The position numbers and the translations under genes are program-made. The notes below the pieces were generated by a model. That model saw nothing but the letters and a program-made list of their open reading frames with translations, made no database searches and had not been told where the DNA came from. Below, piece after piece: positions 1-64,000 of a DNA stretch of 64,000 bases; positions within the stretch are counted from its first letter, which is position 1, and each line of letters opens with the position of its first letter. This DNA is from Intrasporangiaceae bacterium URHB0013 (GTDB lineage: Bacteria; Actinomycetota; Actinomycetes; Actinomycetales; Dermatophilaceae): assembly GCA_000620545.1 (NCBI GenBank), contig JIBA01000018.1, forward strand, positions 124,001-188,000, in the 5' to 3' direction.

Positions 1-845
1 CGCAGGTACCACTCGCCACGGGTCTCCCCCACGATCGACCTGCGCTCGAAGGTCTCGACCCCCTCGGGGAAGTGGCCACACATGATGACCGAGTGGGTCC
101 AGAGGTTGCGGATGAGGTTGGCCGTCGCGTTGGCGGCGAGGGTGTTGAGGAACGACGGGCCCGACAGCAACGGGTGGATGACGTAGTCCTTCGTCATCTG
201 GTTGCGGATCTTCTTCAGGGTCACCTTGGCGCGGGCCCGGAAGTCGGGGTCCTGGCGGCGCTCCTTGGTCGCGAGGTTCTTGCCGAGCTCGAGGTCGTAC
301 GCGGCGATGCCGTACTCGAAGAAGCAGGCGTTGACGAAGTTCCACAACGGCTGCGCCGCGTAGAGGGGAACCCAGCGCTGGTCCTCGTCGACCCGCATGA
401 TGCCGTAGCCGAGATCGTTGTCCTTGCCGATGACGTTCGTGTAGGTGTGGTGCAGCTCGTTGTGCGAGTGCTTCCACTGCTCCGACGGGCTGGCGTTGTC
501 CCACTCCCAGGTCGTCGAGTGGATCTTCGGGTCGCGCATCCAGTCCCACTGGCCGTGCATGACGTTGTGCCCGATCTCCATGTTCTCGATGATCTTGGCG
601 ACCGCGAGGCCGGCGGTGCCGACAACCCAGGCCGGCGGGAACATCGACACGAGCAGGACGGCACGACTGCCGAGCTCGAGCTTGCGCTGGGTGGCGATGA
701 CCTTGCGGATGTAGGCCGCGTCGTCGGCTCCGCGCGTGTCGATCACCGACTGCCGGATGGCGTCGAGCTCGACACCGAGCTGCTCGATGTCCTCGGGCGT
801 GAGGTGCGCGATGGGGTTGTGGGCCTTCTTCTGCAGGACGGTCAT
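1..845 (-). CDS. Fatty acid desaturase, DesA3-like (partial)
   Basis: Membrane-bound di-iron acyl desaturase, C-terminus lost at the left window edge. Translating leftward from the ATG at 845 gives about 281 residues. Two of the three histidine boxes of the family are visible: H93-N-V-M-H97 within IGHNVMHGQWDW, and H128-N-E-L-H132-H133 within WKHSHNELHHTY. The third box should lie just beyond the edge, since the sequence stops after GETRGEWYLR, which precedes it in relatives. Enzymes of this type place a cis double bond in long-chain acyl-CoA or acyl lipids, taking electrons from a dedicated reductase. That reductase is the next gene upstream, 49 bases away on the same strand, as in the mycobacterial DesA3/Rv3230c pair. 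Regiospecificity (probably delta-9) is inferred from this pairing and cannot be read from the sequence. Confidence 0.9.
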   Translation of the reverse strand, partial: MTVLQKKAHNPIAHLTPEDIEQLGVELDAIRQSVIDTRGADDAAYIRKVIATQRKLELGSRAVLLVSMFPPAWVVGTAGLAVAKIIENMEIGHNVMHGQWDWMRDPKIHSTTWEWDNASPSEQWKHSHNELHHTYTNVIGKDNDLGYGIMRVDEDQRWVPLYAAQPLWNFVNACFFEYGIAAYDLELGKNLATKERRQDPDFRARAKVTLKKIRNQMTKDYVIHPLLSGPSFLNTLAANATANLIRNLWTHSVIMCGHFPEGVETFERRSIVGETRGEWYL

Positions 846-894
846 GGTGACTCCTCTGGTCAGGGGGTCGGCGTGTGGATCGTGAGTGGATCGG

Positions 895-2025
895 TCAGTG
901 GTCGATGACGCAGGCGCCGGCGGCTGCGGAGATGCACGTCTGGATCGGGACGCCCCGGCCCTCGGTCTCGCCGGGTGTCGCGGTCGTGACGGCGCCGGTG
1001 CGCAGGTCACGGACGGCGCCCTCGCGCAGGGGCAGCACGCAGCCGAAGCAGATGCCCATGCGGCACCCGGACGGCATGAGGACGCCGGCTGCCTCGGCGG
1101 CGTCGAGGATCGGAGTGGCACCGTCGGCGTCGACCATCGTGCCGGAGCCGGTGAAGTCGACGGTGCCGCCCTCGCCCACGGCACGTGTCGTGACACGGAA
1201 CTGCTCGGTGAGCAGCTCCAGCCCACGCTCGTCGTGGTGGCGCTGGAGCGCGTCGAGCAGTCCCCCGGGCCCGCAGGCCAGGGTCACCCGCTCGTGCAGG
1301 TCCGGGACGAGCGCCTCGAGGTCGCCGACGTCGAGCACGCCGTGCACGTCGTCGTAGCGGGCGACCAGACGGATGAGGCCCGCGTCGTCGAGGGCACGCA
1401 GGTTGTCGAGGAAGATCGAGTGCGGCTCGCTCGGTGCGACGTGCACGACGACGATGTCGTATGCCGCAGAACAGGCCAGGCGCACGACGCCGTCGTCCGC
1501 GACGGGAAAGAGGTTGCGAAGCATGCCGACGACCGGGGTGACGCCGGACCCCGCGGTGACGAAGAGGAACTTGCCGCCGTCGGTCGGGAGCACGAAGTCG
1601 CCCTGGGCCTGCTCGAGGTGGACGAGCGTGCCGGGGCGCGACTCGCGGACGAGGTGGGTGCTGACCAGCCCGTCCGGCACCGCCTTGACGGTGATCGAGA
1701 TGTTGCCGTCCGGGCGTGGCCCGTGGGTCAGGGAGTACGCCCGCCACTGGCGGATGCCGTTCACGTCCACGCCCAGGCGCACATACTGCCCCGGCACGTG
1801 GCCGGCCCAGTCGGCGCCCGGACGGATGACGATGGTCGACGCGTCCGCCGTCTCCGGGTGGACGGCCACGATGCGTCCGCGCAGGTCGGCACCTGGGCGC
1901 AGCGGGTCGAAGAGGTCCAGGTAGTCGGCAGGCAGGAGCGGGGAGGTCGCGCGCTCGGCGAGCTGGAGCAACCGTCGTCGCAGGGACGGACGTGCGGCTC
2001 GGCTCGAGGGTGCGGTCAGGCTCAT
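895..2025 (-). CDS. FAD/[2Fe-2S] oxidoreductase, desaturase partner
   Basis: A 376-residue ferredoxin-NADP reductase fused to a C-terminal plant-type [2Fe-2S] ferredoxin. In order: an FAD-binding barrel with the RAYSLTHGP motif (RxYS), an NAD(P)-binding half with GSGVTPVVGML and the late ACGPGGLLDAL motif, and a ferredoxin domain whose cluster cysteines sit in CRMGICFGC plus the later QTC. It should pass electrons from NAD(P)H through FAD and the iron-sulfur cluster to the di-iron desaturase encoded immediately downstream; the organisation matches mycobacterial Rv3230c. I chose the ATG at 2025. The frame stays open to 2067, but those extra residues would run into the region shared with the divergent PucR gene and are not needed for the fold. 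The stop is TGA at 895-897. Confidence 0.92.
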   Translation of the reverse strand: MSLTAPSSRAARPSLRRRLLQLAERATSPLLPADYLDLFDPLRPGADLRGRIVAVHPETADASTIVIRPGADWAGHVPGQYVRLGVDVNGIRQWRAYSLTHGPRPDGNISITVKAVPDGLVSTHLVRESRPGTLVHLEQAQGDFVLPTDGGKFLFVTAGSGVTPVVGMLRNLFPVADDGVVRLACSAAYDIVVVHVAPSEPHSIFLDNLRALDDAGLIRLVARYDDVHGVLDVGDLEALVPDLHERVTLACGPGGLLDALQRHHDERGLELLTEQFRVTTRAVGEGGTVDFTGSGTMVDADGATPILDAAEAAGVLMPSGCRMGICFGCVLPLREGAVRDLRTGAVTTATPGETEGRGVPIQTCISAAAGACVIDH

Positions 2026-2111
2026 GCACCCAGCATGACTGCCCGGCGGGGCTAAGATCCTGACCACAGCGGGTGAAGTGTCCGGGAACTCTTGTGCGGG
2101 GGGAACAGTCG

Positions 2112-3344
2112 ATGGCCTCAGAGGCGACCAGCCCGACGGTGCGGGGCGCTGCCGTCCTCCAGCTGGACCACGCGGTCCTCCGCGTGCTGCGTGAGCGGCT
2201 GCCCGCCATCGCGTCGACGACCGTCACGGCCGTCGTCGACGAGGTACCCGACTATCGCGGCGCCCTGGGCGGGTCCGCCGGCGACACCATCGAGCGGGCG
2301 GTTCAGATGGCCATCGCCGGCTTCCTCAAGCTCGCCGGCGCCGGCCGCGACGTCGACCCGAGCACGCCCCTCGGCCCCACCCGCGAGGGGGCCTACGCCC
2401 TCGGACGCGGCGAGGCACGTGGCGGACGCTCGATGGACAGCCTGCTCGCGGCATACCGCGTGGGTGCCCGGGTGTCCTGGCGCGAGCTGGCGCGCGCGGC
2501 TGCCGAAGCCGGACTCCCCGCGACGACGATGGCGAAGTTCGCCGAGCTGCTCTTCGCCTACATCGACGAGCTGTCCGCGGCGAGCGTCGCGGGCCACACC
2601 GACGAGCTGACCACGAGCGGCCGGGTGCGTGAGCGCTACCGCGAGCGGCTGGGTCAGCACCTGCTCGCGCGGGCCGGCGTCGAGGCGCTGACCGCGGCCG
2701 CGTCCCGCGCGGAGTGGACGCCCCCGACCACGCTGACCGCGGTGCTGCTGCCGGCCGAGCAGGACCGACGGGCCCTGTCCTCGCTCGGCGCCGATGTGCT
2801 GCAGGTCGGCGAGGACCTGCCCGGCATCGAGGAGGTCGACCGTGACCATCCCCTGACGCTGCTGCTCGTCCCCGACGCCGACGGGCCCGGCCGGCTCCAC
2901 CTGCTGCGCGTGCTCGCCGGCCGGCACGCCGTCGTCGGACCTCCGCGCCCGTGGGACGACGCGCGCTCGTCCTACGACCGTGCCGCGCGTACGGCGAGAC
3001 TGGCTCGGCCCGGTCGAGCGGGCGCCCCGGTCGACACGGAACAGCACCTGGCCGACCTCGTGCTCACGGCCGACCCCCAGGCACTGGCCGACCTCCGGGC
3101 CCACGCCCTGGCGCCGCTCGACGACCTGCCGTCCGGGACGAGGGACCGACTCGCCGAGACGCTGCTGTCGTGGTTGTTGCACCAGGGCCGTCGAGACGAG
3201 GTCGCCGCGGAGCTGCACGTGCATGCCCAGACGGTGCGCTACCGCATGGGCCAGGTGCGCGAGCTCTACGGCGACCGCCTGGGCGACCCCGCAGTGGTGC
3301 GCGAGCTCGTGATCGCCCTGTCGGCCGCTCCCCCGCGGTCCTGA
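2112..3344 (+). CDS. PucR-type transcriptional regulator
   Basis: A 410-residue cytoplasmic regulator of the PucR/CdaR class. The C-terminal 60 residues form the PucR helix-turn-helix: LLHQGRRDEVAAELHVHAQT followed by VRYRMGQVRELYG, the usual pattern of an activity-dependent activator. The N-terminal half (about residues 20-180) is helical, like the RsbRD-N/GGDEF-like region seen in many actinobacterial PucR proteins. The ATG at 2112 is preceded by a run of six G (2099-2104) at good ribosome-binding distance; a GTG at 2073 is open in frame but has no such signal. It diverges from the reductase/desaturase pair across an 86-base gap, so control of that pair, perhaps in response to membrane lipid state, is the likely job (inference from position). 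Confidence 0.88.
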   Translation: MASEATSPTVRGAAVLQLDHAVLRVLRERLPAIASTTVTAVVDEVPDYRGALGGSAGDTIERAVQMAIAGFLKLAGAGRDVDPSTPLGPTREGAYALGRGEARGGRSMDSLLAAYRVGARVSWRELARAAAEAGLPATTMAKFAELLFAYIDELSAASVAGHTDELTTSGRVRERYRERLGQHLLARAGVEALTAAASRAEWTPPTTLTAVLLPAEQDRRALSSLGADVLQVGEDLPGIEEVDRDHPLTLLLVPDADGPGRLHLLRVLAGRHAVVGPPRPWDDARSSYDRAARTARLARPGRAGAPVDTEQHLADLVLTADPQALADLRAHALAPLDDLPSGTRDRLAETLLSWLLHQGRRDEVAAELHVHAQTVRYRMGQVRELYGDRLGDPAVVRELVIALSAAPPRS

Positions 3345-3410
3345 GTCCCTCCCCTCCTCGGCGCGGTGCCGCCGGCCCGCCGTCGAGGGGGACCGGGCCG
3401 ACCGGGGTCC

Positions 3411-4943
3411 TCAGCGCCCTGTGCCCCCACCGGAGGGTGCGGTCCCGGTGCCACCGTGCTGCCGTGCCCACCTCTCGATGCCTCGGGCATCGATGGGAAG
3501 GCCGTCGGAGAGCACCTCATGACCCTCGGCGGTGACGAGCAGGTCGTCCTCGAGGCGCACCCCGACGCCCCGCAGCTCCGGTGGCACGGTGAGGTCGTGG
3601 GCGTGGAAGTAGAGCCCGGGCTCGACGGTCATGACCATTCCCGGCTGCAACAAGGCGCCCATGTAGTCCTCGTACTCCGACGACAGGCAGTCATGGACGT
3701 CGAGGCCGAGGTGGTGACCGATACCGCACACGAGGTATCGGCGGTGCTGCTGCCCCGCGGGTGACAGGGCCTCGTCGACCGACACGTCGAGCAGGCCCCA
3801 GTCGTGCAGCCCCGTCGCCACGACCTCCATCGCCGCGAAGTGGAAGTCGGTGTACTGGATGCCGGGTCGCACCTGGGCCATGCCGGCCCGGTGGGCGCGT
3901 TCGACGAGGTCGTGGACCTCTCGCTGCTCGGGCGAGAAGGAGCCCGACGGGGGCACCGTCCGGGTCACGTCGGCCGTGTAGAGCGTCGTCGTCTCGACGC
4001 CCATGTCCAGCAGGAGGGGCAGGTCAGGCAACACGGGCCCGTCGCACCGTACCCAGTGCAGGGTCGGGGCGTGCGGACCCGACCCGACGATGGTCGAGTA
4101 GCCCGGCCCGTTCCCGTGGGTGCGGGCGTGCCGGTCGAACGTCCCCTGCAGCCAACGCTCCCCGAGCCCGTCGATGGCGGTGGGCACCTCGTGCATGACC
4201 GCCTCGAAGCCGCCGACGGTGGCGTCCACTGCGAGGCGCAGCTGCTCGACCTCCCACTCGTCCTTGATCATCCGCAGGTCCGACAGCGTCGCCGACAGGC
4301 GGCCCTCACGCACCAGGCCGTATGCCGCGACGTGGCGCTCGGCGACACTGGGGGTCGCCCACGCCCCGGAGCACTTCTCGAGTGCTCCGGCGAGAGCCTC
4401 GACGGGCTGCGCCTCGATCTGGAGCGCGAGGCCCCACTCGCGTACGCCGGGTGACGAGCCCACCCAGAGCTCGCCGTGGTCGGGGTCGCCGAAGAACGCC
4501 GTCTCGCCGGGTCGGGCCGGCGGGGGCAGGTAGAGCGTGGCGTGGTGGCCGTCGGCCGCGGGGCGGAGAACGAGCGTCGCACCTTCGGCCTGGCAGCCGG
4601 TCAGCCACACGAAGTCGCTGTCGGGGCGGAAGCCGTACGAGGCATCGCCGTTGCGGCGGGGGGCTCTCCCGGACGAGACGACGATCGTGCGCCCGGGCAG
4701 CCGCTCGACGAGGCGCCGCCGGTGGTCGGCGGCCGCCTCCGCCGTGCCGGCCGCCAGTGCCGGGCGCACGTCGTCCGCGGCCCAGCCCCGGGCAATCGTG
4801 CCGACGAATCCCTCTGCCTCGTGCAGGCGCGGCGGGCGCGTGCCTGCATGTGGCGGGCGGCCCGAGACCGTGTCGGCGGGCGTCTCGTCTCGGTGCCCTT
4901 CGGACTCCAGTGTCGTCTCGGTCCCACGCGTCAGCCGGCTCAT
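3411..4943 (-). CDS. Xaa-Pro aminopeptidase (peptidase M24B)
   Basis: A 510-residue aminopeptidase P: it removes the N-terminal residue of peptides whose second residue is proline, and in related enzymes hydroxyproline. The N-terminal creatinase-like domain covers about residues 55-215. The pita-bread M24 domain follows with all five metal ligands visible: D313 (LLLDMGVET), D325 (YTADVTRTV), H410 (GIGHHLGLDVHD), E441 (TVEPGLYF) and E465 (GVRLEDDLL). No signal peptide, so cytoplasmic. The ATG at 4943 has GGAGGAG just upstream and overlaps the stop of the preceding peptidase gene by four bases (ATGA), implying coupled translation. It is the last gene of the leftward operon with the peptide importer, fitting a role in cutting imported imino-acid peptides. 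Longer in-frame starts exist but would read back through the upstream gene. Confidence 0.93.
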   Translation of the reverse strand: MSRLTRGTETTLESEGHRDETPADTVSGRPPHAGTRPPRLHEAEGFVGTIARGWAADDVRPALAAGTAEAAADHRRRLVERLPGRTIVVSSGRAPRRNGDASYGFRPDSDFVWLTGCQAEGATLVLRPAADGHHATLYLPPPARPGETAFFGDPDHGELWVGSSPGVREWGLALQIEAQPVEALAGALEKCSGAWATPSVAERHVAAYGLVREGRLSATLSDLRMIKDEWEVEQLRLAVDATVGGFEAVMHEVPTAIDGLGERWLQGTFDRHARTHGNGPGYSTIVGSGPHAPTLHWVRCDGPVLPDLPLLLDMGVETTTLYTADVTRTVPPSGSFSPEQREVHDLVERAHRAGMAQVRPGIQYTDFHFAAMEVVATGLHDWGLLDVSVDEALSPAGQQHRRYLVCGIGHHLGLDVHDCLSSEYEDYMGALLQPGMVMTVEPGLYFHAHDLTVPPELRGVGVRLEDDLLVTAEGHEVLSDGLPIDARGIERWARQHGGTGTAPSGGGTGR

Positions 4944-6232
4944 GGTCGTTCTCCTCCTCGGTCGCGCACCAGCTCGCGCAGGTGCGTCAGCACCCTTCCG
5001 CTGCCGATGCCGTCGTGTTCGAGCTCGTTGGTGACCCAAGCCTGCGCGGACCCGAGACGCGAGAGCGTGTCGAGCTGCAGGTGGGCGTCGACGTACATGT
5101 CGTCGTAGTAGACGGCGGCCGCGACGGGCACCTCGTTGGTCGCGAGCCGCTCGGGGTCGTAGAGCCGCGACCACGAGGACCGCGACGCGAGCGCGTGGAC
5201 GGCCGGCGCGAAGCCGCGCAGGAGGCGTACCTCCTCGAACATCCACGGGAACGCCATCTCGCCCGTGAAGAGCAGCGGCCGCCGGCCGGCGTCGAACTGC
5301 GGTCGCCGGTCACGCTCCTGCTGCGCCGCCCACGCCGTCGGACCGTTGTCACCGTCGCCGTAGATGGACTCCTGCAGCGTCCAGAAGAGCGGGTTGCCCG
5401 CCGACGAGGACCTGGCGAGGCAGTCGGCCAGGAACGACGTGGACAGTCGTCCCGGGCGGGCGAACGCCTTCTCCACCAGCCAGTGCATGCGCTCGAAACC
5501 CGGCTTCATCCCGAAGTCCATCCCGAGGGACTGGAAGCGGTGGACCGTGAGCACGTCGCCGTCGGGCAGCAGCACGTCCCCCTCGGCGAGCCGGTCGGCG
5601 ATGGCTGCCACGGCGTCGACGTCCTGCGGGTAGCGCCGGTAGTACTCCGCCGTCTTGGCCTCGACGCGGGAGAAGGTGCGGCGGTAGACCTCTGCCGCGC
5701 TCGCGGGCGTGCCGGGTATGCCGCCCGCGACGTAGGCCGCGGAGAGCCCGTCGGGTGCCTGGCTCAGGTACGCGAGGGTGATCCAGCCGCCGTAGCTCTG
5801 CGCGAAGGTCGCCCAGCGCCGCCCGCCGAAGACGGTCGTCCTGAGGTGCTCGAGGTCGCGCACGATGGAGTCGGCCCGGAAGCGGGCGAGGTGGTCGGCG
5901 GCGGCTTCGGGGTCCGTGTGGCCGGCGAGGTCGGCGGCCTCGATCGGCGTGCTGCGTCCCGTGCCGCGCTGGTCGGCGAGGACGACGCGGTGCGTGGCCA
6001 GCGCCTCGTCGATCCAGCCGCTGCGGTCGACCGGGCGGGGACACTCGCCGCCCGGTCCGCCCTGGAGGTACACGAGCAGCGGCAGGTCGTCGCGGCGTCT
6101 CTCGGGGTCCACGAGCTCGCGGACGAAGACCTCGATGGTCTCTGTGCCCGGGCCCTCCCAGTCGAGCGGCACGGGCACGATGTGCTCGCGGACGTGGAGT
6201 CCGGGGAGGTGGTACTCGGCGGTGACCGGCAT
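4940..6232 (-). CDS. Proline iminopeptidase-like alpha/beta hydrolase (S33)
   Basis: A 430-residue serine hydrolase of peptidase family S33, which releases N-terminal proline (in some members hydroxyproline) from peptides. Visible landmarks are the oxyanion motif YLQGGPGG (residues 55-62), DQRGTGRST (87-95) and the nucleophile elbow FAQSYGGW with S146. The catalytic Asp and His lie in the C-terminal third; the late NELEHDGIGSG segment carries a plausible His. No signal peptide, so cytosolic. It begins five bases after the importer ATPase stop and overlaps the aminopeptidase gene by four bases, so importer and both prolyl peptidases are made together. Strict specificity for Pro or Hyp cannot be proved from sequence; some S33 relatives have broader substrates. 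Confidence 0.88.
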   Translation of the reverse strand: MPVTAEYHLPGLHVREHIVPVPLDWEGPGTETIEVFVRELVDPERRRDDLPLLVYLQGGPGGECPRPVDRSGWIDEALATHRVVLADQRGTGRSTPIEAADLAGHTDPEAAADHLARFRADSIVRDLEHLRTTVFGGRRWATFAQSYGGWITLAYLSQAPDGLSAAYVAGGIPGTPASAAEVYRRTFSRVEAKTAEYYRRYPQDVDAVAAIADRLAEGDVLLPDGDVLTVHRFQSLGMDFGMKPGFERMHWLVEKAFARPGRLSTSFLADCLARSSSAGNPLFWTLQESIYGDGDNGPTAWAAQQERDRRPQFDAGRRPLLFTGEMAFPWMFEEVRLLRGFAPAVHALASRSSWSRLYDPERLATNEVPVAAAVYYDDMYVDAHLQLDTLSRLGSAQAWVTNELEHDGIGSGRVLTHLRELVRDRGGERP

Positions 6233-6237
6233 ACGGC

Positions 6238-7137
6238 TCAGGCTCCTCTGCGGACGGACTCGGTGGCGTCGGCGGGCACGGGGTCCGGTGCCGCTGCGGC
6301 ACGCTCAGCGGCCCGCGCTCGTCGTCGAGCCTCCCACTCGGGGCGGATGCGTGGGACGGCGGCCAGGAGGGTCCGGGTGTACTCGTGGCGTGCGTCGCCG
6401 AAGACGCGGTCGCGCGGGCCCTCCTCGACGATGCGGCCGCCCGACATCACGGCCACGCGCGTCGCGATCTGGCGCACGACCGCGAGGTCGTGGGCGATGA
6501 AGAGGTAGCTGAAGCCCTCCTCGGCCTGCAGCTGCCGCAGCAGGTTGATGATCTGTGCCTGCACGGACACGTCCAGGGCCGACACCGCCTCGTCGCAGAC
6601 GACGAGCCGGGGGCCGACGGCGAGAGCGCGGGCGATGCCGATGCGCTGGGCCTGGCCTCCCGAGAACTGTGCCGGGTGCCGCTGCCACTGCTGGGGGTCC
6701 AGGCCCACGCGCTCCATGAGTGACTGCGTGAAGGCGCGCGACCCGCCCGGAGGCTTCCGCCCCTGGTACGTGAGGGGCGCCGTGACGATGCGTTCGACGG
6801 TGTGGCGTGGGTTGAGCGAGGAGAAGGGGTCCTGGAAGACGACCTGCACCTCGCTCCGGAACGCGTGCAGGTCACGTCCGGTCAGACCGGTGACATCCTG
6901 CCCGTCGAAGCGCACCGTCCCCAAGGTCGGGTCGATCAATCGCGCCACCAGCCGGGCGGTCGTCGACTTGCCGGAGCCGGACTCGCCGACGAGGGCGAGG
7001 GTCTCACCGGCCGCGACGGTGAGAGAGACGTCGTCGACGGCGCGGAACGTGTCGCCGCGCGAGAGCAGCCCTCCCGTACCCGAGACGGGGAACTCCTTGA
7101 CGAGGTGCTCGGCCTGCAGCAGCGGGGTCGCCGTCAT
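6238..7137 (-). CDS. Peptide ABC importer ATPase (OppF/DppF type)
   Basis: A 299-residue nucleotide-binding subunit of an oligopeptide/dipeptide importer. Motifs: Walker [10 protein letters not shown], signature [15 protein letters not shown], Walker [13 protein letters not shown] and the H-loop in [10 protein letters not shown]. The C-terminal extension containing [14 protein letters not shown] is the oligopeptide-transporter-specific tail. The ATG at 7137 overlaps the stop of the OppD-type gene by four bases (ATGA). An apparent longer frame upstream is read-through of that gene. It would energise uptake by the permeases encoded at 7994-9963. The downstream peptidase genes suggest the cargo is imino-acid-containing peptides. 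Confidence 0.94.
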
Positions 7138-7997
7138 GGACGGCCTCCTGTCGTGGTCAGGGATCGCAGGGCGCCGATCTCGTCGTCGATCCGGGGAACG
7201 GCGTCGAGCAGGGCCTGCGTGTACGGGTGCTTGGGATCGCTGAAGATGGACTCGACGGGCCCGCGCTCCACGCACTCACCCGCGCGCATGACGACGATGT
7301 GGTCGGTGATCTCGCTGACGACGGCGAGGTCATGCGTGATGAGGACGAGCGCCGTCCCGGTGTCACGCCGGATCTCCTGCAACAGCGCCAGGATCTGGGC
7401 CTGCACCGTGACGTCCAGCGCCGTGGTCGGCTCGTCGGCGATCAGCAGCTCGGGCTCGGTGGTGAGCGCCATGGCGATCATCACCCGCTGGCGCATGCCG
7501 CCCGAGAACTGGTGCGGGTAGTGGTCGATGCGGTGCGCGGCGTCCTTGATGTGGACACGCTCCATCGCCTCGACCGCCACTCGGTGCGCCTGGCGCCGCG
7601 TGACACCGCGGCGGTGCGAGCGGTAGGCCTCCTCGATCTGGGCGCCGACGGTGTAGTACGGGTTGAGCGATGAGAGGGGGTCCTGGAAGATCATCGCGAC
7701 GCGGTCCCCGCGGACCCGGCGCAGCCGGGACTCGGGCATCGCGGTGAGGTCTTCGCCGTCCAGCCGGACCGTGCCGCTGCGAGTCGCCTTGTCGGGCAGC
7801 AGCCCCATGATCGCGAGACTCGTCAGGGACTTGCCCGAGCCGGACTCGCCGACGATGCCCAGGGCGCCACCCGGCTCGAGGTCGAGGTCGAGGTGCGAGA
7901 CGACGTCGACGCGCCCCGTGGCCGTGGGAAAGGACACGGTGAGGTCCCGCACCTCGAGGAAGCCCGCCTGCGTGGGGTGCCTGTTCGTCGAGGTCAT
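7134..7997 (-). CDS. Peptide ABC importer ATPase (OppD/DppD type)
   Basis: A 287-residue nucleotide-binding subunit paired with the OppF-type ATPase. Motifs: Walker [12 protein letters not shown], signature [15 protein letters not shown], Walker [14 protein letters not shown]-loop LITHDLAVV, and the oligopeptide-specific tail [14 protein letters not shown]. The start at 7997 was chosen because its ATGA overlaps the stop of the OppB-type permease gene. The much longer open frame upstream runs antisense-like through the permease and is not coding. D- and F-type ATPases form the heterodimer that drives one transporter. No cysteines typical of the iron-sulfur-binding D subunits were noted. Confidence 0.94.
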
Positions 7998-8986
7998 GCC
8001 GCCACCCGCACCCTCGGGTCGATGACGGTGTAGACGACGTCGACGACGACGTTGCCGATGACGACGAAGAACGCAGCGAGGAGGGTGACGCCCATGATGA
8101 CCGGCTGGTCGTTCTTGGCGATGGAGTCCGCTGCCATCTTGCCCACGCCGTTGAGCCCGAACACGGTCTCGGTGATGAGGGCACCGCCGAGCAGGCCCGC
8201 GAAGTCCATCCCGAACACCGTGACCACCGGCGTCAGGGCGGGCCGGAGAGCGTGGCGGCGCCACACCAGGTGCGGGGCCAGACCCTTCGCGCGAGCGGTC
8301 CGCAGGAAGTTCTCCTGCAGGGTGTCGATGACGTTGGCTCGTGTCAGCCGCGTGTAGGCGGCGGCATAGCCGACGGCGAGCACGATCCACGGCATGACGA
8401 AGTTCAGGAACCACCGCCCGGGGTCCTCGCCGAAGGGGACGGCCTGCGGGAAGGGCAGCCACTGGAGCTGCACGACGAGCACGAACTGGAGCACGAGCGC
8501 GAGGACGTAGTTCGGGATGCTGAGGCCACCCAGGGTGAGGCCGGTCATGACGCGGTCGACCCAGGTGCCGTTCTTGACGGCGCCGATGAGGCCGGAGACG
8601 ACGCCGACGAGCAGCCACAGCACGGCCGCGCCGACCGCGACAGTCGCCGAGACCGGCAGTCGCTGCCAGATCATGTCGGTCACGGACTGGCTCGACTGGA
8701 AGGAGTAGCCCAGGCACGGCGCCGCACACTCGACCGCGTTGGCACCTTCGCCGTAGGTGCGCCCGGAGACGAGGCCACCGAGGAAGCTGAGGAACTGCGT
8801 CCAGAAGGGCCGGTCGAGGCCGAGGTTCATCCGGATCTGGTCGATGCGCTCCGGCGTGCAGCTCTTGCCGCACACCTGCACGGCGGGGTCGGGCGACAGG
8901 AGGAAGAACACGGCATACGTGAAGAGGCAGACGAGCAGCAGGACGCCGGCCATGCCGGCCAGCCTCCCCACGAGGTAACGGGGCAT
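7994..8986 (-). CDS. Peptide ABC importer permease (OppB/DppB type)
   Basis: A 330-residue inner-membrane permease of the OppB/DppB family, with about six membrane spans. It begins with the family-typical MPRYLVGRLAGMAGVLLLV and the early motif FLLSPDPAVQ. The periplasmic first loop contains two cysteines (VCGKSC) followed by the LGLDRPFWTQ segment. The EAA-like coupling loop reads LRTARAKGLAPHLVWRRHAL. The gene overlaps the DppC-type gene by one base (TGATG) and the OppD-type ATPase by four, so the whole importer is translationally linked. With the partner permease it forms the channel for peptides delivered by the lipoprotein encoded at 9971-11683. Confidence 0.93.
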   Translation of the reverse strand: MPRYLVGRLAGMAGVLLLVCLFTYAVFFLLSPDPAVQVCGKSCTPERIDQIRMNLGLDRPFWTQFLSFLGGLVSGRTYGEGANAVECAAPCLGYSFQSSQSVTDMIWQRLPVSATVAVGAAVLWLLVGVVSGLIGAVKNGTWVDRVMTGLTLGGLSIPNYVLALVLQFVLVVQLQWLPFPQAVPFGEDPGRWFLNFVMPWIVLAVGYAAAYTRLTRANVIDTLQENFLRTARAKGLAPHLVWRRHALRPALTPVVTVFGMDFAGLLGGALITETVFGLNGVGKMAADSIAKNDQPVIMGVTLLAAFFVVIGNVVVDVVYTVIDPRVRVAA

Positions 8987-9963
8987 CAGCGGGCCTCCCC
9001 GGAGTCGATGACGGTGCGCAACCGGTCACCCAGCACGGTGAACGACAGCACGAGCAGGAACAGGAACAGGCCGGGGATCGCGAAGTACGTCGGCACGACC
9101 GAGTACCAGCTCACCGAGCTGGCGATCATCTGGCCCCAGGAGGGCTCGGGCGGCACGACGCCGACACCGAGGAACGAGAGGCCTGCCTCGGTGCCGATGT
9201 AGCCCGGGACGGCGAGGGTGACCATGACGATGATCGTCGAGCGCAGGTTGGGCAGGATCTCGCGGAAGACGAGACCGAGGCCCGAGGCGCCGGATGCCCT
9301 TGCCGCCTCGACGAACTCGCGCCGACTGAGCGACATGGTCTGTCCTCGAACGATGCGCGCCAGGTAGGGCCAGCCGAAGACGGAGATGACGACGACGAGC
9401 AGGGACCCGCGGTTGCCGGCGGGCAGCGCCGACAGGACCGCGATCATGAAGATGAGCGCGGGGAAGGCCATGAGAAAGTCCATGACCCGTGAGATCGCGT
9501 GGTCGACCTTTCCGCTGAAGTAGCCGGAGAGCAGCCCGAACGTCACCCCCAGCGCCGTCGTGAGGGCCGTCGCCGCGAGGGCGATGGTCATCGACACGCG
9601 AACGCCGTAGACGATCCTGGCGAAGATGTCCCGGCCACTGCCCGGCTCGACTCCGAACCAGTGCGTGCTGCTGATGCCACCCCAGGGCCCGATGGGCACC
9701 CCGCCGAGGTTGGGGTCGATGGCCGTCTGGTCGAACTCGTACGGCGTCCAGCCGCTCACCATGACGATGAGGGGGGCGAAGACGGCCATGAGGACGATGA
9801 GGCCGATGTAGGTCGCCGACAGCACGGCGCCGACGTCACGGCTCAGCGCTCGCAGCAGACGCGGCCGCGAGGCCGCGGGGGGCGGCCCGACGGGTTGCGT
9901 CGGGCCGCCCGGCCCGCTGTCGGCCGAGAGCTCGACCTCCAGCTCGGTGGGGGCGATCGTCAT
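8986..9963 (-). CDS. Peptide ABC importer permease (OppC/DppC type)
   Basis: A 325-residue inner-membrane permease of the DppC/OppC family. The cytoplasmic N-terminal extension (about 45 residues, Pro/Gly-rich) precedes the first span. The characteristic WFGVEPGSGRDIFARIVYG segment and the coupling loop EFVEAARASGASGLGLVFRE are clear. Five to six spans follow, ending in LSFTVLGDRLRTVIDS, a typical C subunit end. It lies seven bases downstream of the substrate-binding lipoprotein gene and overlaps the OppB-type permease by one base. Gene order here (binding protein, C, B, D, F) is slightly unlike the common A-B-C-D-F order, with C before B. Confidence 0.93.
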   Translation of the reverse strand: MTIAPTELEVELSADSGPGGPTQPVGPPPAASRPRLLRALSRDVGAVLSATYIGLIVLMAVFAPLIVMVSGWTPYEFDQTAIDPNLGGVPIGPWGGISSTHWFGVEPGSGRDIFARIVYGVRVSMTIALAATALTTALGVTFGLLSGYFSGKVDHAISRVMDFLMAFPALIFMIAVLSALPAGNRGSLLVVVISVFGWPYLARIVRGQTMSLSRREFVEAARASGASGLGLVFREILPNLRSTIIVMVTLAVPGYIGTEAGLSFLGVGVVPPEPSWGQMIASSVSWYSVVPTYFAIPGLFLFLLVLSFTVLGDRLRTVIDSGEAR

Positions 9964-9970
9964 CGGTCGG

Positions 9971-11683
9971 TCACTTCTTCGCCGGGTCGCGCAGCCCGAC
10001 GAGGACGTAGTCGATGCCGCCCGTCGCCGCGCCCGGCGACGCGAAGAGCCCTGCGACGTTGCTGCCCGGCAGGTAGACGGCCTGCTCGACGTTGAGGGGA
10101 ACGATCGGCGCGAGCTTCAGGATCTCCTCGTCCAGGTCGCCCCACTGCTTGTTCGCCGCAGCGAGGTCGGTCATGGCGCCGATCTCGTCGATCCGCCTGT
10201 TGATGGTCGGGTCGTCGAGCTGGGCGAGGTTCGGGTTGCCCTTGTCGGTGATGTTGGCACCGTAGAACAGCGGCGGCAGGAACGTGGCGGCCGAGGACGC
10301 CCAGTCGGGGCACCAGCCGGTGATCGCAGCATCATGCTGCTGGGAGCGGGTCGCGATCGTCTCGTAGAACTTGGACGTGTCGATGACGTTGAGCTGGACG
10401 TCGACGCCGATGCGCTGCAGTGACTGCTGGATGGCCTCGGCCTGCTTCTGCATCTTCGGCTGCGACCGGATGTCCAGCACGAGGGGGAAGCCCGAAGACT
10501 GGCCGGCCTCCGCGAGGAGCTTCTTCGCCGTCGCGACATCGCCCGAGTGACCCTCACTCGGGTACAGGTCGAAGTCCTTGTGGCCGGCGACCGTGGTCGG
10601 GAGCACGGTCGTGGAGATCGTTGCCAGCTGGGTGCCGCCGGTGGCGTTCTGGACGGCTGCCTTGTCGATGGCATAGCTGATCGCCTGGCGCACCTTGACG
10701 TCGTCGAGCGGCTTCTTCGTCGTGTTGAGGGACATGTAGGTCGTGCAGACGCCGGACATCCGCAGCACCCGGTCCTTCAGCTGCGGGGTCTGGAGGCGAG
10801 GCAGCGTGGAAGCCTGGATGGTGCCGGCGATGGCGTTGGCGTCAGCGCCCTGCCCGGCCATGAGTCGTTCGTCGATGGTCGCGGCGTCCAGGCCCATGGT
10901 GAAGCGCCAGCCGTCGGGCTTCGCGGTGCGCACCTGGTCGGTCTTGGCGTCCCAGCTCGGGTTGCGCGTCAGCTCGATGAGACTGCCGGGCGTGTACGTC
11001 GCGAGCTTGTACGGTCCGGACGCGACGATCTTCTTGAGGAACGAGTCGCCGGCGCCCGTGCCCTTCGGGAAGGGAGTCATGTTGACCTGGGAGACGACCG
11101 CGTCGAATTCGGGGAAGGCCTTCTTGAGGTGGAAGACGATCGTGCTCGCGTCCGGGGTCTCGATGGTCGGCAGGTCGCCGGAGCGGTAGGGCCCGGCGTA
11201 TCCCTCCGGGGCGTCGATGACCTGCTTCGCGTAGGGGGAGCCGATACCGATCTGCGGGTCCCAGGCGCGGGAGATGCCGAACTTCACCTCGGCGGAGGTG
11301 ATCGGTGTGCCGTCCTCGAACTTCAGGCCCTCCTTGAGGGTGTAGGTCCACGTCTTGCCACCGTCGGACTGCTTGCCCAGGCCGGTGGCGAGGTCGGGGA
11401 CGATCGCGTTGGGGTCCGACGCGTTGCCGGGCGCGGACGTCGTCAGGGTGCGGTAGACGAGTCGGTAGAAGTTGTTGACGCCGCCGTCCCAGCCGCGAGC
11501 CGGGTCGAGGTACGAGAAGTCGGCGTTCTGGAGCACTTCGACCGTGCCGCCCGTGGCCGGCGTCGAGGTGAAGGAGGTGCTGGCGTTCGACGGCCCGCTC
11601 GGGGTGCCGCCACCGCCGCAGGCGCCGAGGGCGAAAGCGGTCGTCGCAGCGAGCGCCACGGTCGTGGTGAGGTGCCGTTTCAT
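9971..11683 (-). CDS. Peptide-binding lipoprotein (SBP family 5)
   Basis: A 570-residue extracellular solute-binding protein of the DppA/OppA family. It has a lipoprotein signal peptide ending in the lipobox LGAC with Cys22, followed by a Gly/Ser/Thr-rich linker, so it should be anchored to the outer face of the membrane. The family core is evident: DPARGWDGGVNNFYRLVYRT near the N-terminus, LKEGLKFEDGTPITSAEVKF and FHLKKAFPEF in the middle, and VRQAISYAIDKAAV later. It captures peptides and hands them to the permease pair. It starts 40 bases after the GH127 glycosidase gene, so glycosidase and importer are probably cotranscribed. A gene next to a beta-L-arabinofuranosidase and prolyl peptidases suggests affinity for (glyco)peptides containing hydroxyproline; ligand specificity is inference. 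Confidence 0.93.
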   Translation of the reverse strand: MKRHLTTTVALAATTAFALGACGGGGTPSGPSNASTSFTSTPATGGTVEVLQNADFSYLDPARGWDGGVNNFYRLVYRTLTTSAPGNASDPNAIVPDLATGLGKQSDGGKTWTYTLKEGLKFEDGTPITSAEVKFGISRAWDPQIGIGSPYAKQVIDAPEGYAGPYRSGDLPTIETPDASTIVFHLKKAFPEFDAVVSQVNMTPFPKGTGAGDSFLKKIVASGPYKLATYTPGSLIELTRNPSWDAKTDQVRTAKPDGWRFTMGLDAATIDERLMAGQGADANAIAGTIQASTLPRLQTPQLKDRVLRMSGVCTTYMSLNTTKKPLDDVKVRQAISYAIDKAAVQNATGGTQLATISTTVLPTTVAGHKDFDLYPSEGHSGDVATAKKLLAEAGQSSGFPLVLDIRSQPKMQKQAEAIQQSLQRIGVDVQLNVIDTSKFYETIATRSQQHDAAITGWCPDWASSAATFLPPLFYGANITDKGNPNLAQLDDPTINRRIDEIGAMTDLAAANKQWGDLDEEILKLAPIVPLNVEQAVYLPGSNVAGLFASPGAATGGIDYVLVGLRDPAKK

Positions 11684-11723
11684 GGTGGCCTTCCAGGGTT
11701 TGGGATGGGTGGGAAACGTGGAG

Positions 11724-13742
11724 TCAGCTCTGGCGCAACCAGACCCGCATCGCAGCGGGTTCGCGGTTGCCCCAGAGGTAGTAGGGGACGAGGGGGACCG
11801 AGGTCACCGGTGACACCGGGCTGGAGGGACCGGCCCCTGTCTCGTCGAGCTCGGGGTAGGGCTCGGCCGAGCGGGCCGGACGGATCTCGACGAGGCCCTC
11901 GACGGCATACGCCGTCACGGGGTCCGACGTGCTCGTCGGGCGCTCCCGGGCCCCGACGAGGACGAGGTCGTCGACGGGGGCCGGGGCGTCCTGCTGCTCG
12001 AGGCAGTGCACGACGGGGCCGCGGAGGACCGCGACGGCTCCGCGGGTCGCGTCGAGGTGCGGGTGGGAGGTGACACGCCGGACCCGCAGCGGCAGGCGCA
12101 GTCGGAGTCGTTCCCCCGCCGCCCAGCGCCGCGTGACGCGGAGCCAGCCGGGCCCGACGCCGGGTACCTCGGTGGTCTCTGCGCCCTCGAGGGTCGCCGT
12201 GGCGCCGACGGCCCAGGCCGGCACACGCAGTGCCAGCGTCCCGGGTGCGTCTGCCGCACGTCGCACGGTCACCTCGACCTCACCGTCGAAGGGGTATGCC
12301 GTCACGACGTCGACGTCGAGCGCGTGGCTGTCGATCCGGCCGGCGGTGAGGATGCCGATCGTCAGTGAGGTGTCGTCCGCCACCGCGACGTGGTCCTGCA
12401 GCTGAGCCATCCAGCGGACGACGTTGGGCGGACAGCACGGGCACCCGAACCAGGCGCGGCGCAGCGGCTCACCCCCGCTCTCGGCACCGGAGCGCTGTTC
12501 GTGGTCGGGTCGGCGCTGGAGGGGGTTGTCGTAGAAGAACGACGCGCCCTCCAGACCCAGCCCGACCGCATACGCGTTGTAGAGGATCCGCTCGACGGCG
12601 TCGAGCACGTCCGCCCGCCCGGTGGCGACGAACAGGCGCCAGCCCCACTGCATGGCCCCGATCGCTGCACACGTCTCGGCGTAGGCGCGCTCGGAGGGCA
12701 GCTCGTAACGATCGCCGAAGGCCTCGTCCGAGTGTCGCGCGCCGAGGCCGCCGGTCAGGTACGACTTCGTGGCGACCATGTCGTCCCAGAGGTGCTCGAG
12801 GTGGGCGAGCAGGTCGGTGTCGCCGGTCTCGACCGCCACGTCGGTGGCTCCGGCTGCGAGGTAGACCATGCGCACCGCATGGCCGGTCACCGAGGTCAGC
12901 TCCCGGAGCGGGGCGTGGTCCTGGAAGTACTCGGCTGGGAAGATCGAGTGCCTGAGGGTGCCGCTCCCCCGCCGGTCGACGAAGAGGCGAGCCTGGCGGA
13001 GGTACGCCGGCTCACCCGTCTCGCGGTAGAGCTCGACGAGCGCCATCTCCACCTCGGGGTGGCCGCAGTAGGCCGGTTCGCCGTCCTCGCCGTAGCGATC
13101 GACCACGAGGTCGGCGAAGCGCCGGGCGACGGCGAGCAGGCGCTGGTCGCCGAGCTGGCGTGACGCGGCGACCGCCGCCTGGACGAGGTGGCCGAGGTTG
13201 TACATCTCGTGGCCCCACGCCAGGTCGGACCAGGGTTCCCGCAGCGCGCCCTCGCCGGCGAACGCGGTCCCGACGTAGCCATCGGGGCGCTGGCCGCGAG
13301 CGATCAGGTCGACGGCGGCCTCGTAGAAGTCCCTCGTGGTACCGAGGCAGCCACTGCTGACAGCTGGGTCGGAGTGGTCCTCGCGGCCGAGCTCGTAGGC
13401 GACACCCTCGAGCGCCTTGTACACGTCGGTGTCGAGGAAGGGGTAGCGGCCCGCGTAGGGCGCCCTGGAGTCGTCGGCGAGGCGCCGGAAGTTCTCGAGG
13501 TTGCCGGCACGCCCCACCTCGCGCACCGTGTGCGGCACGGTGATCTCCCGGTTCCGCCCCTGCCAGTCGGCGAGCAGCCCTGGTCCGAGGCGGACCGCCG
13601 ATGTGCCGAGCGGTCGCCCCAGCGGCCCACGAAGGTCGGCGGCGGGCGCACGGCTGGGCGTCGGAGAAGCAACGTCGAAGGCCGTTCGGGCGGACGCCGG
13701 AGCGGTGGAGGCGGAGCTGACGGGGACGGCAGGGCCGGGCAC
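11724..13742 (-). CDS. GH127 beta-L-arabinofuranosidase, cytoplasmic
   Basis: A 672-residue glycoside hydrolase of family 127 (DUF1680), which removes beta-L-arabinofuranose, the sugar attached to hydroxyproline in plant extensins. The zinc-cysteine active site of the founding Bifidobacterium enzyme HypBA1 is matched in sequence and spacing: E340 in DEAF, E356 and C358 in YAETCAAIG (18 residues from E340 to C358, as from Glu322 to Cys340), and C436-C437 in GCPCCPPN. No signal peptide is visible, so it should act on imported glycopeptides. I prefer the GTG at 13742, which follows AGAGGAG by six bases; a GTG at 13775 also opens the frame, but it lies inside a candidate operator. It heads the leftward operon of importer and prolyl peptidases. 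Linkage to hydroxyproline catabolism makes an extensin-type substrate likely. Confidence 0.92.
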   Translation of the reverse strand: MPGPAVPVSSASTAPASARTAFDVASPTPSRAPAADLRGPLGRPLGTSAVRLGPGLLADWQGRNREITVPHTVREVGRAGNLENFRRLADDSRAPYAGRYPFLDTDVYKALEGVAYELGREDHSDPAVSSGCLGTTRDFYEAAVDLIARGQRPDGYVGTAFAGEGALREPWSDLAWGHEMYNLGHLVQAAVAASRQLGDQRLLAVARRFADLVVDRYGEDGEPAYCGHPEVEMALVELYRETGEPAYLRQARLFVDRRGSGTLRHSIFPAEYFQDHAPLRELTSVTGHAVRMVYLAAGATDVAVETGDTDLLAHLEHLWDDMVATKSYLTGGLGARHSDEAFGDRYELPSERAYAETCAAIGAMQWGWRLFVATGRADVLDAVERILYNAYAVGLGLEGASFFYDNPLQRRPDHEQRSGAESGGEPLRRAWFGCPCCPPNVVRWMAQLQDHVAVADDTSLTIGILTAGRIDSHALDVDVVTAYPFDGEVEVTVRRAADAPGTLALRVPAWAVGATATLEGAETTEVPGVGPGWLRVTRRWAAGERLRLRLPLRVRRVTSHPHLDATRGAVAVLRGPVVHCLEQQDAPAPVDDLVLVGARERPTSTSDPVTAYAVEGLVEIRPARSAEPYPELDETGAGPSSPVSPVTSVPLVPYYLWGNREPAAMRVWLRQS

Positions 13743-13760
13743 GGGGATCTCCTCTGGTGC

Positions 13761-13783
13761 TACGTGATATTTCACTGGTCACG
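13761..13783. promoter_or_regulatory. GntR-type operator upstream of GH127/importer operon
   Basis: The palindrome GTGATATTTCAC (13764-13775) sits about 20 bases upstream of the preferred GH127 start. It lies in a 23-base stretch that matches 13964-13986, in front of the gntR gene, at 18 of 23 positions, including flanking TACGT and TCACG. Two copies flanking a divergent regulator gene, plus a third palindrome at 14783, suggest binding sites of the FCD-type GntR protein encoded at 14044-14724. Its position just ahead of the start codon would allow repression. Confidence 0.65.
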
Positions 13784-13842
13784 CTGGGGATGCGACTGCC
13801 GGGGAGTCAACCACAGCCCGGGGGGCAATGGGAAGACCTGAT

Positions 13843-13856
13843 TGTTAGCGTTCACA
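13843..13856. promoter_or_regulatory. LacI-type operator (GH127 operon promoter)
   Basis: TGTTAGCGTTCACA resembles the palindromic consensus TGTTAGCGCTAACA bound by LacI-family sugar regulators in actinobacteria. A near copy (TGTTAACGCTCACA) lies at 21727-21740 before the exported glycosidase gene. Finding it only before the two glycosidase units suggests a sugar signal, probably arabinose, acting through a LacI protein encoded outside this window (inference). Confidence 0.6.
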
Positions 13857-13942
13857 GAACGCGAAACATGCGGCGAGGAGTCCCTCGCCACAGCGACGGC
13901 CCAGCGGGACAGCGCCGAAGGAAAGTCCGCGCCAGGCAAGCC

Positions 13943-13986
13943 TTGACACGCCCGAGGGAGTACTACGTAAGATATTACTGATCACG
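13943..13986 (+). promoter_or_regulatory. gntR promoter with overlapping operator
   Basis: TTGACA (13943-13948) and TAAGAT (13968-13973), separated by 19 bases, form a sigma-70-like promoter pointing at the gntR gene. The palindrome GTAAGATATTAC (13967-13978) covers the -10 element, which would make the regulator repress its own promoter. The surrounding 23 bases (13964-13986) are closely related to 13761-13783. The long spacer is unusual for a strong promoter but is common in regulated ones. Confidence 0.6.
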
Positions 13987-14043
13987 CACGTGGGTCCTGT
14001 CGCGCTTGCGGCTCCTGACGCCGTGCCAGCGCAAGGAGACCGG

Positions 14044-14724
14044 ATGAGCACGACAGCCGCACCGGGGTCGCTCCGCCGCATCGAGCACACCGAGAGCCTG
14101 CGGGAGCGGGTCCGGCGAGCCCTCGTGGCCGCCATCGTGAGCGGTGAGCTGGCCCCGGGCCAGCTCGTCTCCGTCCCCACTCTCGCAACGCGGTTCAACG
14201 TCTCGGCCACCCCCGTGCGCGAGGCCATCCTCGAGCTCGAGAAGTCGGGCTTCGTCGAGCCGGTCCGCAACAAGGGCTTCCGGATCACTCTCGTCAGTGA
14301 GGAGTCCCTCCGCCACGTGGCCTCCGTCCGCCTCATGATCGAGCCGACGTGCATGGAACGTCTCGCCGCCGCGTTCCCCACCGCCGCGCTGGCCGAGCTG
14401 CGCGCCGGCGCCGACCGCATCGTCGAGGGCGCCCGGACCGGCGACCTCGTCGCCTACCTCGAGGCTGACACGGCGTTCCACGTCCGGCTCACCGCGATGC
14501 TCGGCAATCCCATCGCGGTGGAGATCATCAGCGACCTGCGCAGTCGGGCTCGGCTCCTGGGCCTCTCGGCCATCGCCGGCACCAGCCGCCTCGTCGAGTC
14601 GGCGCAGGAGCACCACGAGCTGCTCGACCTGCTCATTGCGGGTGACGGTCCTGGCGCCCGCGGGCTGATGGAGCGACACATCGGCCACTCGCTCGGGCTG
14701 TGGGCCGGTCACGCGGAGCACTGA
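14044..14724 (+). CDS. GntR-family regulator, FCD domain
   Basis: A 226-residue GntR/FadR-subfamily regulator. The winged helix spans about residues 12-78, with the recognition region VPTLATRFNVSATPVREAIL. The C-terminal FCD ligand domain carries the expected metal/ligand histidines in FHVRLTAMLGN, EHHELLDLL and MERHIGHSL. FCD proteins usually sense small carboxylates or amino acids; here hydroxyproline or a pathway intermediate is the obvious candidate (inference). The ATG at 14044 follows AAGGAGACC. The gene sits between the leftward glycosidase/importer operon and the rightward hydroxyproline operon. Matching palindromes precede it, both operons and, less perfectly, the exported glycosidase gene, so it is probably the local regulator and autoregulated. 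Confidence 0.92.
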   Translation: MSTTAAPGSLRRIEHTESLRERVRRALVAAIVSGELAPGQLVSVPTLATRFNVSATPVREAILELEKSGFVEPVRNKGFRITLVSEESLRHVASVRLMIEPTCMERLAAAFPTAALAELRAGADRIVEGARTGDLVAYLEADTAFHVRLTAMLGNPIAVEIISDLRSRARLLGLSAIAGTSRLVESAQEHHELLDLLIAGDGPGARGLMERHIGHSLGLWAGHAEH

Positions 14725-14782
14725 GCACTGAGCACAGCAGCCCCACGGGTCGGCGCCGTCGACCCGATCGTCCGACGCACAC

Positions 14783-14794
14783 GTGATGGGTCAC
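14783..14794. promoter_or_regulatory. GntR-type operator before the hydroxyproline operon
   Basis: GTGATGGGTCAC repeats the GTRA-N4-TYAC palindrome seen at 13764 and 13967. It lies 38 bases upstream of the first hydroxyproline-catabolic gene, in the 107-base gap after gntR. The preceding ACAC and following GAGTC differ from the other two sites, so only the 12-base core is shared. Repression of the catabolic operon by the GntR protein is the likely role. Confidence 0.55.
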
Positions 14795-14831
14795 GAGTCA
14801 GAGCAAGGCAGACCAGCCGAGAGGAGCACCG

Positions 14832-16019
14832 TTGAGCGACGTCGTCGTCATCGGCGCGGGCATCATCGGCGCCGCCTGCGCCCGGGCCCTCGCGGTCAGC
14901 GGCGCTCGGGTCACCCTGCTCGACCGCGGCTCCCCGGCCACGGCCACGAGCGCGCACGGCGAGGGAAACATCCTCGTCTCGGACAAGGGTCCGGGACCCG
15001 AGCTCGACCTCGCCCGCTACGCCGCGTCACTGTGGCCAGGCCTGTCGGAGGAGCTCGCCGACGAGCTGGGGCCGGCCTTTCCCGCGCTCGAGTACGAACG
15101 CAAGGGGGGACTCGTGGCGGCGACCACCCTGACCGGCGCCGAACCGTTGCTCGCCTTCGCGCGGACCCAGCGCGCGGCCGGGCTCGACGCCAGACCGGTC
15201 GGTGCCGACGCCGCCCTGGTGCTCGAACCGGACCTCTCCCCCGACGTCACCGCTGCCGTCCACTACCCCGAGGATGCCCAGGTGCAGCCCGTCGCGGCTG
15301 CCGAGGCGCTGCTCGCCTCGGCGCGCCGGCGCGGCGTGGACGTACGCGGGGGCACCGAGGTCGTGGGCGCCGTGACGTCCGGAGGACGCATCCGCGGCGT
15401 CCGCACGACGACGGGGACGGTCGAGGCCGACACCGTGGTCGTGGCCGCCGGTCCGTGGTCCGGGGCTGTCGGCCAGCGCCTCGGCGCTCCACTGTCGGTC
15501 CTCCCCCGGCGCGGCATGGTGCTCGTGACGACCCGCATGCCGCACCGCATCCGGCACAAGGTCTACGACGGCGACTACTTCGGCGCCACGCAGTCCGCGG
15601 ACGCGGCCCTGCAGACGTCGGCCGTCGTCGAGTCCACCGCTGCCGGCACCGTGCTCATCGGGTCGAGCCGCGAGCAGGTCGGCTTCGACGTGCGCCTACG
15701 GGTCGACGTGCTGGCGGCGATCGCGAGGAGGGCCCTCCGGCTGTTCCCGACGCTCACCGACGCCAGCATCATGCGCTCGTACCTCGGCTTCCGGCCCTAC
15801 GTCCCCGACCACCTCCCCGTCATCGGCGCGGACGACCGGCTCGCCGGGCTCTGGTTCGCCACCGGTCACGAGGGTGCCGGCATCGGGCTCGCGCCGGCCA
15901 CCGGCGAGATCGTCGCCGCCCTCGTCGGCGGGCGCGTCCCCGCGCTCGACGCCCATCCCTTCCGTCCCGGCCGACCCGGTCTGCTGGGCGCCTCCGGAGA
16001 GGACCACCGTGAGCCGTGA
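14832..16019 (+). CDS. D-hydroxyproline dehydrogenase, DAO-type FAD subunit
   Basis: A 395-residue FAD-dependent oxidoreductase of the D-amino-acid oxidase fold. The dinucleotide-binding motif VVVIGAGIIGAACA is at the N-terminus. The late FRPYVPDHLPVIG and ATGHEGAGIGLAPATGEIV are the usual second FAD contact of glycine/D-amino-acid dehydrogenases. The start is TTG at 14832 after GAGAGGAG. Its downstream partners are a [2Fe-2S] protein and an NAD/FAD-type protein, overlapping by 11 and 4 bases. This is the arrangement of multi-subunit D-hydroxyproline dehydrogenases (Pseudomonas LhpBEF type) and of the related HcnABC and opine/nopaline oxidases. With an epimerase and a deaminase in the same operon, oxidation of cis-4-hydroxy-D-proline to pyrroline-4-hydroxy-2-carboxylate is the best call. 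The electron acceptor is unknown. Confidence 0.85.
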   Translation: MSDVVVIGAGIIGAACARALAVSGARVTLLDRGSPATATSAHGEGNILVSDKGPGPELDLARYAASLWPGLSEELADELGPAFPALEYERKGGLVAATTLTGAEPLLAFARTQRAAGLDARPVGADAALVLEPDLSPDVTAAVHYPEDAQVQPVAAAEALLASARRRGVDVRGGTEVVGAVTSGGRIRGVRTTTGTVEADTVVVAAGPWSGAVGQRLGAPLSVLPRRGMVLVTTRMPHRIRHKVYDGDYFGATQSADAALQTSAVVESTAAGTVLIGSSREQVGFDVRLRVDVLAAIARRALRLFPTLTDASIMRSYLGFRPYVPDHLPVIGADDRLAGLWFATGHEGAGIGLAPATGEIVAALVGGRVPALDAHPFRPGRPGLLGASGEDHREP

Positions 16020-16290
16020 TGACCGCGTGACCATCACCGTGGACGGTGTCCCCGTCGGCGGGCGGGCAGGCCAGTCGATCGCCGGTGTCCTGATCGGCGC
16101 GGGCGAGCAGGCTTGGCGCACCACGTCGTTCGCCAGTGCAGCCCGCGGGGTCTTCTGCGGCATCGGCGTGTGCTTCGACTGCGTGGTGGAGGTCAACGGC
16201 CTCGCCGACGTGCGGGCCTGCCTGCGCCGAGCGCGCGACGGTGACGTCGTCGTCCGTCAGCACATCGCACCGCCGGAGGTGATCCCATGA
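16009..16290 (+). CDS. D-hydroxyproline dehydrogenase, [2Fe-2S] subunit
   Basis: A 93-residue ferredoxin-like protein. The cluster cysteines are C50, C55 and C58 (GVFCGIGVCFDCVV) with C71 downstream (RACLRR), the pattern of the small subunit of HcnA/OoxA-type dehydrogenases. It should relay electrons between the two flavoprotein subunits. The GTG at 16009 follows GGAGAGG and lies inside the end of the DAO-type gene (11-base overlap); the stop overlaps the next ATG (ATGA). The overlap chain implies fixed stoichiometry of the three subunits. It is too short and too specialised to be a free-standing ferredoxin. Confidence 0.85.
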   Translation: MSRDDRVTITVDGVPVGGRAGQSIAGVLIGAGEQAWRTTSFASAARGVFCGIGVCFDCVVEVNGLADVRACLRRARDGDVVVRQHIAPPEVIP

Positions 16291-17732
16291 CCCCACACTC
16301 CATCGGCCGCCCAGGTCGACGCCACGTCGTCGTCGTCGGCGCGGGCCCGGCGGGTCTGTCCGCGGCACGTGCGGCGGCCGAGGCCGGGGCACGGGTCACC
16401 GTGCTCGACGCCTCCCACGCCACGGGCGGACAGTACTGGCGTCACGCGGCGGGACCCCATGAGCAGCTCACCGACGAGGAGCTCAGGCTCCAGCACGGAT
16501 GGGACACCTACTGCGTCCTCGATGCAGCGGTGCGGAGCCACCCGGCCGTGGAGCTCGTGACACGAGCCCAGGTGTGGGCGGCCGAGCGGCACGACGACGG
16601 GCCGCGCCTGCACGTGCTCGTCGGCGAGCCCGACGACGCGGGGCGCGTGCCGCTCACGTTCTCACCCGACGCGGTCGTGCTCGCCACGGGCGCACACGAC
16701 CGCACCCTGCCCTTCCCGGGCTGGGAGCTGCCGGGCGTCACGACGGCCGGAGCCGCCCAGGCGCTCGCCAAGGCCGATGGCGTCGCCGTGGGCTCGCGCG
16801 TGCTCGTCGCGGGCGCCGGCCCGTTCCTGTTGCCGGTCGCCGCGACGCTGGCCGCCGTCGGCGCCACCGTCCTCGGCGTCCACGAGGCGAGCCGCGCCGG
16901 GGCTCTCGCCCGGGGTTGGCTCGACCGGCCGTGGCGCCTGGCCGGCACCTCGGGCAAGCTTCTCGAGCTGGCGGGGTATGCCGCGGGCCACGTCCGCCAC
17001 CGCATCCCCTACCGGGTCGGTGAGGCGGTCGTCGCCGCCCACGGTCACGGACGCGTCGAGGCCGTGACCATCTCGAGGCTCGACCCGACATGGGCGCCGA
17101 TCGCCGGCACGGAGCGCGTGGTCGAGGTCGACGCGGTGTGCGTCAGCCACGGCTTCACGCCCCGCCTCGAGCTCGCCGTCGCGCTCGGCACGGCCATCAC
17201 GACCGAGCGCTTCGTCGACGTCGACGTCCGACAGCGCACGTCGTCCCCACACGTCTGGGCCGCCGGGGAGACGACCGGGATCGCAGGGGTCGACGCCGCC
17301 CTCGCCGAGGGTTGGCTTGCCGGCCACGACGCGGCCGGTGGGGCGCCCGACGAGCGGCGCGCCCGCACCGCGGTGAGGCGACGTGCGGCCACGCACGAGG
17401 TCGCGCGCCGGATGGCCGCGGCCCACGGCATTCCCGTGCAGGGCGCCGGCTCCGGGCCGGGGTGGCTCCGCTGGCTCACCGACGACACCGTGGTGTGCCG
17501 CTGCGAGGAGGTGACCGCCGGACGCCTGCGCGACACGGCCGCCGTCACCTGCTCGACCGACCCCGTCTCGGTCAAGCTCACCTCGCGAGCGGGCCTCGGC
17601 ATCTGCCAGGGACGGATGTGCTCTGCCGCGGTCACGGCGATCCTCGGCGCACCCGGCGCGCTCGAGTCACGGCCCGTCGCCGCCCCCGTCCGTCTCGGCG
17701 ACCTGGCCCGCGCCGCCGGCCCGAGCGCATGA
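16287..17732 (+). CDS. D-hydroxyproline dehydrogenase, FAD/NAD-fold subunit with BFD-type cluster
   Basis: A 481-residue pyridine-nucleotide-disulfide-type flavoprotein. The FAD-binding motif HVVVVGAGPAGLSAAR is near residue 13 and a second nucleotide site, VLVAGAGPFLLP, is near residue 172; ATGAHDRTLPFPGWELPG is the usual mid-domain signature. The C-terminus carries a BFD-like [2Fe-2S] site (CRCEEVTAGRL, then ICQGRMCSA), as in the alpha subunits of HcnB and opine oxidases. It completes the three-part D-hydroxyproline dehydrogenase with the two overlapping upstream genes. The following 148 bases before the deaminase gene are low-complexity tandem repeat rather than a normal short spacer. Confidence 0.87.
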   Translation: MTPHSIGRPGRRHVVVVGAGPAGLSAARAAAEAGARVTVLDASHATGGQYWRHAAGPHEQLTDEELRLQHGWDTYCVLDAAVRSHPAVELVTRAQVWAAERHDDGPRLHVLVGEPDDAGRVPLTFSPDAVVLATGAHDRTLPFPGWELPGVTTAGAAQALAKADGVAVGSRVLVAGAGPFLLPVAATLAAVGATVLGVHEASRAGALARGWLDRPWRLAGTSGKLLELAGYAAGHVRHRIPYRVGEAVVAAHGHGRVEAVTISRLDPTWAPIAGTERVVEVDAVCVSHGFTPRLELAVALGTAITTERFVDVDVRQRTSSPHVWAAGETTGIAGVDAALAEGWLAGHDAAGGAPDERRARTAVRRRAATHEVARRMAAAHGIPVQGAGSGPGWLRWLTDDTVVCRCEEVTAGRLRDTAAVTCSTDPVSVKLTSRAGLGICQGRMCSAAVTAILGAPGALESRPVAAPVRLGDLARAAGPSA

Positions 17733-17753
17733 CCAGCCCGACCACCCACTCGT

Positions 17754-17825
17754 CACCGACCACCGTCTCGTCACTGACCACCCGCACAACACTGACCACC
17801 CGCACAACACCGACCACCAGCTCGG
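17754..17825 (+). repeat. 18-bp tandem repeat in hydroxyproline operon
   Basis: About four copies of an 18-base unit: two identical copies at 17772-17789 and 17790-17807 (CACTGACCACCCGCACAA), flanked by diverged copies at 17754 and 17808. It fills the gap between the dehydrogenase and deaminase genes. Read from an ATG at 17729 it would give a Thr/Ser-rich 51-residue peptide that ends at the deaminase GTG. This frame has no ribosome-binding signal of its own other than the ATGA overlap, so I treat it as spacer. Confidence 0.8.
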
Positions 17826-17880
17826 CACCGACCCCCAGCTCGGCCGCGAGCACGCAGCACCACCACCGAAAGGACATCCC

Positions 17881-18795
17881 GTGAGCAGCACCTTCGACCT
17901 CGGCGGCGTCGTCGTCGCGACGACCCTCCCCTTCAAGGAGGACCACTCCGCGCCCGCCGGGCTCGCCGTGGACTACGACCGCTACGCCGAGCACTGCAAC
18001 TTCCTCATCGAGAACGGCTGCCGTGGCGTCGGACCCAACGGGTCGCTCGGTGAGTACTCCTCGCTCACCGACGAGGAGCGGCGTCGGGTCGTCCAGGTCG
18101 CCGTCGAGGCCGTCGACGGGCGTGGCATCGTCGTCGCCGGCGTGCACGGCGTCGGGTGGCACCAGGCCCAGCACTGGGCGCGGCTCGCCGCCGAGGACGG
18201 CGCGGACGGGGTCCTGCTCCTGCCGCCCACGATCTACCGCGCGAACCGCTCGGAGGTCATCGAGCACTACGCCCGCGTCAATGAGGTCGGCCTGCCGATC
18301 ATGGCCTACAACAACCCCTTCGACACCAAGGTCGACCTGACCCCCGATCTCGTCGCCGAGCTGGCCGAGCTGGAGAACGTCGTCGCGATCAAGGAGTTCT
18401 CGGCCGACATCCGCCGCGTCCTCGAGATCAAGGAGGTCGCCGACATCGACGTCATCGCCGGCGCCGACGACCTGCTCTTCGAGTCCCTCGTCGCCGGGGC
18501 CGTCGGCTGGTTCGCCGGCTACCCGAACGCCTTCCCGAAGGAGGCCGTCGAGATCTACACCCTGGTCAAGGAGGGGAAGATCGCTGAGGCCCGGGAGCTC
18601 TACTCGCACCTCGTGGCCGTCTTCCGATGGGACTCGCGCACCGAGTTCGTCCAGGCCATCAAGCTCTCGATCGACATCGCCGGACAGAGCCACGGCGGCC
18701 GCACCCGACCGCCCCGTGGCCCGCTCAGTCCCGAGCACGAGGCACACGTCCGCAAGGACACCGAGAAGGCGCTCGCCTACCTCGCATCACGATGA
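17881..18795 (+). CDS. DapA-family pyrroline-4-hydroxy-2-carboxylate deaminase
   Basis: A 304-residue class I aldolase-fold protein of the dihydrodipicolinate synthase/N-acetylneuraminate lyase family. The Schiff-base lysine is K171 in NVVAIKEFSADIRR, and the proton-relay tyrosine is Y143 in MAYNNPFDTK; GPNGSLGEYSSLT is the family substrate-binding loop. Family members in hydroxyproline operons (LhpC/HypD type) deaminate and dehydrate pyrroline-4-hydroxy-2-carboxylate to alpha-ketoglutarate semialdehyde and ammonia. Context with epimerase, D-hydroxyproline dehydrogenase and semialdehyde dehydrogenase makes that function far likelier than lysine biosynthesis. Start GTG at 17881 after GAAAGGACA. 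Its stop overlaps the epimerase ATG by four bases. Confidence 0.9.
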   Translation: MSSTFDLGGVVVATTLPFKEDHSAPAGLAVDYDRYAEHCNFLIENGCRGVGPNGSLGEYSSLTDEERRRVVQVAVEAVDGRGIVVAGVHGVGWHQAQHWARLAAEDGADGVLLLPPTIYRANRSEVIEHYARVNEVGLPIMAYNNPFDTKVDLTPDLVAELAELENVVAIKEFSADIRRVLEIKEVADIDVIAGADDLLFESLVAGAVGWFAGYPNAFPKEAVEIYTLVKEGKIAEARELYSHLVAVFRWDSRTEFVQAIKLSIDIAGQSHGGRTRPPRGPLSPEHEAHVRKDTEKALAYLASR

Positions 18796-20027
18796 GCGGC
18801 ACGGGACAGCCGAGAGCCCGAGTCCGGCCGGGGCGCGGGGCGGCCGGAGCGGCCGCCGACAACGTGCCTCCGGGTACCGATGCGGCTGCCGCGGGCACCG
18901 AGGCGCCCGGGGCGGGCACCGCCACGCCCGCGGCGGGTGCCGACGCGCCCGGCTCCGGCACGGACGCGCCTGGCTCAGGTACGGACGTGCTCGATCCGGC
19001 CACCGCCGGGGCGCGGCTGCACACGCGGCCCGGCACGCGGTGGTTCACCGCCGTCGACTCGCACACCGAGGGGATGCCGACTCGGGTCGTCATCGACGGG
19101 ATCGGCACCATCCCGGGGGCGACGATGAACGACAAGCGACTCCACTTCATCGAGCACCTCGACGGCATCCGGCAGCTCCTCGTCAACGAGCCACGGGGGC
19201 ACGCCGCGATGAGCGGAGCGATCCTGCAGCCGTCCACACGCGAGGACTGCGACTGGGGCGTCGTCTACATCGAGGTGTCCGGCTGCCTGCCGATGTGCGG
19301 CCACGGAACGATCGGTGTCGCCACCGTCCTCGTCGAGACCGGCCTCGTCGACGTCGTCGAGCCCGTGACCACGATCCGCCTCGACACCCCCGCTGGGGTC
19401 GTGACGGCCTCGGTCGCCGTCGAGGACGGTCATGCCGTCTCGGTCGCGCTGGAGAACGTGCCGAGCTTCGTCGTGAGGCTCGATGCCACGGTCGACGTGG
19501 CCGGACTCGGGACCGTGCCCTACAGCCTCGCGTTCGGCGGCAACTTCTACGCGATGGTCGACCTCGACGACGTCGGGCTGCCTTTCGACCGCGCCCACCA
19601 GGACGACATCCTGGCTGCCGGGCTCGCGATCATGGACGCCATCAACACGAGCGCGCCGCCGCACCATCCGACGATCGACGGTGTGGACCACTGCCACCAC
19701 GTGGAGTTCATCGCGCCCGGCTCCGACGCCGTCCTGTCACGTCACGCCATGGCCATCCATCCGGGGTGGTTCGACCGGTCTCCTTGTGGCACAGGCACCT
19801 CCGCTCGCATGGCCGAGCTCTGGGCACGTCATGAGCTGCCGCTGCACACCGACTTCGTCAACGAGTCGTTCATCGGCAGCCGCTTCGTGGGCCGCCTCGT
19901 CGCGGAGACGGTCGTGGACGGCACGCCCGCCGTCGTGCCGACGATCACCGGCCGGGCCTGGGTCACCGGCACCGGTCGCTACCTTCTCGACCCCACCGAC
20001 CCCTTCCCCACCGGCTTCGCGTTCTGA
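18792..20027 (+). CDS. 4-hydroxyproline 2-epimerase (proline racemase family)
   Basis: A 411-residue member of the proline racemase family, longer than the usual 310-345 residues because of an Ala/Gly/Pro/Thr-rich extension of about 75 residues. Both catalytic cysteines are present: C169 in PMCGHGTIGVA and C332 in RSPCGTGTSARMA. The enzyme is therefore a two-base racemase/epimerase rather than the Thr-containing trans-3-hydroxyproline dehydratase. It interconverts trans-4-hydroxy-L-proline and cis-4-hydroxy-D-proline, the first step of the pathway. The family core begins near WFTAVDSHTEGMPTRVV (residue 84). The ATG at 18792 overlaps the previous stop (ATGA), so the extension is probably translated. 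Within it, 21-base units (18945-18986) encode APGSGTD twice. Proline racemase activity is the main alternative but is disfavoured by context. Confidence 0.92.
   Translation: MSGTGQPRARVRPGRGAAGAAADNVPPGTDAAAAGTEAPGAGTATPAAGADAPGSGTDAPGSGTDVLDPATAGARLHTRPGTRWFTAVDSHTEGMPTRVVIDGIGTIPGATMNDKRLHFIEHLDGIRQLLVNEPRGHAAMSGAILQPSTREDCDWGVVYIEVSGCLPMCGHGTIGVATVLVETGLVDVVEPVTTIRLDTPAGVVTASVAVEDGHAVSVALENVPSFVVRLDATVDVAGLGTVPYSLAFGGNFYAMVDLDDVGLPFDRAHQDDILAAGLAIMDAINTSAPPHHPTIDGVDHCHHVEFIAPGSDAVLSRHAMAIHPGWFDRSPCGTGTSARMAELWARHELPLHTDFVNESFIGSRFVGRLVAETVVDGTPAVVPTITGRAWVTGTGRYLLDPTDPFPTGFAF
18945..18986 (+). repeat. 21-bp tandem duplication in epimerase 5' region
   Basis: Two adjacent 21-base units (18945-18965 and 18966-18986) that differ at three positions and keep frame, encoding APGSGTD repeated, inside a longer Ala/Gly-rich stretch. 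It extends the epimerase N-terminus without touching its catalytic core. It is one of three in-frame short repeats at successive gene junctions in this operon. Confidence 0.75.
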
Positions 20028-20061
20028 ACGTCGCGGCCGCCGATCGCAACCCGAGGAAACC

Positions 20062-21651
20062 ATGAGCTCCCCAACCAGCAGCCCGCCGACCACCACCGGC
20101 AACCGGGCCGCCGACCCCGGCGTCCCGGCACCGGTTCGAGCCCACACCAACGACGACACCAACGACGACACCAGCGCCGACACCAGCGCCCTCGATGCTG
20201 TCATCGCCCGGGCGGAGCGCGCCTTCGACACCCTCGCCCTGCTCGAACCCGCCATCGTCGCAGCCGCCCTCGACGCCGCGGCCGAGGCTCTCGGCGCACA
20301 CACCGACGAGCTCGTCGAGCTGGCGGTGGGCGAGACGGGACTGACGACACCTCGGCTCACCGGGGAGCTGCGCCGCACGCGCGTGCAGCTGCGGCTCTTC
20401 GCCCGGACCGTCGAGCGCGGTGACCACCTCGACGTCCGGATCGATGCTGCCGACGCCGGCTTCGCCCTCGGGGTGCCGCGGGACGACCTGCGCCGGCTCC
20501 TGGTACCGGTGGGCCCCGTCGTCGTGTTCGCGGCGAGCAACTTCCCCTTTGCCTTCTCCGTCGCCGGAGGTGACACGGCCTCGGCCCTGGCGGCCGGGTG
20601 CCCCGTCATCGTGAAGGCGCACCCGGGCCACCCCGAGCTCTCCCGTCGGGTGGCCGACGTGGTCGCGTCCGCCCTGGTCGAGGCGGGCCTGCCGGAGGGC
20701 ACTCTTCAGCTCGTCGAAGGACAGGACACCGGCGTGGCCGCCCTGCGCCACCCCCGCGTGCGCGCCGCATCCTTCACGGGGTCCCTGCGCGCCGGCCGGA
20801 TCCTCGCCGACCTCGCGGCGTCCCGACCCGACCCGATCCCGTTCTTCGGAGAGCTCGGCAGCGTCAACCCCGTCGTGGTCACGGCGGCAGGGCTCGAGGC
20901 GACACGACCGGAGCTCGCCCAGGGCTTCGTCGCCAGCGTCAGCGGTTCGGCCGGCCAGCTCTGCACGAAGCCGGGCTTTCTCCTCGTCCCGGAGGGAGCG
21001 GGTCTCGGCCCGGCGGTGGCGACCGCGGCGGCCTCGGTGCCCGAGCACCGCCTGTTGAATGCCGGCATCGCCGACGGCTACGAAGCCCGTCGTGACGCAG
21101 TCCTCGGCACGGTCGGCGTCCGCATCATCCACGCGGGTGGGCTGCGTCGCGATGCGGACGGCCACGGGTGGGCGACCCCCACGATCGTCGAGGTGGGGCT
21201 CGAGACGCTGCGCGACCACCGGGACACGCTCCTCGACGAGGCCTTCGGCCCGTTGTCCGTCATCGTCGACTACCCCGTGGGCACGGATCTCGCGGCCACC
21301 CTCGCCGACCTCTTCCCGGGCAACCTCACGAGCACGCTCCATGCCGGGCCTGACGAGACCGGGCCCGACGTCGAGCGCCTCGTGCGCACCATGGCCCGCA
21401 CGAGCGGCCGGGTGCTCCTGCGCGGTTGGCCGACCGGGGTGGCCGTGACCCCCGCCATGCAGCACGGCGGCCCCTGGCCGGCGACGACGAGCGATGCAAC
21501 GTCCGTGGGCACCGCGGCCATCGCGCGGTTCCTGCGGGGTGTCGCCTTCCAGGGCGCACGTGACGACCTGCTGCCTCCAGCGGCCCGTGACGCGAATCCG
21601 TGGGGCGTCGGCCGATCGGTATGCGCCGCAGGCGAGTCCACCGCCTGGTGA
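20062..21651 (+). CDS. Alpha-ketoglutarate semialdehyde dehydrogenase
   Basis: A 529-residue NAD(P)-dependent aldehyde dehydrogenase of the 2,5-dioxovalerate dehydrogenase type, the last step of hydroxyproline breakdown, yielding alpha-ketoglutarate. The general-base glutamate lies in FFGELGSVNPVVV and the nucleophile cysteine in SGSAGQLCTKPGFLLVP, both matching this subfamily; the cofactor-binding region includes FAASNFPFAFSVAGGDTAS. The ATG at 20062 follows CCGAGGAAA, 34 bases after the epimerase stop. The first 45 residues are low-complexity (Ser/Thr/Pro then Asn-Asp-Asp-Thr repeats) and lie outside the enzyme fold. Last gene of the rightward catabolic operon. Confidence 0.9.
   Translation: MSSPTSSPPTTTGNRAADPGVPAPVRAHTNDDTNDDTSADTSALDAVIARAERAFDTLALLEPAIVAAALDAAAEALGAHTDELVELAVGETGLTTPRLTGELRRTRVQLRLFARTVERGDHLDVRIDAADAGFALGVPRDDLRRLLVPVGPVVVFAASNFPFAFSVAGGDTASALAAGCPVIVKAHPGHPELSRRVADVVASALVEAGLPEGTLQLVEGQDTGVAALRHPRVRAASFTGSLRAGRILADLAASRPDPIPFFGELGSVNPVVVTAAGLEATRPELAQGFVASVSGSAGQLCTKPGFLLVPEGAGLGPAVATAAASVPEHRLLNAGIADGYEARRDAVLGTVGVRIIHAGGLRRDADGHGWATPTIVEVGLETLRDHRDTLLDEAFGPLSVIVDYPVGTDLAATLADLFPGNLTSTLHAGPDETGPDVERLVRTMARTSGRVLLRGWPTGVAVTPAMQHGGPWPATTSDATSVGTAAIARFLRGVAFQGARDDLLPPAARDANPWGVGRSVCAAGESTAW
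20144..20191 (+). repeat. 12-bp tandem repeat in dehydrogenase 5' region
   Basis: Four 12-base units: ACACCAACGACG twice (20144, 20156), then ACACCAGCGCCG and ACACCAGCGCCC (20168, 20180). In frame they give Asn/Asp/Thr/Ser repeats in the N-terminal tail of the semialdehyde dehydrogenase, ahead of the conserved domain. Confidence 0.8.
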
Positions 21652-21701
21652 CCGCTGGGCGGGGCGGTGGCCGCCACGCTGGACAGGATGTCCCCGACCC
21701 G

Positions 21702-21740
21702 TTGACCCGCTCGGTGATATGTCATATGTTAACGCTCACA
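21702..21740 (+). promoter_or_regulatory. Promoter of exported glycosidase with two candidate operators
   Basis: TTGACC (21702-21707) and TATGTT (21725-21730) with an exact 17-base spacer form a convincing sigma-70-type promoter. The spacer contains GTGATATGTCAT (21714-21725), one mismatch from the GntR-type palindrome seen at 13764. TGTTAACGCTCACA (21727-21740), a LacI-type operator like the one at 13843, overlaps the -10 region and likely start site. The layout suggests dual repression by the local GntR protein and a LacI-type sugar regulator. Confidence 0.65.
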
Positions 21741-21750
21741 CGGTGAGTGC

Positions 21751-21782
21751 GCCGCCCCTGCCCGGGGGACGGCAGGGGCGGC
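21751..21782 (+). promoter_or_regulatory. Perfect 12-bp hairpin in glycosidase leader
   Basis: GCCGCCCCTGCC (21751-21762) and its exact complement (21771-21782) flank an eight-base loop. It lies just downstream of the putative transcription start and about 200 bases before the exported glycosidase ATG. No U-run follows, so it may be a leader structure rather than an intrinsic terminator. The rest of the 335-base gap shows no gene. Confidence 0.6.
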
Positions 21783-21986
21783 CACCCGGTCACCCACATC
21801 CGGACACCCACCACGTTCCACTCTGGAACCACCGGGTGCTCTCGCACGCCTGACCTCCGCTCCGCCTCCTCCCCAGCGCCCCACGACGGCTGCAGCAGGA
21901 CGTCGTCACCACACGGCATACGCCCGGCGACAGCGGACGGTCGCGCTGCGCCTCGGTCGATCCTCCGATGACGAAGGAGACGACGC

Positions 21987-24848
21987 ATGACCAGCAACAC
22001 CTTCTCCCGCAGGCAGCTGCTTCAGCTCGGCGCGGTCTCGGCCGGCACCCTGGCGGTCGGCATGACCACCACCAGCCCCGCCCACGGCGCCACCACCAGC
22101 ATCACCCCGGCCGCGCTCGGCTCCGTGGCCACGTCGCCACCCGGTCGGGTCAACGGCCTCCCGGTGCCCCGCTCCTGGAAGGCCGTGCCCTTCGACCTCA
22201 CGCAGGTCGAGCTGGCGCCGAGCATCTTCACCGAGAAGCGTGACCGGATGCTCGCCTACGCGCGGGCCTACCCGGTCGACCGGATCCTCAGCAACTTCCG
22301 GGCCACTGCAGGGCTCGACACGTTCGGTGCCCAACCCCCGGGTGGCTGGGACGACGCCACCGGCAACTTGCGCGGACACTACAGCGGGCACCTCATGTCG
22401 ATGCTCGCCCAGGCGTGGGCGGGCACAGGCGAGCAGGTGTTCAAGGACAAGCTCGACGCCGTGGTGGCCGGCCTCAAGGAATGCCAGGACGCCCTGGCTG
22501 CTCAGGTCGGTCGTCCGGGTACGCCACCCCCGCCGGCCACGTGGGGCGGCGGCCGCTTCGGTGGTGGCCTCGTGCTGACCGGGGACGGCCAGTACGTCGG
22601 CCTGCCCGATGCGACGATCGACGGTCTGACCGACTTCACGATCGCCGTGTGGGTCAACCTGCGCGAACGCCGCACCTGGCCGCGCGTCTTCGACTTCGGC
22701 ACGGGCACGCGCGCCAACATGTTCCTCACCGTCGACACCGGCTCGGGGCCGCGCTTCGCGATCACGACCACGGGCGCCGCCGGAGAGCAACGCATCGCCG
22801 GCACCGTGCGGCTCCCCACGGACCGATGGGTACACCTGGCCGTGTCCCTGCGGGGCCAGACGGGCACGCTCTACGTCGACGGCGCCGTCGCGGGCACCAA
22901 TGCCGCCATGACGCTCAGGCCCGCGGACCTCGGGGCGCCGAAGAACAACTGGATCGGTCGCTCGCAGTACGGCGACGCGACCCTCGCGGGCACCATCGAC
23001 GAGTTCCACCTCTTCGACCGTGCCCTCGACGCCGCCGAGGTTGCCGACCTCACGACATCGGCCGCAGGCAAGGCGCACGGGAACCTCGCGTGGTACCGCT
23101 TCGACGCGAGCTCGGGCACGGCTGTCCACGACGACTCCGGCCGGTCCTGGGACGCCGCCGTGGTCACCGGTGAGGGCGGCGACCCGGGGCCGAGCCACGC
23201 AGGCTTCCTCGCGGCCTACCCCGAGACCCAGTTCATCAAGCTCGAGGAGTACGTCACCTACCCGGCCATCTGGGCGCCGTACTACACGTGTCACAAGATC
23301 ATGCGCGGCCTGCTCGACGCGTACGCGCTCACCGGCAACGAGACGGCACTGCAGGTCGTACGCGACATGGGCGAGTGGGTGCACAGCCGCCTCAGCCGAC
23401 TCCCCCGCGAGCAGCTCGACCGGATGTGGGGGCTCTACATCGCCGGCGAGTACGGCGGCATGAACGAGGTGATGGCAGACCTGTACTCCCTCACCGGGGA
23501 GGCCATCTTCCTGGAGTCGGCACGGTACTTCGACAACACGCGCCTGCTCGCGGACTGCGTGGCCGACAAGGACACCTTGGACGGCAAGCACGCCAACCAG
23601 CACATCCCCCAGTTCATCGGCTACCTCCGGGTCTTCGAGCAGGGCGGTGACCCCTCCTACCGGGCCGCCACGGAACACTTCTTCGACATGGTCGTGCCCC
23701 ACCGGCTGTACGCCCACGGCGGCACCGGACAGGGCGAGGTCTTCCGCGCCCGCGACTCGATCGCGGGCACCATCGTCAACACCACCAATGCCGAGTCGTG
23801 CGCTGCCTACAACATGCTCAAGGTCGCCCGGAACCTCTTCCTCCACGGCCCGGACGCCCGGTACATGGAGTTCTACGAGAAGGCGCTCGTCAACCAGATC
23901 CTCGCGTCGCGCCGGGACGCCGACAGCACGACCGACCCCCTCGTCAACTACATGGTGCCCGTGGGGCCCGGCGCCACCCGTGGCTACGGCAACACCGGAA
24001 CCTGTTGCGGCGGAACGGGACTGGAGAACCACACCAAGTACCAGGACTCGATCTACTTCCGGTCGGCACAGGGGCGGATCCTGTGGGTGAACCTGTACGT
24101 CCCGTCGACCCTCGACTGGGCAGACCAGGGGATCGCGATCACGCAGTCCGGCGACTACCCCCGCGAGCAGCAGAGCACGTTCACGTTCTCGGGCTCCGCG
24201 GTGGTCGACCTGCGCCTGCGTGTGCCCGAGTGGGCCGGTGACCGCTTCACGGTCACGGTCAACGGTCACGAGCAGCCGGTTCGTCAGGGGTCGGACGGCT
24301 ATGCGCGCCTCAACCGTCGGTGGCGCGAGGGCGACACGATCGTCGTGTCGTTCCCCTACTCCATGCGAGTGGAGAGGGCGATCGACGACCCGGACGTGCA
24401 GGCGCTGCTGTACGGACCCGTTGCGCTCATCGGCAAGTCCTCGAGCACCGAGTGGTTGCCGGTCACCCTGTCCGATCAGCTGCCGTTGTCGGGCAGGCTC
24501 GACTCCGTCGTGCGGCCCGCGGGACAGCCGATGACCTTCGAGACCAACGGGATCCGCTTCGAGCCGTTCTACCTCGGCAACCCGGAGCCCTACCACGCCT
24601 ACGTGCGTCGCACCGAGACCACCATCGTCTTCGCCGGTCTGGACACCGGTGTGCCCAACCGTGCCGACGAGGCCGGGACACGGTTCCTCGACGCCCTGTG
24701 GTCGCGGGCCCCGTTCAAGAACGCCACCGCGTTCGAGCGTGGGGTTGCAGCGACCACCGACACCTGGGTCGCGGCGGGACTCCTCTCGCGTGCCGAGGCC
24801 ACCACGGTCGCGCGGACGGCGCGCGACGCACCGATTCAGGGGCTCTGA
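21987..24848 (+). CDS. Tat-exported GH127/GH146-like glycosidase with inserted LamG domain
   Basis: A 953-residue secreted enzyme. The N-terminus has a Tat motif (SRRQLLQLG, residues 7-15), a hydrophobic stretch and a likely cleavage site after AHG (residue 34). A DUF1680-type catalytic domain starts near residue 65, is interrupted at about 185-365 by a concanavalin-like LamG domain (LTDFTIAVWVNLRERRTW, WVHLAVSLRG, LYVDGAVAG, IDEFHLFDRALDAAEV), then resumes with WAPYYTCHKIMRGLLDAYAL. Active-site candidates are E603 and C605 (TNAESCAAYNM) and C673-C674 (GTCCGGTGLENH), the zinc-cysteine pattern of GH127 and GH146. It probably removes beta-L-arabinofuranose from extracellular plant glycans or glycoproteins, with the LamG insert as a carbohydrate or surface binder. 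ATG at 21987 after GAAGGAGA. Exact family and linkage specificity remain open. Confidence 0.88.
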   Translation: MTSNTFSRRQLLQLGAVSAGTLAVGMTTTSPAHGATTSITPAALGSVATSPPGRVNGLPVPRSWKAVPFDLTQVELAPSIFTEKRDRMLAYARAYPVDRILSNFRATAGLDTFGAQPPGGWDDATGNLRGHYSGHLMSMLAQAWAGTGEQVFKDKLDAVVAGLKECQDALAAQVGRPGTPPPPATWGGGRFGGGLVLTGDGQYVGLPDATIDGLTDFTIAVWVNLRERRTWPRVFDFGTGTRANMFLTVDTGSGPRFAITTTGAAGEQRIAGTVRLPTDRWVHLAVSLRGQTGTLYVDGAVAGTNAAMTLRPADLGAPKNNWIGRSQYGDATLAGTIDEFHLFDRALDAAEVADLTTSAAGKAHGNLAWYRFDASSGTAVHDDSGRSWDAAVVTGEGGDPGPSHAGFLAAYPETQFIKLEEYVTYPAIWAPYYTCHKIMRGLLDAYALTGNETALQVVRDMGEWVHSRLSRLPREQLDRMWGLYIAGEYGGMNEVMADLYSLTGEAIFLESARYFDNTRLLADCVADKDTLDGKHANQHIPQFIGYLRVFEQGGDPSYRAATEHFFDMVVPHRLYAHGGTGQGEVFRARDSIAGTIVNTTNAESCAAYNMLKVARNLFLHGPDARYMEFYEKALVNQILASRRDADSTTDPLVNYMVPVGPGATRGYGNTGTCCGGTGLENHTKYQDSIYFRSAQGRILWVNLYVPSTLDWADQGIAITQSGDYPREQQSTFTFSGSAVVDLRLRVPEWAGDRFTVTVNGHEQPVRQGSDGYARLNRRWREGDTIVVSFPYSMRVERAIDDPDVQALLYGPVALIGKSSSTEWLPVTLSDQLPLSGRLDSVVRPAGQPMTFETNGIRFEPFYLGNPEPYHAYVRRTETTIVFAGLDTGVPNRADEAGTRFLDALWSRAPFKNATAFERGVAATTDTWVAAGLLSRAEATTVARTARDAPIQGL

Positions 24849-24968
24849 GCGTGGGGCACGGCACGTCTCGAGGCTTCACGCACCGTCGCCTCGGTCCCGT
24901 GACCGCCGACGTCAGCTCGGAGAAGGGCGACGTCATCCGGGTCGCCGCCCGCGGCACCAGCCGCTGAT

Positions 24969-25033
24969 CCGGCTCGGCTCGCTGCGGCTGGACGACGTCG
25001 TTCGCGACCGTCCAGCCGTGGCGAGCCGACCGG
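24969..25033. terminator. Long imperfect inverted repeat, possible terminator
   Basis: An arm of about 26 bases (24969-24994) pairs with 25009-25033 with only a few mismatches and a 14-base loop. It lies between the glycosidase stop and the glutaminase start. It would form a very stable stem that could end transcription of the glycosidase; no U-tract follows, so this role is tentative. The 272-base gap otherwise holds nothing I can call. Confidence 0.55.
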
Positions 25034-25120
25034 TGCGATCCCATCCACGCTGCCAGGCAAGAGCCGGGGAGGCGATCCCCTATGTCGTAGGCTTCGTGCA
25101 TCCAGCGGTGGAGGCGACCC

Positions 25121-26146
25121 ATGACGAAGCTGACGATGCATGAAGAGCTCCCGTTCGACGAGGAGGCGACGGCGTCGACGGTCTCGACCGGTGAGCTGCC
25201 CGATCCCGACGAGGTTCGGGTCCTCGTCACCGAGGCCTACGAGAGGTATCGCACGAACCGCGACGGCACGGTGGCTGACTACATTCCGATCCTGGCGGAG
25301 GCCTCGCCCGACTGGTTCGGGATCGCCGTGGTCGGGGCTCGCGGGAGGTCGTTCGAGATCGGGGACGTCGAGAGGACGTTCTCGATCCAGAGCGTCTCCA
25401 AGCCCTTCGTGTTCGCGCTGGTGTGCGAGGCGATCGGCTACGGCGAGGCGCGTCGCCGCCTCGGCGTCAACAGCACGGGTTTCCCCTTCGACTCGCTGAT
25501 GGCGGTCGAGCTGAACATCGACCGAACCATGAACCCGTTGGTCAACGCGGGTGCCATAGCGGCCACCAGCCTGGTACCCGGAGACACGGTGCAGGAGAAG
25601 TGGGAACGCATCAGGGACGGGCTCTCGCGCTTCGCGGGCCGTCAGCTCAGCCTGAACGAGCAGGTCTACGCCTCCGAATCCGCCACCAACCTTCGCAACC
25701 AGGGCATCGCCCACCTGCTGGAGAGCTACGGCCGCCTCTACTTCGACCCCGACCAGGCCACCGACGTCTACACCCGCCAGTGTTCGCTCGACGTGACCGT
25801 TCACGACCTTGCGGTGATGGCCGCCACGCTCGCCAACGGAGGCGTGAACCCGGTCACCGGCGACGTGGTCGTCGTTCCCGGAGCGTGCCGGCGGGTGCTC
25901 GCGGTGATGGCCACGGCCGGCCTCTACGAGCTGTCCGGAGACTGGCTCTACGAGATCGGGATCCCGGGGAAGAGCGGTGTCAGCGGCGGCATCGTCACCG
26001 TCTCGCCCGGCAAGGGCGGCCTGGCGACGTTCTCCCCTCCCCTGGATGCGGCGGGCAACAGCGTTCGCGGTCAGCTCGCCACCAAGTACCTCGCCGAACG
26101 ACTCGGCCTCAACCTCTTCGTCTCCGAGGCGGTGTCGAAGGCCTGA
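25121..26146 (+). CDS. glsA: Glutaminase A
   Basis: A 341-residue serine-dependent glutaminase, hydrolysing glutamine to glutamate and ammonia in the cytoplasm. The catalytic S91-x-x-K94 lies in FSIQSVSKPFVFAL, as in beta-lactamase-like glutaminases. Other family landmarks are NPLVNAGAIA, SESATNLRNQGIAHLLESYG, CSLDVTVHDLAVMAATLANG and the late GIPGKSGVSGGIV loop. Slightly longer than the usual 305-330 residues, with an acidic N-terminus. ATG at 25121 follows GTGGAGG. It stands alone after the hydroxyproline locus, separated by a long inverted repeat, so shared regulation is not indicated. Confidence 0.95.
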   Translation: MTKLTMHEELPFDEEATASTVSTGELPDPDEVRVLVTEAYERYRTNRDGTVADYIPILAEASPDWFGIAVVGARGRSFEIGDVERTFSIQSVSKPFVFALVCEAIGYGEARRRLGVNSTGFPFDSLMAVELNIDRTMNPLVNAGAIAATSLVPGDTVQEKWERIRDGLSRFAGRQLSLNEQVYASESATNLRNQGIAHLLESYGRLYFDPDQATDVYTRQCSLDVTVHDLAVMAATLANGGVNPVTGDVVVVPGACRRVLAVMATAGLYELSGDWLYEIGIPGKSGVSGGIVTVSPGKGGLATFSPPLDAAGNSVRGQLATKYLAERLGLNLFVSEAVSKA

Positions 26147-26275
26147 GCCATCGTCGACGCAGTGGATCCGGGCCCGCCCGTCCGACCCGAACCCCCGTCG
26201 TCGCCGACCGGCCCCGGACATCCCGATCGACCTCGTGAGAGGTCCGAGCGATCGCAGCGGCGTCATACTCGGCAG

Positions 26276-26785
26276 GTGAGCGCGCCCTTCCCCGAACCGA
26301 CCGAGCCCGCCTCGACCCGCACCGAGGTGCTCGTCCGTTATCTCGACTACTTCCGTGACCAGCTCGCGAGCAAGGTCGGGAGCCTCAGCGTGGACGACCA
26401 GCGGACCAGCCGGCTGCCTTCCGGTTGGACACCGGTGCAGCTGCTCAAGCACCTGACCCATGTCGAACAGCGCTGGCTCGAATGGGGATTCGAGGGCGCA
26501 GCTGTTGCGGACCCATGGGCCGACAACCGCGACGGGCGGTGGTTCGTGGATGACGACGAGTCGCTCGACGACCTGCTCGTCGCCCTCGACGACCAGACGC
26601 GACGCAGCAACACGGTCATCAGGGCGCACTCCCTGGACGACGTCGGCCGACCGGGGCCTCGGTGGAGCGGTCAACCCCCCGCCACCCTCGAGCGGGTGCT
26701 GCTGCACCTGCTGCAGGAGTACGCGCGGCACGTGGGGCACCTCGACATCGTGGCCGAGCTGGCGGGTGGCATCACCGGCGAATGA
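26276..26785 (+). CDS. DinB-like DUF664 protein
   Basis: A 169-residue four-helix DinB-superfamily protein. Histidines at the positions expected for the metal site are visible in LLKHLTHVEQRWLEWGF and in LLQEYARHVGHLDIVAEL. Actinobacterial relatives (DUF664) include mycothiol-dependent S-transferases, so a thiol-linked detoxification role is possible but not shown. I chose the GTG at 26276: a CATACT -10-like hexamer ends seven bases before it, suggesting a leaderless transcript. The open frame upstream to 26162 has no start support. Confidence 0.85.
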   Translation: MSAPFPEPTEPASTRTEVLVRYLDYFRDQLASKVGSLSVDDQRTSRLPSGWTPVQLLKHLTHVEQRWLEWGFEGAAVADPWADNRDGRWFVDDDESLDDLLVALDDQTRRSNTVIRAHSLDDVGRPGPRWSGQPPATLERVLLHLLQEYARHVGHLDIVAELAGGITGE

Positions 26786-27316
26786 CTCCCCCGCGGGCTT
26801 CGCTGACCAGCGTCGAGCCACGCATTCCGAGCAGCGCACGGGTAGGCGGCCGGCTGGGTACGGGCGGCGTCCCGGTATGAACGACACCGCCGCCCTTGGC
26901 GCCCATGGGGGCGCTAGAAGGAGTCGTGGGCGGCGGCGCCGACAGCCTTCCCCGTACCCAACCGGTGGGGAAAGTCCCGGTCGGCCCGTCGTCGGATGCG
27001 ACGCAGCCCGGGCGGACGTGGCGCACCGGTCCCTGTGGGGTCCCACGGCGACGTCACTCCGAGCCCGCTGCGCGAGGCAGGCAGGCAGTGGTGGCTGACC
27101 TGTTGCGGGGCGTCACCGGACGTCCTGGAGGCCGGCGGCGCTGCTGATGTGCCGGGCCGGGTGCCACACGACACCGCCGCCTGCCGCCGCGGACGGAGTA
27201 CCGTCGGGAGTCGAGGCCATAGCGCGGCAACAGCCGCCAGGAACCCTCAGACGCCGCGTCTCCGTGAGCGACCGCCTGGTGCTTCTTTCACCGGCGACCT
27301 TGAAGGAGATGAAGCC
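26786..27316. other. 531-base intergenic region, no gene recognised
   Basis: GC-rich stretch between the DinB-like gene and the ANTAR gene. Short frames exist on both strands, for example from an ATG at 26878 and leftward from 27026, but none has a recognisable domain or a ribosome-binding site. Local self-complementary segments occur (around 26862-26900 and 26950-26975), not clear enough to name. The last 20 bases carry the ribosome-binding site of the ANTAR gene. Confidence 0.6.
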
Positions 27317-27532
27317 ATGACGACCGACGAGCAGGCAGTTGCCGCGCGAAAGGACCGCGTGGAGATTGCAACTGGCGTCCTGATGCACCAGCACGGCGAC
27401 GACTCGAGAGCCGCCCGTTCCACCTTGGAGAAGATGGCCTTTCGCAGCGGCAAGCCGCTCGACGGTGTTGCCGACGTCGTGATCGGGGCGGCGGAGATGG
27501 GATGCGAGCTGGAGTGCGCCGACGAGGGCTGA
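27317..27532 (+). CDS. Stand-alone ANTAR-domain protein
   Basis: A 71-residue protein made almost entirely of an ANTAR-like RNA-binding domain: the core RVEIATGVLMHQHGDDSRAA, then STLEKMAFRSGKPLDGVADVV, matches the three-helix pattern. ANTAR proteins bind paired hairpins in nascent RNA and prevent termination. Most carry a sensor (GAF or receiver) domain N-terminally; none is present here, so any signal input must come from a partner. ATG at 27317 follows GAAGGAGATG. The acidic tail (ELECADEG) is short. Confidence 0.78.
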   Translation: MTTDEQAVAARKDRVEIATGVLMHQHGDDSRAARSTLEKMAFRSGKPLDGVADVVIGAAEMGCELECADEG

Positions 27533-27677
27533 CGCCGACGTCTCGGCAGTGACTCGGGGAACGGTCGATCTCGTTCGATCCATGTCCCGGGAGAACCGTG
27601 TCGTATTCGCCTGACGCCGTTCGTGTAGTACGTATGAGGCCGGGCCAACCGGGTCCGGCGCAGCCGAAGGAGCAGTC

Positions 27678-28037
27678 GTGGCCGAGTACCTCCTCTATTT
27701 CAACCAGCAGTGGGTGGGCGACCACCCCGAGGCGTGGTTCCGTGGGCGCGGGCCGCTCGCCATGGCGGTCGTGAACGAGATGAAGGCTGCCGGAGTGTAC
27801 GTGTTCGCCGGGGGGTTGGAGGAGGAGGACGGTCCGGTCTACAGCGCCGATCCCACGAGCGGCTCCGTGATGATCACCGACGGACCCTACGTCGAGACCA
27901 AGGAGTTCCTGGGCGGGTTCGCCGTGGTGGACGTGGCCGATGACGAAGCCGCGAAGATGTGGGCGGGAAAGATCGCGGAGGCATGCGGATGGCCGCATCA
28001 GATCCGCCGGTTCAAGCCGCAGCCCCGGGCCACGTGA
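27678..28037 (+). CDS. YciI/DGPF-domain protein
   Basis: A 119-residue dimeric alpha/beta-barrel protein of the YCII-related family. The hallmark is DGPYVETKEFLGGF (the DGPFxETKE motif), preceded by the MAEYLLYFNQ strand. Biochemical function is unknown in most members; many sit beside ECF sigma factors, but the ECF gene in this window is 17 kb away. Start GTG at 27678 after GAAGGAG. It appears monocistronic. Confidence 0.88.
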   Translation: MAEYLLYFNQQWVGDHPEAWFRGRGPLAMAVVNEMKAAGVYVFAGGLEEEDGPVYSADPTSGSVMITDGPYVETKEFLGGFAVVDVADDEAAKMWAGKIAEACGWPHQIRRFKPQPRAT

Positions 28038-28101
28038 CCTGACCGTCGACACTCGACGCCGCGCTCTGAACCTGCCGCTCTGAACTGCCGCTGTGATCGG
28101 G

Positions 28102-28746
28102 TCAGGACAGGGGCAGCAGGGCGTGGCAGGCCTCGACGTTGTGGAGCTGGATGTCATCTCTTCGTCGCGCCTCCCAGTCGCCTCTGCTGAGTCGCCACCG
28201 GTTGAGCTGGGCGGGCTCGCCACGTCGCGTCGCCCAGTCCGAGCCGTTGGGCTCGTAGCCGAGGCGTCGTGAGATGGCGTTGGAGCCGACGTTGTCGACG
28301 AACGCGTCGCTGCTTGCCTCCTTCGTCCCGAGACCGTCGAACGCGAGGTGCAGGACCGCCTCGCGCATCTCACGTCCGAGTCCACGGCCACGCAGATCGG
28401 AGGACAGCCAGGAGAAGGTCGTGACCGTTCCCAGCGTCGAGAAGTTCACCCCGGTCAGGCTCTGCTCCCCGACGGGAGCGCCATCGACCACAACCACGAA
28501 GTAGAGCCGCCAGGCATCGGGCTCGACGCTGCCACGCCGCCGCCAGATCGCCCGTAGCCACTTGGTGACCCGCAGGTCGGGGTCGGTCTCGTAGAACGAC
28601 ATGGGGTCGTCGTACGGTGCAGGGTCGGCGTGGGTCTTGCCTGCGCGCACGACGTCCGCGAGCCGGTCCAGCAGCTCGTCCGTGGCTCCGTGCAGCTCCA
28701 GCGTTGGTGTGCTCACACGCACATCAAGGAGGGGATAGCTCATCAT
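28102..28746 (-). CDS. GNAT-family N-acetyltransferase
   Basis: A 214-residue GNAT acetyltransferase of the RimJ/RimL-like type. The acetyl-CoA pyrophosphate-binding loop is LRGRGLGREMREAVLHLAF (R/QxxGxG/A), preceded by the strand FSWLSSDLRG and followed by DAFVDNVGSNAISRRLGYEP, a usual C-terminal half. Substrate unknown. Two adjacent ATGs (28746, 28743) are possible starts. It is convergent with the DGPF gene and separated by 238 gene-free bases from the next gene on its right. Confidence 0.88.
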   Translation of the reverse strand: MMSYPLLDVRVSTPTLELHGATDELLDRLADVVRAGKTHADPAPYDDPMSFYETDPDLRVTKWLRAIWRRRGSVEPDAWRLYFVVVVDGAPVGEQSLTGVNFSTLGTVTTFSWLSSDLRGRGLGREMREAVLHLAFDGLGTKEASSDAFVDNVGSNAISRRLGYEPNGSDWATRRGEPAQLNRWRLSRGDWEARRRDDIQLHNVEACHALLPLS

Positions 28747-28984
28747 CGCGCAGTCACTCTGCCTTCACGGTCGTGCATGGTCGGTGGTGTCCACGTGGGT
28801 GGCGGAGGTCCGTCACATCAGGACTCCCAACGCCTGCCCCGACGCAGGCCTCCGCCGTCTTCACCAGCTCGTCGGCCCCCTCTCGCGGGTCACAGCCTGG
28901 TCGACACCGATCCAATCGCACACCACAGCGACGACGCACATCGTTTGTGCATCTCGGGGCGCGCCGAAGCTCGACCTCGTCACC

Positions 28985-29782
28985 TCACGGACCGGCCTCG
29001 ACCATCCTGCGGACCTCTGCAAGGTCGAGGTCGAAGGGGCCGATCCGGGTGAGCACCCACGCCGCGCCACGGTTCAGCCACGGCGCAGGGTCCTGCCCGG
29101 CTGGCAGGTCCAGCACCACCTCGAAGCCCGGCGCCGGGTCCTGCTCCGCCAGACCCGCGGTGACCACGTCGAGGTCAGTGGGCCGGTCCAGGCCGATGAC
29201 GAAGAAGCCGTCATACCTCGCTGCCCGGCGTAAGGGGGCCTGGTTGCCGAACCGCCCGGCCAGCCAGATCGGGATGGCAGGTGCTGGGAGGAAGCGAGCG
29301 TCGCGGACGGTGTAGTGCGCTCCATCGTGGTCTGTCGGCGCGCCGGTCAGCAGGGCGGTGACGACGGCGAGCCCCTCGTCGAGCATGCGGGCGCGAACCC
29401 GCGGGTCCGGCTCGTCTCCGAAGGCGCTGAACTCTCCCACCCAGTCGTCGCCCAGCCCCAGACCCAGCACGAACCGGCCACCGGAGAGCACGGCCAGGCT
29501 TGCGGCCTGCCGGGCCAGGACCTGCGGTCGGCGCCGCGCCAGCGGGGTCACCATCGGCCCGAACTGCAACGCCTCGGTCCGCATCGCGACGGCCGCGCAA
29601 CACGTCCAGACGTCGGCGACCGCGGTGACCCGCTCGCCGTACTGCAGGTGGTCCCAGATGAAGAAGCCGTCCCAGCCGGCCCCCTCGGCCGCAGCGGCCA
29701 GGTCGCCGACCACTCGGGGGTCGGCCAGGGAGTCGAAGGGGGCGACGAAGAGCCCGCGACGCGTGGTCATGACGTCGATCAT
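28985..29782 (-). CDS. Luciferase-like F420-dependent oxidoreductase
   Basis: A 265-residue TIM-barrel protein of the bacterial luciferase/LLM superfamily. The pattern GLFVAPFDSLADPRVV, GWDGFFIWDHLQYG, GPMVTPLARRRPQVLARQ and GGRFVLGLGLGDDWVGEFSAFG is typical of F420-dependent actinobacterial members. Substrate not predictable. The ATG at 29782 was chosen; an ATG four codons later (29770) is equally good, and neither has a strong ribosome-binding site. Longer in-frame starts would run toward the ABC exporter gene. Confidence 0.85.
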   Translation of the reverse strand: MIDVMTTRRGLFVAPFDSLADPRVVGDLAAAAEGAGWDGFFIWDHLQYGERVTAVADVWTCCAAVAMRTEALQFGPMVTPLARRRPQVLARQAASLAVLSGGRFVLGLGLGDDWVGEFSAFGDEPDPRVRARMLDEGLAVVTALLTGAPTDHDGAHYTVRDARFLPAPAIPIWLAGRFGNQAPLRRAARYDGFFVIGLDRPTDLDVVTAGLAEQDPAPGFEVVLDLPAGQDPAPWLNRGAAWVLTRIGPFDLDLAEVRRMVEAGP

Positions 29783-29911
29783 GCCGACCCGGCGCCACGG
29801 TGGGGCTGATCGGGTCCGTGAGCGCGGCACCAGCCCCCAGCTCGACGGCCCGACATCGGAGGCAGTCGGTGAAGAAGGCCGTCGAGCGGCTCGAGGACCA
29901 CGACCCCGGGA

Positions 29912-32900
29912 TCACCCGGCGAGGTGGCTCCACCTGTGGCCGAGCTCGCGCCACGGACCGGTGTCGACGACCCGCCCCGCGTCGAGGACGACGACCCGAT
30001 CGGCCTGGGCCAGCGCAGCCGCCTTGCTCGTCGCACCGATGACCGTCGCCCCGCCGGATCGAAGTGCGTCCCAGAGCTCGATCTCGGTGGCCGCATCGAG
30101 CGCCGAGGACACGTCGTCGGCCAGCAGCAGATCGGCCTGGCAGGCAAGCGCCCGTGCGAGGGCCAGGCGCTGCACCTGTCCGCCGGAGAGTCGTACCCCC
30201 CGGTGGCCGACGAGCGCGTCGGGCCCGCCGGCCTCGGCGACGTCCCGCTCCATGCGAGCCGTCGCGAGCGCGCGCTCCACCTGCCGGTCGGCGTGGTCCA
30301 GGACGATGTTGCCGGAGAACGTTCCTGACAGCACCCGCGGCACCTGGGCGATGTGCGACACGCGGCCGGGCCGCAGGTCGACCTCCGGCTCGGCCAGGGC
30401 GCGGCCGTTCCAGAGCACCAGGCCGGTGTGGGAGGTCAACCCGGCCAGCGAGGAGAGCAGGCTCGACTTGCCGGCACCGACCTGGCCCAGCAGGAGCACC
30501 AGCTCGCCCGCCTCGACGGTGAGGTCGACGTCCTGCACGCCGATGGTGCCGTCGTCATGGACCGCCGTCAGACCACGCAGGCTGAGGGTCTGCAAGCGCT
30601 CACGGGGCCCCGGCTGCGGCTCGTCGGCGGTGCCCTGCACCAAGTTCATGCCTGGCGGCAGGTCCATCAGGTCGCCGCCACCGGCGAGCTCGCTCGTGGC
30701 ATTCATCCATGCCCGCACGCCAGGCGCCTCCGTCACGACTGAGCCAGCGACCCGGCCGAACCAGTCGAAGCCGCTGACCGCGTTGGCGACGAGCAGAGTG
30801 ATGGCAAGGGACCACGTGCCGTGGAGGAATCCCGCCCACGCGGCGACGACACCGCACTGGACCATGACGATCGGGACGCCGTCGAGCAGCGCCTGGACCC
30901 GGTGCTCGCGGACCGCCGCGTCGACCCTGCCTCCGTCGACCCCGCGCAGGTGCTGATGCACCTGAGGGGTGGCGGCGGCGAGCTTGACCGTGCGAATCGA
31001 CTCGAGCGCCGAGACGAGCGAGCGGCCGAAGCTGGCCCGGGCCGTCGAGGCCGCCGCCGCCGAGCGCCCCGCCACCCGTCGGCCGAGGGTCGAGGCCAGC
31101 GCCGACGTGACCATCACCGCGATGAGGACCGCGCCTGCGAGCCACGTGCCGGCCAGCAGCGCCGTCATCGAGGCGACGACGAGGCCGTTGACGAAGTCGA
31201 CCCAGCGGTCGGTGTAGCGCGCCAGGCGATCGGCGTCCATCGTCCGAGCGACGACCTCGCCGGGCGGAGTGCGCACGAGCCGGCGCTGTGCCGTCTGGCC
31301 CGCGAGGACCGCGGCGCGCACCCGAAGCCGGACATCGACCCACCAGTGCGGATAGGAACGGAATGCCTGGGACAGCAGGAGCGGGCCGAGGAGGAGCGAG
31401 ACGACCAGGGCCGCGGTGAGCCACTGGGGGTTCTGGCCGGTCTGCAGGTCGGTGACGACGAGCCCCCACACCCAGCCCGTGACGGCGCCGAACGCGCCGG
31501 TCAGGGATGCGACGAGGAACAGGAAGGCACCCACCAGGCCCCACCGCGGCTCGATGCTCACGGCGTGGAGCACCTGCCGGGCCAGGCTCGGGGTCGCAGC
31601 AAGCACCGGAGCCGGCGGCGGGGTCGTGCTGCGACGCACCGAGCCGATCGTGACGTCCTCGTGGTGGTGCTCCTCCACGGCCACCTCGTGGGCCGCTGCC
31701 TCGAGCAGGCGCCGGAACGGCCCGTCCCCGTCGGCCAGCAGGCTCCGAGGACCCTGCTGCACGATGCCACCCGACTCGAGGACGGCGACCTGCTCGGCCC
31801 GTTCGGTGGTCGAGAGGCGGTGGGCGACGAGGATGCCCGTGCGACCCGAGATCAGCCGGTCCGCGGCCCGGACCACGCGCGCCTCCGTGACGGGGTCCAT
31901 GCGAGCCGTGGCCTCGTCGAGCACGACGACGCGGACGTCGCGCACGAGCAGCCGCGCGAAGGCCACGAGCTGCTCCTCGCCCGCGGACAGGGATGTGCCG
32001 CCGGGTCCGAGCATCGTGTCGAGACCGTCGGGCAGCCCGGCCACCCACTCGGTGAGTCCCAGCTCGGCGACCGCGTCCTCGACGCGAGCCCGTGGCACGT
32101 CACCGAAGAGGGTCATGTTCTCCGCGAGCGTGCCGGCGAGCACCTCGGTGCGCTGGGTGACGACGCCCACCGCGGACCGCAGCTGCTCCAGGTCGAGGTC
32201 GCGCACGTCAGTGCCTCCGAGCAGCACCGTCCCGCGTGGCGGCTCCACGGCCCGGGACAGCAGTGAGGCCAGCGTGGACTTGCCGGAGCCGGTGCGTCCG
32301 ACGAGCGCGCAGGTGTGTCCCGCCGGGACGACGAGGTTGACGTCCTGCAGCGCGAACGTGCCGGTGCCGTAGTCGAACTGGAGGTGCCGGAACTCGGCGT
32401 CGAGGGGGCCGTCGCGCAGTGGCAGTCCGCCGGTCGGCTCCGCCGGGGAGGCGAGCATGGCGCGCAGTCGCAGGACGGCGCCGAAGCCCTCCTGCAGGTC
32501 GGGCAGGTGACGCGCCAGCATGTCGACGCCGCCGACGAACATCGTCGTGACGATGAAAAGGGTGACCAGCCGGGAGGTCGACAGGTTGCCGGCGAGCACG
32601 AGGGCGACGCCGACCACCGCCACGGCGGCCAGCGCGCCGTGGAGCAGCCCGCCGCTGCGTCGGGTGATCCGGGCCTCGACCTGGAGCACCTTGTCGAGCG
32701 CAGCGTGCACCCGGGCAGCCATCTGGGCGTTGCGGCGCAGCACGTGCGCCTGGCCCAGGGCGGTGCGCAGGTCGTCGCGGGCCGCCACGCCCTCCTCGGT
32801 GGCGGCTGCGTGGTCGGTCCACGCGGCCTCCTCGACCACCTTGCGCTCGGCGACCTGGGGCAGCAGCCGACGGACGACCCAGTACGTCGCAAAGCCCGTC

Positions 32901-33439
32901 AGCGGGAAGAGGAAGGCGGCGGGCCACCAGGCGAGGGTGGCGACGACCCAGAGCGGGCCGGAGGCGAGGAGCGTGCGCACGGCCTGCCACACGCCCCACC
33001 GCATCAGCTGGCCGACTTCCCAGGTGTCGTCGTCGATGCGGTCGAGCACCTCGCCGACGGCTTGCTCGGAGAGCTCGGACAGCGGTTGGGCCATCGCGGC
33101 GTCGAGGAGGTCGGCGCGCAGCCTGCCTTCGGCCCGGTCGCAGACGGTCGCCCAGATCGTCTTGGCGACCGTGTCGATGAGCGCCCCGCCCACGACACAC
33201 AACGCGAGCACCACGACCAGGGTCGAGGTGGCGTGCTCGGCGAGACGGCCGGCAACCACCGAACCGAGGGACGCTGCCACTGCACCCAGGAGGGACATCG
33301 AGAAGCACACGACCGTGAGCGGACGACGGACCCGGCGCCAGTCGACGGGCACTCGATCCGACGGCATCCTTGCATCGGGGTGAGTCCCGTCCCGGCTCGT
33401 TCCCCGTGTCTCGTCGTACCCCAGCGTCGTCATCGTCAC
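29912..33439 (-). CDS. Fused heterodimer-type ABC exporter
   Basis: A 1175-residue protein with two exporter halves in tandem (membrane domain, NBD, membrane domain, NBD). NBD1: Walker A GRTGSGKST (381-389), signature LSAGE (484-488), catalytic E509 (VVLDEA), switch H540. NBD2: Walker A GQVGAGKSS (985-993), canonical signature LSGGQ (1084-1088), but D1109 in place of the catalytic glutamate (LLLADDV) and T1137 where the switch histidine is expected. Site pairing therefore gives one intact ATP site and one degenerate site, as in heterodimeric exporters such as TM287/288. Substrate unknown: lipids, peptides or drugs. A His-rich stretch (EEHHHED, about 589-595) lies in the linker after NBD1. Start GTG at 33439, or ATG two codons later. 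Confidence 0.92.
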   Translation of the reverse strand: MTMTTLGYDETRGTSRDGTHPDARMPSDRVPVDWRRVRRPLTVVCFSMSLLGAVAASLGSVVAGRLAEHATSTLVVVLALCVVGGALIDTVAKTIWATVCDRAEGRLRADLLDAAMAQPLSELSEQAVGEVLDRIDDDTWEVGQLMRWGVWQAVRTLLASGPLWVVATLAWWPAAFLFPLTGFATYWVVRRLLPQVAERKVVEEAAWTDHAAATEEGVAARDDLRTALGQAHVLRRNAQMAARVHAALDKVLQVEARITRRSGGLLHGALAAVAVVGVALVLAGNLSTSRLVTLFIVTTMFVGGVDMLARHLPDLQEGFGAVLRLRAMLASPAEPTGGLPLRDGPLDAEFRHLQFDYGTGTFALQDVNLVVPAGHTCALVGRTGSGKSTLASLLSRAVEPPRGTVLLGGTDVRDLDLEQLRSAVGVVTQRTEVLAGTLAENMTLFGDVPRARVEDAVAELGLTEWVAGLPDGLDTMLGPGGTSLSAGEEQLVAFARLLVRDVRVVVLDEATARMDPVTEARVVRAADRLISGRTGILVAHRLSTTERAEQVAVLESGGIVQQGPRSLLADGDGPFRRLLEAAAHEVAVEEHHHEDVTIGSVRRSTTPPPAPVLAATPSLARQVLHAVSIEPRWGLVGAFLFLVASLTGAFGAVTGWVWGLVVTDLQTGQNPQWLTAALVVSLLLGPLLLSQAFRSYPHWWVDVRLRVRAAVLAGQTAQRRLVRTPPGEVVARTMDADRLARYTDRWVDFVNGLVVASMTALLAGTWLAGAVLIAVMVTSALASTLGRRVAGRSAAAASTARASFGRSLVSALESIRTVKLAAATPQVHQHLRGVDGGRVDAAVREHRVQALLDGVPIVMVQCGVVAAWAGFLHGTWSLAITLLVANAVSGFDWFGRVAGSVVTEAPGVRAWMNATSELAGGGDLMDLPPGMNLVQGTADEPQPGPRERLQTLSLRGLTAVHDDGTIGVQDVDLTVEAGELVLLLGQVGAGKSSLLSSLAGLTSHTGLVLWNGRALAEPEVDLRPGRVSHIAQVPRVLSGTFSGNIVLDHADRQVERALATARMERDVAEAGGPDALVGHRGVRLSGGQVQRLALARALACQADLLLADDVSSALDAATEIELWDALRSGGATVIGATSKAAALAQADRVVVLDAGRVVDTGPWRELGHRWSHLAG

Positions 33440-33546
33440 AATGCCCGAACGCTACCGACCACCACCGACAGACCGCCTCCCGTTTTCCTCCCGCCACAGA
33501 CTTCCCGTCGTGGCACGCGGGGAGTTCCGCGGCTCGTCACCGGTGA

Positions 33547-33560
33547 GTCATCATGATGAC
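33547..33560. promoter_or_regulatory. Perfect 14-bp palindrome before polyol dehydrogenase
   Basis: GTCATCATGATGAC is an exact palindrome in the 197-base gap between the divergent ABC exporter and polyol dehydrogenase genes, 76 bases before the dehydrogenase ATG. The 10-base palindrome TCACCGGTGA directly precedes it (33537-33546). It looks like an operator for a dimeric regulator; which one is unknown. Confidence 0.5.
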
Positions 33561-33636
33561 CGCAGCGGCCTGGTCGGCGAAGGGCGATCACGCGCCCTCG
33601 TCCTCGACGACATCTTCAGCCCACGAAAGGTCTTGC

Positions 33637-35184
33637 ATGTCTGACACGAGCGCAGGGTCGGCACACACGGCGGCCGGACGCAGCTTCTCCTTCCGCCCCG
33701 TGGCGCTGTCGGCGACGTCGCTGGGCTCCCTCCCACCCGACGTGGGCCGGCCGGCATACGACCGCACGAAGGTCGCCGCGAGCATCGTCCACTTCGGCGT
33801 GGGGGGCTTCCACCGGGCCCACCAGGCGATGTACGTCGACGGGCTCATGAACGACGGGCTCCCGCTCGACTGGGGCATCTGCGGCGTGGGGGCCCTGCCG
33901 CGTGACCGCCGGATCGTCGACACGCTCACCACCCAGGACGGGCTCTACACGCTCGTCGTCAAACACCCCGACGGGCGGCGGGAGGCTCGGGTGATCGGGA
34001 GCATCGTCGAGATGATGTTCGCGCCCGACGACCCGCAGGCGGTTGTCGACAGGCTTGCCGACGCGCGGACGCGCATCGTCTCGCTGACCATCACCGAGGG
34101 CGGATACCTCGTCAACCAGCAGACGGGCGAGCTCGACGTCGACGACCCGGCGATCCGCGCGGACCTCGAGGAAGGGGCGGTGCCTCGGACCGTCTTCGGC
34201 TACGTCGTCGCGGGTCTCGCGGCTCGGCGGGCAGCGGGCGAGGCGCCGTTCACCGTCATGTCGTGCGACAACCTGCCCGGCAACGGTGACGTCGCGCGGA
34301 GGATGATGACGGCCTTCGCCCGGCTCAAGGACCCGTCGCTCGCCGACTGGATGGACGAGCACGTGTCGTTCCCCAACTGCATGGTCGACCGCATCACGCC
34401 GGTCACGGTCGAGGACGACATCGACCGTCTGGCAGAGGAGTTCGGCGTCGCGGACGGCTGGCCCGTCGTGTGCGAACCCTTCACGCAGTGGGTTCTCGAG
34501 GACGACTTCACCGCCGGGCGGCCGCCCCTCGAGCAGGCCGGCGTGCAGCTCGTCGACGACGTCGTGCCCTACGAGCTGATGAAGCTGCGTTTGCTCAACG
34601 CGAGCCACCAGGCGCTGTGCTACCTCGGCCACCTGTCCGGCTACCGCTATGCGCACGAGGTGTGCCAGGACCCGCTCTTCGTGGACTTCCTGATCGGCTA
34701 CATGGAGCACGAGGGCAGCCCCACCCTCCCAGAGGTGCCGGGCGTCGACCTCGACGCGTACCGGCACCAGCTCATCGAGCGCTTCGCCAACCCCGAGGTG
34801 CGCGACAGCCTGGCCCGGCTCTGTGCCGAGACCACGGACCGCATCCCGAAGTGGCTGGTGCCCGTCATCAACCGCAACCTCGAGACGGGTGGCGACATCG
34901 ACCGTTCCGCCCTCGTCGTGGCGTCGTGGGCCCGCTACGCCGAAGGTGTGGACGAGCAGGGCCGGCCGATCGAGGTCGTCGATCGCGTCAGGGACAGGGT
35001 CATGGCGGCGGCCGGCAGACAGAGCGACGACCCGCTGGCGTTCCTGCGCGACCGTGACCTGTTCGGTGAGCTCGTCGACGACGAGCGCTTCACGACAGCG
35101 TTCACCGAAGCGCTGTCCGCCTTGCACACCAAGGGCGCCCGAGAGACCGTGCGGTCATGGAACGCGCGGAGCAGCGCCACCTGA
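33637..35184 (+). CDS. Mannitol dehydrogenase-family polyol dehydrogenase
   Basis: A 515-residue polyol-specific long-chain dehydrogenase, the family of mannitol 2-dehydrogenase, D-arabinitol dehydrogenase and fructuronate/tagaturonate reductase. The Rossmann start is IVHFGVGGFHRAHQAMYVD (residues 50-68). The catalytic trio K316, N321 and H324 lies in MKLRLLNASHQ. It oxidises a sugar alcohol with NAD in the cytoplasm; which polyol cannot be told from sequence. ATG at 33637 after GAAAGG; the frame is open upstream but without a signal. No kinase or transporter partner lies next to it. Confidence 0.92.
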   Translation: MSDTSAGSAHTAAGRSFSFRPVALSATSLGSLPPDVGRPAYDRTKVAASIVHFGVGGFHRAHQAMYVDGLMNDGLPLDWGICGVGALPRDRRIVDTLTTQDGLYTLVVKHPDGRREARVIGSIVEMMFAPDDPQAVVDRLADARTRIVSLTITEGGYLVNQQTGELDVDDPAIRADLEEGAVPRTVFGYVVAGLAARRAAGEAPFTVMSCDNLPGNGDVARRMMTAFARLKDPSLADWMDEHVSFPNCMVDRITPVTVEDDIDRLAEEFGVADGWPVVCEPFTQWVLEDDFTAGRPPLEQAGVQLVDDVVPYELMKLRLLNASHQALCYLGHLSGYRYAHEVCQDPLFVDFLIGYMEHEGSPTLPEVPGVDLDAYRHQLIERFANPEVRDSLARLCAETTDRIPKWLVPVINRNLETGGDIDRSALVVASWARYAEGVDEQGRPIEVVDRVRDRVMAAAGRQSDDPLAFLRDRDLFGELVDDERFTTAFTEALSALHTKGARETVRSWNARSSAT

Positions 35185-35228
35185 CCACGGTCCACCCGCT
35201 CGCCACGGTGGTCGAGAGCTCGAACGGG

Positions 35229-36611
35229 TCACCGCTCCATCAGGTCCGACAGCCGCATCGCCATCCGCTGCCCGCCGCTCTCCACCCAGCCGCTGTAGGA
35301 GCTCAGGTCGTGCAGCTCCAGTTGCAGCTCTCGAGGCGCCTTGCTGTCGCCCGAGGGCCTCCATTGGAGGCCCGGCCAGTCGGGAGCGAGACCGAACGCG
35401 GCCGCGAGCTGCAGCAGGGCTGCGACGTCTCCAGCCGCGGCCGCCTCCCGGAGCGCGATCGTCGGACGGTGGAGCAGCTTGCCTGCCAGGGCGTGCGCGA
35501 CCTCGTCGATCCCCTCCGAGGCCAGGTGCGGCGCGCGGCGGAGGAGCTCCGCGCGACAGCTCTCCTCGACCTGCCCGCGCAGGGCACGGATGAGTGGACC
35601 GGCATCCCGCGCTGCCAGGTCCTCGACGAACCGGTTCGCCGCGGCGAGGACCAGCGCCCGGGCCTTCTGCACCGCGGCGAGCGCGACCGGGTCCCCTTGC
35701 GCATCATCGCTCAGGGCAGCCATCTCCACGACGGTGACCCGCTCCATCCTCGCCACCGCTGGGTCGACGTTGCGGGGAACCGACAGGTCGACCACGGTCA
35801 GTGGCCTGACCCGCCCGCGCATGGCCGCCTCCACGTGGTCGACGGTCACCACGGGGTGGGCCGCCGACGTGGCGCAGATCAGCAGGTCGGCCCGCCTGAT
35901 CTCCTCGGCGAGCGCGTCGAGCGGGCACACGGCGTCCGGGCCTGCCATCTTCGCGGCGTAGGCCTCGTTGCGGGCGGCGACCCGGACCTGCTCCCCCAGC
36001 TCCGTCAGCCTGTCGGTGGCCGCCCCGGCCATCTGGCCCGACCCGACGACAAGGGTCCGGGGAGCGCTCATGCCGGCGAGTCTCTGCAGTCCCACGTCGA
36101 CTGCCCGGTGGGCGAGCGAACGGCCTCGGTCACCGAGCTGTGCGTGGAGGTGCGCGCGCTCGGCGCTGCGCAGCGCAGCCGGGAAGAGCCGGTCGAGGAG
36201 GGGACCGGTCATCCCGACGGACTGCGCCACCCGGTAGGCCCGCCTCACCTGGGCCTGGACGTCGGCCTCCCCCACGACGCGAGACTCGAGGCCCGCCGTC
36301 ACCGAGAAGAGATGCTCCACCACGGCGCGGCCGGTCCTGACCTGAGCCGCCGGCTCCAGTGCGGCGCGCCGAAGGCCGGCATGGGAGGCGAGCAGGTCCA
36401 CCAACGTCGATGCGCCCGACCGCCCTGGTGGTGCGACGCTGCAGACCTCCGTCCGGCTGCAGGTCGACATCAGGACCATGTCGCCGAAGCCCTGCTCACG
36501 GAGGCCCTCCATGAACGATGGCAGGTCGGCCTGACGGACGGCCACGCGCTCCAACAGCTCCTGCGGAGCATGGGCGTGGCAGACCCCGACCATCACCAGG
36601 CGTCCGGTCAT
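35229..36611 (-). CDS. Divergent glutamyl-tRNA reductase paralogue (HemA-like)
   Basis: A 460-residue protein with the full GluTR layout: N-terminal catalytic domain, NADPH domain (TLVVGSGQMAGAATDRL, near residue 190), and C-terminal dimerisation helices. The nucleophile Cys51 is kept in MSTCSRTEV, but the normally invariant STCNR reads STCSR and the usual GEQQ(I/V)LGQV becomes GEADVQAQV. GluTR reduces glutamyl-tRNA to glutamate-1-semialdehyde, the first committed step to haem. Absence of hemC, hemB or rex neighbours, and the changed motifs, suggest a second, specialised copy. ATG at 36611 aligns with known N-termini; a GTG at 36632 is an alternative. Convergent with the polyol dehydrogenase gene, 44 bases apart. 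Confidence 0.85.
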   Translation of the reverse strand: MTGRLVMVGVCHAHAPQELLERVAVRQADLPSFMEGLREQGFGDMVLMSTCSRTEVCSVAPPGRSGASTLVDLLASHAGLRRAALEPAAQVRTGRAVVEHLFSVTAGLESRVVGEADVQAQVRRAYRVAQSVGMTGPLLDRLFPAALRSAERAHLHAQLGDRGRSLAHRAVDVGLQRLAGMSAPRTLVVGSGQMAGAATDRLTELGEQVRVAARNEAYAAKMAGPDAVCPLDALAEEIRRADLLICATSAAHPVVTVDHVEAAMRGRVRPLTVVDLSVPRNVDPAVARMERVTVVEMAALSDDAQGDPVALAAVQKARALVLAAANRFVEDLAARDAGPLIRALRGQVEESCRAELLRRAPHLASEGIDEVAHALAGKLLHRPTIALREAAAAGDVAALLQLAAAFGLAPDWPGLQWRPSGDSKAPRELQLELHDLSSYSGWVESGGQRMAMRLSDLMER

Positions 36612-36733
36612 GCGTGCCACCCCCCATCCCACCTCGGTGAATGCTGCGGCACTGCACAGAACCGTAGGAGAGGGACCTTTCAGGAAACTTTGACCTCCCC
36701 GGTATGCGCCAGGCGGCTGAATACGCTGCCTGG

Positions 36734-39700
36734 TCAGCCTGTCCGGGGGTGTGCGCGTTCGAGCCGGTCGAGACGGTCGCCCGGCCAGAGGATCGGCGTC
36801 GCGTCGGCGAGGTCGTCCGCTGCGGCACGTCGTGACGCCGCGACGTCGACGCGGCCCTCGCGAGCCTCCAGTGCGGCCAGCGCGTCCAGGGCCAGGACCT
36901 CGACCACGGGGTCAGGCGCCGCGCGCGCGTTCTCCAGCACTGCGACGAGCTCAGTGTGGGCCGCCGGCGCGGCCCTGTCTGCGTGCAGTGCGGCCAGCAG
37001 GAAATCAGCCAGCCGGGCGCCGTCCCCGCCCCCCGCAGCGGCGAACCAGTCCACCGCACGTCCCGCCGCGTCGAGGGCGGTGTCGGTGTCACGGGCGCTG
37101 CTGCGCAGCACCTGAGCCAGGCGGGTGCGGGCGAAGGCAACGGTGCGGGCGTCGCCGCAGCGCTCTCCGATGGCGATCGCCCTCTCCAGGGCAGCACGGC
37201 TAGCCGCGGGGTCTCCGGCCTGATGCATCGCGCGTCCCAGATTGAGCAGGTGGTGAGCCTGCGCTGCCTCGAAGCCGAGCATGCCGGCAGCCTGAGCCGC
37301 ACGGGCGAGGTGTGCGGTCGCGTCGTCGAAACGGTGCTGGGCCTGCGCCAGCTCGCCCAGCAGGCCCTCGGCGTGCGCCAACGCCCAGCCGTCGCCCACG
37401 GGCCGCAGCACGGTGAGCGCCCGCTCGCAGGCGGCGTGCCCGGCGGCGATGTCGCCCGACGCAAGGTGTGCCCACGCGGCCAGGAGCCAGCTGGCGCCCA
37501 CCTCCCAGACCAGGTCGCACCGTTCCAGATCGCCCCGGCACGCGCCGAGAAGGGCCAGCGCGTCCGCTGCACGCCCACCTTGGGTGTGAACGAAGGCCAG
37601 GTGGAGCCGAGCAATGGCGCGGGCCTCGTCGTCCCCGATCCGGGTGGCGTTCTCGAGGTCGGCGACGGCACGCTCCAGGTTGCCGCCGGACGCCTCGAAC
37701 CAGCCGCAGAGCGTCCAGGCGGCCGCGCGTTCCTGCGAGGTCGGGGACGCTGCCGCCAGAGCCGCGCGCACCCGGTCCGCGCCGTCCACCCCGGTGCCCA
37801 GCACCACCCAGGCCCATCCGAAACCCAGGACGATGCGCATCCCCAGGTCGGGGTCACCGGTGGTGCACCAGGACAGGGCAGCGTCGATGTTGGCGCGCTC
37901 GACCCGGGCGACATCGAGGTGCTCGGGCTGGGCGGGGCCGCGCACGCCGGCCTTCGCGCGGTCTGCTGCGGTGGCGAACCAGCCGGCGTGAGCGGCGGCA
38001 GCGGCGTCAGCCAGTCCGGCGTCGTGGAGGCGTTCGAGGCTGAACGCTCGGACGCTGTCCAGCAGCTGGTAGCGGGCTGGCCCACGGGACCCGATCTCGG
38101 CAGTTGCCAAGGAGCGGTCCACGAGCCGCGTGATGATGTCGAGTCCGGCATCCCGTGGCACATGCAGCGCTTCGAGGACCGCCTCGAGGGCGGACAGGGG
38201 CGCGCCCCCGGTGAAGGCAGCCAGCGCCCACAGGCCGCGCTGGTCGTCGGGAAACAGTAGGTCGTAGCTCCACTCCACCGCCGCTCGCAGGGTGCTGTGC
38301 CGCGGGGGCAAGGGGCTCGTGGGGTCGTGAAGAAGGGCGAACCGGTCCTGCAGTCGACGGGCGATGTCATGGACGGGCAGGACCTTGGTTCGCGCAGCGG
38401 CGAGCTCGATGGCAAGGGGCAGCCCGTCCAACGAGCGGCACACCGCCTCGACCGTCGCCTGGGTGTCCTCGTCGTCGGGCTGGTCAGCGCGTTGCGCTGC
38501 AGCCCGTTCGGTGAACAGCGTGACCGCGTCCTCCAGGATGAGCGGCCCGAGGTCGATGAGCGTCTCGGCGTCGACGTGCAGGGGCACCTGGCTCGTCGCG
38601 AGGACGCGAAGGTCGGGCGCTGACGAGAGCAGGGTGCGGACGGTGACGGCCACAGCCGCGGCGAGGTGCTCGCAGTTGTCCAGCACCAGCAGCAGCTCAG
38701 CACCGGCCAGCCGTGCGGTCACGACCGCCGGCGTCGGAGCGTCGACGCCCAGTGCCTCACCGATGCTGCGCCACAACGTCGCCGTGTCCGTGGCGGACTC
38801 CAGACGGGCCAGCCAGGCACCTCCCGGCGGGTGTGAGCGACTGCCCACCTCCACGGCCAGTCGGGTCTTTCCCACTCCGGCAGGACCGGTGACAGTGACC
38901 AGCCGGTGGTCGGCCAGCGCGCCCACCACCTGTGCGACCTTGGCACGACGCCCGACCAGCGAAGTGACCGGCGCGCGGAGGTTGCCCAGGCGTGGCCCCG
39001 TGGCCGGCGGCGCCGTCCGGCGCGAGTATGCCGCGAGCGCGGGGTCCTGGGCCAGGACCTGCCGCTCCACGTGTCGAAGCTCAGGCCCGGGGTCCACGCC
39101 CAGCTCGTCGGCCAGCAGCCGGCGTACCCGCCTGCAGGCGGTCAGCGCGTCTCCCTGACGGTCAGACCGGTACAGCGCGACCACCAGCAGGGCCCACAGT
39201 CGTTCGCGCAACGGGTACGCGGTGACCAGGTCCTCCAGCTCGACGACGAGCTCCTCGGCTGCGCCGAGGTCGACCCTTGCCGCCAGCCGCTCCTCGACCA
39301 GCCGAAGGCGGGCCGTCTCCACGCGGACTCGGTACGGGCCCGCCCAGGCAGCGTCCCCGGCGCCTGGCAGGACGTCCCCGTGGAACAGGCGCAGACCCTT
39401 CTCGCACGTTTCGAGCGCCGCCTCGAGGTGTGCGGAGGCACGCAGGGCGGTGGCCCGTTCGGCCAGCCGAAGCACCTGGACGGCATCGACGGCATCGGGA
39501 TCCAGTACCAGCGTGTACCCGGCATCGTCGCCGCGCAGCACGATCGGGTCGCCCAGCGCCCGCCGCAGCCGGGACACCTTCGACTGCAGCGTGTTCCGGG
39601 CCGGCGCATGGCCGTGCGCCGGCCAGAGATCCTCCAGCAGTCGTTCAGCACGGACGGGCGCCCCCACCTCCAGGGCCAGCCGAACCAGCAGCTCGGTGGA

Positions 39701-39775
39701 CTTGCCGCCGGGCACCCACACGGGCACCCCGTCCCGGCGGACCTGGACCGGACCGAGGACGGCCAGGGTGAACAT
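36734..39775 (-). CDS. AfsR/SARP-type regulator with ATPase and TPR domains
   Basis: A 1013-residue regulator. The N-terminal winged helix of OmpR type (about residues 1-92, including LLEDLWPAHGHAPARNTLQS) is followed by the bacterial transcriptional activator domain (about 95-245), then a STAND/NB-ARC ATPase with P-loop GPAGVGKT (297-304) and LLVLDNCEHLAAAV, and a long Ala-rich TPR-like C-terminal half. Proteins of this kind activate pathway or stress genes after ATP-dependent assembly. It diverges across 88 bases from the small gene at 39864 and its membrane partner, the closest candidate targets. No biosynthetic cluster lies beside it. Confidence 0.92.
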   Translation of the reverse strand: MFTLAVLGPVQVRRDGVPVWVPGGKSTELLVRLALEVGAPVRAERLLEDLWPAHGHAPARNTLQSKVSRLRRALGDPIVLRGDDAGYTLVLDPDAVDAVQVLRLAERATALRASAHLEAALETCEKGLRLFHGDVLPGAGDAAWAGPYRVRVETARLRLVEERLAARVDLGAAEELVVELEDLVTAYPLRERLWALLVVALYRSDRQGDALTACRRVRRLLADELGVDPGPELRHVERQVLAQDPALAAYSRRTAPPATGPRLGNLRAPVTSLVGRRAKVAQVVGALADHRLVTVTGPAGVGKTRLAVEVGSRSHPPGGAWLARLESATDTATLWRSIGEALGVDAPTPAVVTARLAGAELLLVLDNCEHLAAAVAVTVRTLLSSAPDLRVLATSQVPLHVDAETLIDLGPLILEDAVTLFTERAAAQRADQPDDEDTQATVEAVCRSLDGLPLAIELAAARTKVLPVHDIARRLQDRFALLHDPTSPLPPRHSTLRAAVEWSYDLLFPDDQRGLWALAAFTGGAPLSALEAVLEALHVPRDAGLDIITRLVDRSLATAEIGSRGPARYQLLDSVRAFSLERLHDAGLADAAAAAHAGWFATAADRAKAGVRGPAQPEHLDVARVERANIDAALSWCTTGDPDLGMRIVLGFGWAWVVLGTGVDGADRVRAALAAASPTSQERAAAWTLCGWFEASGGNLERAVADLENATRIGDDEARAIARLHLAFVHTQGGRAADALALLGACRGDLERCDLVWEVGASWLLAAWAHLASGDIAAGHAACERALTVLRPVGDGWALAHAEGLLGELAQAQHRFDDATAHLARAAQAAGMLGFEAAQAHHLLNLGRAMHQAGDPAASRAALERAIAIGERCGDARTVAFARTRLAQVLRSSARDTDTALDAAGRAVDWFAAAGGGDGARLADFLLAALHADRAAPAAHTELVAVLENARAAPDPVVEVLALDALAALEAREGRVDVAASRRAAADDLADATPILWPGDRLDRLERAHPRTG

Positions 39776-39863
39776 CTACGGAGCATACGGCTGGCGAGCA
39801 CCGCACCAGGCGTGTCAGCGGGCTGTCAGCGCCGCGTCAGCGACCAGGCCCACGCTGCTTCCC

Positions 39864-47919: not shown

Positions 47920-49656
47920 ATGACAGACCGAGATGGCCTGCTTCGCGGTGTCGTGGGCCGCACCGCCGACGTCGCGCTCGGCCTTCCGAAGGCCAACAAC
48001 GGCTACGAGGTGCAGCGTGATCTCGCGGTGCCCATGCCCGACGGCGTGTGCCTGCTCGGCGACCTCTACCGGCCGACCGGCGCGTCCGGCCCGAGGCCCG
48101 TGGTGCTCATCCGGCTGCCCTACGGCCGGGCGGCGCTGAACGGACTCGCCTTCGGTGCGACCTTCGCCCGGCATGGTCACCAGGTGTTCATCCAGTCCAC
48201 CCGTGGGACGTTCGGCTCGGGCGGCCACTTCCGGCCTTTCTCCACGGAGCGCGAGGACGGCCTCGCGACGCTGGAGTGGGTGCGTGAGCAGGCGTGGTGC
48301 GACGGCCGCGTCGCCATGACGGGGGGCAGCTACTTCGGGCACACCCAATGGGCCGTCGCCCCCTACGCGGATCCGCCCCTCGTGTCGTTCGCTCCACACG
48401 TCACCTCGGCACGCATCACCCGGCCCTTCTACGAAGGCGGCGCCCCAGCGATCCTGAACTCGCTCGCCTGGACCGAGCAGCTGGGTCGCCAGGAGCGCGG
48501 CATCCTCGCCCAGCTGCCCACCCCGGTGCGTGCAGCCCGGTTGCGACGCGCGGTGCGCGCGCTGCCCCTGCAGGCGGCCGACGTCGCGGTCAACGGCACA
48601 GCCCACCCCTTCTGGCGCGACTTCGTCGAGCACGCAGAGCCGACGGACGACTTCTGGGCTGGCACGGACCACAGCACGGTGGACATGAACGCGCTCCCGC
48701 CCGCCACCGCCGTCACCGGTTGGTGGGACCTGTTCCTGCCCGGGCAGCTGGCCGACGTCACGGCGCTGCGCGCGGCCGGAAACGACATGCGACTCGTCAT
48801 CGGCCCATGGCTGCACGGCGAGCCCGGGGAGCTCAAGGCGATGCTGGTGAGCGACATCGCCTGGCTCGACCACCAGCTGGGCGACGGTCCGGCTCCCGAC
48901 GGCGCTCCGTTCCGAGTGGCCCTGCAGAACACCGACGCGTGGCTCGAGCTCGAGGAGTGGCCCCCCTCGGAGGCCGTGCCGGAGACGCTTCACCTGCATG
49001 CTGACCGCACCCTGCAGCCAGACCCTGCGACCGCGCCCGCCGAGCCCAGCCGGTTCGTGTACGACCCGACCGACCCGACTCCCAGCGTGGGCGGCCCACT
49101 GCTCAAGGGCCCGGGCAAGCAGGTGGACAACCGTGACATCGAGCGGCGCGGCGACGTGCTGGTGTTCACCGGCAGCCCCCTCGAGGCTGATCTCGACATC
49201 GTCGGCGACGTCTCCGCGCGGATCCATGTGCGACACAGCGTGTCTCACGCCGACGTCTTCGTGCGAATCTGCGACGTCGACGAGAAGGGCCGCTCCCTCA
49301 ATGTCGTCGACGGCATCCGTCGACTCCACCCGAACACGGTGCCGGCCGACGACGTCAGGGTGGGTGACGACGGTGTCCTCACCGTCGACGTGCCCCTGTT
49401 CCCGACGGCATACCGCGTGGTGGCCGGCCACCGCCTGAGGGTCCAGGTCAGCGCCGGGGCGTTCCCGCGCTACGCCCGCAACCTCGGGACCGGTGACCCG
49501 CTGGCCACCGGGAGGGATGGCGTTCCCTGCCACGTGGAGATCTTCCACGACGCCGAGCGGCCCTCGTCCGTCACCTTACGGCGGATGCCCTGGCCGGAGG
49601 CGGCGAGCCCGAGGGGCAAGGCCGACGCCGCCAACGAGCTCCAGCCCGTCTCCTGA
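47920..49656 (+). CDS. CocE/NonD-family hydrolase
   Basis: A 578-residue alpha/beta hydrolase of the cocaine esterase/X-Pro dipeptidyl-peptidase (S15) family. The nucleophile is S137 in MTGGSYFGHTQWA, the Asp is in TGWWDLFLPGQ and the His in IGPWLHGEPGE. The C-terminal jelly-roll domain (RIHVRHSVSHADVFVRICDV, GHRLRVQVSAGAFPRYARN) is typical. It hydrolyses esters, amides or acyl-Pro bonds; an esterase is most likely. No signal peptide. A TAGGGT hexamer ends seven bases before the ATG at 47920, consistent with a leaderless start. Confidence 0.9.
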   Translation: MTDRDGLLRGVVGRTADVALGLPKANNGYEVQRDLAVPMPDGVCLLGDLYRPTGASGPRPVVLIRLPYGRAALNGLAFGATFARHGHQVFIQSTRGTFGSGGHFRPFSTEREDGLATLEWVREQAWCDGRVAMTGGSYFGHTQWAVAPYADPPLVSFAPHVTSARITRPFYEGGAPAILNSLAWTEQLGRQERGILAQLPTPVRAARLRRAVRALPLQAADVAVNGTAHPFWRDFVEHAEPTDDFWAGTDHSTVDMNALPPATAVTGWWDLFLPGQLADVTALRAAGNDMRLVIGPWLHGEPGELKAMLVSDIAWLDHQLGDGPAPDGAPFRVALQNTDAWLELEEWPPSEAVPETLHLHADRTLQPDPATAPAEPSRFVYDPTDPTPSVGGPLLKGPGKQVDNRDIERRGDVLVFTGSPLEADLDIVGDVSARIHVRHSVSHADVFVRICDVDEKGRSLNVVDGIRRLHPNTVPADDVRVGDDGVLTVDVPLFPTAYRVVAGHRLRVQVSAGAFPRYARNLGTGDPLATGRDGVPCHVEIFHDAERPSSVTLRRMPWPEAASPRGKADAANELQPVS

Positions 49657-49726
49657 CGACTGCGGGAGCCCGGAAAGCGTTTGGTGGACATGCCGTCGGC
49701 GAGCAGCCGGCCGGCATACGTTGTCG

Positions 49727-50236
49727 TCAGTCCTCGAAGGAAGACCAACAGATCGCGTTTCGGCGCATCTGATCCTCGAGCACGAGTGCCCGGATCCGGT
49801 CGGGGAGCTGGTCCCGCTGCCAGTCGCGCTCGAGCCGTCCCGCGTTGGTCTGGTGAGGACTCGCTGCGCGAGCGGCCTTGATGGCGTAGGCGGCGGCGCC
49901 GAGGTCGTGCTCGGGCACGTGGCCCACGCATGCTGCCTGGCCAGCGGCGTATGCCGCGAACCGCCCGGGTCCGCGCAGGGGCTGGGCGGCCGCCATGGCG
50001 TGCCCGCCGCGGGCTCTCGCATCCATCATCCTCATCGCGCCGCGGGCCCACGCGCGCGCCGCATCGATCGCGTCCCGAGGGCGAGCGTCTGACGGCGCTT
50101 CCGCCTCGAACAGAGGCAGCACGTGCTCGGCACACTCGGCGGCCCACAGTGCCAGCATCTGGTGCTCTGCGTCGCTGAGCAGCCCGCCACGGCGGATCGT
50201 CACCATGCGCGGGTCACGGACGTCCGGAAGGATCAT
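49727..50236 (-). CDS. Imm5-like putative immunity protein (orphan)
   Basis: A 169-residue helical protein of the Imm5-like family: the core RDPRMVTIRRGGLLSDAEHQ, then LALWAAECAEHVLPLFE, HAMAAAQPLRGPGRFAAYAA and a C-terminal DWQRDQLPDRIRALVLEDQ. Members are predicted immunity proteins of polymorphic toxins, mainly from gene neighbourhood. No toxin gene is recognisable in the window, so the label is by family only. ATG at 50236 was preferred to a GTG at 50260. Confidence 0.75.
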   Translation of the reverse strand: MILPDVRDPRMVTIRRGGLLSDAEHQMLALWAAECAEHVLPLFEAEAPSDARPRDAIDAARAWARGAMRMMDARARGGHAMAAAQPLRGPGRFAAYAAGQAACVGHVPEHDLGAAAYAIKAARAASPHQTNAGRLERDWQRDQLPDRIRALVLEDQMRRNAICWSSFED

Positions 50237-50586
50237 GCACGCAAGCCTCCCAGCCTGCACGACGCCATTGCGAAGCCGTCAATGTCGATCGTCCGTCTGC
50301 TGACCGACGTGTCGCCGCCGCGGCACGCGGGTCGGCACCCGGGCTGAGGTTCGCGGAGACGAAGGTTGGCATGTCTGGCGTGGTCAGGTCGCCGCCTGCC
50401 ATCACTCGTTGAGGTGACGGCCAGCGGAGGGGACGCCGCACCGAAAGGAAAGCCACCATAGCCACGGCGATGGGGTCCCCCAGGCACGGCCCCATGTCTC
50501 CACCCAGTGAGGCAGTAATCTGGCCGTCGATGTGCGCATCGGGATCTCCTTCGTCGTCCTCCCCGCAGCCTCGCCGCGGAGACGAC
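50237..50586. other. 350-base region before the LuxR-type regulator
   Basis: No gene recognised. The frame of the downstream regulator is open back to an ATG at 50470, so part of this stretch could be its N-terminus. The residues encoded there are Ser/Pro-rich and lack family similarity. Nothing else stands out. Confidence 0.45.
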
Positions 50587-53364
50587 GTGGTCGCGTCCGG
50601 GAAACCCCGCGGATCAGCCTCCTTGGCCGGCCGGGACACGGAGCTGGCCACTGTCGCGTCCCTCCTCGCGGAAGCGGCTCGCGGCAGGTCCGGTGTGCTG
50701 GTGGTGACCGGTGAGCCCGGCATCGGCAAGTCGACGCTGCTCGGGCGCGCGGCTGACGACGCCCTCGGGTTCCGGACGGTGTGGACGCGAGGTGTCGAGC
50801 ACGATGCCTCCCTCGGATACGCCGCTCTCCTCCCGCTGCTGTCGCCCCTGCGCCGTCACCTGCTCGACGTGCCGGCCCCCCAGGCGGCGGCCCTCGGGCG
50901 GGCGCTCGGCTGGACCACGGATCAGCAACCGCCCGCCCCTCTTCTGGCCGCCGGGGCGACGCTTGCACTCCTCTCGGCGGCCACTGAGGATCGGCCGCTC
51001 CTGGTGGTCGTGGACGACGCCCACTGGCTCGACCAGGAGTCTGCGAGCGCCCTGTTCTTCGCCATGCGACGTCTGCGTGACGACCCCGTCGCCTTCTTGG
51101 TCGCGACGAGGACCGATCCACCGGCCGGTCCCGCGCTCAGCGACCTGCCCGCTCTGACCTTGCACGGACTCAGCGCCGGTGCGGTGCACCAGCACTGGCC
51201 GACGTTGACTCTCTCGGCGGCGGCCGACCTCGTGGCCCAGACAGGCGGCAACCCTCTCGTGATGGCGGAGGTGATCCCGATGCTGAGTTCCGCGCAGCGT
51301 GGTGGAGCCGCCCCGCTGCCCTCGCCGTTCCCGGTGGCTTCGAGCGCCCAGGGGTCCCTCGCCCACCGCCTCGCCGGTCTGTCGGCGGATGCGGCGCACC
51401 TGGTCCTGCTGCACGCCAGTGCCGGGCCCGGCGAGGAGCCGGTGATCAGGGCGGCCGCCGTGCTGGACTCGAACCGCTACGACATGGCGCTCGACGAGGC
51501 GATCGGCGCACGCGCCCTCGAACAGGATGTGGGGCTCGTACGGCTCGCCCATCCTCTTTTGCGCCCCATCGTGCTCGAGCGGGCCGTCCCGGCAGATCGC
51601 CGTGCCGCGCACGAGAGTCTGGCCTCGGCTGCGAGACGCCTGGGCTGGCGCCCGGTGATGGTCTGGCACCGGGCCGAGGCCGCTACCGGAGCCGACGAAG
51701 CGCTGGCCGCCGAGCTGGCAGATCTGGCTCACGACCGGCGGACCAGCGGCAGGGCGGTCGCGTCGCTGGCGCTGGAACGCGCCGCTTCACTGACCGACAG
51801 CCCCGATCTCGCCCAGAGCTGGCTGGCTCAGGCCGCGGCGGAGTCGTTCCTTGCGGGTGACCTGCCGCGCACGCGCTCGCTGGCCGACCGCGTCCTGGCT
51901 GCGGCGCCCACTGATGTCACCCGGGCGGAGGTCCTGTTCGTCCTGGGCACGCTGGAGGAGTACGCCGGGTCCGTTCCGTTGGCGGCTGCTCTGCTGGCGG
52001 ACGCCGCACAGCTGGCGCGGGGCGTGTCGGCCGTGCGCATCCTCTCCGAGCTGGGCAACGTCAGGTTTCGGCTGGGTGACATCGCGGGATACATCGAGTG
52101 CGCGCAGCGGATCGCCCGTGCTGCCGACCCTGATGACTCCTATCAGCAGATGCTGCACCTCTTCGCGCAGGGATGGTCGGCAGCCCTCACCGGCGACAGT
52201 GACCGCGCGGCGACGGCACTGCCCGAGGCCCTCCAGCTCGCGGCCGCGCGGCCGGTCACCGATGCCCAGACCCTGACGGTCTACCAGGCAGGTGTCTTTG
52301 CCCAGCACCTCGGACAGTTCATCGAGATGGCCTCAGCCAAGGCAGACCAGCTCCGCCGGGACGGGCTGGCCGGCCTGCTCGTCTCAGCCCTGGCAATGAT
52401 GGCGGGCATACGTGCCATGGTGGGCGACCATGTCGGCGCATTCGCCGAGGCCGGGGAGGCCGTCGAGCTGGCAGGTCACCTCGGACAGGTAGCCGACGCG
52501 GCGACCGCGCACGAGAGGTTGGCGTGGGAGCTGGCAGCCCGAGGCGTCGACTCGGCTGCGGACGAGGCGATGCACACGTCGGCGGCTCTTCTGGAGCGAG
52601 CGGGACTGTCCTCGGCGGCCGCACACCATGCGCTCACGGCCGCATTCATCGCCCTGTGTCGAGATGACCTGGACGGTGTGGTGACGACGTTGCTTCCGCG
52701 GCTCGACATCGACGGAGGGATGGGGGAACTGGGCGAGCCGCTCGGAGTCGCACCTCTGCTCGTGGAAGCCCTCGTGGGCCTCGGACGACGTGCCGAGGCC
52801 GCGGAGCTGTCGAGCCGGCTGGACGCCGTCACGCCCACCGGGGCGCCCCCGCTGCTGCAGGCGCCGCGGCAACGCTGCCGCGCACTGGTGGCGCTCGACC
52901 CTGAGGCGGCCCGAGTGGCGTTCACTGCGTCCATCGAGACGTATGCGGCGGCTCAAGATATGTTCGAGGCGGCCCGTACACGCCTGCTGCTGGGGTCATG
53001 GATGCGACGGAACGGCGAGCGCGTGGGCGCCCGGCCGCATCTCGACGCCGCGGAGGCCAGCTTCGCGCGGATGGACCTCACCGCTTGGGTGGCGAAGGCT
53101 CGCGCCGAGCGTGCAGCGACCGGGGAACGCGTGAGGGCTCGCGGAGAGCACCCGGTCACCGAGCCGCTGACATCGCAGGAGACGCGGGTGGCGTTGCTCG
53201 TGGCCCGCGGCATGTCGAACAAGGAGGTGGCCGCCCACCTCTTTCTCAGCCCGCGCACGGTCGAGACGCACCTGACTGCCGTCTTCCGCAAGCGCGGCTT
53301 CCGCAATCGAGCAGCGCTCGCCGCTGGCTTCCAAGGGGGGTCGATGGAGCAGTCACCCGACTGA
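50587..53364 (+). CDS. LuxR-family regulator with AAA ATPase (LAL type)
   Basis: A regulator of about 925 residues of the large ATP-binding LuxR class. The N-terminal AAA module has P-loop GEPGIGKS (42-49) and Walker B LLVVVDDAHWLDQESA. A long helical, TPR-like middle leads to a C-terminal LuxR helix-turn-helix (about 859-915: LTSQETRVALLVARGMSNKE, VAAHLFLSPRTVETHL). The GTG at 50587 follows GGAG by five bases; ATGs at 50470 and 50494 are alternatives that add a Ser/Pro-rich leader. Targets unknown; the adjacent membrane-protein and exporter genes run toward it on the other strand. Confidence 0.9.
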   Translation: MVASGKPRGSASLAGRDTELATVASLLAEAARGRSGVLVVTGEPGIGKSTLLGRAADDALGFRTVWTRGVEHDASLGYAALLPLLSPLRRHLLDVPAPQAAALGRALGWTTDQQPPAPLLAAGATLALLSAATEDRPLLVVVDDAHWLDQESASALFFAMRRLRDDPVAFLVATRTDPPAGPALSDLPALTLHGLSAGAVHQHWPTLTLSAAADLVAQTGGNPLVMAEVIPMLSSAQRGGAAPLPSPFPVASSAQGSLAHRLAGLSADAAHLVLLHASAGPGEEPVIRAAAVLDSNRYDMALDEAIGARALEQDVGLVRLAHPLLRPIVLERAVPADRRAAHESLASAARRLGWRPVMVWHRAEAATGADEALAAELADLAHDRRTSGRAVASLALERAASLTDSPDLAQSWLAQAAAESFLAGDLPRTRSLADRVLAAAPTDVTRAEVLFVLGTLEEYAGSVPLAAALLADAAQLARGVSAVRILSELGNVRFRLGDIAGYIECAQRIARAADPDDSYQQMLHLFAQGWSAALTGDSDRAATALPEALQLAAARPVTDAQTLTVYQAGVFAQHLGQFIEMASAKADQLRRDGLAGLLVSALAMMAGIRAMVGDHVGAFAEAGEAVELAGHLGQVADAATAHERLAWELAARGVDSAADEAMHTSAALLERAGLSSAAAHHALTAAFIALCRDDLDGVVTTLLPRLDIDGGMGELGEPLGVAPLLVEALVGLGRRAEAAELSSRLDAVTPTGAPPLLQAPRQRCRALVALDPEAARVAFTASIETYAAAQDMFEAARTRLLLGSWMRRNGERVGARPHLDAAEASFARMDLTAWVAKARAERAATGERVRARGEHPVTEPLTSQETRVALLVARGMSNKEVAAHLFLSPRTVETHLTAVFRKRGFRNRAALAAGFQGGSMEQSPD

Positions 53365-53576
53365 CGAGCGAGCAAGTCGAGGACTCCGGCTATCGAGTGA
53401 CGACACTGGCCTGCACAAACACTGCGCTTGCACCGTTGAGTGCGCTGGTCGATTGAGGGTCTTCTCCGACGCGCTGCGGACGTCGTGCGGACTGGACGCA
53501 GTCCTGACGGGCCTCGCCCACTCCCCCACCATCGCGGCACATTCAGGGGGCATCGGTGCTGGTCGAAGTCGTCCTG

Positions 53577-54302
53577 TCATGCCGAGGTCAGGACGTGACG
53601 TGCATTGGCCGCCGCCCTGGCATGTGTGAGCGGTTCGGTGTCGTTGCTGTTGTTGAGTTCGGCTGCGACGGAGACGGTGAGTCCGCCGAGCATGAATGCG
53701 ACGAGGGCGGCGGCCAGCGCTGCAGTGGACAGGTCGGGGATGAAGCGGCGTGCGCCGGTCACCTGGCCGGGTGCAGCGCGGTGGTATCCGTGGGTCAGAG
53801 CATGACCTTTCCCGCGGTGCAGCAGGTACCGGTTGACCGGGTACGCGGCAGCGAACGCTGCGGTGAGCGCGATCATCATCGAGACCCAGAAGATCGAGTT
53901 CACGAGCCCGGCTTCCATGGCTCCGGGGATGACGGCCATGACGAAGTTGTCGACAACCTCCATGGTGGCAATCGAGAGTGTGTCGGCGGCGAGGACGACT
54001 GACAGGGCTGCGCCGGCTCCGAGGCCAGCCTTGACCAGGGGGAACGTTGACAGGGTGTAGCCAAACAGGAACGCCAGGAGGACAGCCAACGCGGTGGTCC
54101 AGCCCGTGCTGAGCCCCATGGCGGTACCGAGCACGAGCCCGAGGATCTCGCCGATGGCGCACCCGGTGAGGCAGTGCAGGGTCGCGGACAGGGCCATCGC
54201 GTTTATCCCGCCCATCGTGTGGCCCTCGTGCGGCGACCCATCTGGGCGATTGGCGTGCCGGTCCGCGTCGTGCCCCGCGGCGGTCTGTCGTTCTGGGCTC
54301 AT
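53577..54302 (-). CDS. DUF4396 membrane protein
   Basis: A 241-residue integral membrane protein. The hallmark is LSATLHCLTGCAIGEILGLV, with two cysteines at the start of the first span, as in the DUF4396 family. About five further spans follow, and a His-containing N-terminal cytosolic tail (HDADRHANRPDGSPHEGHT). Function unknown; its Cys/His content and the nearby CopZ-like gene make metal handling a guess only. ATG at 54302 after AGAGGAGAA. It follows the ABC-2 permease gene by 133 bases on the same strand. Confidence 0.85.
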   Translation of the reverse strand: MSPERQTAAGHDADRHANRPDGSPHEGHTMGGINAMALSATLHCLTGCAIGEILGLVLGTAMGLSTGWTTALAVLLAFLFGYTLSTFPLVKAGLGAGAALSVVLAADTLSIATMEVVDNFVMAVIPGAMEAGLVNSIFWVSMMIALTAAFAAAYPVNRYLLHRGKGHALTHGYHRAAPGQVTGARRFIPDLSTAALAAALVAFMLGGLTVSVAAELNNSNDTEPLTHARAAANARHVLTSA

Positions 54303-54435
54303 GATTCCGTTCTCCTCTGGGGTGTGGGGTTCAATGGCGCCTGCCGTGGCGGCACTTCTCGGCAACGTGCCCCTCGGGGTTGCCTCTGGCGGTTGAACAG
54401 TGGAGGCTGTGCGCCTCGGTAGCCGGGAGGAGCCG

Positions 54436-55308
54436 TCAGGCGTCGCGGCGGGTGACGATCCATGCAGCGAGCGCACTGAGTCCGACGAGGTAGCCAGTCC
54501 ACAGCACGAAGCCCACCGCGGGGGAACTGAGTGTGGTGGCGTGGGAGGTGCTGATCATCGCCGCGCCGGCGGATGAAGGCATCAGGGCTGCGAGGACTTC
54601 GCCGACGGGGCCCGGCAGCAGGCTCACGAGTGGTGCGGCGACGAGCATCACAACGATGAGTAGGGCAGCGCCGCCCAGCTTGCTGCGGGTGACCCAGCCG
54701 GCAACCTGTCCGAGCACTGCCCACCCGACGAGGTACCAGACCATTCCGAGTGATACGCGTACGGTGTGCTGGCTGGTCCATCCGGCGTCGACGCCGACGC
54801 GGTTGAACATGATTGCCGCCGCAGTGACCGCCACGGCGACAGAGATCGCACCGGTGATCGCGGCCGCCAGGCCGACCGTCAGTGCCTTGGCGGCGACGAC
54901 GTAGGGCCGCCTAGGCACGAGCATGAAGGTGGTGCGGATGGCGCGGGGACCGTACTCGCCGGTGACGACGAGGACGCCGAGGACCCCCAGCAGCAGGGAC
55001 GACGTGGTGACTCCGGACAGGGCTTCGGCCAGGGCGCCGTCGCTGTCCGTGACCGTGCGGTTGCTCCCGGGGAGCACGTGGCCGAGGGACTGAGTTGGGC
55101 CGAGCAGCATCGTGAACGTGGTGGCGACCCCGAGGAGCCAGAGGTGCGATCGCAGGCTGCGGAGCTTCACGAGCTCGGCGTGCGCGGTGCGTTGCACGGT
55201 GGTTGTCACGGTGGCACGGCGGGCGGTGCTGGCGCGTGGGGCTCCCGGTGACGTCCCGGTGGCGTGGTGCGGTTCGGTTGAGGTGTGACCGGTGGTCATG
55301 ATGGTCAC
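54436..55308 (-). CDS. ABC-2-type exporter permease
   Basis: A 290-residue membrane protein with six spans and a Thr/Ala-rich cytosolic N-terminus of about 40 residues. The amphipathic HAELVKLRSLRSHLWLLGVA before span 1 and the GEYGPRAIRTTFMLVPRR loop between spans are typical of ABC-2 permeases. The partner ATPase gene overlaps its start by four bases (GTGA). The start GTG at 55308 has AAGGGA two bases ahead; an ATG at 55299 is possible. Substrate unknown. Confidence 0.86.
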   Translation of the reverse strand: MTIMTTGHTSTEPHHATGTSPGAPRASTARRATVTTTVQRTAHAELVKLRSLRSHLWLLGVATTFTMLLGPTQSLGHVLPGSNRTVTDSDGALAEALSGVTTSSLLLGVLGVLVVTGEYGPRAIRTTFMLVPRRPYVVAAKALTVGLAAAITGAISVAVAVTAAAIMFNRVGVDAGWTSQHTVRVSLGMVWYLVGWAVLGQVAGWVTRSKLGGAALLIVVMLVAAPLVSLLPGPVGEVLAALMPSSAGAAMISTSHATTLSSPAVGFVLWTGYLVGLSALAAWIVTRRDA

Positions 55309-56246
55309 TGTCCCTTCGAGCTGGTGGCAGGGGCCTTGGCGGCGTCCGCTGCCCCGTGGAACTCCACGGTGTCGTGGGTGAGGTCCATGAAGGCCTCCTC
55401 GAGTGAGCGGGAGCGCTGGGTGAGCTCGTGTACGAGGATGCGGTGGTCGAGGGCGACTCGGGCGATGTCGCGGGAGGAGAGGCCCCGCACCTCGAGCACG
55501 TCGGCGGCGGGACGCTCGACGGAGGCTCCAAGGGAGGTGAGCAGCGGTGCAAGAGTGGCGCCCTCGTCGACGTGGACGGTGACGGACGGCTCGCCCGAGG
55601 CGAGGAGCTCATGCGTGGGCACGTCGGCCACGAGGCGCCCGCGGCCGATGACGACGAGGTGGTCGGCGACCTGCGAGACCTCGGACATCAGGTGGGAGGA
55701 GACGAATACCGTGCGGCCCTCGTCGGCCAGGAACCGCAGCAGGTGTCGGATCCACACGACGCCGTCGGGGTCGAGCCCGTTGATCGGTTCGTCCAGCATG
55801 ATGACCGGCGGGTCGCCCAGCAGGGCCAGTGCGATGCCGAGTCGCTGACGCATCCCAAGGGAGTAGCTGGAGATCCGCTGGTGCGCCACCTCGACCAAGC
55901 CGACCTGGTTGAGCACCTCGTCGACCCGGCGGCGTCCGAGGCCGATGGTGGCGGCAGCCGCTGTGAGGTGGGCGACGGCCCGTCGGTCGCCCTGCACCTC
56001 GCCGGCATCCAAGAGGGCGCCGACCAGGTGCAGGCCGTCGCGCTGCGCGGCGAAGGCGCGTCCCGCGACCGTGGAACGGCCGTGCGTCGGCCGGTCCAGG
56101 CCCAGGACCATGCGCATGGTGGTCGACTTGCCTGCACCATTCGGGCCGAGGAACCCCGTGACGAGGCCGGGCTGGACGTCGAACGTCAGGTCGTCCACGG
56201 CGACCTTGTCGCCGTAGCGCTTGGTGAGTGACTCCACCTGGATCAT
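55305..56246 (-). CDS. ABC-2 exporter ATPase
   Basis: A 313-residue nucleotide-binding protein of the BcrA/DrrA-like group. Walker A GPNGAGKST, signature YSLGMRQRLGIALAL (LGMRQ rather than LSGGQ, common in this group), Walker B VIMLDEPINGLD, H-loop FVSSHLMSEV. The C-terminal region (about 225-300) is the regulatory extension seen in drug and lantibiotic exporters. It overlaps the permease downstream and the PhzF-like gene upstream, four bases each. Confidence 0.92.
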   Translation of the reverse strand: MIQVESLTKRYGDKVAVDDLTFDVQPGLVTGFLGPNGAGKSTTMRMVLGLDRPTHGRSTVAGRAFAAQRDGLHLVGALLDAGEVQGDRRAVAHLTAAAATIGLGRRRVDEVLNQVGLVEVAHQRISSYSLGMRQRLGIALALLGDPPVIMLDEPINGLDPDGVVWIRHLLRFLADEGRTVFVSSHLMSEVSQVADHLVVIGRGRLVADVPTHELLASGEPSVTVHVDEGATLAPLLTSLGASVERPAADVLEVRGLSSRDIARVALDHRILVHELTQRSRSLEEAFMDLTHDTVEFHGAADAAKAPATSSKGQ

Positions 56247-57163
56247 GTCGTGCTCCTGTCTTCTGTCGGGTCTGGGACGTCGCGGTCGTCGAGGGATGGG
56301 GCCAAAGGGGTCGCGCCGCCGGTGACCTGCACGGTGCGGGTGTGGGCGTCGACGTCGACCAGGAGAAGGCTGGGCCTACCCAGGTCGACCCCCTGGTGCA
56401 GCGTCAGCCGGGACGGCAGCGGGACGAGGTCCAGGTCGCGCAGGTAGCCACCGAAGGCTGCGGCGGCCGCGCCAGTCGCGGGATCCTCGACGACTCCGCC
56501 GGGTGGGAAGGGATCGCGGACCTGGAAGGTCGCCGCGGTCTGCGGCCAGAACAGGTGTGCGGTCGTCCACCCCTGCTCGGCCATCAGGGCCGCGAGAGCG
56601 GGGTAGTCGTAGGCGAGGGTGGCCAGGGTCTGTCGGCTTCGGACGCCGAGCACGAGGTGGTCGTTCCCAGCGAAGGCGACGTGCGCGGGGTAGCGCGGAT
56701 CGAGGTCCGGCCGGCTACACCCGAGCGCCGCCAGGGCTGCGTCGAGCATGGCCTCGTCAACCGGTCGGGTCCTGGTCGGAGGCGATGTCAGGGTTGCGAG
56801 GAGGGTTCCGCTCTCCTCGCGGCTGGTGACTTTGACCGGGCCGGCCGGGGTCGACAACTCGAGCGATGACGGACCGCGCCGCTCGGCGAGGGCCACGGCC
56901 GTGGCCACTGTTGCGTGACCGCAGAAGGCCACCTCGGCGATCGGGCTGAAGAACCGCACGGTTGCGTGGTCCGCCCGGGCGACCGGCCCGCCGGCCTCGT
57001 CGGGTCCGGCGACCACGAAGGCGGTCTCGGAGTAGCCGACGGCGGCGGCGACAGTGAGCATTTGGGCGTCGGTGAGGGCGCCGGCATCGAGGACCACCCC
57101 GGCGGGGTTGCCACCTCGGCCTTCGTCGGTGAAGGCGGCGTAGCGCAGCACCTGGGTGTTCAT
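56243..57163 (-). CDS. PhzF-family isomerase-like protein
   Basis: A 306-residue member of the PhzF/diaminopimelate-epimerase-like superfamily. The conserved Glu is in VGYSETAFVV; other marks are VAFCGHATVATAVALAE and VVEDPATGAAAAAFGGYL. PhzF proper isomerises dihydro-hydroxyanthranilate in phenazine synthesis, but no other phenazine genes are present, so the substrate is unknown. It is sandwiched by four-base overlaps between the CPBP protease and the ABC ATPase genes. Confidence 0.9.
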   Translation of the reverse strand: MNTQVLRYAAFTDEGRGGNPAGVVLDAGALTDAQMLTVAAAVGYSETAFVVAGPDEAGGPVARADHATVRFFSPIAEVAFCGHATVATAVALAERRGPSSLELSTPAGPVKVTSREESGTLLATLTSPPTRTRPVDEAMLDAALAALGCSRPDLDPRYPAHVAFAGNDHLVLGVRSRQTLATLAYDYPALAALMAEQGWTTAHLFWPQTAATFQVRDPFPPGGVVEDPATGAAAAAFGGYLRDLDLVPLPSRLTLHQGVDLGRPSLLLVDVDAHTRTVQVTGGATPLAPSLDDRDVPDPTEDRSTT

Positions 57164-58044
57164 GAGGACCGCGCCCCGCGGCGACTGGCCGAGCGGGTCG
57201 AGGTGTGGTCAGCCCGCCGGGCGGCAGCCGCGACACGCCTTCGAGCGGGTGCGGAGGTGACCGTGGTCGTCCTCCGATGCAGGGCCCAAGCACCCAGCCC
57301 AAGGAGGAAGGTGACGGCGTACCGGACCCACTCGGACCCGGGCTCCAGGAGCACCGACGACGCGTTGAACGTCGCGTGGATCAGGCCGAGGGCGAGGATG
57401 CTGCGGTGCCCCCACTCGTCGAACGCCCCGATGATCAGACGCATCCCGACGCCGGACACGACCATCACGCCGATGTTGTAGGCGACGTCCCCGATGCCGT
57501 GTGCGCCGTAGAGGCTGAGCGGCAGGTGCACGCCGGTGAAGGCGAGGGCCGTGACAACGCTGCCGCCGGCGAACCCCCAGCGCGCCATCGCGCGGCGCTG
57601 CACGAAGCCAGCCCAGGCCATCTCCTCCCACAGGTTCACGACGACCAGGCTGGACAGCACGTTCATGACGGCCAGGTTGACCACGAACGACGCAGTCAGG
57701 GGAACGCCGACTCCGAGCAGGGCTGCCACTCCGGCGACGGCGCCGGGGATCATCACGGCAGCCGGGAGCAGGACCCACAGCGGTCGTGGGGGCCGCACGG
57801 TATCGCGCAGCAGCTGGCGCATCGACGCGGTCGGGTCGCGCCGTGTGAGTACCACAGAGGGCAGGACCAGACCGAGGAACAGCGTGCCGAGCACGAACGG
57901 CTCGACCGGCATGTCGAGGAGGAACGGGATCGTCAGCAGGACCCACCCGACCGGGAGGGCGACGGTGACGAACTGGATGAGGGGTTTGAGGTCGGGGTTG
58001 TCGGCGACCCGAGCTGTGGAGGTCGTGACGGTGTGGCTGTTCAT
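57160..58044 (-). CDS. CPBP-family intramembrane metalloprotease
   Basis: A 294-residue polytopic membrane protein of the CAAX-protease/bacteriocin-processing family. Motif 1 is NLWEEMAWAGFVQRR (paired glutamates with the following Arg), motif 2 FTGVHLPLSL, and motif 3 LIHATFN, supplying the metal histidines. The C-terminal 40 residues are Arg/Ser-rich and cytosolic. Members process peptides or give self-immunity to bacteriocins. It is the first gene of the leftward coupled operon with PhzF-like and ABC-2 exporter genes. Confidence 0.89.
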   Translation of the reverse strand: MNSHTVTTSTARVADNPDLKPLIQFVTVALPVGWVLLTIPFLLDMPVEPFVLGTLFLGLVLPSVVLTRRDPTASMRQLLRDTVRPPRPLWVLLPAAVMIPGAVAGVAALLGVGVPLTASFVVNLAVMNVLSSLVVVNLWEEMAWAGFVQRRAMARWGFAGGSVVTALAFTGVHLPLSLYGAHGIGDVAYNIGVMVVSGVGMRLIIGAFDEWGHRSILALGLIHATFNASSVLLEPGSEWVRYAVTFLLGLGAWALHRRTTTVTSAPARRRVAAAARRADHTSTRSASRRGARSS

Positions 58045-58398
58045 GAGGGGCTCCTGCGGTTGGGGTGTGAAGGAGTGGCTGGAGCACTACGCGCCTCGGC
58101 GCGGTGATGCATCCACCCGGTTGGGTTGCCGGGATCTCCTTGGGCCGCTACTGCCTCAGCGGTGGATCCCGGCGTGAGTTTTCGTGGGCTTTCACTCGCG
58201 GTGTTTTCAGCGTTCATCGCGACGCTTTCCTGGTCCTGTCCGGCCGCTGTCCAGGCAACCCGGCCCGTAGTGGTGCACCGGCTGGTCGTGGCTCACGGGC
58301 TGGCCCCGATCGCCGGCTCGCCGTCCGGACAGACCTCGGACAGGAAGCTGCTGCACCCTGAAACCAGGTGTCACCGGCGATTGGCGAAGGAGCACGAC
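58045..58398. other. 354-base divergent intergenic region
   Basis: Lies between the leftward CPBP operon and the rightward metal chaperone gene, so promoters for both are expected here. Around 58180-58230 the base composition is less GC-rich than the neighbouring genes. An open frame continues upstream from the chaperone to 58126, but without a start signal or domain. I see no certain operator. Confidence 0.5.
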
Positions 58399-58617
58399 AT
58401 GCGGGACCTTCACCTGCTCGTCGTCGGCATGGGCTGCCGGCGGTGCGTTCGCGATGTCACTGCGCGGCTGCGCGATGTCCCGGGTGTCGAGAGGGTCGTG
58501 GCCGACGCGTCGACGAACCGAGTTCAGCTTGCCGGGTCCATGAGTCGTGCCGACGTACTCGCAGCCCTTGCCGGCGCCGACTTCGTGGTGCGTCTCGGCG
58601 CGGAGCCGCCCGCGTGA
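58399..58617 (+). CDS. CopZ-like heavy-metal-associated protein
   Basis: A 72-residue HMA-domain protein: VVGMGCRRCVRDVTARLRDV carries the CxxC metal site (C-R-R-C) at the expected place, followed by VERVVADASTNRVQLAG. It resembles copper chaperones, though the usual M-x-C-x-x-C reads M-G-C-R-R-C. ATG at 58399 follows GAAGGAG. No P-type ATPase is beside it. Confidence 0.82.
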   Translation: MRDLHLLVVGMGCRRCVRDVTARLRDVPGVERVVADASTNRVQLAGSMSRADVLAALAGADFVVRLGAEPPA

Positions 58618-58786
58618 CTGTGAACGCTTAGGCTGTCGCGCCGCGGTGATCGCGGCCTTGGGCGCCGTCCCGCGTGGTTCTTGACACGCCCCAGGACGGC
58701 CATCGAAGAAGTGGCGAGGATCGTTGCCGCAATCTGCCGAGTCGCGAGACGATTCACACAGTGACGCGACCACGGGGAGAGGCCAA

Positions 58787-61700
58787 GTGACCAGCCTGCG
58801 TTTTCGTCTGCTGGGACCGACCGAGGTCCTGGTCGACGGCCGGCCAGCGACCTTGCCCGGGGGGGCTGAGCGGGCTCTGCTGGTCCTGTTGCTGCTCTCC
58901 CCCGGCCAGACCATCCCGGCGACGACGCTGATCGACCGGCTCTGGTCGGAGTCCTCGCTTCCGGTGGATCCGATGAACGCGCTGCAGATCCGTGTCTCCA
59001 AGCTGCGCCGCGCAATCGCCGGACTCGACGGGGAGTTGGTCACTCGTGAGCGGCTCGGGTACCGGATCAACGTCGACCCGTCCGCGATCGACTCGGAGCA
59101 GTTCGTCGACATGCTCCGCGGTGCGCGAGCACGGGCCACCGCCGCAGCGGGCGACTACACGGACGACGAGCTGAGCGCGTACGACGAGGCACTCGCGCTC
59201 TGGGATGGCGACCCGCTGTCCGACTTCAGCACCGAGCAGTGGGCAGTGGCCGAGGCAGTGCGGCTCAGCGAGCTGCGGCTCGCCGCACTGACCGAACGCA
59301 CCCAGATCGCCCTAGCCCTGGGCAGGCACCTGGAAGTCGTCGGTGAACTGGAGTCCGTGGTGGCGAAGGATCCCATGCGGGAGTCTCTGGTGGGCCTGCT
59401 CATGACCGCCCTCTACCGCAGCGGGCGACAGGCGGATGCCCTCGAGGTGTACGCGCGTACCCGTCGGGTCCTGGACGAGGAGCTCGGTCTCGAGCCGTCG
59501 GCGTCGTTGCGGTCCCTGCACGAGAGGGTGCTGCGCCAGGATGCGTCCCTAGGAGGCCCCAGTGACACTTCGCTCGCCCCGCCGATCGGCCTCGCGGGAC
59601 CGGGACGAAGGCGCCAGGAACTCAGCCAGCAGGTGTTGGGGACGCTGCCGAGCGTCGTTCGTCCACTGATCGGGAGAGACGACCAGCTCGCCGAGCTGAG
59701 CCGCCTGCTGGATCGGGAACGGCTGGTGACGCTCGTAGGGCCTGGGGGCGCCGGCAAGACCACGCTCGCCCTGGCCGCCGCGGTGCAGGCCAGGCCGGCC
59801 TTTCCCGACGGGACGTTCGGAGTGCGGCTCGCGCCGGTCAACGATCCACGACAGGTGCCCGTGGCGGTCGCCGAGGCTCTTGGGGTTCCCCTGGACGGAG
59901 CGGCTGCCGACCGTGACGTGGGTGACCGGCTCCTGCGATTTCTCGAGCGTCGGCACCTGCTTCTTCTGCTCGACAACTGCGAGCACGTGGTGGACGCTGT
60001 CGCCAGCCTGGTCGACGACCTACTGGGCCGCTGCCCGGCGCTCACGGTGCTCACCACGAGCCGCGAGGCACTCGCCGTCCCCGACGAGCTCCAGCTTCTG
60101 GTCGGTCCCCTCGAGACCGCACCCGAGGGCACGGCCGACTCCGCCGTCCTCGACTACCCCGCCGAGACACTGTTCGTCGAGCGAGCCCGGATGGTGCGTC
60201 CGGGACTGGCGCTCGAGCCGGGTGACCTACTCTCAGTGTCGCGCATCGCGCGGTCCCTCGACGGGCTTCCGCTCGCCATCGAGTTGGCCGCGGCGCGGGT
60301 GGCGTCGATGTCGCCCGCGGAGATCGCCGACCGCCTCGCTCACAGGTTCGTCCTGCTGACCACCGGCGCGCGCACTGCGGAGGCACGACAGCAGACGCTG
60401 CGGGCGACGGTCGACTGGAGCTACGCCCTGCTCAGCCAGACCGAGCAGGTGGTCTTCAACCGGCTCTCCGTCTTCAGGGGAGGCTGGACCCTCGCGGCCG
60501 CCGAGGCGGTCGTCAGCGACACGGAGATCCCCGCCGGGCAGGTGCTGGATACCATCGGCCGCCTGGTGGAGCGGTCCCTGGTCGTCGTGCTTCCCGGCCG
60601 GTCCACCCGCTACCGGATGCTTGAGACGTTGCGCGAGTACGCCCACGAGCGGCTCGTCGACTCCGACGAGGAATCCACGATGAGCGCGCGGCACGCCGAA
60701 CACTTCCGTCACTTCGTCGAGGGCGGTGACACAGCCCTTCGAGGGCACGGACAGCGAGAGGCCCTGCGGAGCTTGCGAGCCGAGCAGCCGAACGTCCGCG
60801 CCGCCCTGTCCTTCCTGGGCGGGCCATCCGGTGACCCCGACGCGGCCCTTCGTATGGGTGGCTCCCTCGGACTGTTCTGGCACCTCGGGCGCCACCTCGA
60901 GGGGCGTGAGACCTTGAATCGTCTTCTCGACCACGCCCCTGATGCGTCGCCCGAGGCTCGAGCAAGGTCGCTCCAGGCAGTGTCCTTGGTCGAGCGGCCG
61001 CGTGCGTGCCTCGTGCATCCCAGCCCTCGGTGCGCCGAGGCAGCGCTCGAGAGCCTCACGATCTTCGAAAAGCTGGGAGACCCGTCGCGTGCCGCCCTGT
61101 CCCGGGTCCTGCTGGCGGTCGAGGGCGTCACCGGTCTCGAACCCGAGCAGTCCCGCACCCTGCTCGCCGAGGCGGAGGACCAGTTCGACCGCGACGGGGA
61201 CGCCTGGGGAAAGGCCGTCATCGGATTCGTGCGGATGGAGACGGCACTCAAGAACGGGGACGAGGAGGCGGCCGTCCCGACCGGGCGCGCCACAGCCGGC
61301 GCCTTCCGCGAGCTCGATGACCCTTGGGGTCTCTCCGCGATCCTTTACCACCTCGGTTGGGGCCTGCGGCAGTTCGGGCGGTACGAGCAGGCCGCTCGAG
61401 TGCTGGAGGAGGCCATCGACGTGGCCGCGGGCGCCGGGCTGTACAACACGGTGCAGTGGGCCCTCGCGGATCTCGGCGTCACCCAGCTCCACTTGGGTGA
61501 ACGGGCTGGTGCCAGGGACGCGTTCGACCGTGCCGGCGCAGCTGCCGAGCACGTCGGTGACGGCGCAGGAACGATCTTGGCCGAGTACGGCTACGGGCTG
61601 CTCGCTCAGACCGCGGGGGAATGGCGCGAGGCACGTAGGCGGTACACGGACGCCATGAGAGGCTTCGCCGAGCTGGGAACCCCCGTACCAGAGGGGCTGG

Positions 61701-62002
61701 CCATGGCAGGTCTCGCCCGGTGTGATGAAGCGGATCGGGATTTCGCATCGGCTCGGCAGCGGTATGAGGACGTGCTTGAAACCGGCCGACGAGTGGGCGA
61801 ACAGTCCTTGACCGCCATGGCCCTCGAAGGTCTCTCCCGCTTGGCTGTCGCGCGTGGAGACGGCCGAGCTGCCCACGACCTGGCGAGTCAGGCGTCCCGG
61901 GTGCGGACCAGCTTTGGACGGCCGGCGCCGCCACACGAGCGCCTAGACATGGCCGGCCTTCTGGCTGGACAACCCCGATGGGGACGCGCAGGCGTTGACT
62001 GA
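58787..62002 (+). CDS. AfsR/SARP-type regulator with ATPase and TPR domains
   Basis: A 1071-residue regulator with the same plan as the one at 36734. Winged helix (1-95, with LIDRLWSESSLPVDPMNALQ), activator domain (about 100-250), NB-ARC ATPase with P-loop GPGGAGKT (318-325) and LLLLDNCEHVVDAV, then TPR-like helices. The GTG at 58787 is preceded by GGGGAGAGG. Downstream lies only a convergent phosphatase gene, so its targets are elsewhere or upstream. The two AfsR-like proteins differ clearly in sequence and are not a recent duplication. Confidence 0.92.
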   Translation: MTSLRFRLLGPTEVLVDGRPATLPGGAERALLVLLLLSPGQTIPATTLIDRLWSESSLPVDPMNALQIRVSKLRRAIAGLDGELVTRERLGYRINVDPSAIDSEQFVDMLRGARARATAAAGDYTDDELSAYDEALALWDGDPLSDFSTEQWAVAEAVRLSELRLAALTERTQIALALGRHLEVVGELESVVAKDPMRESLVGLLMTALYRSGRQADALEVYARTRRVLDEELGLEPSASLRSLHERVLRQDASLGGPSDTSLAPPIGLAGPGRRRQELSQQVLGTLPSVVRPLIGRDDQLAELSRLLDRERLVTLVGPGGAGKTTLALAAAVQARPAFPDGTFGVRLAPVNDPRQVPVAVAEALGVPLDGAAADRDVGDRLLRFLERRHLLLLLDNCEHVVDAVASLVDDLLGRCPALTVLTTSREALAVPDELQLLVGPLETAPEGTADSAVLDYPAETLFVERARMVRPGLALEPGDLLSVSRIARSLDGLPLAIELAAARVASMSPAEIADRLAHRFVLLTTGARTAEARQQTLRATVDWSYALLSQTEQVVFNRLSVFRGGWTLAAAEAVVSDTEIPAGQVLDTIGRLVERSLVVVLPGRSTRYRMLETLREYAHERLVDSDEESTMSARHAEHFRHFVEGGDTALRGHGQREALRSLRAEQPNVRAALSFLGGPSGDPDAALRMGGSLGLFWHLGRHLEGRETLNRLLDHAPDASPEARARSLQAVSLVERPRACLVHPSPRCAEAALESLTIFEKLGDPSRAALSRVLLAVEGVTGLEPEQSRTLLAEAEDQFDRDGDAWGKAVIGFVRMETALKNGDEEAAVPTGRATAGAFRELDDPWGLSAILYHLGWGLRQFGRYEQAARVLEEAIDVAAGAGLYNTVQWALADLGVTQLHLGERAGARDAFDRAGAAAEHVGDGAGTILAEYGYGLLAQTAGEWREARRRYTDAMRGFAELGTPVPEGLAMAGLARCDEADRDFASARQRYEDVLETGRRVGEQSLTAMALEGLSRLAVARGDGRAAHDLASQASRVRTSFGRPAPPHERLDMAGLLAGQPRWGRAGVD

Positions 62003-62188
62003 CGACAACGTCGAGCGCTGGCTGGCTCGCCCCGGTGCAAGCGCGCGCAGCGCGACCCGCGGCGATGAGACGAACGGATGCTCGCGCGCAGGGAATGACT
62101 CAGCGCCGGAGGCCACCCCAACGTCGCGGGCGCCGCCCCTGACGAAGCGGGGCGCGAGCCCACACCGAGGCGGCCGCCGTGGGGACGG

Positions 62189-62220
62189 GAGCCGCCGCCG
62201 GGTGACCCGGGCGGCGGCTC
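62189..62220. terminator. Bidirectional hairpin between convergent genes
   Basis: An 11-base perfect stem (62189-62199 with 62210-62220) extended by an inner GGG/CCC pair lies between the AfsR-like stop and the PhoX-like stop. Position and strength fit a terminator for both genes, although no U-run follows on either side. Confidence 0.6.
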
Positions 62221-62252
62221 TCGTCGGTCAGCTCGATGCGGAGTTCCGGTCG

Positions 62253-63680
62253 TTACGGGCTCGGCCAGGCGGATGCATTGCTGGGGCGGGCCCAAGGCCC
62301 GGTGATCGCGAACACGTATCCGGGCGACTGGATGTTGGCGAACAGCACCCGGCCGTCGGCGCTGAAGGCAGGGCCGGTGAACTCGCTGTCGTTGAGGTCG
62401 TTACGGGCGAGCGGGTAGGACTTGCCCTGGTCGGTGACCCCGACCAGGTGCTGGATGCCCTCGCCGTCCTCGGCGAGGATGATGCCGCCGTAGGGCGAGA
62501 GCGTCATGTTGTCGGGGCCGTCGTAGTTGTCGGTGTCGACGTCGGGGTCGGGGTTGACCGCGAAGATCGTCTTGAGCGTCACGGTCTCGGCCTCGGGGTC
62601 GTAGAACCAGACCTGACCGTCGTGCTCGTTGGCGCTGCCGTCGCTGTTGCGGGCGAAGCTGGCGACGAAGTAGGCACCGCCGTCACCCCACCAAGCTCCC
62701 TCGAGCTTGCGGCTGCGGGTGATCTCGTCGTCGGCGAACTGTTGGCGCACCGAGGTCGTCCGGGCGTCGCGGTCTGGGACGGTCTTCCACTGCACCTTGT
62801 AGCGGGTGCCCGGCTGCGTCGCCAAGGACAGGTCCGGGATGTGCCTCTGGCCGCGGTAACAGCTCATCGCCTCAAGCTGGCCCGCGGTTCCACCGCCGTC
62901 GGCGAGTGCGAGCTCCCGCAAGGCGTCCTTGCCGCCGGTGAACCCCGTCGGAGGCGTCCATCGGTAGTAGAGGCCGTTGGGGCCGCCCGCGTCCTCGGTC
63001 TCGTAGATGGTGTGGGTGCCCGGGTCGACCGCAACCGCCTCGTGGGAGAAGCGGCCAAGGAACTTCAGTGGGACCGGGCTTTTGCCCACGTTGGCCGCCT
63101 GGCTGTCCGGGTCGACCTCGAACACGTAGCCGTGGTCCTTCAGGTAGCGGCCGCCCTTGCGCTGCTCCGTCTCCTCACAGGTCAACCACGTGCCCCACGG
63201 GGTCTCCCCTCCCGCGCAGTTGTTGTGCGTGCCGGCAACGCTGGTGTACTCCCGGACCCGGTTGCCCTCCGCGTCCACCTCGATGTTCGACGTGCCGCCG
63301 CGCGCGCCTTCGTCGTAGGTCAGGCCGGCCAGCGCCGGAACCGGGAACGGCTCGCTGCCGCCGATCTCGTGATTGTTGACGAGTGTCGAGCCGTTACCTC
63401 GCGCAAATACACCGGTCCCGTCCGGGTCGCTCGCGGTCGGGATGCCGTCCGCGGTCGGCGTCACCCCACTCTGCGTGACGATGCGGTAGGAGAACCCCGC
63501 GGGGAGCGACAGTAGGCCCTTCGGGTCCGGGACGAGCGGCCCGTAGCCGACGGACGAGCGCGGTGCGGCCTGGGCGCTACCGGACCCGGTGATCACATCG
63601 ATGCTGCCGCTGATCGCGATGCCGAGCCCAGTGGCAGCGGCTCCACCGAGGAAGTTGCGGCGGTTGACTGACGAAGACAT
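62253..63680 (-). CDS. Tat-exported PhoX-like alkaline phosphatase
   Basis: A 475-residue protein of the PhoX/DUF839 family. The N-terminus is a Tat signal (NRRNFLGGAAATGLGIAISG, then SAQAA cleavage region). The mature beta-propeller shows TWLTCEETEQRKGG, RFSHEAVAVDPGTHTIYETE and a late DGPDNMTLSPYGGIILAEDG, the motifs around the iron-calcium centre. PhoX enzymes release phosphate from organic esters outside the cell. The ATG at 63680 has GAGGGG upstream. No Pho-box was identified with confidence. Confidence 0.9.
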   Translation of the reverse strand: MSSSVNRRNFLGGAAATGLGIAISGSIDVITGSGSAQAAPRSSVGYGPLVPDPKGLLSLPAGFSYRIVTQSGVTPTADGIPTASDPDGTGVFARGNGSTLVNNHEIGGSEPFPVPALAGLTYDEGARGGTSNIEVDAEGNRVREYTSVAGTHNNCAGGETPWGTWLTCEETEQRKGGRYLKDHGYVFEVDPDSQAANVGKSPVPLKFLGRFSHEAVAVDPGTHTIYETEDAGGPNGLYYRWTPPTGFTGGKDALRELALADGGGTAGQLEAMSCYRGQRHIPDLSLATQPGTRYKVQWKTVPDRDARTTSVRQQFADDEITRSRKLEGAWWGDGGAYFVASFARNSDGSANEHDGQVWFYDPEAETVTLKTIFAVNPDPDVDTDNYDGPDNMTLSPYGGIILAEDGEGIQHLVGVTDQGKSYPLARNDLNDSEFTGPAFSADGRVLFANIQSPGYVFAITGPWARPSNASAWPSP

Positions 63681-63835
63681 GTGGATTGCCCCTCGAAAGG
63701 TTGTTGGTCGGAAGTCCTATCCCATGCTGGATTGGGGCCGGGTTCACCCAACACGGGATGGCGGCATGGTGAACGCTGGCGTGCAAGAACGTGCCAACCC
63801 ACCGATGACGTGATCTGTCGAACGCGTCGGCCCGT

Positions 63836-64000
63836 CGAAAGGAGAGCGCTGGTCTTCCGGGCCCAGGACGAGGCTGCGGGCTGGACACACACGAACGACA
63901 TGCCGCGCTCGGCGGCGAGCTGCGCGAGGACCATCCACGGGTGTCCGGTCGGCTCACACGCGACCGTGACGCCGGCGAACCCTGCTCGGGACGCACGGTC
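63836..64000 (-). pseudogene. IS110-family transposase remnant
   Basis: Translated leftward from the window edge, the sequence gives an IS110 transposase segment: GVTVACEPTGHPWMVLAQLA followed by ERGMSFVCVQPAASSWARK, which in intact copies continues into an SED/DKTD region. Here similarity stops near 63845 and an out-of-frame echo (PEDQRSPFD) suggests a frameshift. Only about 155 bases then separate it from the phosphatase gene, so the C-terminal two thirds are missing. The N-terminal part may lie outside the window. Confidence 0.75.

Follow-up and report, generated by a model that had tools for sequence, protein, structure and literature searches.

The locus at positions 3411-24848 of the window, by which we mean the whole 64,000-nt stretch of soil actinobacterial DNA analyzed here, places two glycosidase genes beside genes for peptide uptake, prolyl peptidases and hydroxyproline (Hyp) degradation, and raises the question of which substrate these functions would share. 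A sequence-only reading had proposed a single system that strips arabinose from Hyp-rich glycopeptides, imports them and catabolizes them completely. We consider it probable that the locus serves the catabolism of Hyp peptides bearing beta-L-arabinofuranose, such as occur in plant extensins. The choice of extensin in particular we only infer, because other arabinosylated Hyp peptides fit as well.

Gene Content and Organization of the Locus

The genes are arranged around a 0.3-kb divergent promoter. Leftward from it lie GH127, DppA, C, B, D, F, S33 and M24, and rightward GntR/FCD, DAO, Fer2, FAD/BFD, DHDPS, Hyp epimerase and aldehyde dehydrogenase, the last of which is separated from the Tat-type gene by a 0.3-kb gap. 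The features are as follows.

3411-4943, minus strand: M24 Xaa-Pro aminopeptidase, aminopeptidase P type (PF00557 1.8e-44, PF05195 1.2e-17)
4940-6232, minus strand: S33 prolyl-aminopeptidase-like alpha/beta hydrolase (PF00561 1.3e-11)
6238-7137, minus strand: DppF-type ATPase (ABC_tran and oligo_HPY)
7134-7997, minus strand: DppD-type ATPase (ABC_tran and oligo_HPY)
7994-8986, minus strand: DppB-type permease (PF00528, PF19300)
8986-9963, minus strand: DppC-type permease (PF00528, PF12911)
9971-11683, minus strand: DppA-type binding lipoprotein (SBP_bac_5 2e-74; lipobox visible in the sequence)
11724-13742, minus strand: GH127 glycosidase without signal peptide (PF07944 4.5e-83)
13764-13775: HypR-like operator (GTRNNATNNYAC type), upstream of GH127
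13843-13856: LacI/AraR-type operator in the GH127-GntR divergent promoter
13967-13978: second HypR-like operator, on the GntR side of the promoter
14044-14724, plus strand: GntR/FCD regulator, HypR-like (PF00392, PF07729; setting likened to that of HypR in PMC6608401)
14832-16019, plus strand: FAD subunit (DAO) of D-hydroxyproline dehydrogenase (PF01266 2.2e-69)
16021-16287, plus strand: 2Fe-2S subunit (Fer2_4) of Hyp dehydrogenase (PF13510 3.4e-22)
16287-17732, plus strand: FAD/NAD subunit of Hyp dehydrogenase with a BFD-like domain (PF07992 8.6e-29)
17881-18795, plus strand: DHDPS-type deaminase (PF00701 5.4e-50)
18792-20027, plus strand: 4-hydroxyproline epimerase (Pro_racemase; PF05544 5.2e-118)
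20062-21651, plus strand: aldehyde dehydrogenase, probable alpha-ketoglutaric semialdehyde dehydrogenase (PF00171 3.9e-38)
21727-21740: LacI/AraR-type operator, upstream of the Tat glycosidase gene
21987-24848, plus strand: Tat-type exported GH146-like glycosidase, its catalytic domain interrupted by a LamG domain (PF07944 and PF13385)

The full peptide ABC importer claimed in the sequence-only reading is indeed present: the Dpp/Opp-type system is complete, with five subunits including a family-5 binding lipoprotein (DppF, D, B, C and A, 6238-11683, minus strand). The top solved match of DppA is 2wok, oligopeptide binding protein 2 (E 3.4e-85), and the importer is predicted to carry peptides, here glycopeptides. 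Both claimed prolyl-type peptidases were likewise recovered, namely the aminopeptidase P-type M24 protein, matched best by 4pv4, proline aminopeptidase P II (E 2.6e-48), and the S33 prolyl-aminopeptidase-like protein, matched best by 8jgn (chain name AT3g61540, E 8.1e-96). One operon is likely, because 4-nt overlaps join DppF to DppD, DppD to DppB, and M24 to S33; S33 follows dppF by 6 nt.

All genes of the claimed trans-4-hydroxyproline to alpha-ketoglutarate pathway, with its own GntR regulator, are found at 14044-21651 on the plus strand, and by comparison with Table 2 of PMC6608401 the Hyp module of the HypR-controlled type is complete (epimerase, three-subunit dehydrogenase, deaminase and GntR/FCD regulator). 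The epimerase shows both active-site cysteines (MCGHG, SPCGTG) and scores 326.7 bits against PRK13971, below the cut-off of 376. The BFD-like domain of the FAD/NAD subunit (PF04324, 2.2e-05) falls slightly below its cut-off, and the aldehyde dehydrogenase has no NCBIfam family at cut-off among the 25 shown. A tRNA-Thr called at 23742 was rejected as a false prediction, having no Rfam match and lying inside the Tat glycosidase gene.

Two Glycosidases of the PF07944 Family

Only two PF07944 proteins were found in the genome, the GH127 enzyme and the Tat protein. The first, claimed as a cytoplasmic DUF1680-type glycosidase, lies at 11724-13742 (minus strand) and lacks a signal peptide, as do, by eye, the 17 members of its clade that were inspected (clade A, below). 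It comprises a catalytic PF07944, a middle and a C-terminal domain (4.5e-83, 3.6e-14 and 1.8e-20, respectively). Its residues E340, E356, C358, C436 and C437 map to E322, E338, C340, C417 and C418 of HypBA1, and these catalytic and zinc residues are invariant in the 17 clade sequences; we predict that E340 is the acid/base and that E356, C358, C436 and C437 form a zinc site with a cysteine nucleophile. The exact HypBA1 active-site spacing proposed earlier holds for E340, E356 and C358 but not for the Cys pair, the step to which is 78 residues in the window enzyme versus 77 in HypBA1 (78 in 16 of 17 measured clade members, 77 in one). The AlphaFold model (pLDDT 79.6) matches 4qjy with TM 0.79/0.83 and E 6e-40, and the nearest folds are Ara127N, BT3674 and HypBA1, titled beta-(L-)arabinofuranosidases. 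The GH127 enzyme thus probably removes beta-L-arabinofuranose by a zinc-cysteine mechanism. In the tree, clade A is separate from all three solved GH127 enzymes included, BT_1003 not being among them, and the exact linkage cut therefore stays a prediction.

The second glycosidase is, as had been described, a Tat-exported PF07944 protein, with the twin-arginine signal SRRQLL visible in its sequence; it is, however, GH146-like rather than HypBA1-like, since its best solved match is 5opj (E 5e-77) and HypBA1 (3wkw) reaches only 1.4e-08. The 5opj-identical entries 6yqh and 8qf8 carry GH146 in their titles. The zinc and cysteine residues correspond to an ESC at 603-605 and a Cys pair at 673-674. 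Among the GH127-clade genomes, this exported enzyme was seen only in the window and in Terrabacter MAHUQ-38.

Conservation of GH127 Beside the Importer

Relatives of GH127 (E <= 1e-30) are common, being present in 155 of the 396 genomes searched at order level and in 20 of 396 at phylum level. The clade of the window enzyme, clade A (49-77% identity), is rare. Seventeen of its genomes came from GH127 searches (the window, Terrabacter MAHUQ-38, Humibacillus, Krasilnikoviella, two Isoptericola, four Nonomuraea, Streptomyces sparsogenes, Arthrobacter, Leucobacter and four further relatives) and two from a DppA-seeded search (L170 and L171). The 19 rows form one clade with 100/100 support against 50 other GH127 rows, for part of which the neighborhood was read. 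The Dpp importer adjoins GH127 in 19/19 clade A genomes versus 0/21 other GH127 loci (L023, L027-L029 and L084-L100, with less than 0.5 kb remaining downstream of GH127 in L027), and both the importer set and the epimerase are absent from all 21 of these controls. The arrangement is accordingly neither unique nor unconserved, a point on which the sequence-only reading had called for a neighborhood check. It is not a product of chance, because genomes of other genera of actinobacteria show this gene order again; the flanking genes tested in Nonomuraea, Isoptericola and Krasilnikoviella are unrelated. A lone weak ATPase match was seen in two control loci.

The linkage was also recovered from the importer side. 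With DppA as the seed, seven matches were obtained in 394 class genomes, and all six at E <= 1e-200 (two new, four already known) have GH127 beside DppA; the seventh lies on a 5.4-kb contig, too short for a neighboring GH127.

The remaining genes are more variably placed. S33 follows the importer on the same contig in 15/19 clade A genomes; an S33-M24 pair (73% and 68% identical) opens another contig in Leucobacter, DppF-M24 without S33 lies on another contig of S. sparsogenes (L112), M24 is present and S33 missing in G1110, and neither gene was seen at the Arthrobacter locus. In 14/19 genomes, genes of the Hyp pathway share a contig with GH127 and are no more than 20 kb away from it, a count that includes Isoptericola QY 916 (L013) by its dehydrogenase subunits and GntR at the contig start, L171 by DHDPS only, and Humibacillus with its Hyp genes 16-19 kb away. 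They occur in three layouts, either divergent from GntR, downstream of M24 or the importer, or downstream after GntR. In G408, G941 and G1110 the stretches read contain no Hyp genes, and in Leucobacter and S. sparsogenes the contigs end. At the genome level, a Hyp epimerase (E <= 1e-140) was found in 15/15 clade genomes searched, in addition to the loci of the window and G175, compared with 18/149 order genomes at E <= 1e-120; as a counter-case, G944 has a Hyp epimerase and a GH127 that falls outside clade A.

Predicted Regulation by HypR-Like and Arabinose-Type Operators

Palindromes of the GTRNNATNNYAC type precede GH127 at 15/17 loci and in L170 and L171 (17/19), the two promoters without a HypR-type site being those of Humibacillus and Leucobacter. 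The first 17 promoters hold 23 such sites in 5.3 kb, versus 0.18 expected in first-order random sequence, and no site of this type was found in 232 control upstream regions. The pattern had been picked by eye on these 17 promoters, and the independent tests are therefore the control regions, the fresh cases L170 and L171 (2/2) and the literature. In Streptomyces coelicolor, HypR, a repressor of the Hyp operon from the GntR/FadR family, protects TACAATGTCAC from DNase I and shifts TGCAATGTCAC-bearing fragments (PMC6608401). We learnt of these operators only after the GTRNNATNNYAC pattern had been chosen.

Exact copies of TGCAATGTCAC occur ahead of GH127 in Arthrobacter and of DHDPS in three Nonomuraea, and before GH127 the motif recurs with one mismatch in four Nonomuraea and L171 and with two in S. 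sparsogenes; the window promoter carries a diverged form of the HypR operator, GTGAAATATCAC. The pattern GTGCAATGNYAC has 16 matches in six genomes, 13 of them at the locus (9 in GH127 promoters, 4 before DHDPS-epimerase) and 3 elsewhere, as assigned by hand, and its reversed form gives 10. This pattern resembles the HypR sites tested in S. coelicolor, and its copies here would be bound by the HypR-like regulator. A single palindrome, TGTTACCNGTAACA, was tried as the GntR site everywhere and rejected, being exact only in Leucobacter and present with one mismatch in Isoptericola L014.

A second motif, TGTKARCGYTMACA, was first spotted by eye. The 4.57-Mb genome contains it exactly four times without mismatch: in the GH127 promoter (13843), in that of the Tat gene (21727), 95 nt upstream of the gene that opens an arabinose operon (sugar-binding protein, ATPase, permeases, LacI, kinase, aldolase, arabinose isomerase), and ahead of one further glycosidase with a signal-like start. 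The reversed pattern has no match in 17 genomes. We propose that a LacI-type arabinose regulator acts on the GH127 promoter site. Terrabacter MAHUQ-38 has the motif ahead of a GH43 gene, too, and of a transporter operon whose last gene encodes an alpha-L-arabinofuranosidase. In MAHUQ-38, the nearest relative, the region upstream of the Tat gene has no arabinose-type site with up to four mismatches allowed. No HypR-like site was found in the promoter of the window's own Tat gene.

An arabinose-type site stands ahead of GH127 in only 5/19 clade A genomes, as TGTKARCGYTMACA in the window, MAHUQ-38, Humibacillus and Arthrobacter and as another palindrome, TGTTACCGGTAACA, common to the GH127 and araD upstream regions, in Leucobacter; it is missing in the other 14 promoters. 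Three Nonomuraea genomes hold 11-13 exact TGTKARCGYTMACA sites each, none of them at GH127. Arabinose genes themselves enter the locus in some relatives: Humibacillus (L118) has LacI, FGGY kinase, class II aldolase and arabinose isomerase genes between M24 and the Hyp genes, and Arthrobacter (L018/L107) has arabinose isomerase and a homologue of FGGY kinase upstream of GH127. AraA_N has one match in 16/17 clade genomes and none in that of S. sparsogenes. The joint regulon suggested for both substrate halves is supported by the HypR-type and arabinose-regulator-like sites in one GH127 promoter.

One Leucobacter contig (L162/L167) starts with the order S33-M24-GH36 alpha-galactosidase-GH146 type-LacI-araD-araB-araA-aldose epimerase-galT-galK, and in L171 a GH36 gene is convergent with DHDPS. 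In the Ser-Hyp4 units of extensin, serine bears alpha-galactose and Hyp bears arabinofuranose (PMC5371791), and these gene sets therefore match the extensin glycan. We keep GH36 as support for an extensin substrate, not as proof, because the 21 control GH127 loci include one with a GH36 gene nearby and another with a weak match (L093, L087).

Alternative Substrates

The locus might instead scavenge bare Hyp peptides from collagen or non-glycosylated plant protein, with GH127 as a passenger acting on unrelated plant glycans, a reading we regard as unlikely. It would agree with the control of a putative collagenase by S. coelicolor HypR (PMC6608401). Relatives of S33 are common: an S33-seeded search of 396 order genomes gave 132 matches at E <= 1e-80, from which 18 loci were fetched. 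Twelve have no Dpp-type permease next to S33, and in L143 Dpp permeases stand with S33 and M24 where a contig begins. L150 combines S33, M24 and Hyp genes with less closely related Dpp genes in a cluster where no PF07944 relative was found, which speaks for the bare-peptide reading. The other four (L134, L138, L139 and L141) encode a close DppA (54-68%), DppA-F, S33, M24 and Hyp genes with no adjoining GH127, and all four have in its place a signal-less GH146-type enzyme after M24, overlapping the M24 stop by 4 nt in two of them; the family was assigned from one member, that of L138, whose best match is 5opj. A route for bare peptides can thus occur by itself, and it is the arabinosidase that distinguishes this importer clade. 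Against a passenger role also speak the presence of GH127 beside DppA in every strong DppA-seeded match and, in some genomes, the arabinose-type operators and arabinose genes at the locus. Collagen Hyp, moreover, is not known to bear arabinose.

Sugar binding does occur among SBP_bac_5 proteins, and the importer could in principle carry beta-arabino-oligosaccharides for GH127 to cut inside, with the peptidases serving the Hyp side only. Such a division of labor resembles that of Bifidobacterium longum, where BauABC is the presumed importer and the intracellular GH127 enzyme HypBA1 cuts imported beta-arabinobiose (PMC7263609). We hold it to be quite improbable here, given that DppA is nearest to an oligopeptide binder (2wok), that the prolyl peptidase genes stand so close behind the importer, and that no GH121 arabinobiosidase is among the proteins of the locus. 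That GH127 acts on another sugar, such as the aceric acid of rhamnogalacturonan II, is very improbable: its sole NCBIfam match is indeed the aceric acid hydrolase NF049879, but at 346.6 bits versus a cut-off of 950, the enzyme named aceric acid hydrolase, BT_1003 (5mqo; PMC10850190), ranks narrowly below the other GH127 entries in the fold search, and the arabinose-type operators, with arabinose genes in two relatives, point to arabinose.

Comparison with Known Systems

The HypBA1/HypBA2/BauABC system of B. longum likewise has an intracellular GH127 enzyme, Hyp-rich glycoproteins as the source and LacI-type control of its GH127 gene (BauR), and GH146 paralogues of the bifidobacterial system are described (PMC7263609, PMC5928203, PMC10850190). 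There, however, GH121 cuts the disaccharide outside the cell and a sugar importer takes up the sugar, not the peptide (PMC7263609, PMC5928203), whereas the window locus encodes a peptide importer, prolyl peptidases and Hyp catabolism and has neither GH121 nor a sugar importer of the HypBA/Bau type among its proteins. Xanthomonas euvesicatoria, with XeHypAA, XeHypBA2 and XeHypBA1, shares a beta-L-arabinofuranosidase acting on Araf-Hyp and has a predicted prolyl oligopeptidase gene, frameshifted according to the paper, adjoining xehypAA; its three enzymes differ in having signal peptides, and the account in PMC6085000 describes neither a peptide importer nor a Hyp pathway.

On the imino acid side, the SCO6289-6295 HypR regulon of S. 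coelicolor has the same Hyp pathway genes and a GntR/FadR regulator but includes a putative collagenase, and the main text of that report contains no "arabin", "glycosid" or "DUF1680" (PMC6608401). A neighborhood study of the proline racemase superfamily linked 4-Hyp epimerase to DAAO, DHDPS, aldehyde dehydrogenase and transport systems, and in its main text "DUF1680", "glycos", "peptide" and "arabin" are all absent (PMC4113996). An in silico reconstruction of Latescibacteria predicted extensin use by GH127 with general peptide uptake, though the account given describes neither a gene cluster nor a link between GH127 and a Hyp pathway (PMC4454575). The papers considered here treat either the sugar half (Bifidobacterium, Xanthomonas) or the bare imino acid (Pseudomonas, Streptomyces), and the present locus joins both. 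The sequence-only reading had recognized the parts separately and not the assembly; full-text searches of the open-access PMC library brought up no paper that, judged by title, abstract and passages, joins GH127/GH146, a peptide importer and Hyp catabolism.

Proposed Route of Glycopeptide Catabolism

For the catabolism of arabinosylated Hyp peptides, we suggest the following route. Outside the cell, the glycoprotein would be trimmed by proteases, joined in this genus by the Tat-exported GH146-like enzyme, and short glycopeptides would be bound by DppA and enter via DppBCDF. In the cytoplasm, GH127, with its conserved residues, would remove beta-L-arabinofuranose by the zinc-cysteine mechanism, after which the S33 and M24 peptidases, whose families suggest cleavage at proline, would dismantle the peptide at Pro/Hyp. 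The released Hyp would be epimerized, oxidized, deaminated and oxidized to alpha-ketoglutarate by the products of the rightward genes, and L-arabinose would pass to an AraBAD set, whose genes lie elsewhere in this genome but within the locus in two relatives. Two regulators would each attend to one half of the substrate, a HypR-type GntR protein to hydroxyproline and a LacI-type protein to arabinose, through the sites described above.

Because the conserved glycosidase is cytoplasmic, import should come before sugar removal. Its gene heads the likely operon that also encodes the peptide-type importer, and the simplest order would be glycopeptide import, arabinose removal, prolyl peptidases and Hyp oxidation. 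The earlier scheme of stripping, import and catabolism therefore stands as to its parts, which are joined and conserved, but not as to their order, import presumably preceding most sugar removal. The locus accordingly predicts an order of events other than that of the known systems and a class of substrates new to Dpp-type importers, and it offers candidate enzymes for Araf-Hyp chemistry.

A wider model, to which we give somewhat less than an even chance, would have this importer take up intact arabinosylated Hyp peptides, alpha-galactosylated as well in some relatives, with cytoplasmic deglycosylation by interchangeable GH127 and GH146 enzymes and two regulators each sensing one half, and would extend its range to CLE-type hormones, so that plant signals would be removed from the root zone. 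Arabinosylated CLE-type plant hormones do exist (PMC8012813), and their uptake by the importer is offered here as speculation.

LamG insertion and gene calls within the locus

In the Tat-exported glycosidase encoded at 21987-24848 (+), the GH146-type catalytic domain is interrupted by a LamG domain (residues 199-353), which is likewise placed within the catalytic domain of its counterpart from Terrabacter MAHUQ-38. The cytoplasmic GH146-type enzymes from four relatives' loci (L134, L138, L139 and L141) are without this insertion. Inside the Tat glycosidase gene, ARAGORN called a tRNA-Thr at 23742-23822 (-), which is probably false because no tRNA match was found there in Rfam. The hydroxyproline epimerase carries a long, repetitive N-terminal extension of the GTDAPGSG type (18792-19040) ahead of its conserved start, and its true start codon may lie downstream of the called one (18792).

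Other arabinose-type operators

The fourth arabinose-type operator of the same genome belongs to the following gene:

L163:9394-11883 (C9), a glycosidase gene whose product has a signal-like start and contains an MGH1-like domain

Another such operator was observed in Terrabacter MAHUQ-38 (L165, near 9815), where the closest gene call is some 0.8 kb away; no sugar genes were recognised around it.

Genes flanking the locus

The glutaminase A gene immediately following the locus (25121-26146) is outside its conserved gene set. The region at 895-3344 holds two divergent genes, one for a ferredoxin-reductase-like protein and the other for a PucR-type regulator, and homologues of both (56% and 53%) occur together in L099, near a GH127 that falls outside the clade.
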